Of a stretch of DNA of 64,000 nucleotides, positions 1 to 64,000 are shown piece by piece. The translations under genes and the position numbers were made by a program. The DNA comes from Seison nebaliae. Taxonomy: Eukaryota; Rotifera; Pararotatoria; Seisonacea; Seisonidae. Location of the stretch: NCBI GenBank assembly GCA_023231475.1, contig JALJEE010001980.1, forward strand, positions 1 to 64,000, in the 5' to 3' direction. The notes under the pieces were generated by a model that searched no databases, had not been told where the DNA came from, and saw only the letters and a program-made list of their open reading frames with translations. Each line of letters begins with the position of its first letter. Within the stretch, counting starts at the first letter, position 1.

Positions 1-18
1 TCCATTTTATAGACAATA

Positions 19-200
19 GGGTGAGGAAACTTCCATATTGAAAAAAATGGGTGAGGAAATTTCCATAATGAAAAAAGTGGGTGAGGAAATTTCCATAATG
101 AAAAAAGTGGGTGAGGAAATCACCGTTTAAGAGGGTGAGGAAATCACCGTTTCGCTGCTAATTTTGGAAAATTTTATATAGGGTGAGGAAAAGTCCGTGA
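19..200. repeat. 30-bp tandem repeat, window-start array
   Basis: Units start with GGGTGAGGAAA at 19, 49, 79 and 109, an exact 30-bp period. Degenerate units follow at 133 and 181. Each unit continues as TTTCCATAATG and then a short A-run. GGAAATTTCC inside the unit is palindromic. The array may extend left of the window. A diverged copy of the whole block, including its flank with TATAGAC and its tail with TTGGAAAATT, lies at 13,852-14,005. This is therefore a dispersed family and not a single-locus microsatellite. Confidence 0.9.
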
Positions 201-313
201 TTCGTAAGAATAAGGTGTATGTCTGTCATGAATCCATTAGGACCATGAAAATTAAAAGAAATAAACGAAATGAGAGATCCATTAATCATGCTGACGTTAC
301 AACAGCTTGTCTG

Positions 314-735
314 TCATAACGAAGAAGAATCTTCCTGGTTTATCATTGTAGTGTCGGATGGTGAAATTATTGAACTCTTCTCTACTATATGGGCAGAGGA
401 TACAACATCACTATCTCCATTCTTACCTTCGATACACCTTTCTGTTAGAAATCGATTCGTTGTTGTAGAGAAGAAAAATTCCGTGACACACGCACCATCA
501 GGCCACACAGAATGGTGGACAAATTTTTCTTTGTGATCAATATCGAAACGAATAATAAAGGTGCGGGCCACAGAATCCGAGTTATCATATTTCTTATGCT
601 TCATTCTCCAAACTTTATGAAACAGTAGTTTTTTATCTTCCAAATATTTTTGAAAGATTTCTACTGTAGTTGGATTAGCAACATTTGAAATCATAATTGA
701 TCGAAGAACAGGTTTCGTTTTCCGAACAGCAGCCG
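314..735 (-). pseudogene. Non-LTR retrotransposon ORF1 (gag-like) fragment
   Basis: The minus-strand frame reads a segment with ISNVANPTTVEIFQKYL, then a central RTFIIRF strand, then VHHSVWPDGACVTEFFF. That layout resembles the folded domain of LINE ORF1 proteins, where a conserved W-P-x-G-x-x-V element follows a strand of the type sF+v.f. The frame is open from about 735 down to 314, but it lacks the rest of ORF1 and is flanked by pieces of the RT region in the wrong order. I read it as a dead fragment. The family assignment rests on motif shape only and is inference. Confidence 0.55.
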
Positions 736-747
736 CTATCGAAGAGT

Positions 748-852
748 AAAAATTTATCTGCAGAATTTATTTCGAATACGATCGAGAGCGGATGAGAAAA
801 AATATTGCAGTCTAGGAACATAGTAGAAGAAACGAGTGGGATGTTCGAGAAT
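748..852 (-). repeat. 105-bp inverted copy of retrotransposon segment
   Basis: The reverse complement of 748-852 matches 2,452-2,556 with two mismatches by eye (C/T near the middle of the CGTTT run and T/C in ATTCTGCAG versus ATTCCGCAG). The two copies face each other about 1.6 kb apart, so this is a young inverted duplication inside an otherwise decayed element. Confidence 0.93.
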
Positions 853-895
853 TGAATTATATTTATGAATTAATTCATTCTGTTTATTATTTTCC

Positions 896-1130
896 ATAGG
901 TAACTTGTTAGTCATTGAATCCACTATCTCTAAATATCAATCGACCGATTTTATAATTGGAGGCGACTTGAACTGTGATATCAAAAAGATATCACACGTT
1001 TCCAATCGTCTTTCTGTGTTCCTCTCTTCCACTTCTTCCCAATTCATCAATTACAAAATGTGAGAGGAAAATTACATCACGAACACCTCACACATGGGTA
1101 GTACACTCCGCTTTTATATGAATAAAAACT
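896..1130 (+). pseudogene. LINE endonuclease (APE-type) fragment
   Basis: The plus-strand frame reads STDFIIGGDLNCDI, matching the core GGDxN motif of the exonuclease-endonuclease-phosphatase domain of non-LTR retrotransposons. A stop occurs at 1,061-1,063. Remnants that could be the following TSHT segment continue out of frame to about 1,130. There is no intact catalytic domain. It is separated from the RT part by about 0.9 kb of AT-rich sequence. Confidence 0.6.
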
Positions 1131-1972
1131 TAAAAAATTATTCTCATAGTTTTATTCATAAAATGGATAATATCGACTAGAACTGTCCGAAGAAACACGA
1201 ACAAAATCGACTTTATTGATATGATATTTGAAATTACGTATACTTGGGTTTAATGTTAAAAAAAAATTAATCAAAATCGATTCGGAATTAGGTGTCCTAC
1301 CGGCAACTAGAAAATATTAACAAAAAATGCTACCCTTGAAAATCCTTATCTATTCTGGTTGTAGACGTATATACGTACATTCCATATATATGTACCACTA
1401 AACCGGTGCCATTCTTTCCGGTTTTCTCCAAAAATCAAGCTGGGCACCCTTTTCTCCGTCACTCAAAAAAATAATATTTAGAATTGATTATTTTACTAGA
1501 ATTTACGAAGTTTTTTACCAATTTACGTTAGTTTTTTTTAAATACTACTATTAAATGTTATTTGGAATGTCAAGAAGATAGAACAATACAGTTTATTAAT
1601 AAATCAATTGTTTGGGAACGAATTTTTGATTTATTTAATTTAAAATGTTAACAGTGTTAACTTAGTTTGTTAACTTAACACTTACAAGGGAACTTCCATC
1701 ATTCGAATTCAGAAGAAAATTTTAAACATATACACATATCGAAAATATGCATGTGATTGATAGTTAAGCTTAAAAGTTCTTAATTAAATTGTGCACTTAT
1801 AGAGAACCTTTAAAATTAATGTTCTATAAGATGGTATAAAAATTTTTAATTTTTTCCACCTCTCACAAGTGAATGTTCCTTTGTTACAGTCATGAATTTT
1901 AAAAAAAAAACAATTTTTATCTCATTCGTTTTGAGCAGAGCTTTATAGAGAGAATCTCTCTCGAGAATACCG
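1064..1972. other. AT-rich stretch inside the retroelement remains
   Basis: No coding frame or recognisable family is visible between the endonuclease fragment and the RT fragment. It is probably decayed element or host DNA. It holds short runs of A or T and a weak palindromic stretch around 1,365-1,395 (TATACGTA-type repeats). Confidence 0.5.
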
Positions 1973-2158
1973 TCAACCGACGGTAATGTCTTTTGTGTAT
2001 ACCTCCGTTAATGTCTCTCCGTTGATTGTGTATGTCTTTCTAATATACCGATTGCTCTTTCCCGCAACCAATATTTTGTTTGGACAATTTCTACTGATGT
2101 GTCCAACTTCATCCATAGCATTTGAACTCTCTTGGTTCTTGTTTGATCTTTCTCTCAC
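1973..2158 (-). pseudogene. Degenerate CCHC zinc-knuckle fragment of ORF1
   Basis: The minus-strand frame contains VGHISRNCPNK. This keeps the final His and Cys of a C-x2-C-x4-H-x4-C knuckle with their normal spacing, but the first two cysteines are replaced (Ser and Met at the expected positions). It directly abuts the plus-strand RT fragment at about 2,160. This marks a second orientation switch in the element. Confidence 0.5.
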
Positions 2159-2159
2159 T

Positions 2160-3093
2160 TTTGCAATAATTCGCTACCTGTCCCGGTCCCAATTCAGCTT
2201 AGTCCGTCAAAGTACGATCCTAGGTCCCTGGTTATTTGGACTGGCTATTGACCACGTCCTTCGCGAACTTAGCTAACAGGATAACAGTTCTTACTTTCGC
2301 ATGATATTGCATATGCCGATGTCTTCGTGATCATGCATCGTTCTCTTCGTGATTTGAAGAAATCCTACATAAGTACATCTCGTCTTCTTGCGGAAAGAGG
2401 TATTGCTATTATTGAATCGAAATGCTGGTTACTCTCAACTGGTAATCGCTCATTCTCGAACATCCCACTCGTTTTTTCTACTATGTTCCTAGACTGCAAT
2501 ATTTTTTCTCATCCGCTCTCGATCGTATTCGAAATAAATTCCGCAGATAAATTTTTTCTCCTTCTCTCATAAATCTAAATTCGTCCCGTTAAAGATCCGT
2601 CTTTCACTATTCAGGAGCCTTGTGCTATCGCTGTACTCTTTGGAGATTATTCTTTTATGCTCCGATCGGTCGTTTCTGTCCATGCACCGAGCTTACAATC
2701 GCCTCATTAGGAGAATGATCTTCTGCTTTCATAGATGTAATCGTTCAATTCTTTTCGCCACTGTGAATTTCTTACCACTTCCAATTATTTTATTTCGTCG
2801 TATTTTTTCACTCGCCGATAAATTTAACAATTCGGACTTACTCTTCAGTCATCCTACCGTTATCCATCCTCTTCACGCCCATTCCGTTTTCACATACATT
2901 GTCAGATACTATGCGTTATCTCGAAACATTTCTCTTACAGTTTTCCAAAATTTTATCTCCACATACGATTCCACATCCGATCTACCAATCGACTGCGATT
3001 TCTTCGCCAACCTTCTTATTGACACCGAGGATGATAACAATTTTTTTTCTCTTTTTTCATGTTTATCCCTACGAGAATTCAACTAATGAATGA
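2160..3093 (+). pseudogene. Non-LTR retrotransposon reverse transcriptase remnant
   Basis: Three overlapping frames together give an RT core. VRQSTILGPWLFGLAID corresponds to the conserved Q-G-S-x-L-G-P-x-L-F block. A later frame reads IAYADVFVIMH, a YADD box in which one Asp is missing. It is followed by an L-x(2,3)-F-like helix and a tail with LFATVNFLPLPI that fits the post-RT region. Frameshifts at about 2,275, 2,570 and 2,620 and the damaged active site show that it is inactive. The segment 2,452-2,556 is duplicated inverted at 748-852. Confidence 0.75.
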
Positions 3094-3566
3094 TAATATT
3101 AAATTAATTGATAAATTTATTATTGGTAATTCTAAATTGAAAAATTTACTTTATTATATAATATATATTATTTCTGAAATCCGGAAATGCATGATACATT
3201 GTTTCGCAGATATGTCTGGAACTTATTTGTTATTTTGACTTATCTATTTAAATTATTTCAAAAGAATACGAAAAAAAATAAATAAACTTTTTTTTAAATA
3301 ATGCAAAACAAAAAATACCTAAATCGGCCTTTTTTAAACGAGTTCAAAATCACATGTATTTTGGTTTTAAGAATACCAAGTCCGGACACGTTTTTTTAAA
3401 ACACACATTTGTAAAATTTTAAAAAATTAACTTTTTATTCTTTTTATTTAGAAAAATGATTTTTTAATATAATCTTTCATGATAAAAATTATTGATAAAT
3501 GATGCAATCTGGTTTAATTCAATTTGTTCCAAATAATTGCTTATTTAAATAATAATAGGTGAAGTT
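3094..3566. other. AT-rich intergenic spacer
   Basis: Runs of A and T with no frame, repeat or RNA gene that I can support. It separates the retroelement remains from the first host gene and probably holds that gene's promoter and the 3' end of the element. Confidence 0.5.
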
Positions 3567-4441
3567 ATGGAACAATCTTTGAGCATATCAATCCAATTAG
3601 AGAATTACGATCCTCTCATCCAGATTCATGATTTTCGTCTTCTACTTCCAAATTTGGTGGAAAAAAAGTGTAAGAATCGTATCTTCTTTTCACGGAAGTC
3701 GTTTGCGAAAAAAATTTTTAAAATTTTCAAAACATTGTTGGTAGAAATAGCAAAACAATATCCGGCCCGCTTGAAAGAAGAACTTAATGATTTACGTTAA
3801 TTCTTCCTTAAATAATTTCGAATATGTTCGGTTTTTTAGATAACTTCTTAGAAAATTCTTTGGTAACTTATCATCAAACGAAATATTTCGATATCTATAA
3901 AGGTTCTGGATTTTAGTTTTTCTTTACTTCTTTATTTTCACTATTTACTCTATAATTATTTTTAGGATTGCTTGCTTTATTGAATGAATTTTCATTGCAA
4001 TTCAGTATAAAAATGCAAGGTTTTATTTTCCAAATTTAACTTTTTACAATCATCGTATTTATTGAAAAGAATCTCAAGTGATTTGTATTAAAATGAAAAA
4101 TGAACTGAAAAAACTGAGTGGTGGATCTTTATACAACCGTATAGTTGCAAATGGAGAATCGCCCTTGAAGAATTGTCACAAATTACCGCCAATCTTAAGA
4201 AAAATGCACAAAAATAATATATATGTCAGTTAGTAGTTTATTGTTGATTTTTTCTTTAATTTTATGATTTTTAGATAATGAAAAGTATGACACGGTTTTA
4301 ACTGAATTCAAAACGAAATATATGACATTGTCTCCACCAAATTCGAAAGAGAAAAATGAAAAGAATGAAACTTCTTCAACGGCTTTAGTTGCAAGTGAAA
4401 AAAGTCATCGTTTTGTTGAAGTCGATGTTAATGAAATATAA
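3567..4441 (+). CDS. Unknown 223-aa protein, five exons
   Basis: I do not recognise the family. The exons that keep frame are 3567-3795, 3840-3902, 3966-4019, 4070-4228 and 4275-4441, with introns of 44, 63, 50 and 46 nt that all end in AG. The joined frame has 224 codons including the stop. The first half is basic and helical (FSRKSFAKKIFKIFKTLL), followed by amphipathic helix (LLALLNEFSLQFSIKMQ) and a polar, Lys/Glu/Asn-rich tail. No signal peptide or membrane segment is visible. The start is the first ATG of the first exon and could be preceded by a further exon. Its stop lies 7 nt from the stop of the convergent MITD1 gene. All four donors begin GTT. Confidence 0.7.
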
Positions 4442-4448
4442 AGATTTG

Positions 4449-5330
4449 TTATTTCCAATAAATGTCAATTACAGTTTTTTTACAACGTCGTAATTCAGTT
4501 TCATGAAATTGAATTGAATGTCGAGTAGTTTTTTGGAAGTAATCTAGTCCTCTTCCCATTGACACAACTATTCCGTTGTCGAGTCTTTAGAAAATTAGAA
4601 CGTTCTATAAAATTGTGTAAAAAAATATTAAAACTCAATTCGACGATCGTGAAGTTGTCCGTCATATTCTAAAATTAATTTCAATTGAGGAGAAATCATT
4701 TGAAGGGATCGATTTAATTCGTCAAAAGAAGATTCCCGTTCTTTCCATTGAGAAGATTGATGTGTAATTAATGTGACCTGTTGGATTTTTGGATTTAACG
4801 TTAATAATAGAGTTATTAATAACATTAAGTTATCGAACTAAAAATATAATTGGAAAGAAAATTTTGAAATTTTAGAAGGAACTTGATGTGGATGTATTAT
4901 ATAAGGATCGAGAATTTTCATTTTCGAAAAAGTTGTTGCGAAGATTGATGAAAAAACAGTTCGATATCCTTTTCCAACTTCATCATGTTCGATGTTAAAC
5001 GTCTTTCTGCATCGTCCTATTTGAATCTATTGAATAAAATTTGGAAATTCTTATAAACTTTAACTTAAAGTTGTGATTTTTTTCAGATGTTCTGCTCGTG
5101 AAAGATATTCTGAAATTTTCGATTTTAATATTTCACGCTCAGTCTCGTTACATTTCGCTACAATTAACATTTTTCAAGATAATTAACATTAAGAATAAGA
5201 AATAAATGAAACGTAGTCGTTCTTTCAATAATATTTCAACTCCACTTTTGTAACAAGCTAACGCTTCATCAAAATCACCTCGTTCGTCCGATTCGATTGC
5301 TTTACTTATCAAATGATTTTCGGCATTCAT
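4449..5330 (-). CDS. MITD1: MITD1 orthologue (MIT domain plus PLD-like C-terminal domain)
   Basis: In known MITD1, an N-terminal MIT domain binds ESCRT-III tails and a C-terminal phospholipase-D-like domain binds membrane, acting in abscission. Here exons 5213-5330, 5065-5157, 4883-5016, 4635-4837 and 4449-4584 join in frame to 227 aa, close to the usual 249. The MIT helices are visible (AIESDERGDFDEALACYKSG, then ISEYLSRAEHLKKI). The C-terminal domain keeps KILDPYIIHPHQ, LHDRRIE and MGRGLDYFQK, in the family order. The start was chosen at the ATG giving MNAENHL. An upstream in-frame ATG at 5,375 would add 15 hydrophobic residues. The gene is divergent from the methyltransferase (140-bp spacer) and convergent with the unknown gene. 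Confidence 0.9.
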
Positions 5331-5470
5331 TAAAAATAGAATTACTCTTTTAGAATGAAAGGATAAACAAATCAAAAATTTCTGAGAAAATTATACGCTC
5401 CACAAAAAGTGTAGAATTCAAAAAATATATTTGAATTTGTAGGAGTTTTAGAAGATAAGCGTCATTTCTC

Positions 5471-6228
5471 ATGATTCTTCCGCAATTGGTTCGAGAAGCA
5501 TTACGACAAAATTGTCGATTACCTCAACGATCATTTTGGGGATATTTGACACAAGTTTATTTCAATAGAATTAAAACTAATTTAAATTTAATATTAATTT
5601 CTAGTAGAAATCATTTCGATGGAAGAATGAATATTTAGAAAGAAATGCCGTCGATCTCTGTCGAATTAGTAAGAATCATTTTGTGTTGGAAGTTGGATTT
5701 GGAGTTGGTGATGGATTGAAATATGCTTATCAGAAAGTGAAACGTTATTTTTCTTCGAATATTTTAAACGAGTTAATAAAGAATGAATGAATAGATGGAA
5801 GGGGAATGATATTTGGTGTGGATCTTTCCACTTATATGTGTGCAGTCGCCACGAAAAGACTAAAAGAAGAAATAAAGAAGAATAAGATCTTCGTTTCTAG
5901 AGATACAGTGAGTGTTTTGCCATTTACTGATGAGACGTTTCATTCAGTTTTTCATTGTAATTCTTTTTATTTTTGGCCGAATGTCCTACTGGCTCTCAAA
6001 GAATTACATCGAGTCATGAGAAGTGATGGAGTGTTAATTACGACATTGAATCATGAACGATTACAGAAACAGATGGTGAAGAATGGAATTTTATCAAAAA
6101 GACAAATTGATCTGATTTATTATATGAGAAGTTTGGAAATTGTTGGATTTGAAGATGTGAAGATCCAATATTTGACATGTGAACATTCAGGTAAACCATT
6201 TCAAGCGATCTTTGCGAAGAAAATTTAG
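5471..6228 (+). CDS. Class I SAM-dependent methyltransferase (Methyltransf_11 type)
   Basis: Exons 5471-5554, 5608-5743 and 5795-6228 join in frame to 217 aa. The middle exon carries motif I as VLEVGFGVGDGLKYA. The third exon opens with the acidic strand-2 motif IFGVDLS, then post-I and motif II (VSVLPFTDETFHSVF) and RVMRSDGVLITT. Before the domain is RSFWGYL, followed by a W-K-N-x-x-L-x-R-N-A stretch. The same FWG...RN-A lead-in is common in small bacterial-type methyltransferases of this class, so an ancient bacterial origin is possible. The substrate cannot be read from the sequence. Most ORF callers would report only the last exon and lose motif I. Confidence 0.85.
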
Positions 6229-6309
6229 TTTTATAAAAAACAACTTTTATTAGTAATTGGAAAATGCGAACGTTTTCTCATTAAAATATAATTACAAAAA
6301 AATGATAAA

Positions 6310-7461
6310 TTAAATATTCCTTCGTCTTTTATTTTCGGACAAAGTCAAATTCAATTCATGATTACAGTTCAAAATCTTTCTTTTCGTTAAATTCTTCTTT
6401 TTCATGATTCCTTCAAATGTCTTTCGTATGTCCTTCAATGTCTGTTTCGGGATTTCATTTGACATTTCTTCAACTTCATGATTGAGTAATCTCTTTTTAT
6501 CATCCATTTCATTATCTTCTTCATTCTCATTTTCTGTTTCAAAGAACGAGAATGATGGGACAATTTTTGGTCTGATTAAATTTCTTTTTGATATTGACAA
6601 GTTTATGAATTGTCCAATGAAACTTCCATTCTTTGGAGACTCAACCAAATTATAAAGATTTTTTAAAACATCTTCATTTACATTTTGAAATATTCGGTTG
6701 GTATCGTCGGGTAAGAAGGAAAATTCCTGCGAATTCGAACAAACAGTCAATTGTGCTTGTTCATCTATTGTCAAATAAGTATTAGAATAATCGAAAGAGT
6801 AAAAATTGTTTATTGCACGACCATTTTGCAATTGGGCAGCACATCTCAATCCAGTTTGATTAATATTTAAAATTTCTTTTGTTGTTGCTATGAAATAATG
6901 ATTTTGATATTTGAAAATACAATTACATTCATATGGACAATAGAAATGATGTCTTTCCATCGTCTCATCCGTATCATTTGACCATTTCTCATAAGTGATA
7001 ACGTAACCGCAATAATAAATGAAAATTTTTTCTTCCAAATCAAAAAACGAATGTTTCCCACCAATTCTTTTCTTCACCATAACATAAGACGTTTGAGGGA
7101 AATTAACAAAATCATCAGTGAAAACTGTCTCATTTATCATGGCGAAAGATCGCTCGTCAGAATAAGATTTACTAAAAATAATTGAGGAATAATTGATGGA
7201 AAATAGGTAAAGATAAATAAACCTCTGTAGACTCGAAATAAAGTTGTTATAATAGATCGAATGTCGATAAGATTTAAAAACCAGATTCAACTCGTTAAAA
7301 TCAAAGAAATAGAGTGCTGTCTCTCCTGCCATAAAGACATGAAATAATAAAACTGTATTATTCCACCAATTGACATCTATCAATTTTTCCTTATTTTAAT
7401 TATGATAATAATTAATTTAACCATTAATCATATAATTTAAATTGTTCCGTTGCCATTTCAT
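6310..7461 (-). CDS. Unknown ~350-aa protein with basic C-terminus
   Basis: Not recognised. The main frame (7383 to 6310) contains a 51-nt segment at 7172-7222 that starts GTTTAT and ends TTTTTAG. It has no stop and a length divisible by three, so it is probably a spliced intron hidden in the ORF. A small first exon starting at 7461 (MKWQRNNLNYMIN) joins in frame through a GTTAAA donor. The first two thirds alternate hydrophobic strands and Cys/Tyr-rich turns (FYCPYECNCIFKYQNHYFI), as in a beta-propeller. The last quarter is acidic, then lysine/arginine-rich (SENKRRRNI), suggesting nuclear location. Function is not assigned. Confidence 0.65.
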
Positions 7462-7822
7462 GAAAGGAATTAAGAGTTTTTTCGAAGCACATATCTTCTC
7501 ATCCACATCAAGATGAAAAAAAGATATGTATCGACCGACAGTTACGATCAAGTCTAAATGATTTTCAGAATTTTGAAGAAAAGTTTAATTTGAGCAATTT
7601 GAAATTCATTGTGAAGAAATTGGAAATGAATTAAAAGAAAAATGAAAAGATGAAAAGTGCGCCAAAAATGAGATAAGACCCATGGAAAAGTGAGACCAGT
7701 ATAAAAACGAAGTTAAACAAAATGAAAATTCGCACTAACGAATTTCAATAAATTTCTTTCGATTTCATTATTTTTCTCCTTCACCTAAAAGATATTTACA
7801 TATTTTTTTTGTTCGTCATTTT
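7462..7822. promoter_or_regulatory. Divergent intergenic region, BTB gene 5' side
   Basis: About 360 bp separate two divergent genes, so promoters for both should lie here. I see no clear TATA arrangement and no repeat. The start codon of the BTB protein follows a T-rich run. Confidence 0.4.
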
Positions 7823-9580
7823 ATGAACACATCGTCAACCAAGATGTCATCGGGAAAATCAGACGAAAAGAATTTCGGTCTTAACAATGGATCAACTACT
7901 GGTGACGACTTCCGTCGAATGCAGCAGAATCTTACCAACACTTTGGCTGAAGCTGGAAATGACAGTTTCTTTTCTGAACATGCAGTTCGCCTCTTGAAAG
8001 GATTAGCGGTGTTGTGGAAACATGGAAAATTGTGTGACTGCGTCTTAGCTGTCGAGAAGGGCAGTGCGAGATATGCAGCTCATAAGGCGATTATCGCTTG
8101 TCATTGTGCCAGATTCTCTGATCGAATTATTAAAGTTAGAATTTTATTCAAGATTCCATTCGGACTCAACACGAAAAATGAAAGAATGTTCTATTGTTTT
8201 TCCCATTTTTATTTTTCGAGCGCAAAAAAATAAAACCGAATTTTTTAATTTCTCATTTTCTCCTTAGACGCCAGCAACTACTGGTTTAGAAATCCGTTTG
8301 TCGAAGGCAACACGTACAGGAGTGGAAGCATTACTCCTTTACATGTACACATCGAAATTGAACTTGACTGTTCATAATGTGGATGATGTGATTATTGCGG
8401 CGAAAGAATTACAAATCGAATCTGCCACAAAAAAATGTGTAGAATTCATTTATGCGGAAGTACCTCAAGATGCTATCCGAGTGTTCCGTCACGTGAGAAC
8501 AGCTGAAATGGTTGGAGATAAGCAATTACAAACGGAATTATATAATTTCATTCGCGAAAACTTTGGAAGTCTCTCAGAAACGAGAGGATTCACTGCTGAA
8601 TGTTCGACGAAACTACTTTTGGTTTTGTTGAGTGATGATCAGTTGGTGATCGACAGTGAAATGAGTCTCTTAAGAGCTGTACTAAGATGGGTTGAATGGT
8701 CTCGTCAAGAACGACAAGAATTCATTCCAGAATTGTTACGTCGTATTCGATATCAACATATTACTCCTGAACAATTGGCATCTGAAGTGGAACCATTACC
8801 AATAATGAATGAATCACCTGAATTACGTACGATTGTTCAAAATGCCATCAAGTTTATATTTTACTTTATCAATCACTTTTGAAGATAATCATAATTTCTT
8901 TCAGATTCCATGCTCTCCGTCTTTCCGGCAGTAAAGCTGCTGAAGAATTGATAGTGGAACCGTTGAGACAATATCGTGGAAGTGAGTCGATACCTGGAGG
9001 ATTGGATCGACAAGCTGATTTCCCAACATACGATCAAAAGGGACATATGATCGATACGGGAGCTTATTACAGCACAGAAAATAATGAGGATAATGACGAT
9101 GCTGGTGATATGAAAGGAATGGTCTATAATAAACAAGCTAGTATGACAAATGCCAAACGATCTGCCAAACATTCCACCAACAACAACAACAACACTCCAT
9201 ATAAGAGACATGATAAACGTAAATCGAAGAAATCACCATCGGCACATAGTCAAGGAGAAATGGCAATTATTGAAGATGATGCTAATCTCAATAGCAACAA
9301 CAACAATAGTGCGGATCAAGGCGAAATATTTAATCATCATCTTCCATCTCCTATTCTTCATGATTACAAGTTGAACATTATAGATAAGGAACGAATGAAT
9401 CGAAATGAATTGATCGAAAGTGAAGACTCTTTCGGTGGAGATGATGATGAAGAGGAAATGGCGACATTCCATTACAATAAGAATAACAATAATAATACGA
9501 TTAAACAATCGGCGTCCAATATTGAAGAAGAACGTGTTCCAGTTCCCATGCAATTCCGTTTGAAAGGAATGAGACATTAG
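7823..9580 (+). CDS. BTB-BACK domain protein without Kelch repeats
   Basis: Exons 7823-8134, 8268-8851 and 8905-9580 join in frame to 523 aa. The BTB fold is seen from about residue 65 (GKLCDCVLAVEKG, AAHKAIIACHCARFSD, then VEALLLYMYTSKL). It is followed by a full BACK region (RHVRTAEMVGDKQL, LVLLSDDQLVIDSEMSLLRA, RIRYQHITPEQLASEV). Such proteins are usually Cullin-3 substrate adaptors. Here the substrate-binding Kelch propeller is absent. In its place is a low-complexity tail of about 230 aa rich in Asn, Ser, Asp and Lys (NNNNN tracts, a DDDEEE run, basic KRHDKRKSKK). The first intron is unusually long for this window (133 nt). The substrate region is unknown. Confidence 0.88.
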
Positions 9581-9799
9581 AATCTCCCAAATCGTTACAA
9601 CTTCATATTAAAATCTAATAACTTTTTTAAATATTTCATCAAAAACTAATCAAAAAAAATCCGAAAAAATTTTCTGTCATCTTTTTTATGATGACTATTA
9701 CTAACGCTTGTCGATTATGCTCGAAACTTTTCCTCTTTCCTTCTCTCCTCTCCATTCTCCTCTATCCATTCAACTCTCCCGACGAATTTTCGTCGTTTT

Positions 9800-10601
9800 T
9801 CATTTTTTTGTGTCATCACAAATCTGGTTCGATTGAACTCGACAAAAATGAAAAGAAATCGATGGGATATCGATAAGCATTTTGAAATTGATCGGAATAT
9901 AATAAAATTGTTTTTTCTTCTTAAAAAATCTTTTTTCATATAATGTTAAAACTCCAAAAAAAATCTGGTTGTATAAAAGAGCAAATGAAAAAACTAAACG
10001 ATGATTAAACGGATGTTGTACAATAAATTTCACTTGATCTGACATATTCAATTGTAATGTTTGTAAAGGATTGAACATCTCTTTCGACGCTTCTTCATGT
10101 TTTTGTTTTTGAGTAATTGAATTTAAATCATATAATTTACATGTAGCTGATGCATCACCTGATAAATTAAGAAATTTTAAATTCCTATAAAATATATGTA
10201 ATTAAAATTATAGTAACAAATTAGAATGAATGGTAAGTGGTGACGATGGTTAATTAATGAATCAATTTCTTCTTCTTTTTCTATCAACGAATAATTGATC
10301 ATTTCTTCTAAACAGACGATCGACGTAATCGCATGGCGACCATATCTCCAACATTGTTTGGAAATTGTTGATATTTCCAATAGGCAAACTCGATTTCTAT
10401 CTAATTTTCCATAAATATCAGAAATGCGAATAAGGAAAATGAATCCTAAATTCGTACCGATAATTATATGGTACTTATCCAACTTTAAAATACAGGTAAT
10501 ATCATCATCTTCCACCTAAACAATTATTATGAATCTTTTCAATTATATTAAAACAAATAAACATCAATTCTACATAAGATCTTCGAATTATTAAATATCA
10601 T
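9800..10601 (-). CDS. Possible WD40/beta-propeller protein, 231 aa
   Basis: Exons 10563-10601, 10218-10515 and 9800-10158 join in frame (696 nt). The sequence has propeller-like blades: ITCILKLDKYHIIIGTNLG, then ASATCKLYDLNSIT, then VKFIVQHPFNHRLVFSF. With only three possible blades it may be a fragment or may continue in exons I did not find. The C-terminal part (KRFFKKKKQFYY onward) is less convincing and could be read-through past a missed donor. Both assigned donors begin GTT. The family is not identified. Confidence 0.5.
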
Positions 10602-11945
10602 TCTCCATAGGACAATAACGATTGAAGATGTCTGTTTATTTTTAAATTATCTTTTGAGCTTCCTTTTAATTACACTCACTCAAAACACTCTCTCTATTCC
10701 AACTTGCTTTACCTTTCTCAATCATCCCATATTTCTCACTCAATTAAAACAATTTTAGAATTCAAAATATACTATTATTCCTGTTCAGAAGGAAATCTTT
10801 CAAAACAACCAAACTTTAATTTTATTAACAATGAATTTATTGATAGATTAAATTAATTGATATGGATTGGACATGTTTAATTTAAAAAGAAATCCAATTA
10901 CGAAAAGGAAAATATTTTCTAAATTACCAAACAATGTTAAATTGTAGAGCGAGAAGTTAGAGAAAATTTGGCTTAAAATAATGATTATAACTAATTTTAG
11001 TTTAGAGATTCTTTATTCTTTGTAGTGTTTTGGGTAGATAAAATATATATCATTTGTTCTTCCATATAGGTAGAAAAAACCCTTCACGCTTTGTACTTAA
11101 TGTTCCTCGAACCTCAAGAAATTCGTACCTTTCAACATCTGTTTTTATTCTTAATTTGAAACGTATGTCGATGTTTATCATTTGTCCATGTAAAAAATAG
11201 AATAAATATAAACAAATATATAAACAATAAATATCTATACATTTCCCTTAAAATTGTAGTCAAAAGACAATTTTTCAGACGCTTGGCTTTTTTCTACAAG
11301 AATTGCTTAATTAGAGGGATTAGTAATATAAGATGAAATAATCGTTTATTTTTCAGGACACGGTGTTAAGTAAATTAACGATCATTATGAACCTCATTAT
11401 TCACATCGTTCTAAATAGATAAAGCTTTTAAAAACAAATTTAATGTGATGAAGGTTATTAGATCAGATAAAACTTTATTACCTTAGCAATTGGTAACCAT
11501 TTTGTTGGAAATTCATTGTCGATAAATAACTTGAAAACTTAATCATCATAAGTTCTTTATTCTACTTCTTATCTTTCGACATTCGTATTTTAATTCAAGA
11601 GTTTCTCTTTAAAAAGAAGTAAAATTCTTTAGTTTACCTCTCCAAATTACATCTGACGTAATGACTAGTAAATTCTCTTTCCCGGTTCTTTGTTTGAAGA
11701 TGACTTCTCAACTAGAATTATTCAGTTTATTAATTAATCTTTATACTATTACGTATTCCAATGAAATAAATAATTTGAGTCTTTCATCTTTTGTTTATAT
11801 TCTCTCACTCTACCTTAACATTATGACAAACTTAAATTTCTTTTTTATTTAAATTTCATTCACGTTTCCTTTTATAATTATTTATATTTATTTTGTGGAT
11901 TAAATTTAACATTATTTATATTTTTACTATGTCTTATGGAATGAA

Positions 11946-11981
11946 CGAGAGTTATATTAATATTATTGAATATAACTCTCG
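11946..11981. repeat. Perfect 13-bp inverted repeat (hairpin)
   Basis: CGAGAGTTATATT at 11,946-11,958 pairs exactly with AATATAACTCTCG at 11,969-11,981 around a 10-nt loop, and a T-run follows. It is too short for a pre-miRNA. It could be an RNA processing or terminator hairpin, or a protein-binding palindrome. Confidence 0.85.
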
Positions 11982-13851
11982 ATTTTTTCACACTTTTTCT
12001 TCCACATCAGAATGATTTAGATTTAAAATTAATCCACCAAGTTTCAATGCACGGTTTTAAATTGCAAAATAAGCTGTAACAAAATGTCATTGAAGCATGT
12101 AATTGCTAAGACTGGTCACAATTAGATGAAATCCGATTATTGAGTTTCTTCGAATCAACTGATAATTTACGTACGTTGTTAGATAGATATGTATGGAAAT
12201 GGTAGACAAGGAATTTTCAACTAATCAAATAAACTATGAATAATAAACTTAACATATTAGATGTTCCCAGTTAGTGAGTAGAACCAAGTTACATTATGTT
12301 AATGTGTATGCCACGTAACATGTAATGATTTGTACGTAATAATTTATATGTAACACCTTAAGAGTAGAGTTATGCGACCGAACACCGAAGAGAGTTGTTC
12401 CTCATTTATTTCGTTATCATATAACTTATTTTTCTAAGCAACTGTCGAACAGAAACCATCAAGATCAACGGGAAGATCTATGGGTTCAAGAATCATTAAA
12501 TACAACTATAATGTATACAGAACAATAACATCGAACAACCATAATACCCAGAGCACATTTCTATATATCTCACGGAAAGTATTTCATGAAACGATTTTTT
12601 ATTATATTGAAAAATCACTTTTTCTTTGTTTTCGATAAGATAAGGTATATTACAATTTAGCTATAATTAATGATAAGAAACAATTATAATATCATTACAT
12701 TCTAATCACTTGTACCAAACGCTAAAAAAAATTGAAGCTTCCTTGACTACCATCAGCTATTTCGAATATTTGAAATTACAATAAAAGAAATCAGGTGGCT
12801 TTTGTTGCGGCTTCCAAAAAATTCAAAACATTATAATGTTTTATCTAGGAATTAATAATATCATAATTCTTTCTATAGAAAGCATTTTGATGACTAGGAA
12901 AGAATAAATACTTATGAACCAATTAATTGAAGAACAGCAGGTTCACTTTATTAGCAAATGCAGTGAAGTATAGAACTTTGAATCGTGCAGTTAAATAGAA
13001 AAAATAAAGAAATGTTAAATAATATTTATCTTACACTCGAAAGTAACATAAAAGATCTCAAGTTGCTCGTAAGTATTTGTATCTGATCATGTGTGAATAA
13101 CAGACTATGTGGTTAAGCAACTTAACTTGTTCATGTCTCCTTTCAAAGTTTTCAGATTTACTTTTAATACCTGGATCTATTATTTTATATAAGATGCCGT
13201 AATCGAAAAGTATGAGAATCACAGACATTTCTTCCCTTTATAGAATGTATATCGTATTACTTTTGAATACAGCTGAATAAATAATCAGTGAAACGGTGAC
13301 TCTCTTACCTACTTTCTTCATTTTAGAATTTTCCTTATCTACCATCTCCGAATATTTTGTAATCCAAATGCTAACTTAACTGTTAAATTTTAACATTCTT
13401 AGGATTCATTGATAGGTAATTATTACCAGTTATAATTTTCTTTTATTCTTTTATCCAAACATTGACATTATGCGTATTGTATTTCTAGGTATTAGATATC
13501 TGTCATTCTTTTTCTTTTGACTTAAGAAAAAACCCAAATCAGTAGTTCCAGAAAATGGAAATATAACGGTGGAACTTGAAATTGTAGAAATTTCCGTAGT
13601 ATGTTCTTCTATATATACTGTACTATCTATACTAAAATAGTATGGTTGATGGAGGTAGAAACCTATAATGTTGAACTTCAAGAGTTGAAATCGAATTTAC
13701 ACTGTGATCTTCAAAGGATGTTGAATCTGATGACTATGATGAAATGTTGGGAGGAAGCGAAATAAATGGGAAGGTTATTGGTTTATTGAACATCGAATAA
13801 GTAGGATTTGGGATTGATGAAATAAAACATATGATGAAAAAATAGTGTGAA

Positions 13852-14005
13852 GAAATTTCCTTTTTATAGACCATTGTATGAGAAAACGTCCATAATGAAA
13901 AAAGTGTATGACGAATATTCCATATGAGAAAAGAGGGTGAGCAATAAATTCGGCTCGTTTCACTGCTTATTTGGAAAATTCTATATAGCGTGAGGAAAGA
14001 CCGAC
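13852..14005 (+). repeat. Dispersed copy of the window-start repeat family
   Basis: Shared in the same order with 1-200: a TATAGAC-x-ATxG opening, a TCCATAATGAAAAAAGT unit, GAGGGTGAG, a CGTTTC-x-CTGCT segment, TTGGAAAATTxTATATAG and GTGAGGAAA. Several GGGTGAGG units are mutated or lost, so this copy is older or has fewer units. The extended colinearity implies a mobile or segmentally duplicated element and not chance repeats. Confidence 0.8.
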
Positions 14006-15126
14006 AACTAAATATGGAGGTTAAAAATTTCTATGTTCTATGTATATAAGTTAATATAAAAGTGAACGATGTTAGAAACTTTGCTATAGTTACAAGATTA
14101 ATAACTTGTAAAAATAATACCAATAATATTAAATCTTCGTTATTAATTGTAATTTATAAATGAATCTATGTGTAATCAACACCTTCGAAGGTAATTGTTT
14201 CATTTAAAATCATACAAATGCTGAAAAAAATGAGAATTTTATGAAATATTTTAGCCGAGTATGTAGCACAAAGCCACACTTTATGACAGTTGATGAAGAA
14301 CTTATACTATAAGTTATAGTGATAACATTTCAAATTCAATTTCTCTGCTTCTTGTTAATTTATGATGTAAGTACGTATGATGTACGCAATTGTAAATTAA
14401 GATGTAAGTTTTGTACCATTAAAGATGGTCTACAAGGTTCTATCCTTGGTCTCTAAAGAGATATATCCATTTAACTCTATTGTTTCCACTTCGAGGTCTC
14501 TATTTATGTCAATTCATTGAAATTATCTTATAGGGTGCTGTAAAGTATCAGCTCTTATTTTTGCACTTTTGAATAAAACAATTACTAATGCAAACAACAA
14601 AACAGCAAATAAAAATATGAAATTTTTTAATTTTCAAATTTTTCCATTTTTTTCGGTATGTTTTCCTTCTGGAACACATCCCTAATTTCCCAGTATTTTC
14701 TTTTCCTACTTATTTGAACAAGTTCTTCTCTCTTTCACATACTGTTCTAACCATGATTTGGGTTGTACTCCCCCTCTTACCTTGTTAGGTGTTTTAAAGA
14801 TTCTGTTCTGAATTTTGTTTCACGGATGGTCTATATAATTATATTATAAATATTATTTTTGCATCGTTTTACCTAATACCAATTGCCCCTAATGGAAATT
14901 CATATCAATATGTGAAGTAATAATGTAAATGTAATGACAATAACTCACGAAAAAACCTAGTAAGGATTATTATTATTAAACAGTTTAATAAAATATTTCT
15001 CTGGATAAATTAGAGGAAATTAAAATTCTTTATGTAACGTTGGAGTTATTTTACCATCTTCCAATGCTTGATATAAGCTGTCAGTATATTTTTCTTTCTC
15101 TCTAAATATTAAATTAATATTACATA

Positions 15127-15155
15127 TTCGAATATTAATAATATTAATATTCGAA
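15127..15155. repeat. Perfect 13-bp inverted repeat, 3-nt loop
   Basis: TTCGAATATTAAT (15,127-15,139) is the exact reverse complement of 15,143-15,155. The element is a near-perfect 29-bp palindrome in AT-rich noncoding DNA, so cruciform formation is possible. Confidence 0.85.
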
Positions 15156-16745
15156 AATTACATAATTCTATTATAATTCAAATATTTTATCCTACAATAA
15201 ATAGAATTAATATAAATCCTTGAATATATACGTATTTGTTGTTTGACAACCAACGGCCATGTTTAGTCAAATGATCAATAAGATATTTTGAAATACGAAA
15301 ATTTCTTTCACATTGGGAAACATATTTTTTCAATATGTAACTGCATTTGAAGGTGAATGGATAATTTTTCCTTTCATTCGTTTTGTTATTAGGATCAATA
15401 CATTCCTTGAAGATGATTTCTGTTATACACGAATTCTGATTTCGAATTATATAGACTAAATAGAAATATATAAAATGTTTGTTTAACAGGTATACATTGT
15501 ACACCAATAGTATAATGTCATAGATGACAATAATCAACAAAATTATACTTCGATTTTTCTGATTTCAATAGTTTACAGATATTATATAGGGATACTTTCA
15601 GTAATATTATATCGATTTTTTCAACTGAGTATGCAAATATGAAATTTTCAGACAATAAAGTCGTAAGATAACTTCTCCTTAATATTCTGAAAAATACGTC
15701 TATTCGGCTTGAACGGAATATTGTTTTCTTTATATGTAGATTGATAGATTAATATATGTGAGTCTGTAAATTCCGATCAGTCAATAAATAGGGGAAACTA
15801 TCCCTCCTCTCAATTGTCCTAACGCCGATGATATCTGTATCTTATTCCCTTTATTCGAAGTCAATATATATGTGAATGTACCGATGCATACGTGAGCACT
15901 CATCGTCTAACCTGCTGGTAGTTTTATGTGTATTATATTATTAATAATATTTCACTAAATGTTTTCATAATCTGTGAATCAGAAAATGAGTGTTATATGT
16001 TGTATAATCGATATATGGAGCAATGCACAAACTGTATACGTTAGGCATATGGAAGCTATATAGTGATATGTCGTAAAAAGAGAAGAACTATCATTATAAA
16101 CAATTGTATAAACAATTATATAAAATTAGCTATATGATGTAATTTCTCCATTTTCTGATAAAGCAATATTCAATACGTACATCGAACGGTTTACATTATT
16201 ATTTGGGAGGAAATAAATGAACAAAATACAGTACGAAATGGAGATCGTTTGTGGAAGAGGAAAGAACTGATCGATAGTCCATTATCTATCTATATGTGGA
16301 AGAAAAGAATATATTAATTAATTCATTTAATTTAATCATATTTCCTTCATAAATTTCTCTTACTCTTGTTAGCTGACAAATAAAGGAAATCACAGAGATT
16401 TCTTCCTATCAGACGCCTCTCTCAACTTCTTATCTGTTTAATTTTCTATTATTTTTTACCCACTATAGAAAAAATGGTGAATTTATAATTATTCTCATTA
16501 TCTTTCAATTGAATGTTTAAATTCAAGATTTTTGATTGCAAAACCATATGTTTAACAAATTTTTAATATGCATTACATTAGTAGGACATTACATTCAAAG
16601 GGACGTTCACGATTATTCTCACATGCCCATTCAGAATATTTTAATTTAATTAATCTTAATTAAAAGATTATTATTAATCTAATAATTTCTAATTTAAAAT
16701 GAATAAAATACTTATTCTATATTTCTCGCAGAGTTGTGTGATCTA

Positions 16746-17822
16746 ATGAAGTATTTTACTATAACTTTTCTGATTACACTATCATTTGTGTCGTTGGTCA
16801 CAGCGGATGATTGTCCCATAACAGTAGAACATTGTAATTGTGTGAAGAAGAACATCACAAGGTATTTCGACAAATTCGAAGTTGACTGTTCGAAGAAAGT
16901 TGGAAAGAAATATCCGTCAATTGAACTAAATGAGAATATAACTGAAAAAATCTTTGGGCGGGCGGCGATAGAAATTAATTTTGCATCAAACGAGTTAGCG
17001 AATGACGAAGGATTGCCAATGTCATACAAAAGTTTCCCAATCACAAAACTCAATTTGGCAGATAATCAATTTACCCAGACAATGTCTCCGGATTATTTTG
17101 CAGGGATGGATAAGTTGAACGAAATCGATTTGTCTGGAAATAACTTTAAGATCCTTCCTAAATTCAATCTACCTACGTACGTTGTCAAGTTGAATTTATC
17201 TGGGAATAAGCTGAATCATTTGTCGACGGATGCATTAAAATCAGTAAATTTACGTCAACTCGATTTATCTCATAATGAAATCAATCTAATTTACGATAAA
17301 ACTTTCAATCAAATCAAACAACAATGTGACATTGATTTAAGATATAATCAATTGAAAAACATCAATCCATGTGGTTTCTCATCCCACCGTACGACCTATC
17401 AACAAATAGCATTAGATATTAGAGATAATGGAGTTAATTGCAATTGCGATTTATTCTATAGTGTCATGAAATTACACGTTTCTATCAATGAACCAATTCG
17501 TTGTCAAGATGAAAATCAATTAAACATTCTCGCCAATTCAAACGAAACAGTTCAACAACTTGTCCAAAATGAACGAGAAAGTATTTTGAAAATTTGTGCA
17601 AAACGGTTTCGAGCGATTGAAGAAGAATGTGATTTCTTCGAACCATATTCACTCGTACCAGTTGTCGTAATATTAGGTATAGCTTGTGCAATTTTATCTT
17701 GTATTGTTTGTCGATATTGTTGTGTGAAAAAGAAGCCACAAGCAACTCGTATGCCAACTCAATGTATTCCTGGTTATAAACGTCTCCCCTCCTCTTACAG
17801 TATTCAATCGACGACCAATTAG
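16746..17822 (+). CDS. Leucine-rich-repeat type I membrane protein
   Basis: Intronless frame of 358 aa from the ATG at 16,746. It has a signal peptide (MKYFTITFLITLSFVSLV...), an N-terminal cysteine cluster (DDCPITVEHCNC), and at least five LRRs with L-x-L-x-x-N cores (LNLADNQF, IDLSGNNF, LNLSGNKL, LDLSHNEI, IDLRYNQL). A C-terminal cysteine cap (VNCNCDLFYSV, then CQDEN and ICAKRF) is followed by one transmembrane helix (VPVVVILGIACAILSCIVC) and a cytoplasmic tail of about 35 aa with CCVKKK next to the membrane. This is the architecture of small LRR adhesion or receptor proteins. The short tail shows no TIR or kinase domain, so it probably signals through partners or acts in adhesion. Several N-x-S/T sites lie in the ectodomain. 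Confidence 0.88.
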   Translation: MKYFTITFLITLSFVSLVTADDCPITVEHCNCVKKNITRYFDKFEVDCSKKVGKKYPSIELNENITEKIFGRAAIEINFASNELANDEGLPMSYKSFPITKLNLADNQFTQTMSPDYFAGMDKLNEIDLSGNNFKILPKFNLPTYVVKLNLSGNKLNHLSTDALKSVNLRQLDLSHNEINLIYDKTFNQIKQQCDIDLRYNQLKNINPCGFSSHRTTYQQIALDIRDNGVNCNCDLFYSVMKLHVSINEPIRCQDENQLNILANSNETVQQLVQNERESILKICAKRFRAIEEECDFFEPYSLVPVVVILGIACAILSCIVCRYCCVKKKPQATRMPTQCIPGYKRLPSSYSIQSTTN

Positions 17823-18348
17823 ACTCTAAATTAAATAGGTGCGATAATTTTGTTGGAAACTTAATTTAAAAAAGTTATTACAAATTTTATGTGATTATTA
17901 GATATATTATGAACGAGTGATTCTCCTATTTCTCTACTCTGTCCTTTTTAAATACTTCTCCTTATATATACAAATCAATTTACTATCCTGAAATATTTTT
18001 TTTATTTACGATTCACTAATCAATTTTTTTGTTAATTTTAAATGGAAACTATAACTACTTTCATTTCTTTGTCAATTTTCATAATATTTACTCTATTTCC
18101 TTTATTTCTCCAAATTTCATCTTTTTATCGAATATGTCTATACGATTTGTTTATTATTTTATTTAACAAAACTACTAGAATAAAGTTGTTATGTAATTTT
18201 AGTTTTATGCACTTAAAGTGCATCTACTATTCTTATTTTAATTATTTTATTGTTCGATTATCAAATTCGAATTATTTCTATTATTTTCGCCAATTATTGA
18301 AATGGCGAGAGAAAATAAATGGCGAAAAAGAAGTTTAAAATAAGATTA
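17823..18348. other. Convergent 3' intergenic region
   Basis: 526 bp between the stop of the LRR gene and the stop of the convergent RasGEF gene. Very AT-rich. A hydrophobic ORF at 18,042-18,338 has the composition of random AT-rich sequence and no homology, so I do not call it. Confidence 0.5.
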
Positions 18349-21300
18349 TCAATTTGTTGTTGTTGATATTGTTGGAGAGAAGTGATTGTTATGTTCTTCT
18401 GAAAGGGTGAATGATTTAATTCTTTTAAGAATGAGTTCGTGGACTGATTGGATATATTGAATATTCTCTTCATTCACATTCAATGATGCTAATTGTGCAT
18501 GCATAAATTGTTTAGTTGAATGTTGTGCTACTCGAAATATATCGATTATTGGTCCAACCACACGAAATGATGACCAGTTGACAATAGATTCATTATCTTG
18601 TTGATAATTCATTGGAATTGTAGAAATATATTGTTTCTCTAAATCTTTCAATTCATAAAGATACGTATGGATATGAGGAATGATTGAGTAGTGGATATAT
18701 GATGAGAAAGATTTGTTATAAATTCGATGAATCGTCGATGACGATGATGCTTCGGATCTCGATCCGCTCAATCCAATACTTTTCGACTTTTTTGCATCTG
18801 CTGAAATTTGATATATTGTTTGATGAAGTTGTTTGACAATATTTCTGAACTTGTCATTCTTCTGAGGTGCCTATCAACGAAAAAACATTAAAATTTTTGT
18901 TACAAAAAAAAAATTAACAATTTCACTCATAATCACTTTATAGATGGTGATGAAGCGTGCAGACACATGTTTCCATCCTTTTAACTTTTCAATTCCTCGA
19001 CTATATTCTAGAGCGGAGAGTATGGAGAAGGCAGCTGAATAGTTCCGATAGTTATATAGAAGAACATGTGTCAGATCAATAATTCTTTGTATGAGAAGTG
19101 CCATTGCTTTTGGATTGGATTTAGATAAAATCTCCATTTTAATCCACTGATGAAAATTTATTTCATATTTCAAATATTTTATTAAATTCCTTCTAAGTGC
19201 CTTATCAGTGTACGTGCTATAAATAAAGAATCCAGTTCTCGGTTCTTGTTTAATTTCTATCGATTCTCTCGTATTCAGAATTTCTGTTAACCGAATTTTT
19301 AAAAACAATTTCTAAAAAATATGAATTACTTCAAATTGATGTTGAGTGTGATGAGGAACTAACCATAAACAAAGAATTGATATGAAATGCCAATTCATCC
19401 ACATTCATTTTTCCATTTTCATCTAACAGGAAATAAGAGTGCTTCTCAATTCGATCAACCGATTGACCAATAAATGATGTGGCATTATTTTTGAAGAGAT
19501 GTTTTATAGTTAAAGGTGAAGATTCCACTTTCATTTTCAATATGATCATTAGAAACAGATTAATTAATTGCTTCCGATATTGAGTAACTTCATTGAAATC
19601 AGCATTCTGGAAACATAATTAATTTATGTGGAAACATTCAAATGGAAACATATTCTTCCACAAATTTAATAAGACAATTCATCATATCATCATTCTGCCA
19701 ATCTTCATAAAACAGACCATCCACCCAACAATATAAAACATCGAATAATCTCCCATATAGATTATATTCTTTCTCATATTGATTCCTAGAAAATATTTCA
19801 TTTTAATTATACTTTCCTGAGAAATAGTTGGAGGAAACATGTGTAGATAATTGAATGCTTCGAATATAGTTCGTAATAATTCGATATTAGAATAACGATA
19901 TCGATACACAACCAGTAACAGATATGTATATGATGATAAGAATGATCCTCTGTTATAGAAATAAAATATTGTAATTATAATTAATAATTATTAATATTAA
20001 ACAACTAACTTACTAAACACCAATAATGCAAGTCCTTGTAACGTTGCGGAATGTAATAATTTTTCATCATATTCGATAATACATTTTGATGCGAATTCGA
20101 GAGAAATTGACGATTGAGTAATTAATTGAAATTTCATTCGATTACATCGTTGATTTCGTTTATTAGTAATATCGTTAAACAATTGAGATAAATCTGTTCC
20201 TTTAGTTTCGCTCTGATCGATCAAATACGCTTCCATCTGCTTGCTTAGAACGGTTAGGTCGTTATCGCAACTGAATATAAGATTGACTAAACGCGAACAT
20301 CTATGAGAATTAGGCACTTAAATTGAGATTAATTAACAGAAAAAATGATGAGAAATCTTTGTAAACATTTCCCATTCGACAATAATTGATTATATTTCGA
20401 TACATAATTCAAACGTTCTCTTCTCTTATCATCGATAATCTGAAAGAAATTTTGGACGAACATGAGAAACTGAAGAATAACTGAACAAATTGTTGCTAAG
20501 TTTCCTGTTGGTACATCCTTCCAAACAAAGAGAATGAAAAGTGAATTGTGAAAGATTATTATTGAAATTATTATTATTGAAAAAAATAAACTGTTAAGAT
20601 ATTGTACATGATATCGGCTGATATATGAAATAAACTAATTGAATGATCGAGATTAGCTTCTTGAAGATACTCATTTTTGATTAATTTCAATTGTTGGAAA
20701 TATTGTCTGACCGGATTCAAATCTTTTCTAGTTTTTCTTATAATGAAAAATAACTCTTCCTTCCAATAACTCTTCATTTTGCTATTGTTGATAAAATTTA
20801 TAAGCCAATTTATATGATCTGAAAATAGAAATGTTAAAATTTTAATTTTAAAATTTAACTGGAATGTTTCAATGGTTTCTCATAAATACTAGATCTCTTT
20901 TCTGATTTGATTTGGAGAAAATCATCAGTTTTTCTGTTTCGGATTTCCGGTAAAATTATTCTGTCTTTGGAAGACGGTATGTGAGTTCTATATATGTTGG
21001 GTGATTTGATCGTCGATATATTTATTGGTTCAGGTAGAGCGATATTAATATTTTGTAATGATTTTGATTGAAATAATTCTTCATTTGAGATTTCGCATTC
21101 CTGTTGACTTTCCTTCACGACTTTCAATAAATAATACAACAATTTTTCATTCCAATCAACTTGTGGGAACTTTTCACGAATAACGAAAGAGAATGTCTGC
21201 AATCTCAAATCGGCAAAACGACGAGCATCTCTAATTATATCTTTTAAAATTTTACTATTATTTTATTATCCGATTAACTAAAATTAAACGTTGATATCGA

Positions 21301-21754
21301 TTTCTATTTAAATTGATTGATTGAAATTGCTCGTACAATTTATTGTGCGTTGAACTATTTTCAATCATATCTCTACGATCACTTCTGTCACTTAACGGTG
21401 CCGAAGATACGTTCACATCTATCATCGAATTGGATAATTGTCGAGAAGAGAATGGTAATCGTCGATCATTTATTCGATATCTTGTTCGATATTTTTGAGA
21501 GTATTTTGGTTTAACATTTTGAACAAATTTCTTGTTGTAGTTTAATCTTTGTATTAAACCAATAATTTAAGAGGAATGATGGAATGTTCTAACTGATCAG
21601 CAACGAAGTTTCTTTCTTCAATTCTATGATTACAATCTGCTAACGTTTCTTGAAATTTAGCGAATCTAGCTATCAGATTATCTTCTATTGCTAAGAGATC
21701 AAGCGCGCCAACACTACGACTTTTCTCGTGAAAAGCTGAAGCTGATTTAGCCAT
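18349..21754 (-). CDS. Ras-family guanine nucleotide exchange factor (REM + CDC25)
   Basis: Multi-exon gene starting at the ATG at 21,754 (MAKSASAFHEKS). I checked several joins in frame, among them GTTTAA..AG near 21,300, GTTAAA near 20,870, GTTAGT at 19,364 and GTTAAT near 18,928. After an N-terminal coiled-coil/disordered part come a RasGEF-N (REM) element (HSATLQGLALLVFSK, LFDVLYCWVDGLFYEDW) and a CDC25 core. The core reads NFHQWIKMEILSKSNPKAMA, LIQRIIDLTHVLLYNYRNYS, then AFSILSALEYSRGIEKLKGW. The C-terminal CDC25 helices are poorly conserved and a Ser-rich insert (SGSRSEASSSS) precedes them. No RA, PDZ, DH or PH domain is evident, so the GTPase partner (Ras, Rap or Ral) is not assigned. 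One proposed intron near 21,545 is only about 29 nt and needs checking. Confidence 0.78.
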
Positions 21755-22218
21755 TTAAAAATTGAATTTACAAAATTGTTATCTAGTATAAATAATCTGT
21801 TATAATCGCGCTATTGTCTGAAATCGTTCTTCTGGGGTTTCCTTAACAATAATTAATTCACAACTATCGTATTATATGTAGTTATTCATTCTTCACAACA
21901 TGTTACTCTTATTTCAAATTCATAGCGCTAAATATGATTAACATGTTTAGGAAAGGAGAACTTTCACTTCCCTATCAAATCATCATTTAAGAAAACGAAC
22001 AAGAAAATATGTTTGAAATTTGTTAACTACATCTACTGAATTAAAAATGAAAGTAGAATTTTTTCTAGTACACCAAAAGAATTATTAGTGAGTTTATAGT
22101 AATATTTAATTGTATAGTAAAAACAACGTGTCTAATATTTTGGACAATTGTAGAACTCGTGTCCCAATTCAAATAGAAGTAAGCATTCCAAGTTGAAAGT
22201 GTTCAGTGTTCATTTATT

Positions 22219-22341
22219 TCAGAGTGGTTCGAATGTAAAAAGACTCAATTGGATAAGCAGTAAATTAATATTTTTAAATGATTCTGTTAATTCTTTTAAT
22301 TTCATTTCCAATTCTGTTTGTTCTCTTTCTAATAATGTCAT
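22219..22341 (-). CDS. Possible small coiled-coil ORF (40 aa)
   Basis: The minus-strand ATG at 22,341 opens a 40-aa frame beginning MTLLEREQTELEMKLKELT, a clean amphipathic heptad pattern unlike the surrounding AT-rich sequence. An in-frame stop lies just upstream, so this would be a complete smORF or the start of a gene whose other exons I did not find. No family is recognised, and it may be chance. Confidence 0.25.
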   Translation of the reverse strand: MTLLEREQTELEMKLKELTESFKNINLLLIQLSLFTFEPL

Positions 22342-23898
22342 GTTGCATTATTTGTTGTCGATCAAACAGTTGTGGAATAACTGACAAGAACTGACTTGTG
22401 AGAAGAATTACTTGTGACAGAAAGTGAAGCAACTTAAAAAATAATGGAAACCCATAATTTTTCGAAGTACAAGAAGTACTCAAATTTTCATTACCAATTA
22501 CATGACTAGTAGATATTTCGATTGTACGACCAACGAAGAATCGAGGCAGAAGAGATACGGACAGAAGAACGATGTGATGATAAAGACTAAAGATTACAAT
22601 ACGATAATGATATTTATGAAAAATAAAACATTACGAATAACATCAAATTCTCCCAATTAATTGTGCAATTCATTAATTTTTTTTAAATTTTCTAGCAGCC
22701 TAATCAACCGATAAGTAAAGTTTATAATTTAAAAAAAAAACAAAGAAGACCTTCTAATTAAAAATTAAGATTTTAATTTGAAAAATTTTTTGACAATGGT
22801 ACTTGAACGTAGCTATCTAATGATGTCCTTTTCATCAAATTAGATAAGAAATAAAAAATAGAAATTGAATTTTTTGAAAAAAAATCAAAAAAAAGTTCAA
22901 CTTCTTTCTTAAAATTTTAAGACTAATATTTAATTTTTTAAAATAAAATATATTCATTATTAAAATTCATTCGATTTTAAATTAAAATATTCATTCAAAA
23001 GAGCATATAATTCTCATTTTTTTCGGGGGGGAAATACATCTTTGGAACGGTTTGGAAAGTTGGAACGAAACTGAACTTCCAACTAACCAATTTATTTACT
23101 TTATGTTTATTTTAAGAAATATATTTATCATTGTAGAATAAATAGGGAATAATTATAGTGTATATAAATAAGAGAAAATAAAAGATATAAATGAACAGAT
23201 GATTCCGTCAGAAGATAATTATAAGAAAGTGCACCAAAGTACGTTTGTCAGAAGATGAATTGCTTTAGACATATAGAAAAGAGAAATATTTGCGGTTATG
23301 ATGTAATGAATGAAAAATAAATATTATATAATTTTCATTATATTTTAAAGACTATATAACATTTAATTTGTGATTGAAATGAATGCAACAAGAAATAAGG
23401 AACAGATACAATCGAATTCGAAGAAGAGAAACTACCAAAATGAGATGAATGAAGAAAACAGTTGTTATTAACACTTCCGCCTTATGCCAACAGGAAACGC
23501 AAATTAAAACTGATTGAATACACTAAATGTTTGAAGGGATTCAGCCTCCTATTAGTAATACTTCTTATTTAGATTGGGTTTCGATGCTATAAAAAACTGA
23601 AATTTGAGAATAAAGAACCGGGTAATATAAATGAAGGAAAATTTCAATTGATATTAATTTCATTTTTTTTAAAGAATTAAGTGAAATATATTTGGGAATG
23701 AATGATATAAATTTAGATAATAATGATATTGATAACGATAATAAAACAATCATATTAGTTTTGGGGGTAAAGTACATCAATTATAATATGTATCCATCAC
23801 CCAACTCAGAGACTAGTCGTAGCCGTACTAAGTAGTTGCCGTAGTGGCTACAATAAAAAATTACATTGAAAGATAATCGAGACATGAAAGGTTGCCGG

Positions 23899-24364
23899 TT
23901 ATTTTATCATCCCTTAATTTATCCATCTCATTTTTTCTCGTTCGGACAGTTTGGCATTTTTCAAACAGATAGTTCGTTTCGCTATTTGAGTAAATTCGGT
24001 GATTTATTCATTCTGTTTTCACTGAATTCGACTTCCCTACTTTTTTCTTCACTCAATACTCTTTCTCCTCAAATAAAGATATTATGCAAATATTAGTATT
24101 ATTTCAATCCGATATCGAATGTGGTAAGAAAAATTAGATTACTGTATAGTAAGTATCAGTTAAATATGGTAAGAAGTATTTTTCACATTATTAAATCTGC
24201 TAAAAAGAATTCGAAATCACTGAATTGTGTGAAAAAATCAGAATTTAATAAAAAGGTTAACTGAATCTCCGAACTTGTTGAAATAGAGAGACGAACTGTC
24301 TGTTGGAAAAGCGGCAAACTGTCCGAATTAAAAAAAAAATGAGATGGATAAATAAAAGGATGAC
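23899..24364. repeat. Large imperfect inverted repeat with ~100-bp arms
   Basis: The left arm at about 23,899-24,005 matches the reverse complement of about 24,250-24,364. Shared blocks include ATTTATCCATCTCATTTTTT, TTCGGACAGTTTG, a CAxACAGxxAGTTCGT segment and AxTTCGGxGATT. The arms differ by substitutions and small indels and flank a spacer of about 250 bp. This could be a foldback or MITE-like element, or the source of a long hairpin RNA. Confidence 0.8.
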
Positions 24365-24616
24365 GAAATCACCATGATCACAATGAAGAGAGATTGATGA
24401 ACGAGGAAGATTGAAAACGGAAATAAAAAAAACTCTTCCGCTTTTCTTTCGATGAATGACTTCCTTGTTTGTAATGGTTGCATGGGAAAACTTTCCGCCA
24501 TTGTAAGAGAAGAGTTATTGTGGTTAGCCTTTCTTTTCTCCATTATTTCTCTTTTCCTATTAATTATTCATTGAGGTGAAGGGCTACTACGACCACTATC
24601 ACTACCACCACTGCCA

Positions 24617-24652
24617 TTATAATAATAATAATAATAATAGTCATCATCATTT
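24617..24652. repeat. (TAA)n / (CAT)n microsatellite
   Basis: About seven TAA units at 24,620-24,639, followed directly by a short TCA/CAT run. Confidence 0.9.
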
Positions 24653-26388
24653 TTAGAATTACCATTACGTTCCTTCTTACGATTATTACCACTCTTATAT
24701 ATCTGATATCGTTACGTTTATACATTCTTTTACAATCTTTTCTTACATAAAACTTTTACGAACTAATATATTACACGTATATAACAAATCGTCTACCGAT
24801 TTTCGCAACGCCATTCGAATCGTTGTCGTTTCTTCGTCTTCCTTCCTTTTCTCATTTCTTTTTTCTCCAATATTTCTTATGTATATTGTGTCTATGTATA
24901 TTCGAGTATTTCAAATTACTTTTGTGGTAATTTGTATCTAAACGTAATGCCTTCAATAAAGATGAATTTTAACCATTTTTTCGTTTGTTCTTACATTCGT
25001 CATTTAGAATTGCATAGAATATTCCGAATATTTATTGTTTTTCATTGTCCTTTAAGAAGGTCACATTTTAGTAGATGGTCAGTGTTAGGTTATTTTCCTG
25101 AAAAAATTTACAACTTCAAAACTATAATTTCCTTGTAATATTTTAAGGTCTTAGAGATACTGTCAATAATCTTCAAATAATCCAAAAATGGATGATGATA
25201 TTGAATCAGACAACAGAAAGTTTTAAGGCAAGTTAGAACTGAGGAGATTTCATAAGTAATATTTATTAATCTAAATCGGTTTTTCCTTGTTGACTTGAAT
25301 ATATTGAATAGAAGGGAGGAAAGGGAGGGAGAGAAAGGAAGAATTTTTGATTTGATGGGAAATGTGACTATTTGTTTAATTGTGGAAGAGGAATTATGTA
25401 ACCAAAGTATTTGTGGTCGTTATTCAAAGTCTCTTTAGGAAACAGACGGCCATCTCATTTACTCTTTTCGTGTTCGTCCAGGAAACACGTAATTATGGAG
25501 TGGGAGAGGAAATCTACATAAAGTATTTGATAAAATAAATAAATTATCATTATAGTGGTTTTATATTATGTTGAGATAGAGGATGTAATTTCCCACAATG
25601 TTATGCAGTTCCGTGTTTTATTCAATTCATTTCCTTAGGTTGCCTTCGTCCGTCTCTCCTTCTACAATATTTATTCTGCTGAAGAGAGGAAGAAGAACGA
25701 TTGTACATCAACGAAGGAAAGGAAAAACAGAGAATATAGGGCGATTATTATTTTTCTCATTTCTCCACACAAACAGTCTTCTTCCTTCTTCGGTTCTTGT
25801 GGAGAAATTTCCATTTTCCTTCTCATAATTTCTGTGGTTGATGATGAAGTACACCACGTACTTTGGTATTTTATATAATATAACCACCATCGCCACAATG
25901 ATGATCATTCATTTATTTATTCACTCATCCAACTACTCAATAACAAAAAGAAAATTTACACGTTCATCTTCTTCCGCAACAAAACAATCCGTCAGTTTTT
26001 TCGTAGGTGGTTTCTTTTTTTGTTATTCCAAAATGAAAAATATGAAAGAAATTTTCTTCCTTCTATATTTCATATCCATTAATGGCAACGGAATTAAATC
26101 AAAAACGAAAAATATATTTTCAGTAATTTCCTTCAAAATATTTCATTATTTCCATTTTCTTCTTTAGGACTGAACTGAGGACAATAAAATGTTTTGTTCA
26201 CAGTTATACTGACTAATTGTGAATAGTTCCAAAAAGAATTATGATATAACAATTCTTTTAAATATTCTTCTAATAAGAATTGTTATCGAACTTTTTCAAA
26301 CTATTTGTAAAACGTCATTCTCCTTCTTTTAAATAGAATATAGAATAATGTCATAAAATTTAAAATATTCAATCCATGAAGAGAGACA

Positions 26389-29300
26389 ATGTTATCACCA
26401 TTCGGACAAAATCACCATTCCCCACTTCAATTGTCGGGAGTTCCCAACGGAGCTGTTGAATCGGCAACTAGTTCAAATGATGGCAATGGCTTTATTGGAC
26501 ATGAAGCGAATGATTTGATGTTTGATGAGATCAATTCAATGTTTGCTGCTGACTCTGCTGGTCGATCGTTACATTTCGATCCTCAATTAGATTCTTTTAA
26601 TTCGATATGCAATGATGATGATTCGGATGATAATTTCTTTCGTTTCATTTCTGATGCAGGCGATCTAAATAAGAAGAATGATAAAGAATTTAAACAATTC
26701 TCAAATTTTACTGAACAAACAAATGAAGTTAATTCGAATCATCATCAACATTTACATGGTCACCATCAGGAATCGCCTTTTCATCGACCAACTGTAACTT
26801 CTCAAACCAACCATCTTCAGCAACAACAGATCCATCAGAATTCACCTTTCTTTTTTCATAATAACATTTCATCAACATCATCTTCGACATCCTCATCAAT
26901 TCCTGCAGTAACATCAACAACTATATTATCATCCGAATCGTTCGGATATAATAAAACGAATGATATTACACCATCAAAAAAGAGTAGAACAGAAATTGAT
27001 GAAAAAACTCCATTCCATTTAATGGAATTCAGTGGACCCAACATAACACAGCAACAACAACAACAGTCTAATAACAGTAAGAATATAATGTTAACACAAA
27101 ATATTAATAATCATAATAATATCAATACTAATAACTACAACAACAACAACAACAACAACGGATTAATGAATATAAAGGATGAAATGACAAAAGTGAAAGT
27201 GGAGAAAGTAGATGGGAATTATTATACTAAAACTCCGAAAAATTCACAAGGTCATTTGAGGAAAGATCTCGAACCGACACCAAATGGGACAGATGAAGAA
27301 TATTCGGCAGCCGATTCCACCGAGTACACCAGTGACAACATTGGCGACTGCTCCAGTTCAGTAAGTGCGGAAAGTCCCAATGAAAGTGGAGAGAAAGAGA
27401 AATCGAATGAAACGGAATTTGAATCTAATAAATCGAATAATTCTTCTGAGAATGGATCAGTGAAAAATAACGGGAAAGCACGACGTCGACGACGTCATAC
27501 ATCGTTGGCTGACGGAGAGATCGAACCTTCCCAATCATTATGTCAAATTTGTGGAGATCGTGCTTCCGGTTACCATTATGGAGTGGCATCTTGTGAAGGA
27601 TGTAAAGTTATTTAAATTTCTTCTTCTAATTATTTAACATATTTTATTTTTTAATTGTTCTGAATTAATTTCTTTAGGGTTTCTTCAGGAGATCGATACA
27701 GAAGCAGATTGAATATAAATGTGTAAGAGATGGTCATTGTACGATATTGCGATTAAACAGAAATCGTTGTCAACATTGTCGATTTAAGAAATGTTTGGAA
27801 GTTGGAATGTCTCGCGAAGCCGTTCGATATGGTCGAACGCAGAAAAAACCTAATGAACTTCTAGCGGACTTTGCACAAAACGCTTCTAATCTTCTTCTGG
27901 GCTGCTCGACACCTCTCGGCAATTTATCATTACCAATCAATGTTCCAGGTAATGGTAATAATCCATTTAATCGTTGTACTTTTCCTCCAACTCCAGGAGC
28001 ATTCGCTGCAGCCGCTTTAGCACAAGGTCGTGCTCTCAATCTACAACAACCTTTCCGTCAAGCGAGTTTATTGAATGTTGCTAATGTGAGACATCATCAG
28101 CAACAACAACAACATCAACAAAAATTATCTTTAGCTACGGCAGCAATAGCTGCTCATACGAATGGAACGAATCTTTTATCTAATTCTAATAATAACAATA
28201 CGAATAATGGAAATAATACGAAACGATGTTTATCCTTCAATAATTTACCTGCAGTTATCGGTTTTGATCGAAATATTGGTATCAATGGAGCATTGATTAA
28301 CGCAGTTGCCCAAGGTGCAAAATCGCCAACTGCCCAACAAGAAATAATGATTTTGATTAATCAACAAATTATTGAAAAAGTTCATATTTCATTATGGAAA
28401 TTATAAAAATTTCAAATTATTTTCATTCTTATTTTCATTCATTTTCATTTATAGAATAATGAATTAATGAGAACTCATCTTTCTTTGACGATCACAAAAG
28501 CTTTTCTTGCTACGTGTAAATATTCGAGGAACTGCGTCGATTTATTAAGGAGGAAGAAGAAAAGAATAATTTATTCAAATGATTGTCATCAAATCCTTCA
28601 ACAAATGTCCAACGATAATAAATCCATAAGTTCTCTACCACCATCATTCTTCCAACAACCGACTGTATATTCACAAGATTATTGGGAGAACTTCCAAACA
28701 TATGTACAATCCATTGAAGGTGATCAATCTCTCCATCTCACAGTTGTACCGGTTATGCCGGAGAATAATTTGAGAATTTCTAATTTACGTCTCCAAACAT
28801 GGATGACGATGATTCGATTGTTAGAACCGGAAATTAATCATATCGTCGAGTTTTCAAAGAAAATTCCAGGTTTCTTCCATCTTCGTCAATACTTCGACAA
28901 CATTAAATTCTTTTCAGGCTTCCTCTCTTGTCTTCAAGGTGATCAATTATTATTATTAAAAATTGGTTTCTTCGAAGCGTGGTTAGTACGTATCGCACCA
29001 ATGTTTCTTGTTCCTGTGATGTCGAAAACGGTTCGATCTGCCAAATACAATGTAGATGATCAAATATGTTTGTCGGAATTCAATTCCGTCCAAGAATTGC
29101 ATAGACCTTTTCAAAATAGAAATAATTCATTTTTCAAACAGTCGAATCGTTTACAGGAATTAGAAATAATATTTTCTGATGGAACGACAATTAATACAGA
29201 TGAGATGCAATTCATTTATTCAAACGAATTAGTTCGATTAATGATGACATTCGCCGGACACTTGAACTCTTTACAATTAAACGAATGTGAAACTGGATTG

Positions 29301-29760
29301 TTTTCCGCTTTGATTCTCATCTCACCCGACAGGAATGGTTTACAAAATTCATCACATATCATGAAAACGAATCAGGAAATTAAATCGATTTTGGAGGATG
29401 AATTGATGAGAAACAATCGAGGAAATAAAGGTTTATAATTTTTAATTATAATTATATTTTCATTTTTTATTCATCATTTTATTCTTTCATTCAGGAATTA
29501 TGAATTCTTTATTGGCATTATTAGCAGATCTCAGGAAGATTAGTCACATCCATCAAAGGGAACTCGATTGGTATAGAAAATATCGAAGTGATCTCGAAAA
29601 ATTGCCACAATTATTGAAAGAAATTTTTGACTTAGGAAATACTTCATCCACCGTCAGTTCTTTGTCGACATCTACAGGAAATAATAAAACACCAACAAGT
29701 ACAATATCGTCGTCAACGTCATCATTATCGTCATCATCAACATCATCGATAAATCATTAG
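26389..29760 (+). CDS. E78: E78-like nuclear receptor (NR1E group)
   Basis: Exons 26389-27606, 27678-28379, 28455-28869, 28918-29430 and 29495-29760 join to 1,037 aa. A long N-terminal region with Gln, His, Asn and Ser tracts precedes a C4-type DNA-binding domain ([15 protein letters not shown]-box [34 protein letters not shown]). SIQKQIEY and RLNRNRCQ favour E78 over E75 or ROR. A long Asn/Gln-rich hinge leads to the ligand-binding domain ([15 protein letters not shown], then [18 protein letters not shown]), whose signature is restored only when the 48-nt stopless intron at 28,870-28,917 is removed. An AF-2-like helix ([12 protein letters not shown]) is followed by a Ser/Thr-rich tail. In arthropods this group acts in ecdysone-regulated cascades. 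The role here is inferred only from family. Confidence 0.85.
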
Positions 29761-30175
29761 AAAATCATCATCATCATCATCTCTCCTCACACATCTTCCA
29801 AATTTAGATACATTTCTGCATCATCCTGCCCCTTTCCTCTACCATCTAAATTTCGCAGGATATTTCCTATTTTTCATTTTAACATAAAAAAAACTTAAAA
29901 ATTATTTTTTTAAAATCTCCAAAAAAAGTCTTTATTTAGTGAGATTCATCCACAACTGGCATTTAACAATAAAATATTTGGACAATTATTTCCGTTATCT
30001 TCCCCATCCTCACCTCACCCATCCATCACATATACCTCACTATCAATCTATTACAAATTTACATTGATACACAGCACTCAATCTGCTCTCATTCGCATAA
30101 TTCATAGAATGCTGAGTTCAATTTGATATTTCTTCATAATTTTCATATTGAAAGATTTTTATAAAACATTTTCCA
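29761..30175. other. Convergent 3' intergenic region
   Basis: 415 bp between two convergent stops. AT-rich, with CATCATCAT repeats just after the receptor stop and A-runs around 29,885-29,930. It probably holds both polyadenylation regions. No gene seen. Confidence 0.5.
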
Positions 30176-30972
30176 TTAATCTCTCACGAATATCGAATAT
30201 TCGTTTTCCAAACGCTTTTTGATTAATTCCAAATAGTTCACTTTAATCATCTTCTTCTTCTCCTCAATCTGACGAGATAAATGTTCAGTTTTTCTCTGAT
30301 ATTCTCTTAAGAAATCATTAGAATTCGTCTGTCGATTCGTTGTCAATTTGAATTGAGGGAAATATGGTATTCTACTTTCATTATCTTCTCCTTTCCTATG
30401 TTGTATGGAAGAAATGATTGTTAATTTCTCATTATTCTCTTTCATTAAATTCAAGGAATTTTTGAACGGAATTGAAGGTTCATTAAATGAATGAAGGAAA
30501 GATGAATTTGGTAGAATTGATCGATGAAATGTTCTTTGCATCAGTTCACTGCACATCGTAAATTGAATTAAATTCAACTTAAATTTCTCCAAATTGATCA
30601 ATAATCGTTTTTGATTTAACGACAACAATTTCATGGAATCTGATGGTAAAATGAAAGAAGGAATGATCATATTGTCATATGAAATTTTATACAATATCCG
30701 CCGCTCCCCATCAATCCGATCGATAAGATGAATAATAAATGTGTTGAATAATTCCATTTCCATTCCCATCAACTGTCTTCGCACATTCTCGTTAATTTGA
30801 TAATTGCAAATCCCTTTGATAGAATCAATTATCTCAATCTTCTGATAAAATAAAAACATTTTTTTTTATTAAGAAATCGTTTGTTAGTTTGAAGAAAATT
30901 TACTTGTTCGTTTTTGGTGATTGGAAATGGAATTTTGAACTTTTTCAACAAATCAACAATTGGATCATTCAT
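30176..30972 (-). CDS. Unknown coiled-coil protein (~240 aa)
   Basis: Two exons. The first begins at the ATG at 30,972 (MNDPIVDLLKKFKIPFPIT) and joins through a GTAAAT donor, one of the few non-GTT donors in the window, to the frame that ends at 30,176. The N-terminal part resembles a short helical hairpin domain. The C-terminal 60 residues form a charged coiled coil (LSRQIEEKKKMIKVNYLEL). There is no signal or membrane segment. The pattern of a short proline-containing N-terminus followed by coiled coil suits a complex subunit such as a centrosomal or augmin-type protein, but I cannot identify it. Confidence 0.65.
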
Positions 30973-31217
30973 GAAAATAAACAAATTTTTCTTATTTTAA
31001 AAAATAAAGTAAAAAAACCGAATTTAATTTTTTCCACAAATTCAAATTTCATCAGGAATCATTACAAATTAAAAAAAAAAAACGAACGAACAAAACATAT
31101 ATCGAATTAGAATATGGTGAAAACAAATACATTCATTATAACAAAAAAAGAATTTTTTAATTTCTTCAAAATCTCCTTTCAAATTCACACAATTTTTAAT
31201 GGACGAATAATAACGGA

Positions 31218-34200
31218 TCAAAATTGATAATTATCCAATTTCGAATTAAGATGATCCAAAAATAATCTGACATTTGGATTCTTGTTTGAAGAGATGATCG
31301 TTTCCAATGTGTCTCGCATTTTAAATAAATTCACTTTAATATTCTCAATAATAAATTGACATTGTTTATCATTCGCAATCAATCCACTATTGATCGCCCA
31401 TTCTAATAGATATACAGTATTATTAGCATAATATAGATGAATATTATCGTTGAAATCATCAGATATCGTATGATTCTTTATCACTTCAATTCTCTCCGCC
31501 ATTGCATTAGTATATAATTCCCCATATACACGGAACAATGCTCTCAAATCAAACGGAGACGATTCTCCTAATTTGTTACTGGAGAAAATGGCGGTACGAT
31601 CGTTATCTGTGACTAATATTGGAAGGAGAATATGTTCCAATGCCCATGATCTCATCATAAATGTTTTCTGATCATAATTAACTTCGTTGAAGAGATCACG
31701 TCGTATACACAATTCTTCGAGATATCGAATAATTTCATATAAAGGAATATATAAAGTTGGTAGCCAAGAATAATTATCACGATAGTGCAAACATGCATCT
31801 CGAATTTTTTCTGCTAATCGATTACCAAATAATTCGAGTTGTTGTTTATGTCGAATTTGGTTGAAGGATTGTTCATGAAATGACTGAAGAGATGAATCGA
31901 ACATAACTCGAAATTCAAATTTGAGAAACTTTTCCCAAATGTTAATGATGAGAGATTTCTCTTTCGTTCCCGCAACAGCCAATAAACTGATCATAACTGA
32001 ATAGAAACAAAGGGAAGCTGAATAATTTGAACACATTTCCTCCAATTCCACAATTGATTCATTCAATCGTTTTCTCGTCTCTCGCAACATATTCTCATAA
32101 TCTGTTGTCTGACCATTAATTTCCATAACGATTTCATTCAGAAATAATTTCGTTTGTTCATTCTTCATTAATTCCAATCGCTGATCGATGGCCTTGACAA
32201 ATCGTTGTTGTATTCGAATTGGATACATCACTTTTTGGATTTGGGGGAGTAATTGATCATAATTTAATCGTTCACTTTCATTCCATTTATTTTGGTCGAC
32301 AGGACTGAAATTTATCGATCGTTGTAATGAATTAATTCTCGTATTGATTTCAATCGGATATTTACTCGTTGCGAAAAGATAAATGACATTTATCATTTTT
32401 GCCAATTGATTTTTCTTCAAATAATATTGAATGAGATAATCACAACAATCTATTCGGAATTTATAATCTTCACTAATCGATTGTTGATTCTGCACACCAT
32501 GTAACTGTTGTACATTCTCATTAACTTCATTTTCCAATAATGGACGACTCATATAATAGAGCCATGATTCATATGCCATTTCAGCAGAATCATTAGCATT
32601 ATTACTTAAATTGAATATAATTTCCGTTAATTGTTGTCCTTCATTTTTTCGGATATAATATTCAAATATTGTCGATTGAAGTAAGGAGAAACTTACGACT
32701 GGTTTCTCCATCAATCGATTAGTAGTGGAGAGATAAAGACGTGCATCGTTCGTTTGACGTAATCGTTCTTGAGTGATATCTACAGAATTCTTTAACATAC
32801 TCGAAATTGGATCACTTAAAATTAGTAATCGAATAATTCTCGTAATGAAATCATTTACATTCGATTTCGACAATTTTAATGGAGGATCCAATTTCTGAAA
32901 TATCTCCACAAAAACATCATCATCGTCATCAGGAGACATTTCATCAATCTCCGGACGAGATCGTTTCATTCTCCTCATTCCAAAATTATTTGCGGGAAAA
33001 TTTGCGTTTTTATTAAGGAATTGTGTGACGGGAGCAGATGTTCCCCCACTCGTCGACGATCGCAATTCATGTAATATTTCAATGGCTATTTGATAGAAAT
33101 CTTTTCGAACAAGATAATATGAATATCCATGTTCTACAGAATCATTAGTGATGGTTGTGTAAAGTGGTGAATCGTTGTTAACTGAAGAATCGGTTAATTG
33201 TCGACGTATTACATTCATATCAATAAAGGGATTATTTTGCCATATTCGATTCCATTCGAATAATGTTGCCAATTCTAAACCATCACAACATTTTCCCGCT
33301 TTTATACAAATGAAAACGGCATGAATCAATCCACCAGCAACAATCATTTCATTAATAACAACTTTCAACATTGACTCTTCTAATGTCTCCAAAACATTCG
33401 ATTCCTCAATAATTTGTGAAACTTCGTTCAAACAATCGAGATATTGTTGTCGAACTGAATCGACGTCATTATCACGATTCCAATTGAAGTTGTTCAATGT
33501 CTTTATTCGTTTCGTTCCATCATTTTTCATCATTTTCGGTTCGACAGCTAATATGGATGGAGCAATTCCATTTGGTACATGAGTGACAACTGTTGGCAAG
33601 ATAGGACATACTAAATATTCGGGACGAGTTCTTAAATAAGTCGCTTTCCGTAAACATTTCCTCAATTCCGCCAAAGTAGCGGCACCGGCAGTGAATAATC
33701 CAGGTGAAATATATGACAAATTCTCACAGAATTCTTTCATTGGCATTCGTTGAGAGAATTCGTTCGGCTGATCGTATTGGGCCATTTTTAAATAATATCG
33801 AATTGAATGTCGAATTATATCCAAGTAAAGCTTATCTGTAATTTTATTGTCTTTCACGAATAAACTGGAGAATCGATACGTCTGGAAACGATAACGACAA
33901 TTTTCATCTAATTGTCCATAAATTTGATCGAGTAAATTATTGAGAATAATCAAATGAAATAATCCGATTATCTCTTTGACAAATTCAATACGTTGTAATA
34001 AACTTTCGACAATCTCTTGTTGTTGACGCATTAGTGATGCTTCAGGTGTCAACATTGCATTATATTGATGGAATCGTCCTTGTGGAAAGCGTCGTTTCGG
34101 ATACATTGAATATCGATGACTTTCGAAATTCTCATCCATTTCTTCAAAAGCATCTCGCCAATTATACATCCAATGACGTGTCGTTATACTTTTCGAATTA

Positions 34201-37200
34201 TTTTCCTTCTGACATAATTGTTCTGTAAAGAATCGATAAAGTTTATTAAGATTACTATAAATGCCATGTAATTCTTCAGCAGTCGTTGTTGTTTCAATGA
34301 GGAATTTCTCTTCAATTTCTTTTTTTGTATCATACGGTTGTATCATATTAATGGAATCCTCATCGTTAATTGGAGTAGAATCGTATGAGAAATTATTTGA
34401 GAACATGAAATTAAAAACACTCTTCCCAAATGAAAATAAATTAGAACTTCCTGAATCAACTTTCGTAACTTCGAAGAGATGTAAATCCCAAAACGGTCGG
34501 AAAACTTCAGCGATGTATAATTGAATGATCATTTCATAAAACTTCAATAATTCAACACAAAGTTGCATATCACGATTCTTCTTCTCTTCATTACCCAAAT
34601 GAGAAATACTGATGTGTTGGTCTGTCACATGTCTCATTGCCGATTTCACATTGTACATTCTCGATTTCGTCATAAAATTTGGAGTTTGAGCAACCGATTT
34701 CATCTGATTAAATTGTCGTTCTTCTAATTGAATCATTTCGTTATGTTTCGATTGAATGAAAGATTCCACCATTCTGAAGAATGTCTCTCGTAACAATTGA
34801 AGTCGACCATCGTTTGGTGCATCGAAAAATGATGTTGATTGTTGTCCAACCAATCTCATAATGGCCAAAGCGGTATCGATATGTGAATGGAAATTTAAAT
34901 ATTTCCCAAAATTCTCATTCATATTACTCACGATCGATGATGCTTTTGTGATGGCATGTAATAATGGTTCGGTTGTATTGAATTCATTCGTCTTCGTCAA
35001 ATCGATAAGAGAAGATAATTGACGATCTAATGTTCTTATAGTAATTTCGATGATAATTCCATTTGATAAGAATTTGACGAATGATAACAAATTTCCATCA
35101 TATAAATTACTCATTCCACCATCCTCTTTCTCGAAGTGTGAGATATCTTTGATTATACTTTTATCTAAATAATGATCCATTATATATAAATGTTCCGATA
35201 CTTCTTGGAAACTGTCAACAAGTTCACTCGTATCATAACAATTCCTTCTCAAACAAGATGATGTCATATCATATTTAACAAGAATTGATGATATACTACC
35301 ATCATCATTAGTGAATTGGATTATAAAGAAAAATATTCCATTCTTCATTACATAATTCGTAACTGAAATTCTTTCGAATTTTCCTAATAATTCACTTATC
35401 AAATTATCAGCTAATCGAACATGTTCAATTTTGATATTATAAGGTGACGGACGATTCTCTATCAAACATATCTCTTTCATCGATTGATTAGATGATAAGA
35501 ATTTATCAACTTTCTGATATTCACTTAATCTTATTCCTGTTGATGTTGTTGTAATGGATGATGATGGTATTGTTGAAGATGAAGCGACTTTTTGGAGATC
35601 TTGATAACTAATGAATCTCATAGAGAAGTTTTCGAACGAATAAAATATTCTCACTCCTGTATTGAATATGAGAACGAAATGGAATCGTTCCGATTCATAT
35701 GGAGACAATACTTCCACTCCAATTATTCCTCGAATTTTTTGCAATTGAATATGTCCAGAAATCGATATATTTTTTAACTGATCCATTATCTTTTGAATGG
35801 TGAATACTTCGATCAATTTAAACGAGTTGCCATCAAATCCCAAATCGAAACAAAATAATTTTTGAGAGTCAACTAAAACATATAAAACAGATCGATAAAA
35901 ATCGGCGGAAATCATTGATATCTTTTTGTATTGATTATATGTCATGAAATTATAATCTCCATCACCATTTATGGATGATGTTGATGAATTGCGAAAGATA
36001 GATGAAATGAATTCAGGAATCATATTGGAAAGAAGTGACTCACAATGTAATCGTTTAAGTTCCAGTTTCATCGGTTTCATTACGTCCTGCCCACCCGTAA
36101 ACACTCGTTTTAATAATGACATTTTTGGAATAATCAGTTCATAAATTTCGTTGTTATTCGTTAAGAGGAAAATTCGTTTTTTAGTGACCGTCTCATTTCC
36201 ATCGGCGACCACTTGCCATAGATGTCGTTGAGTTGGATGATATCGATTTGTGTAGAAGTTTCCACATTTCTCATCTTCTTTCGAAATTCCTTGTTGAAGA
36301 TTACTTAACAAGTTGGAACAAGTTGCAATATGTTGACGATGATGATAAATGAAAATTTCCTGCACATATAAATAATTAGTAGAATCATTAATTACATCAT
36401 CTTCTACTTCGAATTCTTCATTATCTTGTTGTTCTTCTTCGATTATCTCGTCATTATTATTTTCATTTATTGACACATTATATTCTATGGCAGTTAATTG
36501 TCCTTTTGATCTCACCAAACTCTTCTGATAATCATGCCAATTTAATGGATTCAATGCATAAATGGGACAATTTGAAATAGTAAAAAAATTCTTGGGCTTA
36601 TTATAACAACATGAAAAGACATAAAAATTTTGATAACAAGAAACGAATAATAAATGAGTGGAAATCTCAAAAGAGACGTCAAGAACGAATGTTGAGAGAA
36701 ATCCATCTAATTCATCACTGCGGAATAATTTAACATGAAAAATTCTTTCAGGAATCGAATCGAGATGAATAAAATCCGAATTATCAGAGAAGCACCAAAA
36801 TTTAATTGTATTTCCAGCAATAACATATGCACGTTGAACAGGAAATAGGACTCCATATTCCTTATGTCTTACTTGATCTTCCGTGAGGGAGAGGAATCGA
36901 TCGTGAAAGATTTCATAAACAGATCCATGAAGGTGAATGTCGAATGTTCTCTGATTATATTTCGACCACTGTTCACTCGATATGATACAATTGGAATTCG
37001 TTTTCGGTGGCTTGTTCGGTGAGAGAAGCTCCAAATAATTCGTCGCATTATCACCACTTACTTGTTGGAGTTGGATCAGTGGTGTAGTGGTGGCCAATTG
37101 TCCTGATGGTATCGTCTCATACAAATATTTCTCATACTTGTAAATTGGTCCAGTTAACCGGATGACCGAACGATGTAATGACTCGTACCATTGTTTCTCT

Positions 37201-37247
37201 TTCTGATAGACGGTGTGATCCTGATCTACATCCCCATTCTTATTCAT
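31218..37247 (-). CDS. NUP155: Nucleoporin Nup155 orthologue, 2009 aa, single frame
   Basis: Nup155 is a scaffold nucleoporin of the inner ring of the nuclear pore, with an N-terminal beta-propeller and C-terminal alpha-solenoid. Here the propeller region shows GVLFPVQRAYVIAGNTIKFW, ISADFYRSVLYVLVDSQKLF and FVLIFNTGVRIFYSF at the expected spacing, followed by HVRLADNL. The solenoid C-terminus keeps CCDYLIQYYLKKNQLAKMIN, INTRINSLQRSINF and PFDLRALFRVYGELY. The protein is much longer than the usual 1,300-1,450 aa. Acidic and polar insertions are visible (IIEEEQQDNEEFEVEDD near residue 275). The 6-kb frame has no stop and no obvious need for introns, unlike every neighbour. Some short stopless introns could still be hidden. 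Divergent from the CCDC96 gene. Confidence 0.85.
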   Translation of the reverse strand: MNKNGDVDQDHTVYQKEKQWYESLHRSVIRLTGPIYKYEKYLYETIPSGQLATTTPLIQLQQVSGDNATNYLELLSPNKPPKTNSNCIISSEQWSKYNQRTFDIHLHGSVYEIFHDRFLSLTEDQVRHKEYGVLFPVQRAYVIAGNTIKFWCFSDNSDFIHLDSIPERIFHVKLFRSDELDGFLSTFVLDVSFEISTHLLFVSCYQNFYVFSCCYNKPKNFFTISNCPIYALNPLNWHDYQKSLVRSKGQLTAIEYNVSINENNNDEIIEEEQQDNEEFEVEDDVINDSTNYLYVQEIFIYHHRQHIATCSNLLSNLQQGISKEDEKCGNFYTNRYHPTQRHLWQVVADGNETVTKKRIFLLTNNNEIYELIIPKMSLLKRVFTGGQDVMKPMKLELKRLHCESLLSNMIPEFISSIFRNSSTSSINGDGDYNFMTYNQYKKISMISADFYRSVLYVLVDSQKLFCFDLGFDGNSFKLIEVFTIQKIMDQLKNISISGHIQLQKIRGIIGVEVLSPYESERFHFVLIFNTGVRIFYSFENFSMRFISYQDLQKVASSSTIPSSSITTTSTGIRLSEYQKVDKFLSSNQSMKEICLIENRPSPYNIKIEHVRLADNLISELLGKFERISVTNYVMKNGIFFFIIQFTNDDGSISSILVKYDMTSSCLRRNCYDTSELVDSFQEVSEHLYIMDHYLDKSIIKDISHFEKEDGGMSNLYDGNLLSFVKFLSNGIIIEITIRTLDRQLSSLIDLTKTNEFNTTEPLLHAITKASSIVSNMNENFGKYLNFHSHIDTALAIMRLVGQQSTSFFDAPNDGRLQLLRETFFRMVESFIQSKHNEMIQLEERQFNQMKSVAQTPNFMTKSRMYNVKSAMRHVTDQHISISHLGNEEKKNRDMQLCVELLKFYEMIIQLYIAEVFRPFWDLHLFEVTKVDSGSSNLFSFGKSVFNFMFSNNFSYDSTPINDEDSINMIQPYDTKKEIEEKFLIETTTTAEELHGIYSNLNKLYRFFTEQLCQKENNSKSITTRHWMYNWRDAFEEMDENFESHRYSMYPKRRFPQGRFHQYNAMLTPEASLMRQQQEIVESLLQRIEFVKEIIGLFHLIILNNLLDQIYGQLDENCRYRFQTYRFSSLFVKDNKITDKLYLDIIRHSIRYYLKMAQYDQPNEFSQRMPMKEFCENLSYISPGLFTAGAATLAELRKCLRKATYLRTRPEYLVCPILPTVVTHVPNGIAPSILAVEPKMMKNDGTKRIKTLNNFNWNRDNDVDSVRQQYLDCLNEVSQIIEESNVLETLEESMLKVVINEMIVAGGLIHAVFICIKAGKCCDGLELATLFEWNRIWQNNPFIDMNVIRRQLTDSSVNNDSPLYTTITNDSVEHGYSYYLVRKDFYQIAIEILHELRSSTSGGTSAPVTQFLNKNANFPANNFGMRRMKRSRPEIDEMSPDDDDDVFVEIFQKLDPPLKLSKSNVNDFITRIIRLLILSDPISSMLKNSVDITQERLRQTNDARLYLSTTNRLMEKPVVSFSLLQSTIFEYYIRKNEGQQLTEIIFNLSNNANDSAEMAYESWLYYMSRPLLENEVNENVQQLHGVQNQQSISEDYKFRIDCCDYLIQYYLKKNQLAKMINVIYLFATSKYPIEINTRINSLQRSINFSPVDQNKWNESERLNYDQLLPQIQKVMYPIRIQQRFVKAIDQRLELMKNEQTKLFLNEIVMEINGQTTDYENMLRETRKRLNESIVELEEMCSNYSASLCFYSVMISLLAVAGTKEKSLIINIWEKFLKFEFRVMFDSSLQSFHEQSFNQIRHKQQLELFGNRLAEKIRDACLHYRDNYSWLPTLYIPLYEIIRYLEELCIRRDLFNEVNYDQKTFMMRSWALEHILLPILVTDNDRTAIFSSNKLGESSPFDLRALFRVYGELYTNAMAERIEVIKNHTISDDFNDNIHLYYANNTVYLLEWAINSGLIANDKQCQFIIENIKVNLFKMRDTLETIISSNKNPNVRLFLDHLNSKLDNYQF

Positions 37248-37686
37248 GTCGAAAAGAATAAGAGATGAAATTTAAATTTTCAAATTTTACGACGTTTTTA
37301 ATGCGGCATTCAAACTATCTCATTTAATCTAAATTATTCCATTGTTTATATGACATTTTTATGACAGTTGTGAAATTATAATTCTTTAATTAATAAGCTT
37401 TTCTCCCTATACATTTCCAACTTTTTTCTTCGGCTTGAGAGAAATTTTAAAAAAGTTTTAGTTTTCCTTTTTAAGCTTTTCTTGGTATCTACTCTATTCG
37501 AGACATTTGTAATTATTGGGCTTTATTTTCATTTTCATGAATTTCATGAGATTTCATGAAATGTGGGAAATATAACTAGATAGTTATTTCCATGGAAACG
37601 TGGACGAGAAGAAGAAATACACAAGAAGAAGTTTTATTTACATGATAATTATTAAATAAATAAAGTTATAATTAAACTGATCTAAT
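37248..37686. promoter_or_regulatory. Divergent promoter region with 10-bp triple repeat
   Basis: 439 bp between the starts of Nup155 and CCDC96. At 37,531-37,560 three tandem 10-bp units read ATTTTCATGA, ATTTCATGAG, ATTTCATGAA. The last forms the palindrome ATTTCATGAAAT. Helically phased repeats of this kind suit a transcription-factor binding array, but the factor is unknown. Confidence 0.45.
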
Positions 37687-39859
37687 ATGGATGGAGATAG
37701 ATTAGAAGATCTGGTACCAGGATCTCTTAAGTATGACATGCTTCGAATGCGAATGGAAATCGAAGAAAAGAAACAGAAGGAACAAGAAGAATATGAAAAA
37801 CAAAGAAAAGTGAGAATATTTCAAGAAGCTGTTGAGATCTCAAGTCACGAAGAAGAACTTGCTGAAAAAGAAGAAAAAGATTCGAAAGATGAAGAAATTG
37901 TTGAGGAAGAAAAAAGTGAACAAGATGAACAAATTCAACCGAATGTCATTGAGTCGAAAGTCGAGGAAACTGTGGAAATACTTCACATCGATATAGATGA
38001 AACAAATTCAGAAACTGAAAAAGTTTTAATGGAAATCAAAAATAATGTTCCCGAAGAATTATCAACAGTTCAAGAGGAAAATGAAGAGGATGAAGAAATG
38101 GATGACCTAGAGAATGATGATATCTTAGAAGTTAGCGACGCAGAATCTCTTAACTTAGATGACGAAATGGTTATTGATACCAAAGAGTACCATGCCGACT
38201 TAACTGACCAGTCGCGACATGGAACTCATGGTGAAGATGACGGAATAAATTTATCGAAAATAAAGCAACAAACCAAATTGAAAGATAAGAAAAAAGGAAT
38301 TAAACACGAATCCGATTTACAGTTGGTTCAATCAACAATTATTGAAGAGAAGTTCAATGAGGATGAGGACGAATATGTGCGACGAATACAAGAGCAGGAT
38401 AAAGAACTCGTCTCATCATCAGATGAACAAGATGAAATGAAAGATATCGATCTAATAGAGAATGATGAACAATTGGAAGAGAATAAACAAAGAGTTCGAC
38501 GGGAAACTTTATTTAGAAAATATGTCGTTAGTTTTTGATGAGAATCTTAATAATTTCCGTTCAATAATATTTTAGCAAGCAGCGAATAATCGAGAGAAAT
38601 TGATGACTCAAAACGATAAACTACAACATGACATTTATGAATTGCTAAGAAACAAAAAAGTTGGTAGAATTTATAAATTAGAAAATTATTTCTTTCTAGA
38701 AAGGACTTTCCATTAATGGATCGGAAACGAGTGAACAACCAACAAGTTCCGCAGATCGACAAGAACAGGAACATCGATATTTGAGATATATGAGTTATTC
38801 TCTTCTAATCTTCATGGTTTCACTTAAGAAAAAATCACAGCTGAAATCGAAAAATTAAAAGAAGAATCGGCAAACCATGAAAATGTATTAAATTCGGGAA
38901 TCATCGAACTTAAGTTAGAATCAGAAAAAGCGTCGGAAGAAGCAATGACCTTATGGAAAGAAATCATGAAATTTTTACGATCGTCTTTAGAGAATGCGCA
39001 AAATAGTCGTACCGGTGAAATAATTAAACCAATCGTTTCATTTCATTTATTGAGAAAAATAACAAATCGTAATTATTTAGGAAATAAACGAAAGATTGCG
39101 ACGTTTCGAAATGAAAAACGATGAAGTAAAAGAAGTGCGTTTGAGTTGGATAAAATTGAAGAATGCTTTAGAAAAGCACGAAGTAGTTATGCAACAGAAA
39201 GATAGATTGAACGAAGCTAATTTGAATATGATGGATTTCGAACAATTGAAAGTGGAAAATCAAACTTACAACGAAAAAATTGAAGATCGAAATGAAGTTC
39301 AATTCTATTATTTCTCCTCTAATTTTGAAACACTTTCCAAAAAAATTAGGATATTATTAATCTACAGAAGAAAATTTCTCAGAATATTCACATTCTGACG
39401 CACATCAAAGAAAAATTGAAATTTATCGAAGAAAATTGTGAATCGAGAACGGGACGATTGAATGAATTAGATGGAGAATTGTCGAAAGTTCTATCTAATT
39501 AATTCATTAAATTAAAGGAAAATTAATATTTATTATGTTAGAAACGTGACACTGTTGGTCATTTGAAGCAATCGAGAGACACGTTAAGAATGCAGAATGT
39601 TATGTTACAGAAAAATTCAGGATTATATATGATGCAATCGAAACAGCTACTTCAAGATTACGCTTATCATCGGGATGACAATGAGAAACTGGATAAGAAG
39701 ATAGAAGAATTAAAAACGAAACATAATCGATTGACAATTTTCAAGAAGCAGGCAATATCTGCGACTAACATCAGAAAGACTCATGAAGAAATTGATCAGA
39801 AAAATAAAATTTGCACAACTCCATTCACACAACAAATAACGACATTTTCAGAAAATTAA
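37687..39859 (+). CDS. CCDC96: CCDC96/CFAP184-like axonemal coiled-coil protein
   Basis: The first exon (37687 to about 38520) is strongly acidic, Glu/Asp-rich. It is followed by at least six small exons with coiled coil. In-frame joins were found at GTTAGT near 38,526, GTTGGT at 38,660, GTTATT near 38,791, GTTCAA near 39,297 and GTTCTA near 39,489. One junction near 39,020-39,080 does not fit any phase I tried. The C-terminal DUF4201-type segment matches the CCDC96/CCDC113 family: KQSRDTLRMQNVMLQKNSGL, LLQDYAYHRDDNEKLDKKI, ELKTKHNRL. CCDC96 forms a complex with CCDC113 near the base of radial spoke 3 in motile cilia. Acidic N-terminus plus this domain is the typical CCDC96 layout. It ends 34 nt from the convergent NUDCD3 stop. 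Confidence 0.72.
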
Positions 39860-39893
39860 GTGATTTTTATTTGAATTTTTTTTCATTTTAATT

Positions 39894-40815
39894 TCATTTT
39901 ATTTTCATTTTTCTCAATTCATCATAACGACATTTCTCTAAAGCGATTAATGATTCTTGATCTAAATCATCCATCCTTTTTTCCGCTTCGATATAACGCA
40001 GATCGATCTCAAAATCATTTGGATTATTTATCAATAATTTCGTCCACCATATCTCCGATTGTTTCTTTAGAGAAATCTTTCATTGAACATTTTGAATGAA
40101 TTTTTGAGAATGAACTAGAAATGAATAAAAAAAGGAACTAATAAGAACTGCTTATCTCGAATAGACCAAATACTCTCGTCAACAATTATTTTATGTTGAA
40201 GTTCATGATCCAACAACATTTCTTTCTAGAAAACTATATTCAATTTTTTCTTCTCTAGAAATTGAACAAACGACAAAATTGATTTTAATGTTATTGTCTT
40301 TTATCTCAACTTCAATGTCAGTTTTCTTTGAAAAGTCCTCGGTCAATCGAAAAATCACATCTATCTCATCGATTGATTGAGACCATCGATATATACCACA
40401 ATCCGCACCATTAAAAGTCTCATCACATTTTTGAAATAATTTCTGTTTTTCTTCAATTTCTGATATTCTATCGATATTGGGTGTATCATCGAATATTTCA
40501 GTTTCTGCTGCATTTGTTCTATTTTCAAATGTAATCGATTTTCGATATCTCATCTCATTGTCCATAAACTTATTTTCATATTGTGAGAATATTTCATTTA
40601 ACATCTCTTTTGCTACTCCGGGAGGGAATCCAATATTTTTACTCTTATCGAATGGTATAAAGAAATCAGTACTTGAAACGTGAATGTTAAATTTGAATGA
40701 ATTAGATAGCGAATGAAAACTTGTTAGAAAGGAAATGGAAAATAGAATGAAGGAATGGTTTAATTCCACCACTGACACAAAGTAGTTGTGCCAATAATTG
40801 GTCGTTCGAACTCAT
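39894..40815 (-). CDS. NUDCD3: NUDCD3 (NudC-like) CS-domain co-chaperone
   Basis: NudC-like proteins are HSP90-associated chaperones that stabilise dynein intermediate chain and other propeller proteins. Start at 40,815 (MSSNDQLLAQLLCVSGGIKP). A 45-nt intron with donor GTTTTC follows, then TDFFIPFDKSKNIGFPPGVA, which is the family N-terminal domain. A linker precedes FQKCDETFNGADCGIYRWSQ and the CS-domain strands (IDVIFRL, DIEVEIKDNNIKI). After two more introns come HKIIVDESIWSI and WWTKLLINN, then the C-terminal helix DLDQESLIALEKCRYDE. All match NUDCD3 order, including the GFPPG element that distinguishes it from NUDC. The naive ORF starts too late, stops early, and loses the last two exons. 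Confidence 0.9.
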
Positions 40816-40933
40816 ATGTATATGGAGGAATTAATTTTTAATAAATGGAAAAATTGAAGTGAACTGAATTTACATAATTTTCATTTTAATGAATTTATTT
40901 ATCTGAAAATGAGAATAATAAAATAACAATAAA

Positions 40934-42225
40934 TTATAAACAAGCTGTTGGTGTTAATAAAGTAGCAGAATATCTGCATGTTTCATATTCTTCCACTCTA
41001 CCCACTTTCTCGCTATTACTACATTGGAGGTCGATCTGAAATTAAAATTATTTGAAGTATTTTTTGTTTAAGTTAAAACAAAGAAATCTCACAGTAATCT
41101 GACGATATTTGTTGTTTGGACAACGATCTCCACCATTGGAGATAATTCGAAATTTATTTTTTTCATATTCTTCTAAATTACTTTCTCTTCCGATAACATT
41201 CACTTTATTATTCTAATTGAAATGAAGTCTAATTAATGATATAAGAAATAAGATTAACAGTTTTTTGAACAGAAGATTTATATGGACAAATCGAATATTC
41301 GAAATGATCGGCATTTGCATCAAAACATCGATTATCTAAATGGAGGAAGACAGTGTAAGGTCCATATCTCTAAAGAAATTATTAATAATTTTTTTTTTTT
41401 AATTTCTATTAACTGATGTGTCTTGATTAGGGAAATGATGACGAAAATGAACATTCAATTTTCTCCCTTCTTCAATTATTTTTTCTTGTTTTCTTCGTTT
41501 CTCTAATTCTTCTGTGCAACGTGATTGACATTTAACATATTTGTCTATTTGAAGTGGTTATTAGAACTATACGAAGAGAACTAACTATTCCATTCATCTG
41601 ATCCGTCGCAACAATCGCAAATTCCATCGTTCACTTTTGATGCAGTAATGTAACGATAATGATGCAATTCCATTCCCATTAAAATGGTACAAGAAAATCT
41701 TTAAATTATTGTTATGAAACGGTTGTTATTTATAAAATTAAACTTGCCATTTGAACAAGCTGATGTTCCCGGTTCATCCGAACCATCAGAACAATCGCAA
41801 TAATCATCGTTGATTTTCTCTAGAGATAACGACTGAAATGTTCTAACAATAAGAGATTAATGAGAAAATTATTGTTATGGAACCTTCATACAAGAAGATT
41901 GAGAATAATTGAATTTCAGATGTGGCAATGCACCTTTGATAGAAGGTAAAACGATGTTTCCTCTCCTTCCCAAGGAGTTGTGATTTGTTGGAATTTGCAA
42001 TTGATCGAAATTAGATGATCGAAAATGTCCATTCTTTTCAAATAATTTCAAATGATAATTCTTGAATGGTTGAGAATAATTGAGTTTGCGGAAAGTGAGC
42101 AATTGTTCTTCACGAAACAAAGAGGAAATGAAGCGAAATTGTATTAGCAAGAGAATGAGACAAATTCCAATTGTAATTTGAAATGTCCGCCGATGACGAC
42201 GTAGAATTGTGTAAACAAATTGCAT
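40934..42225 (-). CDS. PRKCSH: Glucosidase II beta subunit-like, shortened, membrane-anchored
   Basis: In known glucosidase II, the beta subunit retains the alpha subunit in the ER and recognises mannose through its MRH domain. Here the two LDLa-like repeats are clear ([16 protein letters not shown] and [15 protein letters not shown]), then a short coiled coil ([13 protein letters not shown]), then the MRH domain ([37 protein letters not shown] at the C-terminus). Seven exons fit in frame, giving roughly 350 aa, far below the usual 500 or more. The long acidic coiled-coil middle is nearly gone. Instead of a cleavable signal peptide there is a basic N-terminus and a long hydrophobic helix ([14 protein letters not shown]), suggesting a type II membrane anchor, followed by a novel stem of about 75 aa. 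No C-terminal HDEL is seen. Confidence 0.88.
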
Positions 42226-42459
42226 AGATTAGGAAACCATCGAAACTTTCCTAAGGAGAATGTTATTCAGCTTAAATTTGACTAATAGGTCTCGTTCATT
42301 TCTTTTCATTCTTTTCATAATAATTTCCATAATGTTTGAAGAGACTGATATTTTGAATTGGAAATACAAAAAAATTATCAACATATCTTCCAAAATTTGG
42401 ATCAAGGAATTTCCATTTATAATAAAAAAGAAGCTGAATTATTTTCCATTTTCTCTGAT
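42226..42459. promoter_or_regulatory. Divergent promoter space, PRKCSH/NDUFB5
   Basis: 234 bp between divergent start codons. It must contain both promoters and 5' UTRs. No motif stands out. Confidence 0.4.
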
Positions 42460-43006
42460 ATGCTCTCCAAATTGAGACATCCGATTTATAATGTCGTCAG
42501 ACATTCGTCTGAACGAACTTTTCAGTTCCGACCGTCGAAATATGTCAATGCAATTCTGAAGGATTATTTCGTTAAATTTCTTTCATCCACTTTTATTTCA
42601 TCATTCTTTTTAGCATTATTACATTTTACTCGGTTGTATTCCATTAGGTGGAATTATTGGATATGCGAATATTTTTTATGGTCCAGCCAAATTGAAGGAT
42701 ATTCCTGAAGGATATGATCCGAAAATTTATGAATATCATAAGAATCCGATTTCGAGAGCAATCTCTTATTGTATTCCGCCACCCGAACAAACACATGAAT
42801 GGTCGATACAAGCATTAAGAGATATTATGAATAAACAACGAGTGAGATTATTAGAACAAAAAGTGAATCGTTTAATGCGAGACAAAGATGATACGAAGTC
42901 ATGGCACTTCGTTCCAATCGAATCAACAAAAGACGATGACGTTATTCTGATGAGACAGAAGAGAACGAATGAAGCATTTCCTGCTTCTTTTAAATCTGAC
43001 AATTAA
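42460..43006 (+). CDS. NDUFB5: NDUFB5, complex I accessory subunit
   Basis: Exons 42460-42570 and 42614-43006 join to 167 aa. After a basic, mitochondrial-presequence-like N-terminus (MLSKLRHPIYNVVRHSSER) comes one membrane helix (YYILLGCIPLGGIIGYANIF), then the family hallmark IPEGYDPKIYEYHKNPISR and a helical C-terminus (RVRLLEQKVNRLM, KSWHFVPIES). It sits in the membrane arm (B module) of respiratory complex I. The stop lies 22 nt from the convergent LZIC-like stop. The intron is 43 nt with donor GTTAAA. Confidence 0.92.
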
Positions 43007-43028
43007 ATTTATTTAAATTAGTCTAATA

Positions 43029-43627
43029 TTAGTTGGAACATCTCTCCATATCACCTCTGAGACTTCGTATCTCTTCCTCTTTCAACTCTTCACCGTTAAC
43101 GGAAAGTATTCGAAGTAGATCTCTTTTCCTTCTTTCATAGACATTTTCACTAATTTTCTTTAATCGAAATTCTTGTTCTGTCTATAATTGACATGAAAAT
43201 ATTTGAGATTGAGAAATGTTTCCTTTCCAGAAAAAGAATGAACTTCATTTAAATCTTTTCTTAAATTTTCTGAAATTCTTCGTCTTTGAGTCTTCAAATT
43301 TCCTTTGATAGTCTCGTGATCGAATAATTTCTTTTGGGATTCTTTTGTAGTTATCTAATGTGTCTAAAGGGAATGAATTTAAATGAAATGATTTTAAAGA
43401 ATTTAACAAGATCTTCTCGATCTAATCGTTTGTTGAATTCGTCAATTTGTTCTATTGTACTCTCATATAAATCATTTCGTTCGTTTAAAGATAAACTATC
43501 ACTGAAGAGGAAAAGATTGTATGAAATAGAAAAAGTTTGACATTAACGACATTTCATCAATATCTCTCAATTGATCGGTTAAACGCTTTAATTGAACATT
43601 GATTCGTTGTTTAAGTTCATTTTCCAT
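43029..43627 (-). CDS. LZIC: LZIC/ICAT-like small coiled-coil protein
   Basis: Four exons join in frame to about 145 aa through donors GTTAAT, GTTAAA and GTTCAT. The N-terminal leucine-zipper-like helix (LKQRINVQLKRLTDQLRDID) and the following Y-E-S-T-I-E-Q-I-D-E-F-N segment parallel the LZIC zipper. KKLFDHETIKGNLKTQRRR and ERRKRDLLRILSVNGEELKE parallel its ICAT-homologous end. It is shorter than vertebrate LZIC (190 aa), and similarity is weak outside these blocks. ICAT binds beta-catenin. Whether this protein does is not known. The start at 43,627 is the first ATG. An AG acceptor just upstream allows a further 5' exon. Confidence 0.6.
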
Positions 43628-43932
43628 TTTTTTGACTTCTGTCCGTTCTTCAAATTTTTATTTTGGTAACAATATAACTTAAATAAACAAAATTTTAGAC
43701 GAACAGTCTTTCCTTATGTAGAGAAAGGTCATCCCATCAATTTTCAAGTTCGGTTGGTTTACGGGCAAATTATCATAAATAGTTATTACTCACAACTACT
43801 ACTTGTCAGAACAACTTCCCTTCTCAAAATTTTTACATATTCATTAACAGAAAAAATCAGTTATCATTAAATAATTATTAAAATGATTTTTATAGAAAAG
43901 GAGTTCCAAATAAGACTTTACAAAAATTTTTT
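43628..43932. other. Intergenic spacer between two minus-strand genes
   Basis: 305 bp with no frame or repeat that I can support. It should contain the 3' end of UTP6 and the promoter or upstream exon of the LZIC-like gene. Confidence 0.4.
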
Positions 43933-45742
43933 TTATTTTTCTTCAACTTCTTTTCTCATTGAGATCGAGTCAATCATATTTCTCAAAACAATTTTTCTGA
44001 GGGAATAATATTTATGGAATAAATTAAAGATAATATTAACGATGGCATTATTGATCGGATATGAAAATTGGTCTAGAATTGAAGAATTTGTCGAATACTC
44101 TTCTAAGAATGACGTTTTTCTCTGTTAGTTGGAAAATGTGAGATTTTTAAATTTAGTTTCAACATTATGAAGAATATTAACGAATTCATATAAATCACCC
44201 GTTTCCTCCAATTTCAATTGTTGAGAGAATTTGATATGATAAATAAAGTTCTCATAACAATAAACTAGTTTGAGATAATTAAATAAGTTTCTATCTGAAA
44301 AATGAATGATTAAGAATAATTCTTATCGACTTAACTGAACCTTTCTCATCTTGAATCTGTTCATTATACACATCCATTCGATGAAGTTGTCGATATATCA
44401 AATATTTAGAATTGTCTTTCAAGGAATTAAAATTTGAAATATGAATAAGAGTCTAACGTACACCAATTCCAATAAAATCTTTAATTTGGTTTTTGTTATC
44501 ATCCTCTTTCAAACGCATCACTAACGAATCTTCGGTTTTCGTATCTTCTCGAAATTTAGATTTTAATTTCACGTCATCAATCCATTTCATACGAACAAAA
44601 ATATCAATTACAAATGGATCTTTTGATAATTCTTCATTTTTCTTTAATTCATCTTCCAATCGTTGGAAGACATTAGGAAAATTGAGATTGAATGATTTCT
44701 GTTGCAACACAATGATAAGTGAACAAATTAATTGACTTTCTACAAAAGGGGAAAATTACAAAAATTTCTCAAATAAAAAGAACTTCCGGTAAATCGTTTA
44801 AGGATATGTTGGAAAATAAGAAGGAGAATATCACCTTGTAAAATGGAACTAGATTCCTTTTCTTCTTCATGTTCCATTCCATCAGATGTTGTTAATAATG
44901 ATGATCTTTCCGAAATGTATTCGATATAATTCTTCTCTAAAACGAAATACTAAAAATTAACATTAATTCAATCGATAATTTTAGGAGAATTTTAACATTG
45001 TACCATAAAAGTTCACTGAGCGGACAGAAACCAATAGCTCGATGATAAATTTTTCGTGTTGTGGAATATGAATTCTCTCCTTGACTTTCACACATCATTC
45101 CCCATAGATTCTCATTACGATTATGTGTTTGCACCATCAGTGCAAACACTTTCTTCATAATATCCTTCTTTCCCTGATGGTAAAATATGAATAAATATTT
45201 ATTAAATTGTCACTAACGACTTCTTTGCAAAATTTCAAGTATTGTTTCCAAAAATCTTCCCGATGACGATTCGCTAAACATAACCTCTTTTAAATTAATG
45301 GAAGATAAATATTGAGTTAAATAAGAATTGAAATAAACTTGATACAAGTCTGATATCCGTCCGATAATTTTTTTCTGAATAATTTTGATATTCTCCAAAG
45401 TTTCTTTTGCATTTTCTGAATTGTTCTATATAACAATTATTCGTTAATCGATCATAAATGAAATAACTTTCAATTCACAATTAATTAATTGATAGAGACT
45501 CTTCTCATATCGAATATAATCCAAATAACAGGATGGCGTTTTTTTCGGACGAACAATTTTGTATTCGAAATTCCTTCGCGATTTCAATAAAATTCTGTCA
45601 TAGTTGAGAAGAGTTGCAAACTATCATAGAGAAAGTTGACTGATATTAACTTTATTTTTTTGTTGGAAAATAATTGTGTTTTTTTCATCATTTCGATTTC
45701 GGGAACCATCAGTTCCATTCGTTGCTGAACGATATCTGTCAT
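43933..45742 (-). CDS. UTP6: UTP6, small-subunit processome HAT-repeat protein
   Basis: UTP6 is a half-a-TPR protein of the UtpB complex needed for 18S rRNA maturation in the nucleolus. The N-terminus beginning MTDIVQQRMELMVPEIEMM is diagnostic. It is joined over a 57-nt intron to RRNFEYKIVRPKKTPSCYLD, then IRYEKSLYQLI and HAT-like helices (MKKVFALMVQTHNRNENLWG, YHRAIGFCPLSELLWYN). About nine exons fit in frame through donors such as GTTAAT, GTTATT, GTTAGT, GTTAAA, GTGATA, GTTAGA, GTTCAG and GTTGAA. The last exon ends in SMRKEVEEK at 43,935. The predicted length of about 400 aa is well below the usual 600, so several C-terminal HAT repeats appear lost. It begins 33 nt after the TYW2 stop on the same strand. 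Confidence 0.85.
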
Positions 45743-45775
45743 GATTCCAAAGAAAAAAATTCTTTCGAAAAAAAA

Positions 45776-46862
45776 TTAAATATATTTTCTTTTAAATCGA
45801 TAATCAATTACAATGTGATGAATATTGGGTGCATAAGATTTAATTTTTACAATGTTCGAAATTGTTATCATCCAAACGGTAGTAAATTTATTTAATTCAT
45901 ACATAATTTCTTCACTTTTCTCTCGATATATTCCATTGACAGTTACCACCGGTGAAGTTCTAGTTTTGGGAACGAGATCGACATTCGTATGAACATGAAG
46001 ATAACACTCTTCTCTTCTCATATCCAGAGCATCGATTGCTGGTGAATATGCTATCGATGATGATGGTATTAAACCCAAAAGACAATGACTAGCTACATTC
46101 TTCGGCCCTACCTGTTAATAAGATAATAGATGGATAATTGAGAGAGAAAAAGATAAAACATTCCGACAATCTCCATTGTTAATGATACAACGATTTTTAT
46201 CAATTCTATTTAATGATAATGCACGATCCAATGCTTCACATGCAAATGGATTCCATTCACATGCATATACTCTCCTCACATTCGTATGAACAAGAATTGG
46301 TAAAGTGAAATAACCAATTCCAGCGAACATATCCAAAACAATATCATCATTTTTCATCAATTTAATTAAACGACTCTTCTCACTACCATTTCCCATACAG
46401 AACATAGAACGATTAAAATTAAAAGTGAATCTGATGGATAATGGAAAAGAATTAGAAGGAGAGATAATATAAATAAACATGACATTATTCTCTTTAGTTA
46501 TAATCCATTCATTCTTATCTCCGTATACCTGATGAACGTCTGGCGAACGATATTTATCATTTTTTACTCCACGATAAATTAGAATTCGATTCTTCTTCAT
46601 CACATCACAAATGGTGGAATAAAGAAGTTTATTCTCCTGGAAATATTTCGGGAAATTTAATTGTGAATAATAAGAAAGAAACTTTAAATTTCCTCCAAAT
46701 TTCTAATTGGAAATCATTCTCCTTCAATTCAATACTATCACCTCGACATTTCCATTTTTTTGGAATGTCATTAATTAGTTGATCAATTGTGAAAAGATGA
46801 ATATCTTTTTCGGTCAACACTAATGTCAAGACAGCATCGATAAGTTTCGTTCTATCAGTCAT
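45776..46862 (-). CDS. TYW2: TYW2/TRMT12, wybutosine aminocarboxypropyl transferase
   Basis: TYW2 transfers the 3-amino-3-carboxypropyl group of SAM to position 37 of tRNA-Phe in wybutosine synthesis. Three exons join in frame by a 46-nt intron (donor GTTTCT) and a second intron near 46,080-46,160 (donor GTTTTA). Visible are YRSPDVHQVYGDKNEWI, FNRSMFCMGNGSEKSRL, the SAM site VLDMFAGIGYFTLP, ACEWNPFACEAL, NNGDCRNV, LLGLIPSSS, and the C-terminal KSYAPNIHHIVID, all in family order. The start at 46,862 is the first ATG of the N-terminal exon (MTDRTKLIDAVL). Confidence 0.92.
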
Positions 46863-47233
46863 TAAACAAATTAATTTCTAATTTAATATTTCCTTGCTTT
46901 AGTTAAGTCACAAATTTAAATTAGTTTATTTTGAAATAAATCATTTTTTATTCATCTATTTTAGAGAGATGCTCCATCTGGATTTTGGTTAGTCAATCGT
47001 CTTCCATCAACTGAATTCTCCAATAATTATTCTTATCCGATTGAACTTTTAAAGTTTTTTCATTCTGCTTAATTACTTTTAAAAGAGAACCGAATAAGAT
47101 GAAAGATAAAATAACGACTGAATATTTAACAATCAGAATATACAGAAATTTAATTCGATGTCGTTAAGTTGTGCGCCATTAATATTAGTGATTGAAGAAT
47201 AATCATTGTGAAGGAAATTGGGATTTCTCCATA
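46863..47233. promoter_or_regulatory. Divergent intergenic region, TYW2/transporter
   Basis: 371 bp between divergent genes. AT-rich; promoters are expected here, and no distinct motif was found. Confidence 0.35.
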
Positions 47234-50200
47234 ATGGCTTGGAAGAAAGGCTTCAAAGAGCCGGTTGGCGACCTATTTGATAAGAAACAAATATGGATGT
47301 ATCTTTATTCAACAATAACTGTAAATTCGATGTTCTGTCTCTCAATGTTCGTTATTAGTGGAGAAATAATCGTTTATTATGCAGGTATGTTTTTCATAAG
47401 TAATTTGAAAGTTCTAGTGACATTTAAATTATAAATTTAAACTTCTAGGAAATCTGACATATGTTTGCTTCATTTTGGCTCTTGTATTGGTAGCATTATA
47501 TGTGATAAACCTCTACCGATTTCTACCATATGGCATACCTCATGGAGGATTATTTATTGTACTTAGGCGATTTTTCAACGCTAAAACATCTCATGTTGTT
47601 GCCATACTTAACTTATTATCGATAAACGCTATTATAATCGTTATTGCACATTCAGTGAGCAATTATGTTGAAGCGGCAACTGATGGACAAATCCAACGAA
47701 CAATGGCTGATATTGTCACAAAATTTAACTTGTACAGTCAGCCTACTGAAATCTTATCGACTTATACGAGAATTTTTGCAGCTCTCATCTTTCTCGCTTC
47801 ACTCATATTCATACTGAGACCGTTAACTTTTCTCCATCAGATCGCTATGGCTCTCTGTTTTGCTTTGACATATGTGCTGGTATTAACATGTCTCTTATTT
47901 CACAGCAGTGGTGGGAAACGTACATTTGTGGCAACAATTCCGTATGATATGAACGCATTACAAGAAGGTGTAGCTATATCGCTATTTGCTTTTTATGGTT
48001 ACGATGCGTACTTTTATGCGATACGTAAAGATCAGAAAGAACATAAAGAATTAAGTACTTGTCTCATTCCAACAATTTTTCCTCTCATTGTCATGCTTTC
48101 CCTCCTCATCGTATTAGCCATTGTTCTCACGTCAAATAATTTATGGCCACTCATCGATCCTGAAGTAACCATTTTCTCCGCTTATATCATTCGTAATGAT
48201 CGATATTATTTGAAACAATTAAGTATGTTATTCATTATCGTCTCATTATCATTGACCTCCGTTTATTGGATGAGACAATTGGTGCACTTCACACAAATAC
48301 TGTTTACCGATGAAATTTATAAATTTCCTGTTCCTCAACTCTCCATCTCTGTTCAAACGAAATTATTGGACAAATTGCTTTACGTCACAATTATCATAGT
48401 GGCAACAATTTTTGTTGAACCACATATTCTCATTGCTTTCGTCATTACAAATCTTTTAATATTTGCAATGATTATTGCATTCGCATCAATTAATGTGGAT
48501 CTGATGTGTAGTATCAATCCCAATCAAAAAACATATAAGTTCGATAGCTTGTCCTCCACCTACAACAGCACAAATAAAAGAAAGAACAAAAATCAAAATG
48601 CCATCGATTCCAGTGATGAGACATTTGCCGATTGGAGAGGTAATGTTAACACTTCCAATAATGCCAACCAATTCTTGAGTATTGACAGTACAACAAAATT
48701 GTCGGATAGTCAAATTCTCGATTTGGAATTAAACAAATTTTATACACGTACAAATTATGTGAACTCATCTGATATTGAATCGAATATTCGAAAAGAAGAA
48801 TCTTATCTCTCATATCAAGATGGTTCAGACATATCTAATGGAGAATCGGAATATTCTCGAAAAAATGGAAATGATTATTTTGAAATTAGAAATGATGAAT
48901 CCTTCGACATTACAGCGTTAGATGATGATGGATATCTGCCAAATATAACTAACATGAATCAGAATAGAAATAATAATAACAATAAACGAAGAGGCTCCAA
49001 AAGAAATTCCGGTAAAAATTCACGGGATTCCAGTTCTCGACAAAGCTCTCAAAGATGTTCTTCGTCGAGAGAGCAAAAAGATCAAGACGCGCGAAACGTA
49101 CGTATTGTTCACTTGTGTATTATTTCCTATATATTAATTATCGCCATCTATCAATACTTCAGTGAAACCTTAGCAAAACTAATGCCACTTTTCATTATCA
49201 TTCCAGCCGCTCTTTGCGTGGTGGTTTTATGGAAATTAGATCAATTGAATAAACAAACCAAATCTAGTCAATCCAAAAGCAAGATAACTCCAGTAAGTGC
49301 TTCTGTATTATTTGCGATGATAGTTCTCGGTGCCAACACATATTTCCTTACTAAAATTTATTGGAGACATCTTTTGACATATCTAATCGTTGTATTGCTT
49401 TGTTATTTAAGATTCCTCCTTAATTTCGACCGATTGAATCAACTTTTTAAAATAATCGAACATGTAAAGCATTCGGCTGATAAAGAAGAAACAAAATACA
49501 ACTCATCTAAACCTACTTCGAAATCAGTAGATTCTCGCTCTTCCGATATGTCGAGTGAAACGGGTAAAAGAGCTAGAGACAAACAACGTTGTTGTTATGG
49601 GAGATCTAGTAAAGAAGAGAAAAAGAAGAAATGTAAGGAAAAGAAGAAGGCTGCTGAGAAGAAGAAGAAAGAAAAGGAGAAGGCCAAAAAAGCTAAAGAG
49701 AAAGAGAAGGAGAAGCAAAAGGCGAATAAGAAGCAAAAGGATAAACAGAAAGGAAAAGACAAGAAGAAAGGTGGTAAAAATAAAAAAGGAAAACGAGACG
49801 ATTATAGTACTGGAGGTTATGGTGATTCTTCTGATAGTTCAGGTGATACTTCTTATCATGTCGAAACGGACAAGAAAAAATCAGGAAAGAAAACTTATAA
49901 TGTTCGACGAATTAAAAAATATTATGTCGATTCTCCCCATTCGGGAACACAGACAGGAGTAGAGAGTGGACATGAGAAAGGGCGTAAACGTAAGAAACCG
50001 TCTAAAAAACATAAAAAACACCAGAAGAAACATCATAGAAAACGTAAGCGATCTCCAACCATGACAAATACGACAAATGATGGACATGAAGGAAATACGG
50101 ATAAAGAGGCCATAGAAATATCGGTGAATGAAGAAGAACAGGAAGAGCGACAATATTATTTAGTACCAACCGACACTCCAAATCGAACACCAGAGGTACA

Positions 50201-51369
50201 TGAAAAACCAAAAAAAAAGAAACATCCTAAGAGAAGTCTCAGTTCTACAACGGTGGAAAGTGGTGCAAAAGTTTCCGGCTCTTTCCAAGCTACTCAGGCT
50301 GATACTATTAAGAAATATGGTCAATATAATGTCCAAACGATTTATAGTAAACAAAAATCAGGAAATAATAATGAAGAGGGCAACAAACAACGAGTGAAGA
50401 TTATCAATAAGACAAGTACTGCTGCCCAAACATGGAATTACAATAATAGCATGATGAAGCCATTAAGTGGCGAACCGACAACTTTTAATAATCAAAGTTA
50501 CTTTTAATGAAATGTCGATTGACATATCCTTTTTCTAGATAATAGGAGATGTATCTCATTAGAAAGGAATGAGTTTGATTTACCCATTCAGCCGAATAGT
50601 TTAATTCTCCTTCATAAGATCTTATATAAAATTTTCTTCTTCAGGATTAAATACGTTGCCTACATCCGGTTCTCAAAAAGATATGGCAGCACAAACTTTA
50701 CCTTTGGCAAAGAATGAGTTAAAATTCTATTCGCAATTAATGAACACCTCGATAGACAAGGAAAAGAACAAATTGAATTTTCAATCATTGATCAATATGC
50801 AAAATCCCATTTTGGACAAGGGCAAACCGATCAAATCTCACATGCTACCGATAAATTTACATGCGATCAATGAGTCATCTAAACTTAACCGTACGTTAAT
50901 GGAATCGTTAAATAAAAGTCAGAAAAAAGCGGATGATTGTATTGTTCTTCGAATCGATTTGCCCATGAGCAGTATAGCTAATCGACCAGATAATCTAACG
51001 ATTCCCAGAAATATAATTCGTCCGAAATATTTAGGTTTACCACCTGGGTTAACGAATGACAAAATATTTGATAACTTCTCCAAAAGAAATAATGAATATC
51101 TGACTACAAAGAAAGAAACGGATTTACTGATGAAAGAATTAAAACAAATTTCTAATAGTTCATTAAACAGTTCATTTATGAATGAAAATTTTGATGACAA
51201 TATCAGTGTGGATACAGATCTCTTAGCCAAATGTCAAACGTCGGAGAACGATGTGATGGTGATTGATGGGAAGGATCTGAATTCTGATTTAACTGAAACG
51301 AGTCATAATACCAGAACGTTATCAGAAACAAGTTTAGATTCGTTCGTTCTTTTACGTAGTAATCGATAG
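47234..51369 (+). CDS. CAT (SLC7)-like membrane protein A with giant lysine-rich tail
   Basis: Exons 47234-47384, 47449-50496, 50539-50598 and 50645-51369 join to 1,327 aa. Hydrophobic helices follow the layout of 14-helix cationic amino acid transporters. FVISGEIIVYYAG aligns with the end of TM1 (LAGEVAKDKAG-type), YRFLPYGIPHGG with the TM2-3 loop, and ISLFAFYGYDAYFYAI with TM6 (YAFVGFD-type). A final block of four helices ends near 49,440. The glycine-rich TM1 substrate motif (GSTLGAG-type) is absent. A Ser/Asn-rich cytosolic loop of about 180 aa separates helices 10 and 11. After the last helix comes a basic tail of over 600 aa with KEKKKAAEKKKKEKEKAKKA-type runs, ending in exons with VLRIDLPMS. 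Family assignment is by pattern; transport is unproven. Confidence 0.68.
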
Positions 51370-51599
51370 CTGATTAATTGATAAGCAAATAAATGGGTCA
51401 TTATTTGCTGTATCATTTTCTATTTTACGATAGTTCATTTCAATAAATTATAATTTTGAATAAAGCAAAAGAATTTCTAATTCTTTCCTATTTATCTTAT
51501 AAATTCGACAATTCGACTAGATCATCCTCATTATGACTTAGTGCGCAAATTTGGTAATTGTTAGATTTATAAGGAAGTGATTGAAAAAAGAGGAAAGAC
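51370..51599. other. Short spacer between the tandem paralogues
   Basis: 230 bp, AT-rich, with AATAAA-like sequence near 51,440-51,465 that could end the upstream transcript. It should also hold the promoter of the second gene. Confidence 0.35.
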
Positions 51600-54500
51600 A
51601 TGGCGGGTAAGCATCGTAGTGATAAATATGATGAATCATCGACTTGGAAAAAATTGTATCAACTGTCTTTCATGACGTTTAATGTCTTCTGTACGACTTC
51701 GTTCTTTATAATCATTGGAGAAGTGGTAATAGATTATGTTAGCATTCAGTCGTATTTATGCTTCGCAGGCGGAGTCTTTATAACATTCTTATATATCATT
51801 AATTTACTTTATACTCTACAATACGGTATTCGATATGGAACATATGGTGTTCTCTGGTTAACGTACGGGTCAAAATATGCTTTAGTTATTGGATTTTTTA
51901 ATGTAACATCCATCTGTTTCGTGATCATCATTATTATACATTCAATCGTCGCTCACATTAATCTGTTGACTTGCGGACAATTTAAAATAATGGTAACGAG
52001 CATATCCTTCAGTTTCGATGAGGATAGTATTCCTTCTTTTATTGTCACCGAACCACATTGGGCTTGTGGCTTATTGCTTCTCATGGTCATGTTTATATTG
52101 GTTGCACGAATCTATCGCTTATCTCAGGGAACGATCACCCTCTTCTTTATAGTTGTCTACGTTGTACTTATGAGTCTATTATGTCATTATTATGATCATT
52201 ACGGAGATCCGTCTGTGGAGGAGGAGGATGGAGACGAAAAAAAGAATACTAATTTCATACAAGGCTTAACCATAAGCATGTTCAGCTTTTACGGTTATGA
52301 TTCTTTGTTTTATCATCTACCGAAAAATGTTAAAGTGAAGAAGAATTTCTTAATTTACTCTTTGCTCGGAATAGTACCATTGTTGATTTTTGGAGTAATA
52401 TTCATATGTTTTGATGTTTATCTAACTTTAACTAATATATGGCAGATCGTCGATTCATTAACTCCAATTTCGTCAATATTTTATGAAAGAATTGAATGTG
52501 GACGTATTATGCATTACTTTGTGGATTGTACAATAATATTTCATTTACTTCTTAGCATATTATTCTGGTTGGGTCAATTGAACGCGATCATGATCAATAT
52601 TAAGCAAGTCCATAAACAGATATCATTTAAATTAGGTTTCAAATTGATGGTTGGATATACCATTCTGTTGGCATTAGTTGCTGTATTTGTCGAATATCAA
52701 ACGTTATTGACATTTGTCGTTCTTACACTACTAGTCACAACCACGTCAGTTTCTACGGCAGCAATCAAAATTATTATGGCTAGAAATAATACATTAGACG
52801 CTGGTGAAGACAAAGAAAAATATGTAGGAAAGAAAACTACTAGACAACCTCCTAAGAAACAGCAAACAATTCAAATTTATCAAAGCTTAGGGGAACGAGG
52901 AAATATCTTTAAAAGATGCATTAGAAGAATATTGTTAACCGCTTTTTGTATGAAAATTTTAAACTTTGTATGGGGAGTGAAACGATCAGTAGAGAATCCA
53001 AACCAAAAAGAAACAAATACTAAAAGAACTAGATACAATCTGGATGATTATAATTTCATAGCTGGGACTCCAAAGAGAAAAAAAAATTATAGTTCCTCGG
53101 AGAGAATGCAAACCAGTAAAACTAAAACAAATAACAACAATAATAATAGAAATCGGAATAATACGGACACAGCAGACTGTGAGGAGAATAGTCTCATAAG
53201 TTCCATCATGGAAGCGACAGCAGATTCATTTTATTCATGTCTATGGCGAGCATACAATAATGACAAATGTAATCAAAGTCGTCTCCCAAAAATTACTTAT
53301 TCGTTTAACAATTCTAATGTGATCAATAATAATAACAATAATAAGAAAAACAATAAAGAGAATGATAATCAGAAGACCGATAAAAAGAAGTCGCATATAA
53401 AAACATATGAAACAATGTCATTGAGTGGACAGATTATTGTAGTTACTGTAATAATATTCATTGTTCTTCTACTGGGATTATCTCAATATCTCAAATATTA
53501 TTTAGATTACACAAAGACGATAATTTACCTCATAATGCCATCAGTCATTCTCTTTATTTTAGTTGTCGCCATTCTTTTATATATTAAAAGGATAAATTAT
53601 GTCTCTAAAGGAGATCCAAGACTTTCATTCTTCACTCTCGTACCATTCACATCAGTTACAATTATTGCGATCAACACGTTGTTGATGGTTCAAATAAGTG
53701 TCATATTTTTAGGAATGTATATAGCAATCATGTTCATTAGTTATGTGATTACCGCATACAACACATGCGAACAAAATTCAAAAAATGCATTTGAAAAGTT
53801 ATTTCAATTGAACGATGACACATCTACTCTTTCCGATTTATCTTCAAATCTTTCGTCCGTTGAATCGTTGAATGAATTTACTAAAGATACTAATACAAGA
53901 CAACAGTCTTCATCGAAAAAAGCACCACCACCTCCCAGACAGAAATCTCCCCCATCTACGTTATTCATTACTGCTTTTAATTAATCAATTTTTTTTGATA
54001 GATCTTCTTCAAGTTCTTCCTCTAGCAGTTCAGATCAAAACAACAACTCAATCGTTTCTACGACTATAGGTCGTCACAAAAGAAGAATAAGTTAACTGCA
54101 TCGTCCACCCTTTCGTAATTTCTTTTTGCCTCCTCATTCTAGCCAAAGTGATAGACAATATGGATACTTCAACAAACAACAATTATACGATAGCTAATAG
54201 TCGATCGATGAAAAGTAAGGAAAAGACTATATGGGTGGAAACTGAGTTAAGAAGACATCGTGATAAAAACCGAACAAAAGAAATGAAACAAATAACAGTC
54301 CCAACAAAAAACAATCGAACTAATGAGAATAAGATATCGAAAAGAGATTACATAAAGTATAAAGATCTGACAGTTAAGGATAATCAAAAATTTAACATTT
54401 CCAAAATCAAAAAGAACTGCTACTTAAAAAAACCTCGTAAGGAAAATTTCGTTGTTAAGAAGAAAATCGTAGATGAACAATCATCAAACAAAATCAAACC

Positions 54501-55224
54501 AAAAACTTCGATCTTAAAAATATTTCCAACGAGAAAAAATTGTAAAAATAAAAAGATACCAAAAAATTCAATATCGTTTTCAAAAGAAATGCCAACTATC
54601 AAAATGTCAAAATCAAAAATTGGAAAGAAACACACTGCAACTGATACGTGTTCGGGACTGGGTATTACCGATCTGATGGAACAAATTCAACAAACCAATC
54701 AAACAGATATTGACAATGTACAAGAGAAAAACAATCCGAACTACATTTATCTGAAAACGGATTTACCTATCCCATCTGAAAATAACTTGTCAAATAGTAT
54801 CATATCAAATAATGTAGAAATGACAGCTACAAGTTTATCTCCATTTTGTGTTCAAGATTACTCTCATCTTTTGAGTGTTCATCCATCTATCATAACACCT
54901 AATAAACAACCGGCGAAACATAAGATACGTTCGAGAATATTGGAAATTATAACGGATAACAAGGCGGAATGGGAAAATAAAACAGGAAGTATGCCTTGTG
55001 GACGGAAAAAGATTCATAACCGTCGAAATGATAAGAAGAATCGAAACGAAAAAAAAAAGAAATTAAAAATAATTGTAAGTCGAGCACATAATAAATCTAG
55101 TGAAGACGATTCGGTTATTATCATGAAAGGAAAGAAAAAGAAAAATAATATTTTAGCTAGTGATGATACGTACAAGAAAGAACTGGAAATGCTCGAAAGC
55201 ACATCATTCAGAAGTCACAAATGA
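51600..55224 (+). CDS. CAT (SLC7)-like membrane protein B, tandem paralogue
   Basis: Exons 51600-53959, 54002-54090 and 54143-55224 join to 1,176 aa. The helix pattern parallels the upstream gene: IIIGEVVIDYV in TM1, LQYGIRYGTYG after TM2, ISMFSFYGYDSLFYHL in TM6, and four C-terminal helices ending near 53,770. It likewise lacks the TM1 glycine motif and has a charged, Asn-rich loop (52,790-53,410) before the last four helices. Its tail is Lys/Asn-rich and spread over three exons, as in gene A. The small middle exon encodes a Ser run and SIVSTTIGRHKRR. The last exon carries YLKTDLPIPS, matching the VLRIDLPMS motif of gene A. Shared order, exon layout and tail motif show an old tandem duplication. 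Confidence 0.68.
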
Positions 55225-55475
55225 ATGGAATCTTACATTATTCTTTAAGTTTTGCTTATTCTCCTTTAAAAACTTCCGTTAAAATTATTGAATTTTTCGT
55301 CAACTAAAATTCTGGAAGAACTTTTAAGTGAACTTTCTTGTTTGTTCTTCATCACTAACAATTGTAAGTATCTCATAAGAAACTGTAAAAATTTTAATTT
55401 TCTTGAAAATTGATATTTTTATTAAAACTTATTCTAAAGTTAAGTTGAATTGAAAATGTACAAAGAATTTATTGA

Positions 55476-58400
55476 TCATTTTGAAACAAAAGTAAAAGTA
55501 GATAACGATTGTACATTCTTAATTATTCTTCTACCATTTTCTTTTAGTTTAGAATTTAACAATTTTTCAGTTAATTTCTCTCCCATTAAATTAGTTAACG
55601 CATCCTCTTCTTCCGAATGATATAAGACGTTGACTCGACTTATTTTGTCAGAAATTGGATAATCTTCAAAAAATTTTTCGTCCGTCTCCAACATATTGGA
55701 GAATTCCGAATAGAAAATTGGATAATATGGAATATCGTAAAACAAAATATATCTTCCTCCTCGAATACAATATCTATAAATGAGTGAGCATAAATATTGT
55801 AAATAAATGCAAAGTATTAAATAAATTGTAACCTTCGGAAAAAATGGAATCGTTCAGTCACTAATAAGTAATGTATCTGACCATGATAAAAGAGAGCTCT
55901 CGCTTTGTTGATATCCTTCTCTGTTGAGTATCTAAAAATTGAAAAATAAAGAAGGAAAATTGTGAAAATTTTGTTTCCAGAAAAGGAATTGATTATGAAT
56001 TCGATTAGAATTCGATTAACGATGAAATTAAATAAAATTATTCCACCATTCAAAAAGAACTTCCAATTAAAAGGATAAGATGTTTTGACATCTGTTCATC
56101 GATCAAGGAAGCACTCATTAAACAGTGAAATAAATTTATCATAATATTTTTTCTTCAACCTCCAAATATAAATTGGGAAAGAAACGACTAAACTCTGTGA
56201 GAGATAAGAAATTCATTTCTTCTTGTTTCATATAATTCCGAATTCGGAGGTAATTGAAATATGATGGAATGAATATAATTGTCGATCGGAATTCTTCTTT
56301 CTCGTCATATAAAGGAAGTATCTTGAATCATAAGAGATAATTGAAATAAATTGAAAAAAAAGATCTAACAATTCTCTTGAAATAATCAAATCGTTTCTCT
56401 TCAAGTGCAGTCGCTTTCTTAACATCATCGTTCGATGGTACACGAATAAATGTTTGTTTCAGATTCTTCACTCCAACATAACTAAGATATTCATCTTCTC
56501 CATTTCCATACGACAATTGCAGCAAACCATTTTGATTTCGAGAATGGTTGAGTAAATAAGATAATCCTTCGAAACGATTGATACGACTCAAGAGAATAGT
56601 TTGGCGGAAAAATCGAGAACTGTAAACAAAATGAAAGTAATTTAGGAAAGTAATAGAAAAAATGTTTGGACTTATAAGGTGGGAGTAGTGTGTGAAAACG
56701 GTAACTATCAGATACGCGTCAATTCAGTTCAGTTATTATTCAAGTAATTATCTTGCACATACAATTACTCTCAATTTTACATTCCCATTATTGTCTATTA
56801 GCAACGTCCATCAGAATAGTCAATTCCCAAATGCTCAATGGGAAATGAACTTTAATTATACCTCGTATTCTCCTCTTACTCTTTCTAAATATAATTCAGT
56901 ACCGGTTGTTTCATGAGAACTTTTTCTTGCGTGAGAACAATTCGTTTAAAGTAGTTGAATGATTTTTGAATACTATTAATTCTTATCTTTCCTTCATGTT
57001 CACATATGCTCTTATTATAGTGTTAACTTAAAAATCTGATGAATAACCGTTGGATATTCTCTAGTTAAATATTCAATTAACGACTAACTGTCCATCTAAT
57101 GCGCTTAATCGAACGCGTGAAAGATCTGTTGTGTGAGAATTGTTCGGTAAGTTATTCAAATGAGACAAGACATGCTGTAAACAGAAAGACAAGTTCAAGT
57201 TGTTCAATGATAAAGAAAGTGATTAACATTCAAGTGTTCGACGTTCTGCATTCGCAAACTACTATAACTGTCAACGAACAGAATTTCGATACCCGCCAAA
57301 AAATCGCCCATACCATCCACGTTACTATAAAATATAAATTAGATTTCCTTTTAAAAAAATATTTCTGAACATTTAAATATAAAAGAAATATTTTGAGAAA
57401 GTTTGTAGTAAACTTTAGTATTGAAAAGAGCATGAGACAAAATCTTTCCAAATGGAAAATATGTTTACAAATAATTTTCGAGAAGAAGAAATTGTTATAA
57501 ATCACTAGTTAAAGATTTACATCAGAGTGATTCTCGAATGAATAGTTGGAAGGGATAATGGAGATTAAATGAGACTAACGGTTCATTTCCAATAATTGTT
57601 CTCAATCCCAATGGAGAGGCGATAATAATATTGGCTGAATAAAAACTTGAATAGAGTTTCATTGAAGATTTCTCAATTTTAATTCCGATACGGAAATGAT
57701 CATCAATATTTCCATCAAATATTTCATTGAAATCTTTCGGTCGATAATATTTCAATCCTCTATCTCTCCTCGAATTATTCTCCATTCTCTTCAGATCACC
57801 AGGAGTTGGAGAGAATTCCTCAATGAATCTTTTCTTGTTTGCAACTTCGATCGGTTCCTTCCTATTTGAATTTAACATTTTGATCAATTTCTTAATTAAT
57901 CGATAGGCATCGTTCCGAAATGGGAGTAATATCAGAACTGTCGGTTTCATTATTCCTCGATCTCGAACTTCATTTTCGTCAATGATCTTATCATCTTTCT
58001 GATCAGTTTCTAATTGTTCATCTAACATCTTTTCAATATCCTCATCATCTTCTAAATTCCTAATAATGAGGTGAAATAGAATAAGAATAGAAATTAAAAA
58101 ATAAAAAATAAACTTTAATTTATCCATGTTAAAATTCTTCTTTTTAATATTCATTTCTTTCAATTCTTTCATTCTCTGATTATTGTATAAAATTTCATTC
58201 TGATTACTAACAACAACAACAATAACAACAAATAAAAAGATTACAAAAAAGAATAGAATAGGAAACCTTAAACAATGTTGAAGTAGATGAAAAACGATGT
58301 ATGTATTAAATAATTCTTCCCGAACATTCTTCCGATGAACTAAATAAATATCCTGTTTGGAAAATTTTTAAAGAAGAAAATATTAAATACGAACGGTATA

Positions 58401-59298
58401 GTTGAATAAAGCGGTAGAGAATAATTGTAGATCGGTCACTTCCTTCGCCGACAACTTTCCCAAATTATTCAATTGATTTCGGAAATTCTCGTATAATTTT
58501 TTATTGAAATGATATTTCTCTAATTGAAATGAAGATATTATTTGTTCAATATTATTCGTCTTCTTATTACTCTGAACTATCTCTTTCAATTCTTTATCGA
58601 TTTTCATTCGATTATCTGAATAATATGAATATAAGTTAGTTGTCGATTCATTTTCCAATTGAATCTGTTCATCATAAAATTCTGAAATAATTCGTTCTCT
58701 CATATTCTCATTAAATTCTCCATTGAATTTTCGATATCGAATGTCTTTGGAAAATTGTCCATTTATTAATTCATTCTCTACATCGACTTCATCCTCCAAA
58801 TTATTCTCATCTTCCTTTAACTCATTTTCATCGAATTCTAAATTTTTTGAAAAATTTTCAAAATTTTTACTGTTTATTCTAGTGTCATCATCATCATCAT
58901 TATCGATTTCTTCTTCATCTGTTTCATTTTCATCATTAACTGTTCGTCTTAATTCGATCTCGTTCAAATCTTCTTCTGGCAAATTAGTCACGTTCTTCGA
59001 CGAAATTTCAATAACTTCCGCAACTTTATCTTTCTTCACTTGATTTGATTTTATAATTTTTAATAAATTTTGAAAAGGATCTCCACTCAAACTTCCCTTC
59101 GATTCCTCAAACAACTTCTTTCTTTGCACTTTAGTTTTCCGAATGGAGATTCCTGTCGATCTGGAATGAATTAGAGAAATCGACAAAAATGACCAATCGT
59201 TCTAACTTGGGTAAAGTGGAAAGTTGATGAATTGGATGTTCCTCACCAAAATCTGCTACATGTCTTCTATCTTTCTTCTCAATCTTTTTAAATTTCAT
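55476..59298 (-). CDS. UTP25: UTP25 (DIEXF), SSU processome helicase-like factor
   Basis: UTP25 is a nucleolar DEAD-box-like factor of 18S rRNA processing. The start at 59,298 gives MKFKKIEKKDRRHVADFGEE; an acidic N-terminal region follows. Core blocks are in family order: PTVLILLPFR (motif Ia-like), NIDDHFRIGIKIEKSSMKLY, IASPLGLRTIIG, GIEILFVDSYSSLRMQNVEH, HVLSHLNNLPNNSH, LSRVRLSALDG, IIFIPSYFNYLRIRNYMKQE, LVTERFHFFRR, FYDIPYYPIFYSEFSNML. It needs about ten exons. One 54-nt intron at 58,060-58,113 is stopless and in frame. As in other UTP25 proteins the helicase is degenerate, and here the position of the usual Q-A-D after the I-D strand reads S-Y-S. Exons between 56,600 and 57,520 are partly resolved. 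Confidence 0.88.
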
Positions 59299-61043
59299 AT
59301 TGATTTGAATAAGATTGAAATGTGAGAAGAGGAAAGCATGTACAAATGAGCTTATATTTAAGTTGAAAAAATTTGAATCAATCAAGAAATTGTTGTGTAT
59401 TTCCTATAGAGTTTTTGTAAAACTAGTTATTTTGTTTTACGCCTTCAATGACTGAACCAAACTATTTCAGTTTTATTTCGAAAGTTTTAGTTCACAATAA
59501 AATAGAGAAATTATGTAGTTTTATATTTTAATTATCATTTTCGACATATATTAAAAGAGAAAGAAAATTATGAAATAATTAATTCTATTCCAGTTCATTA
59601 TATTCCTGTTAGTTGATATTTGTTTCATTTCATTAGAACATATTCCAAATTTTTAAGTTAAGAGTAAGTTTTGGTTTGTGTTTATGACTCTTTACGAGAG
59701 TTGAATAAAAATCTGATAGTTTATAAATTGAATTGATTAAAAATCAAATGACAAATGAGATGAGAAATTTCCTTTGTGTGAATTTGTAGAAGGTAAATCA
59801 AATATTTGATTTGGTAAGAATTATTTGTTCTGATTATTGGACTTCCTATCATTTACATATTCGTTCCATCTTATTATCTTAGATTTGATGAGAGTGAGAT
59901 TATAGAAAGATGAGGAATGTTCAAATATGCCGACCATCGACATCGACATATTCCTTTAACAAAAAGCAGTTGAATTATTGGGAGTGAGAGGAAAGAGGGG
60001 GAGAAGGATGGCAATGAAGAAAGATCAATAACAATCGATGATGGTTATTGTCATTGCAATTTGTCAACATACAGATGGAGATATGAACTTTTCATAGACG
60101 ATCTGTTCAGACGATGTGTCTATGTAGACGGGAAGAGATCGTCCTATCCATATCGGATGCAGATGAAGAATCCTCTATTTGTATATGTGTAGGAAATGTT
60201 TGTAGAGTGTAGTTCGTGAAGATTAGAGATGTACGAGACAACGTGTAAATCCAAACAAGCTCGCTACCACATATTTGGTTTTCCGGAGAGATAGCTACTG
60301 TATTTGGTCGTCATGTAATCGATATATTTATCTAGGATGCTAAACCGGAATTTTTCGATGGAAGTGAATCCCTTTGTCCTCAAGTGGTCAGCATACATAT
60401 CTGTTTTCTTGGCGACCTACACTCTCCATCCCCATGGTAAGAGAGAAGAACGGATATTTCGAAGACGCGTTGAAAGGAGAACGCATGACCATTCCATCGA
60501 CTATATAAATTTGTTGAGAATGTCACGTTTCTATTTTCGTAAGCAAATTTCATTTAGAATTCGTCGAATTACTTTTATTGATCATTCTTTCTTTTTTCAT
60601 ATTCGTCTTCTCACTCAATCCCTTTAATCTCACCAAATCGAATACGTTACCATCTTGCCTCCGATTGTATCAGATTTACGTTTGAAGGAAAAATAAGAAG
60701 GATTCAATTCTTTCTATTATTCATTTCCATTATCTTCTAATACTGTCAGGTTAAGATGGCTACGTAACAATTCGAATACATCATCATTCAATGAAATTCG
60801 CAGTGCCATTATTAGTTTGCAGAAGCAATAACAATGAAAAGGAATTCTCTTCTGTATAAAATTCTCCTCAAATAGTCTCCTTGGCAACTTATTTTTCTGT
60901 AATTTCCCATTTAAAACGAATTTCCGTTATGCCGATTCGAAGGAATTAAATGTAGAACAATAAATCGACAGAATTCTTTCTTGAAACTTCTCATTATCAT
61001 TTATCGCGTTCTCTCTTCATTCAATTATTCTTTCGGAAAAAAT
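59299..61043. other. 1.7-kb mostly noncoding region
   Basis: Divergent spacer between UTP25 and the NlpC/P60 gene. AT-rich on the left and less so from 59,930 to 60,500. Apart from the tentative small membrane-protein exons at 60,337-60,685, I see no gene or repeat. Confidence 0.45.
60337..60685 (+). CDS. Tentative small two-helix membrane protein (Asterix-like?)
   Basis: An exon preceded by TTTATCTAG and ending at a strong GTAAGA donor (60,437) encodes FSMEVNPFVLKWSAYISVFL. A second possible exon from 60,558 (acceptor TTTCATTTAG) gives a hydrophobic segment ending SLNPFNLT. The spacing FSM-x(6)-LKW followed by a membrane helix, and a later NP after a second helix, parallels Asterix/WDR83OS, a subunit of the ER PAT chaperone complex. 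The intron would be 121 nt, no N-terminal exon was found, and the match is short. I treat it as a candidate only. Confidence 0.3.
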
Positions 61044-61965
61044 ATGGTCAACAGAACGCGCCAACAAAAGAAACGACTGCGTAAAGAATTTGTTAGACAA
61101 GCCAAAAAATATCTAGGAGTTCCATATGCAAAAAAATATCATGAAGAAGATAGTTCTCATCATTTTATTCATTTTCTGATAAGTTCTCTTGATAGGTGAA
61201 TTGTACAAATCGAAATTATTTCTTGATTGTTGTGGTTTAGTTCGAAGAATAATGTATGATTTACGATACGAATTTGGTTTTCGTATTGGTGGTGGAAATC
61301 AAGCATATATGTTCGATACATTACCCAAAATCATAGAGGATGTGAATGAAATAAAACCTGGTGACTTAGTATTTACTAAAGCTCAACATAATACAGGAGA
61401 AAGTTTCTTTAATTCATATCCCACTCAAAACAATTCTCATTCTTTCAAGAGAAGAAGAAACAATTACATGACATTTTACATGTGGAGATTATGTTGGGAA
61501 AAGGTGAGAAATGTATTGGTGCTAGATGGCACCATAAAGTCGTTACTGTATTCGATTCGTATAAATTCACCTCAAAAACTTATTCGAACAATATTTACAT
61601 TTTCAAGTCAATCGACACGTGGCTACTAGGCATTTGTCAAAGGTGTTCTCCTTCTCTTTTGTTCGTTTGACTAATTTCTCTTTAGTTTCTGTCCATTACA
61701 CCATTGGCCTTACTGTCGTCGAATTTATCCGAAGAAGACAACGGAATTGATATGTCTTCACAAAAGAAAGAAAAGAAGAAAGAGTGAAGATATTGTTAAA
61801 AATTTACGAGATTTGTCACTGACATCTATTATAATCAATAAGAAGAAGTTTAATAGAAGAACAACAACGAATAACAGCGTTTCTATGGTAACATTGCCTT
61901 GTAACAACTCTAACACTAAAGATGAAGGTCATAATTCTTCTGATTTCCAATTACCAAACTTATGA
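61044..61965 (+). CDS. NlpC/P60-fold cysteine hydrolase-like protein
   Basis: Four exons join in frame through donors GTTCTC (about 61,151), GTTTCT (about 61,401) and GTGTTC (about 61,642). The fold core is present: KKYLGVPYAKKYHEED, then FLDCCGLVRRIMYDL with the nucleophile position in D-C-C-G-L, KPGDLVFTKAQ, and LHVEIMLGKGEKCIGARWHH with the catalytic His, ending DSYKFTSKTYSN and SIDTWLLGICQ. This is a conserved uncharacterised animal branch of the NlpC/P60 superfamily. Bacterial members cut peptidoglycan or amide bonds. The animal substrate is not known to me. A basic Lys/Arg-rich tail (LHKRKKRRKS) of about 90 aa follows the domain. The start is the ATG at 61,044. No signal peptide is visible from it. 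Confidence 0.8.
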
Positions 61966-62128
61966 TCTTCTTTTCTGTTTTCCATTTACAATTATTTTAT
62001 TTATTTGTAGTGTAAAATTTTTAATTTTAATTTGAGAAATAACAATCATAAATCACTTCCTTAATATTGACAGTTTTAAGTTGAAAGATATCGAAAAACA
62101 TGAAAACTAAAATTTTAATCTGAGAAAT

Positions 62129-64000
62129 TTAAATATTATCATCAATTGTTCCATCGATATCGTCAAATAAGTTCAGTAATACTTGTTTGGTATAATCTTG
62201 AAGTATCATACTCTCCTCTACATTCTCGATGATATGCATGAGAATAATATGGTACCAAAAATACGCATCCTCCGCCCAATTTAATGGTTCGTCTTTGACT
62301 GCATTGGCTAAATAGTTGAGATTCTTTGATAACAACTCACGCCATTGTTCCGCATCTTTGTACAATTCATCGACATATTCCGTACTTCGGTTGTCCAAAT
62401 CTTCCAAAAGAAAATGAGCTTTCTTCCCTAATTCGGCGAAGGATACTGATTGAGATAATCCTTCACGTACAACAGACACGATATTCGAATCGTTCACCGA
62501 TCCTCGTTCGTCATGTTCAGTCATTTTCTGGAGAAAGTTTTCGAATCGTTTTTCCTCTACTAGTTTTGTGTGTAGTTCTGTATAGCGTTTGATGACTGCT
62601 AATCTGATTTCTTGAAAATTATTCACCATAATCCCGACGAAGATATTAGCAAAAATCAAATTTGCAAAAATTATCCAAGAAATTAGTATTGTCAGAACGA
62701 TAGGAGTACTGACATCGACGATGATACCGTCGAGTATCGATCTCCATCCATCTAATGTTATCATTTGAAATAAAGTAATCATGGCTTGAGGCAAAGTGGA
62801 CCATCTTAATCGATGGTCAACTATGTTTGCAGATCCTATTGAATTTTGGAGAATTTTCTGTTTATTGGCAGGATGAAAAATGAGATCTTTATCCCAATAA
62901 TCATGGAAGACGATGACACAGGCGATACCATAAGATAACATGAAGAAAATGATGAGTAATCCAAGTGAGACGATACTGGCCAAAGCCTTTGTTATACTGA
63001 TGGCGAGAACTCTCATGTTGATCGAGGCGTTAACCGTGGTTAATATGAAGAAGATGTGAGTGATTTTACATGCATAATAGATTTGTTGGAAAGTACTTTT
63101 TTTCACATCCGTATTATAAGTGTTGGCTAAATCCAACACAGTATAATGATAAGAATAACTCGCTTCGAATACGATGTACGTGAAATAAATGAAACAGAAA
63201 AACAGATCTGACGCATTGACATCTGAGTCATCACTGGCAAATATACTGGTGTGCATTCGACGTCCAATTAAGAATTTGGGAATAGTACAAATTAATGATC
63301 GTATGAAATAATAGAAAACACAAACGATATCAATAATTTGAGCAATTTGTAACCAAATTATTAAGGAGTCCGTACCACTAGAGAGATAAGAAGCATAATA
63401 GAAAGGCTCATGATTAGAGGAGATTTCGATGAGTATTCCAATATTAATGGAAACTAAAAGACTGATGACCGTATGGATATAGGCGCCGGTTCTCGTATCA
63501 TTAATCAACCACATCACCCAAAGATGAATGATATCTAACGAATAATTTATTCGAAATCTCCTTAATATTCCGAACCAATTAAATCGAAAGTCGAAGTATT
63601 CGATCAATGCTCTTCTTTGGGCAACTCGGTTCCCTATACCTCGACTACATTTACCATTATATTCCTGAAATTTTACCAACGATGACGGTCGTTGTCTCAA
63701 CAACTTCTTATACTCTTTACTTCCATCAACATGTTGAATCTCAACGAACATTTCATACCAAGTCGGATGTTGGAATTCCTTAAACATTTTCATCTTTACC
63801 AGTTTCCCATATTTAGTTAACATTTCGAAACTCTTGTAGAATGTGATATATTCCAAATGTGTCTTTCTGTTGAATGTTCTCCATGTCTTATCGATTTTAT
63901 ATCCATGAAAAAAGAATGTGAATATCGAACTGATCTTATACCAAATTTTGTGGAAGTTTTCTTCTAATTTCTTTCTCCATAATCTCCGTCGTATTTTGAA
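62129..64000 (-). CDS. CatSper-family sperm Ca2+ channel subunit (CatSper2-like), 5' truncated
   Basis: The frame is open from the window edge (64,000) to the stop at 62,129 without introns. Its 5' end is outside the window. One six-helix domain is visible: HLWVMWLINDTRTGAYIHTV leading into S1, S2 around LIIWLQIAQIIDIVCVFYYF, S5 LLIIFFMLSYGIACVIVF, a pore helix LPQAMITLFQM with filter T-L-D-G-W, and S6 ending in IFVGIMVNNFQEI, then a charged C-terminal coiled coil. T-x-D-x-W and the V-x-N-F end of S6 are CatSper hallmarks. The LWxxW lead-in to S1 and the L-x-x-F-Q-E-I-R end favour CatSper2. The S4 segment (VNASINMRVLAISITKAL) carries only two basic residues, so voltage sensing by this subunit may be weak. 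Confidence 0.75.
   Translation of the reverse strand, partial: FKIRRRLWRKKLEENFHKIWYKISSIFTFFFHGYKIDKTWRTFNRKTHLEYITFYKSFEMLTKYGKLVKMKMFKEFQHPTWYEMFVEIQHVDGSKEYKKLLRQRPSSLVKFQEYNGKCSRGIGNRVAQRRALIEYFDFRFNWFGILRRFRINYSLDIIHLWVMWLINDTRTGAYIHTVISLLVSINIGILIEISSNHEPFYYASYLSSGTDSLIIWLQIAQIIDIVCVFYYFIRSLICTIPKFLIGRRMHTSIFASDDSDVNASDLFFCFIYFTYIVFEASYSYHYTVLDLANTYNTDVKKSTFQQIYYACKITHIFFILTTVNASINMRVLAISITKALASIVSLGLLIIFFMLSYGIACVIVFHDYWDKDLIFHPANKQKILQNSIGSANIVDHRLRWSTLPQAMITLFQMITLDGWRSILDGIIVDVSTPIVLTILISWIIFANLIFANIFVGIMVNNFQEIRLAVIKRYTELHTKLVEEKRFENFLQKMTEHDERGSVNDSNIVSVVREGLSQSVSFAELGKKAHFLLEDLDNRSTEYVDELYKDAEQWRELLSKNLNYLANAVKDEPLNWAEDAYFWYHIILMHIIENVEESMILQDYTKQVLLNLFDDIDGTIDDNI

Follow-up and report, generated by a model that had tools for sequence, protein, structure and literature searches.

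GTT donor sites and altered U1 snRNA genes in Seison nebaliae point to a compensatory rewriting of the 5' splice-site code

Animal U2-type donors follow the consensus MAG|GTRAGT, with a purine at +3 and G at -1 and +5, and the 5' end of the U1 snRNA is usually treated as fixed. The window analysed here, a 64,000-nucleotide stretch of the Seison nebaliae genome, raises the question of whether both can change: a preliminary description of it held that about nine in ten introns begin with GTT, that G is not preferred at -1 and that +4 to +6 are nearly free.

We built an EM gene model in which GT and AG were the sole fixed signals, covering 180 introns from the window and from stretches of other contigs. 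The introns are short (median 51 nt) and T-rich, and T occupies +3 in 168 of the 180 (93%), including 50 of 52 in the window. The remainder of the description was also borne out, as A is the commonest base at -1 (57%, against 21% G) and positions +4 to +6 are loose; with G at +5 in just 23% of these 180 donors, the animal consensus does not describe them. In a +3-blind variant, where the +3 column was masked in every round, T was still found at +3 in 163 of 182 introns; the figures are 43 of 47 for the window and 46 of 48 for introns whose two flanking exons each score above 10. Of this variant's four non-T window calls, two (19607-19717 and 45762-45902) run into sequence that codes for deposited proteins. 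Together with the deposited proteins and a homology scoring of junctions, these make four partly independent routes, which confirm GTT as the start of about nine in ten introns, within the window as well as in the stretches of other contigs; a genome-wide reach is extrapolated from the contigs sampled.

Three deposited S. nebaliae proteins carry GTT at 29 of 30 introns. Two lie in the window, SNEBB_003110 (P0156), whose gene encodes a RasGEF domain (PF00617), with GTT in 11/11 introns, and SNEBB_003120 (P0001), the TYW2 gene, with GTT in 3/3. The third, IFT172, was covered for part of the gene on another contig and has GTT in 15 of 16 introns, the exception, AAG|GTATAT, being present in the deposited protein. 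The preliminary description had expected standard gene finders to be crippled by such donors, yet the deposited proteins contain these GTT junctions. The EM model, for its part, missed two introns present in deposited proteins, and its GTT intron at 45762-45877 clashes with the deposited TYW2 model. The window introns that can be located individually are as follows; TYW2 and RasGEF introns are taken from the deposited proteins.

18871..18918, reverse strand: RasGEF gene intron 11, GTTAAT
19312..19363, reverse strand: RasGEF gene intron 10, GTTAGT
19607..19649, reverse strand: RasGEF gene intron 9, GTTTCC, single split of any kind
19786..19838, reverse strand: RasGEF gene intron 8, GTTTCC
19950..20009, reverse strand: RasGEF gene intron 7, GTTAGT
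20317..20366, reverse strand: RasGEF gene intron 6, GTTTAC, single split of any kind
20440..20481, reverse strand: RasGEF gene intron 5, GTTATT, missed by the EM model
20518..20591, reverse strand: RasGEF gene intron 4, GTTTAT
20819..20859, reverse strand: RasGEF gene intron 3, GTTAAA, single split of any kind
21241..21289, reverse strand: RasGEF gene intron 2, GTTTAA, single split of any kind
21547..21593, reverse strand: RasGEF gene intron 1, GTTAGA
27607..27677, forward strand: intron within the DNA-binding domain of a nuclear receptor, GTTATT with acceptor TTTAG, junction CEGCK|GFFRR read off the sequence directly
46112..46159, reverse strand: TYW2 intron 3, GTTTTA, only GT/GC-AG split
46431..46478, reverse strand: TYW2 intron 2, GTTTAT, 48 nt, in frame and free of stops, single split of any kind
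46637..46682, reverse strand: TYW2 intron 1, GTTTCT, only GT/GC-AG split
47385..47448, forward strand: transporter A intron 1, probable exception, CAG|GTATGT (canonical-U1 type), called whether or not +3 was masked

The nuclear-receptor junction at 27606/27607 reads AAA|GTTATT...TTTAG|GGT, and the exons on its two sides match PF00105 in the adjoining profile parts 2-25 and 25-70. The exon before transporter A intron 1 is weak (coding score 6-7), and this intron is predicted by the gene model.

The cause of the GTT bias is probably visible in the U1 genes. Four full-length U1 snRNA genes were found in the assembly (Rfam RF00003, 97.4-112.9 bits against a cut-off of 69.5), and the features of the U1 model (Sm site, loops) are present at all four loci, except that AUUGCAC is absent from locus L002. 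Three of the four begin AUACUAAC instead of AUACUUAC. The expected 5' end, ACUUACCUG, is replaced by ATACTAACCTG at L001 and L003 and by ATACTAACTTG at L004, and the canonical ATACTTACCTG occurs at L002 alone. In the three altered copies, nucleotide 6, which lies opposite donor +3, is A in place of U and can pair with U (A6 copies hereafter); in one of them nucleotide 9 is also U instead of C, and pairs with A, which predominates at -1. The preliminary description had foreseen either U1-independent recognition, which may still apply, or an altered U1, and had pointed to the U1 5' end, where three of the four genes indeed carry a substitution that restores pairing to a +3 U. Its further suggestion of a compensatory change in U6 found no counterpart, as the single U6 identified keeps ACAGAGA intact; the U5 loop and the U2 GUAGUA are canonical too, so that U1, U2, U5 and U6 are all present with their canonical catalytic motifs kept.

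The U1 copies appear to have kept folding as they diverged, since for 15 of the 41 predicted pairs at least one copy has both bases changed with the pairing preserved. They are also unlikely to be contaminants, because GTT opens 26 of the 27 introns called, with +3 masked, in genes adjoining them on the three contigs concerned. A genome search for ATACTNACYTGGC returned the four U1 loci and one further 13-mer match, L040, which was rejected as a U1 because it has no U1 features. The analysed assembly comprises 36.0 Mb, against 43.9 Mb reported for the published S. nebaliae genome B assembly (PMC8351084), and further U1 copies may therefore be missing from it.

Taken together, we put the probability at roughly 0.78 that S. 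nebaliae acquired a new 5' splice-site code through compensatory change of its U1 snRNA, in what resembles a natural re-coding of a donor signal that is nearly constant elsewhere. By this mechanism, A at U1 nucleotide 6 would pair with the +3 U, so that the spliceosome would read a GUU core rather than GUR; the U at nucleotide 9 of one A6 copy would add a pair with A at -1, and the fourth copy, with its ordinary 5' end, may serve the few GTA and GTG donors. We infer the A6 copies to be the main expressed U1, U1 pairing to drive donor choice, and also the order of events in the U1 and donor change. Against the first of these, L002 has a near-top U1 score (112.4 bits) and could be the major U1. 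It is likely that the U1-5' splice site helix was rewritten naturally at genome scale in an animal, nucleotide 6 changing from U to A (and nucleotide 9 from C to U in one copy) jointly with donors changing to T at +3 and A at -1, the remaining canonical U1 being a vestige of a passage through U1 gene duplication. If U1 and donors did change together, this would show that the U1-donor helix is able to evolve, suggest a route from a duplicate U1 through drift to replacement, and provide a natural test of U1 pairing against U6 and U5 in setting donor choice. For annotation, GTT donors give a simple rule for seisonid genes.

Predicted pairing energies are consistent with the compensatory reading. 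The A6 end pairs better than the canonical end with 169 of the 180 EM donors and equally with 6, with a mean dG of -1.61 against 0.02 kcal/mol (-2.69 for the L004 type), for donors called by an EM model already trained to favour T at +3. Among the 12 non-T donors the tendency is reversed, towards the canonical end (-1.14, against -0.53 and -0.96). A refinement of the compensatory reading, possible but doubtful, is that two U1 particles work in parallel, L002 on the GTR subset and the A6 U1 on the GTT majority. The genome contains both U1 types, which lie within one contig at a distance of 1.5 kb, and two GTA donors, CAG|GTATGT in the window and AAG|GTATAT in IFT172, carry G at -1. Over all calls, however, a +3 purine and a -1 G are not significantly linked (G at -1 in 4/11 donors with +3 A or G against 33/163 GTT donors, Fisher p 0.25), so the calls do not demonstrate that introns are divided between two kinds of U1, and stem-loop II of L002 reads AGAGCAC, a changed U1A-type loop, where the three A6 copies have AUUGCAC.

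Alternatively, U1 may play a minor part, with short T-rich introns being read by intron definition together with U6 and U5, GTT arising by drift in composition, and the A6 genes being minor variants or relics. The introns are indeed T-rich and short, and overall U1 pairing is weak, with a mean of 6 of 11 Watson-Crick pairs to the A6 end, so that U5/U6 or proteins probably contribute; a review describes U1 as dispensable in some contexts (PMC11732430). We nevertheless regard this alternative as unlikely, as T makes up 90-93% at donor +3 against 20 to 65% at +4 to +9, and intronic GT is followed by T in just 50% of cases (41% overall, 36% in predicted exons). Composition also fails to explain why three of the four U1 genes, their U1 structure intact, share one compensatory base.

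An artefact, in which joining exons by frame misplaced the junctions and real GTR donors lie a few bases away, is very improbable. The exon joins of the preliminary description were made by eye, and coding potential alone is weak here: when 16 dinucleotides were compared in one flat, untrained pass, GT did not stand out (6938, against 6968 for TT, 6949 for AT and 6943 for AA), and training with no dinucleotide fixed went astray, cutting T-rich pieces from exons, and was discarded. Learned signals and homology were therefore needed. After training, GT-AG reached a total of 7173 in round 6, against 6385-6879 for seven other dinucleotides with AG, and 7760 against 7242-7582 for four others with +3 masked, and a strong GTRAGT starting model still converged on T at +3 (165/178). 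Each of the 14 window junctions of the deposited proteins admits exactly one GT/GC-AG split, always GTT and ending in AG like U2-type (major) spliceosomal introns, and five of them a single split of any kind; at 15 IFT172 junctions, too, there is no alternative GT/GC-AG split.

When frame-consistent GT-AG alternatives were scored against other proteins, 26 of the 30 best parses had T at +3. This fixed-anchor global score, which covered 30 of 33 junctions (PMCA 6-8, having no template, were left out), ranked the predicted parse first in 26 of 30; it replaced a local-alignment score that was biased towards deleting residues and had put the predicted parse first in 21 of 33. At the remaining four a competing parse scored better: at PMCA 4 it had another acceptor, at SLC13 3 it lay where conservation is poor, at SLC13 10 it indicated a probably missed exon, and IFT172 8 was a near tie (43.1 against 42.8). 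A C2-domain gene at L010 was not used, its synaptotagmin matches being weak, and chaperonin genes were of little use, four of seven loci being uninterrupted reading frames across most of the profile.

U12-type introns are equally improbable, as nothing was found in their support: U12-type donors read RTATCCTT, unlike these GTT donors with loose +4 to +6, and a search for U12 snRNA, run with no positive control, gave no match.

Our literature search found no report of a compensatory U1/donor change in rotifers. One of the closest precedents is the suppressor U1 snRNA with a compensatory 5'-end mutation (Zhuang and Weiner 1986, as cited in PMC11732430), in which, as in Seison, pairing with an altered donor is recovered through a substitution at the U1 5' end; that case is a laboratory construct acting on a mutant site, whereas the Seison change is natural and has matching donors across the sampled genome. 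Lineage-wide shifts in donor preference beside GU are also described in Saccharomycotina, where +4 A-to-U switches are linked to METTL16 and U1 ACUUACC is reported as invariant in all species where U1 was found (PMC10581693). In Seison, U1 itself is changed and a METTL16/RlmF family gene is present (PF05971, 44.8 bits, assigned at the family level only). Another animal with massively altered splice sites, the tunicate Fritillaria borealis, has mostly non-GT/AG introns and two U1 versions with identical preserved 5' ends, and its authors state that a divergent U1 is not the alternative employed (PMC13326754); Seison, in contrast, retains GT-AG and changes U1. Entamoeba histolytica shares short introns (about 75 nt) and a consensus U at +3 (GUUUGUU donors), but no U1 snRNA was recognised there according to the accounts cited (PMC6085484, PMC13292270), whereas Seison has four U1 genes, three of them re-coded. 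Finally, U1 paralogues beside a canonical copy are known from the human genome, as U1-like variant genes, and from a diplonemid, whose alternative U1 has a C-rich 5' end; there, both U1 types are described as pairing comparably with the canonical donor logo (PMC12621601), unlike in Seison, where the altered U1 fits the donor majority better.

We listed, near each junction of two genes in the window, the DNA splits that yield the deposited protein. For SNEBB_003110 (a RasGEF-domain gene, 11 introns) and SNEBB_003120 (TYW2, 3 introns) this left one GT/GC-AG split per junction, with T at the third intron base (+3; a GTT donor) in 14/14, and five of the 14 junctions allow a single split of any kind. 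In the portion of IFT172 covered (contig C120, matching the deposited SNEBB_000136), prediction and deposited protein agreed at 15/15 junctions, again with one GT/GC-AG split each, of which 14 are GTT and one is GTATAT; for a sixteenth intron, taken from the deposited protein, the only GT-AG split is GTTATT. GTT thus accounts for 29/30 donors over the three deposited models (binomial p about 1e-10 vs 41%, the overall frequency of T after GT, which is 50% within introns (265 sites) and 36% within predicted exons). In three genes, GT-AG alternatives that keep the frame and lie no more than 36 nt from the predicted ends were scored against proteins of other organisms; the best parses have T at +3 in 26/30 junctions, C in one and A in three, three further junctions having no template. 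By eye, the nuclear-receptor DNA-binding domain junction CEGCK|GFFRR reads AAA|GTTATT...TTTAG|GGT. A TYW2-like protein of the window (46115-46702, minus strand) is identical to SNEBB_003120 of Seison nebaliae in 146/169 aligned columns, and 16 of the non-identical columns form a gap matching an unspliced in-frame intron.

The same bias was learned by a gene model in which only the GT start and AG end were fixed and all else was trained by Viterbi rounds. Trained from a flat start on 264 kb (the window and, from each of 20 other contigs, a 10-kb stretch), it returned 180 introns of median length 51, with T at +3 in 168, C in 7, A in 3 and G in 2, and a strong canonical GTRAGT start also converged to T (165/178). 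GT-AG totals reached 7173 at round 6 and 7217 at round 10; seven control dinucleotides combined with AG scored lower (6385-6879 at round 6), and none of them showed a comparable +3 bias (largest 97/131, for GA-AG). With the +3 column hidden in every round (294 kb out of 36 Mb, 24 sources), T was still found in 163/182 introns, and in 46/48 where both exons scored >10 each; the single-base maximum at +3 among four masked control dinucleotides was 79/154. In an untrained flat pass GT was not set apart from other dinucleotides, so the donor counts depend on signals that the model learned and call for the protein evidence. The model makes errors: of its four non-T calls in the window under masking, two (19607-19717, 45762-45902) overlap deposited coding sequence, as does one unmasked GTT call (45762-45877). 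It also missed two deposited introns. The estimate in the preliminary description that about nine in ten donors are GTT is upheld by the unmasked, masked and protein-based counts.

Four U1 loci above the Rfam cut-off were found in the assembly analysed (36.0 Mb, 846 contigs), and the 5' end departs from the canonical one in three, as the proposal of an altered U1 had it.

U1 snRNA genes of the assembly
C208:6576-6739, plus strand, U1 gene L002, 5' end ATACTTACCTG
C208:8280-8439, minus strand, U1 gene L001, 5' end ATACTAACCTG
C647:4426-4585, minus strand, U1 gene L003, 5' end ATACTAACCTG
C762:47440-47598, minus strand, U1 gene L004, 5' end ATACTAACTTG

In the standard register, U1 nucleotide 6 lies opposite donor +3 and nucleotide 9 opposite the last exon base (-1). 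The A at nucleotide 6 of the three altered (A6) copies pairs with U at +3; in one of these copies U at nucleotide 9 pairs with A at -1, the base present there in 57% of the 180 introns. A genome-wide search for ATACTNACYTGGC returned the four U1 loci and one site that is no U1. In an alignment of the four copies, 15/41 predicted pairs have both bases changed in one copy or more and still pair; stem-loop II keeps AUUGCAC, the U1A site, in the three altered copies and has AGAGCAC in L002. Introns neighbouring the U1 genes on the three U1-bearing contigs are GTT in 26/27 cases (+3 masked), so U1 genes and GTT introns most probably come from one organism; seisonids are described as rotifers at home on the crustacean Nebalia. 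Additional U1 copies may possibly be absent from this assembly, and the available text on the published S. nebaliae genome B gives 43.9 Mb and 31.9% GC (PMC8351084). A shared ATTAAACT motif, perhaps an snRNA 3' box, lies ~10 to 25 bases past the snRNA ends of the A6 genes, a U5 gene (L006) and a U2 gene (L007); L002 is followed by no more than a weak version.

In the standard register, AUACUAACCUG is a better pairing partner than AUACUUACCUG for 169/180 donors and an equal one for 6. Mean pairing energy falls from 0.02 with the canonical end to -1.61 with the A6 end and -2.69 kcal/mol with the L004 type, the best-pairing end of these three being that of L004 for 140 donors, L001/L003 for 35 and the canonical one for 5; the 12 non-T donors tend slightly the opposite way. 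The U1-donor helix is weak in all cases, and U1 is therefore unlikely to be the sole determinant of donor choice. G at -1 is not significantly enriched among donors with A/G at +3 (4/11 vs 33/163 GTT donors), so the idea that two U1 types divide the introns between them is no more than a hypothesis.

The compensatory change suggested for U6 did not materialise, the one U6 found carrying an unaltered ACAGAGA. The one U5 found has the CGCCUUUUAC loop, and the three U2 genes have GUAGUA. The assembly also contains one LUC7 gene, a gene of the METTL16/RlmF family (44.8 bits) and a zinc finger of U1-C type (75.8 bits). Alongside the observed donor bias, U1 sequences and folds and unaltered partner snRNAs, the A6 genes would, as regards expression, most likely supply the main U1 snRNP; as regards function, GUU donors would be read through restored pairing with A6 U1; and as regards history, the canonical copy would probably be an ancestral or specialised remnant.

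Going by the available text of the reports concerned, donors switched without U1 change in Saccharomycotina, where U1 ACUUACC is invariant and U1 nucleotide 5 pairs with donor +4 (PMC10581693), and in Fritillaria with the U1 5' end preserved (PMC13326754); Entamoeba has GUUUGUU donors and no recognised U1 (PMC6085484, PMC13292270) and a diplonemid has an alternative U1 5' end alongside a canonical copy (PMC12621601). According to a passage of a 2023 study, previous work had given no definitive demonstration that donor variation correlates with the U1 sequence (PMC10599564). In the available text of the S. nebaliae genome paper, splice sites come up a single time, in connection with recovering homeodomains by GENSCAN, and there is no donor analysis (PMC8351084). 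Among the literature matches listed, with subscription papers mostly outside them, none reports GTT donors or an altered U1 for rotifers.

Beside intron-dense genes, the window holds an intronless open frame of 2017 residues (31218-37271, minus strand) with no Pfam-A match at E 0.001. Two adjacent large genes (47234-51369 and 51600-55224, plus strand), membrane-protein-like with lysine-rich tails and perhaps a lineage-specific tandem pair, have main open frames with no Pfam-A match. A 30-base tandem repeat, GGGTGAGGAAATTTCCATAATGAAAAAAGT, and a diverged relative elsewhere (19-152 and 13875-13933) are possibly part of a mobile element. Four of seven chaperonin (PF00118) loci are a single open frame across most of the profile, which hints that some genes are intron-poor.
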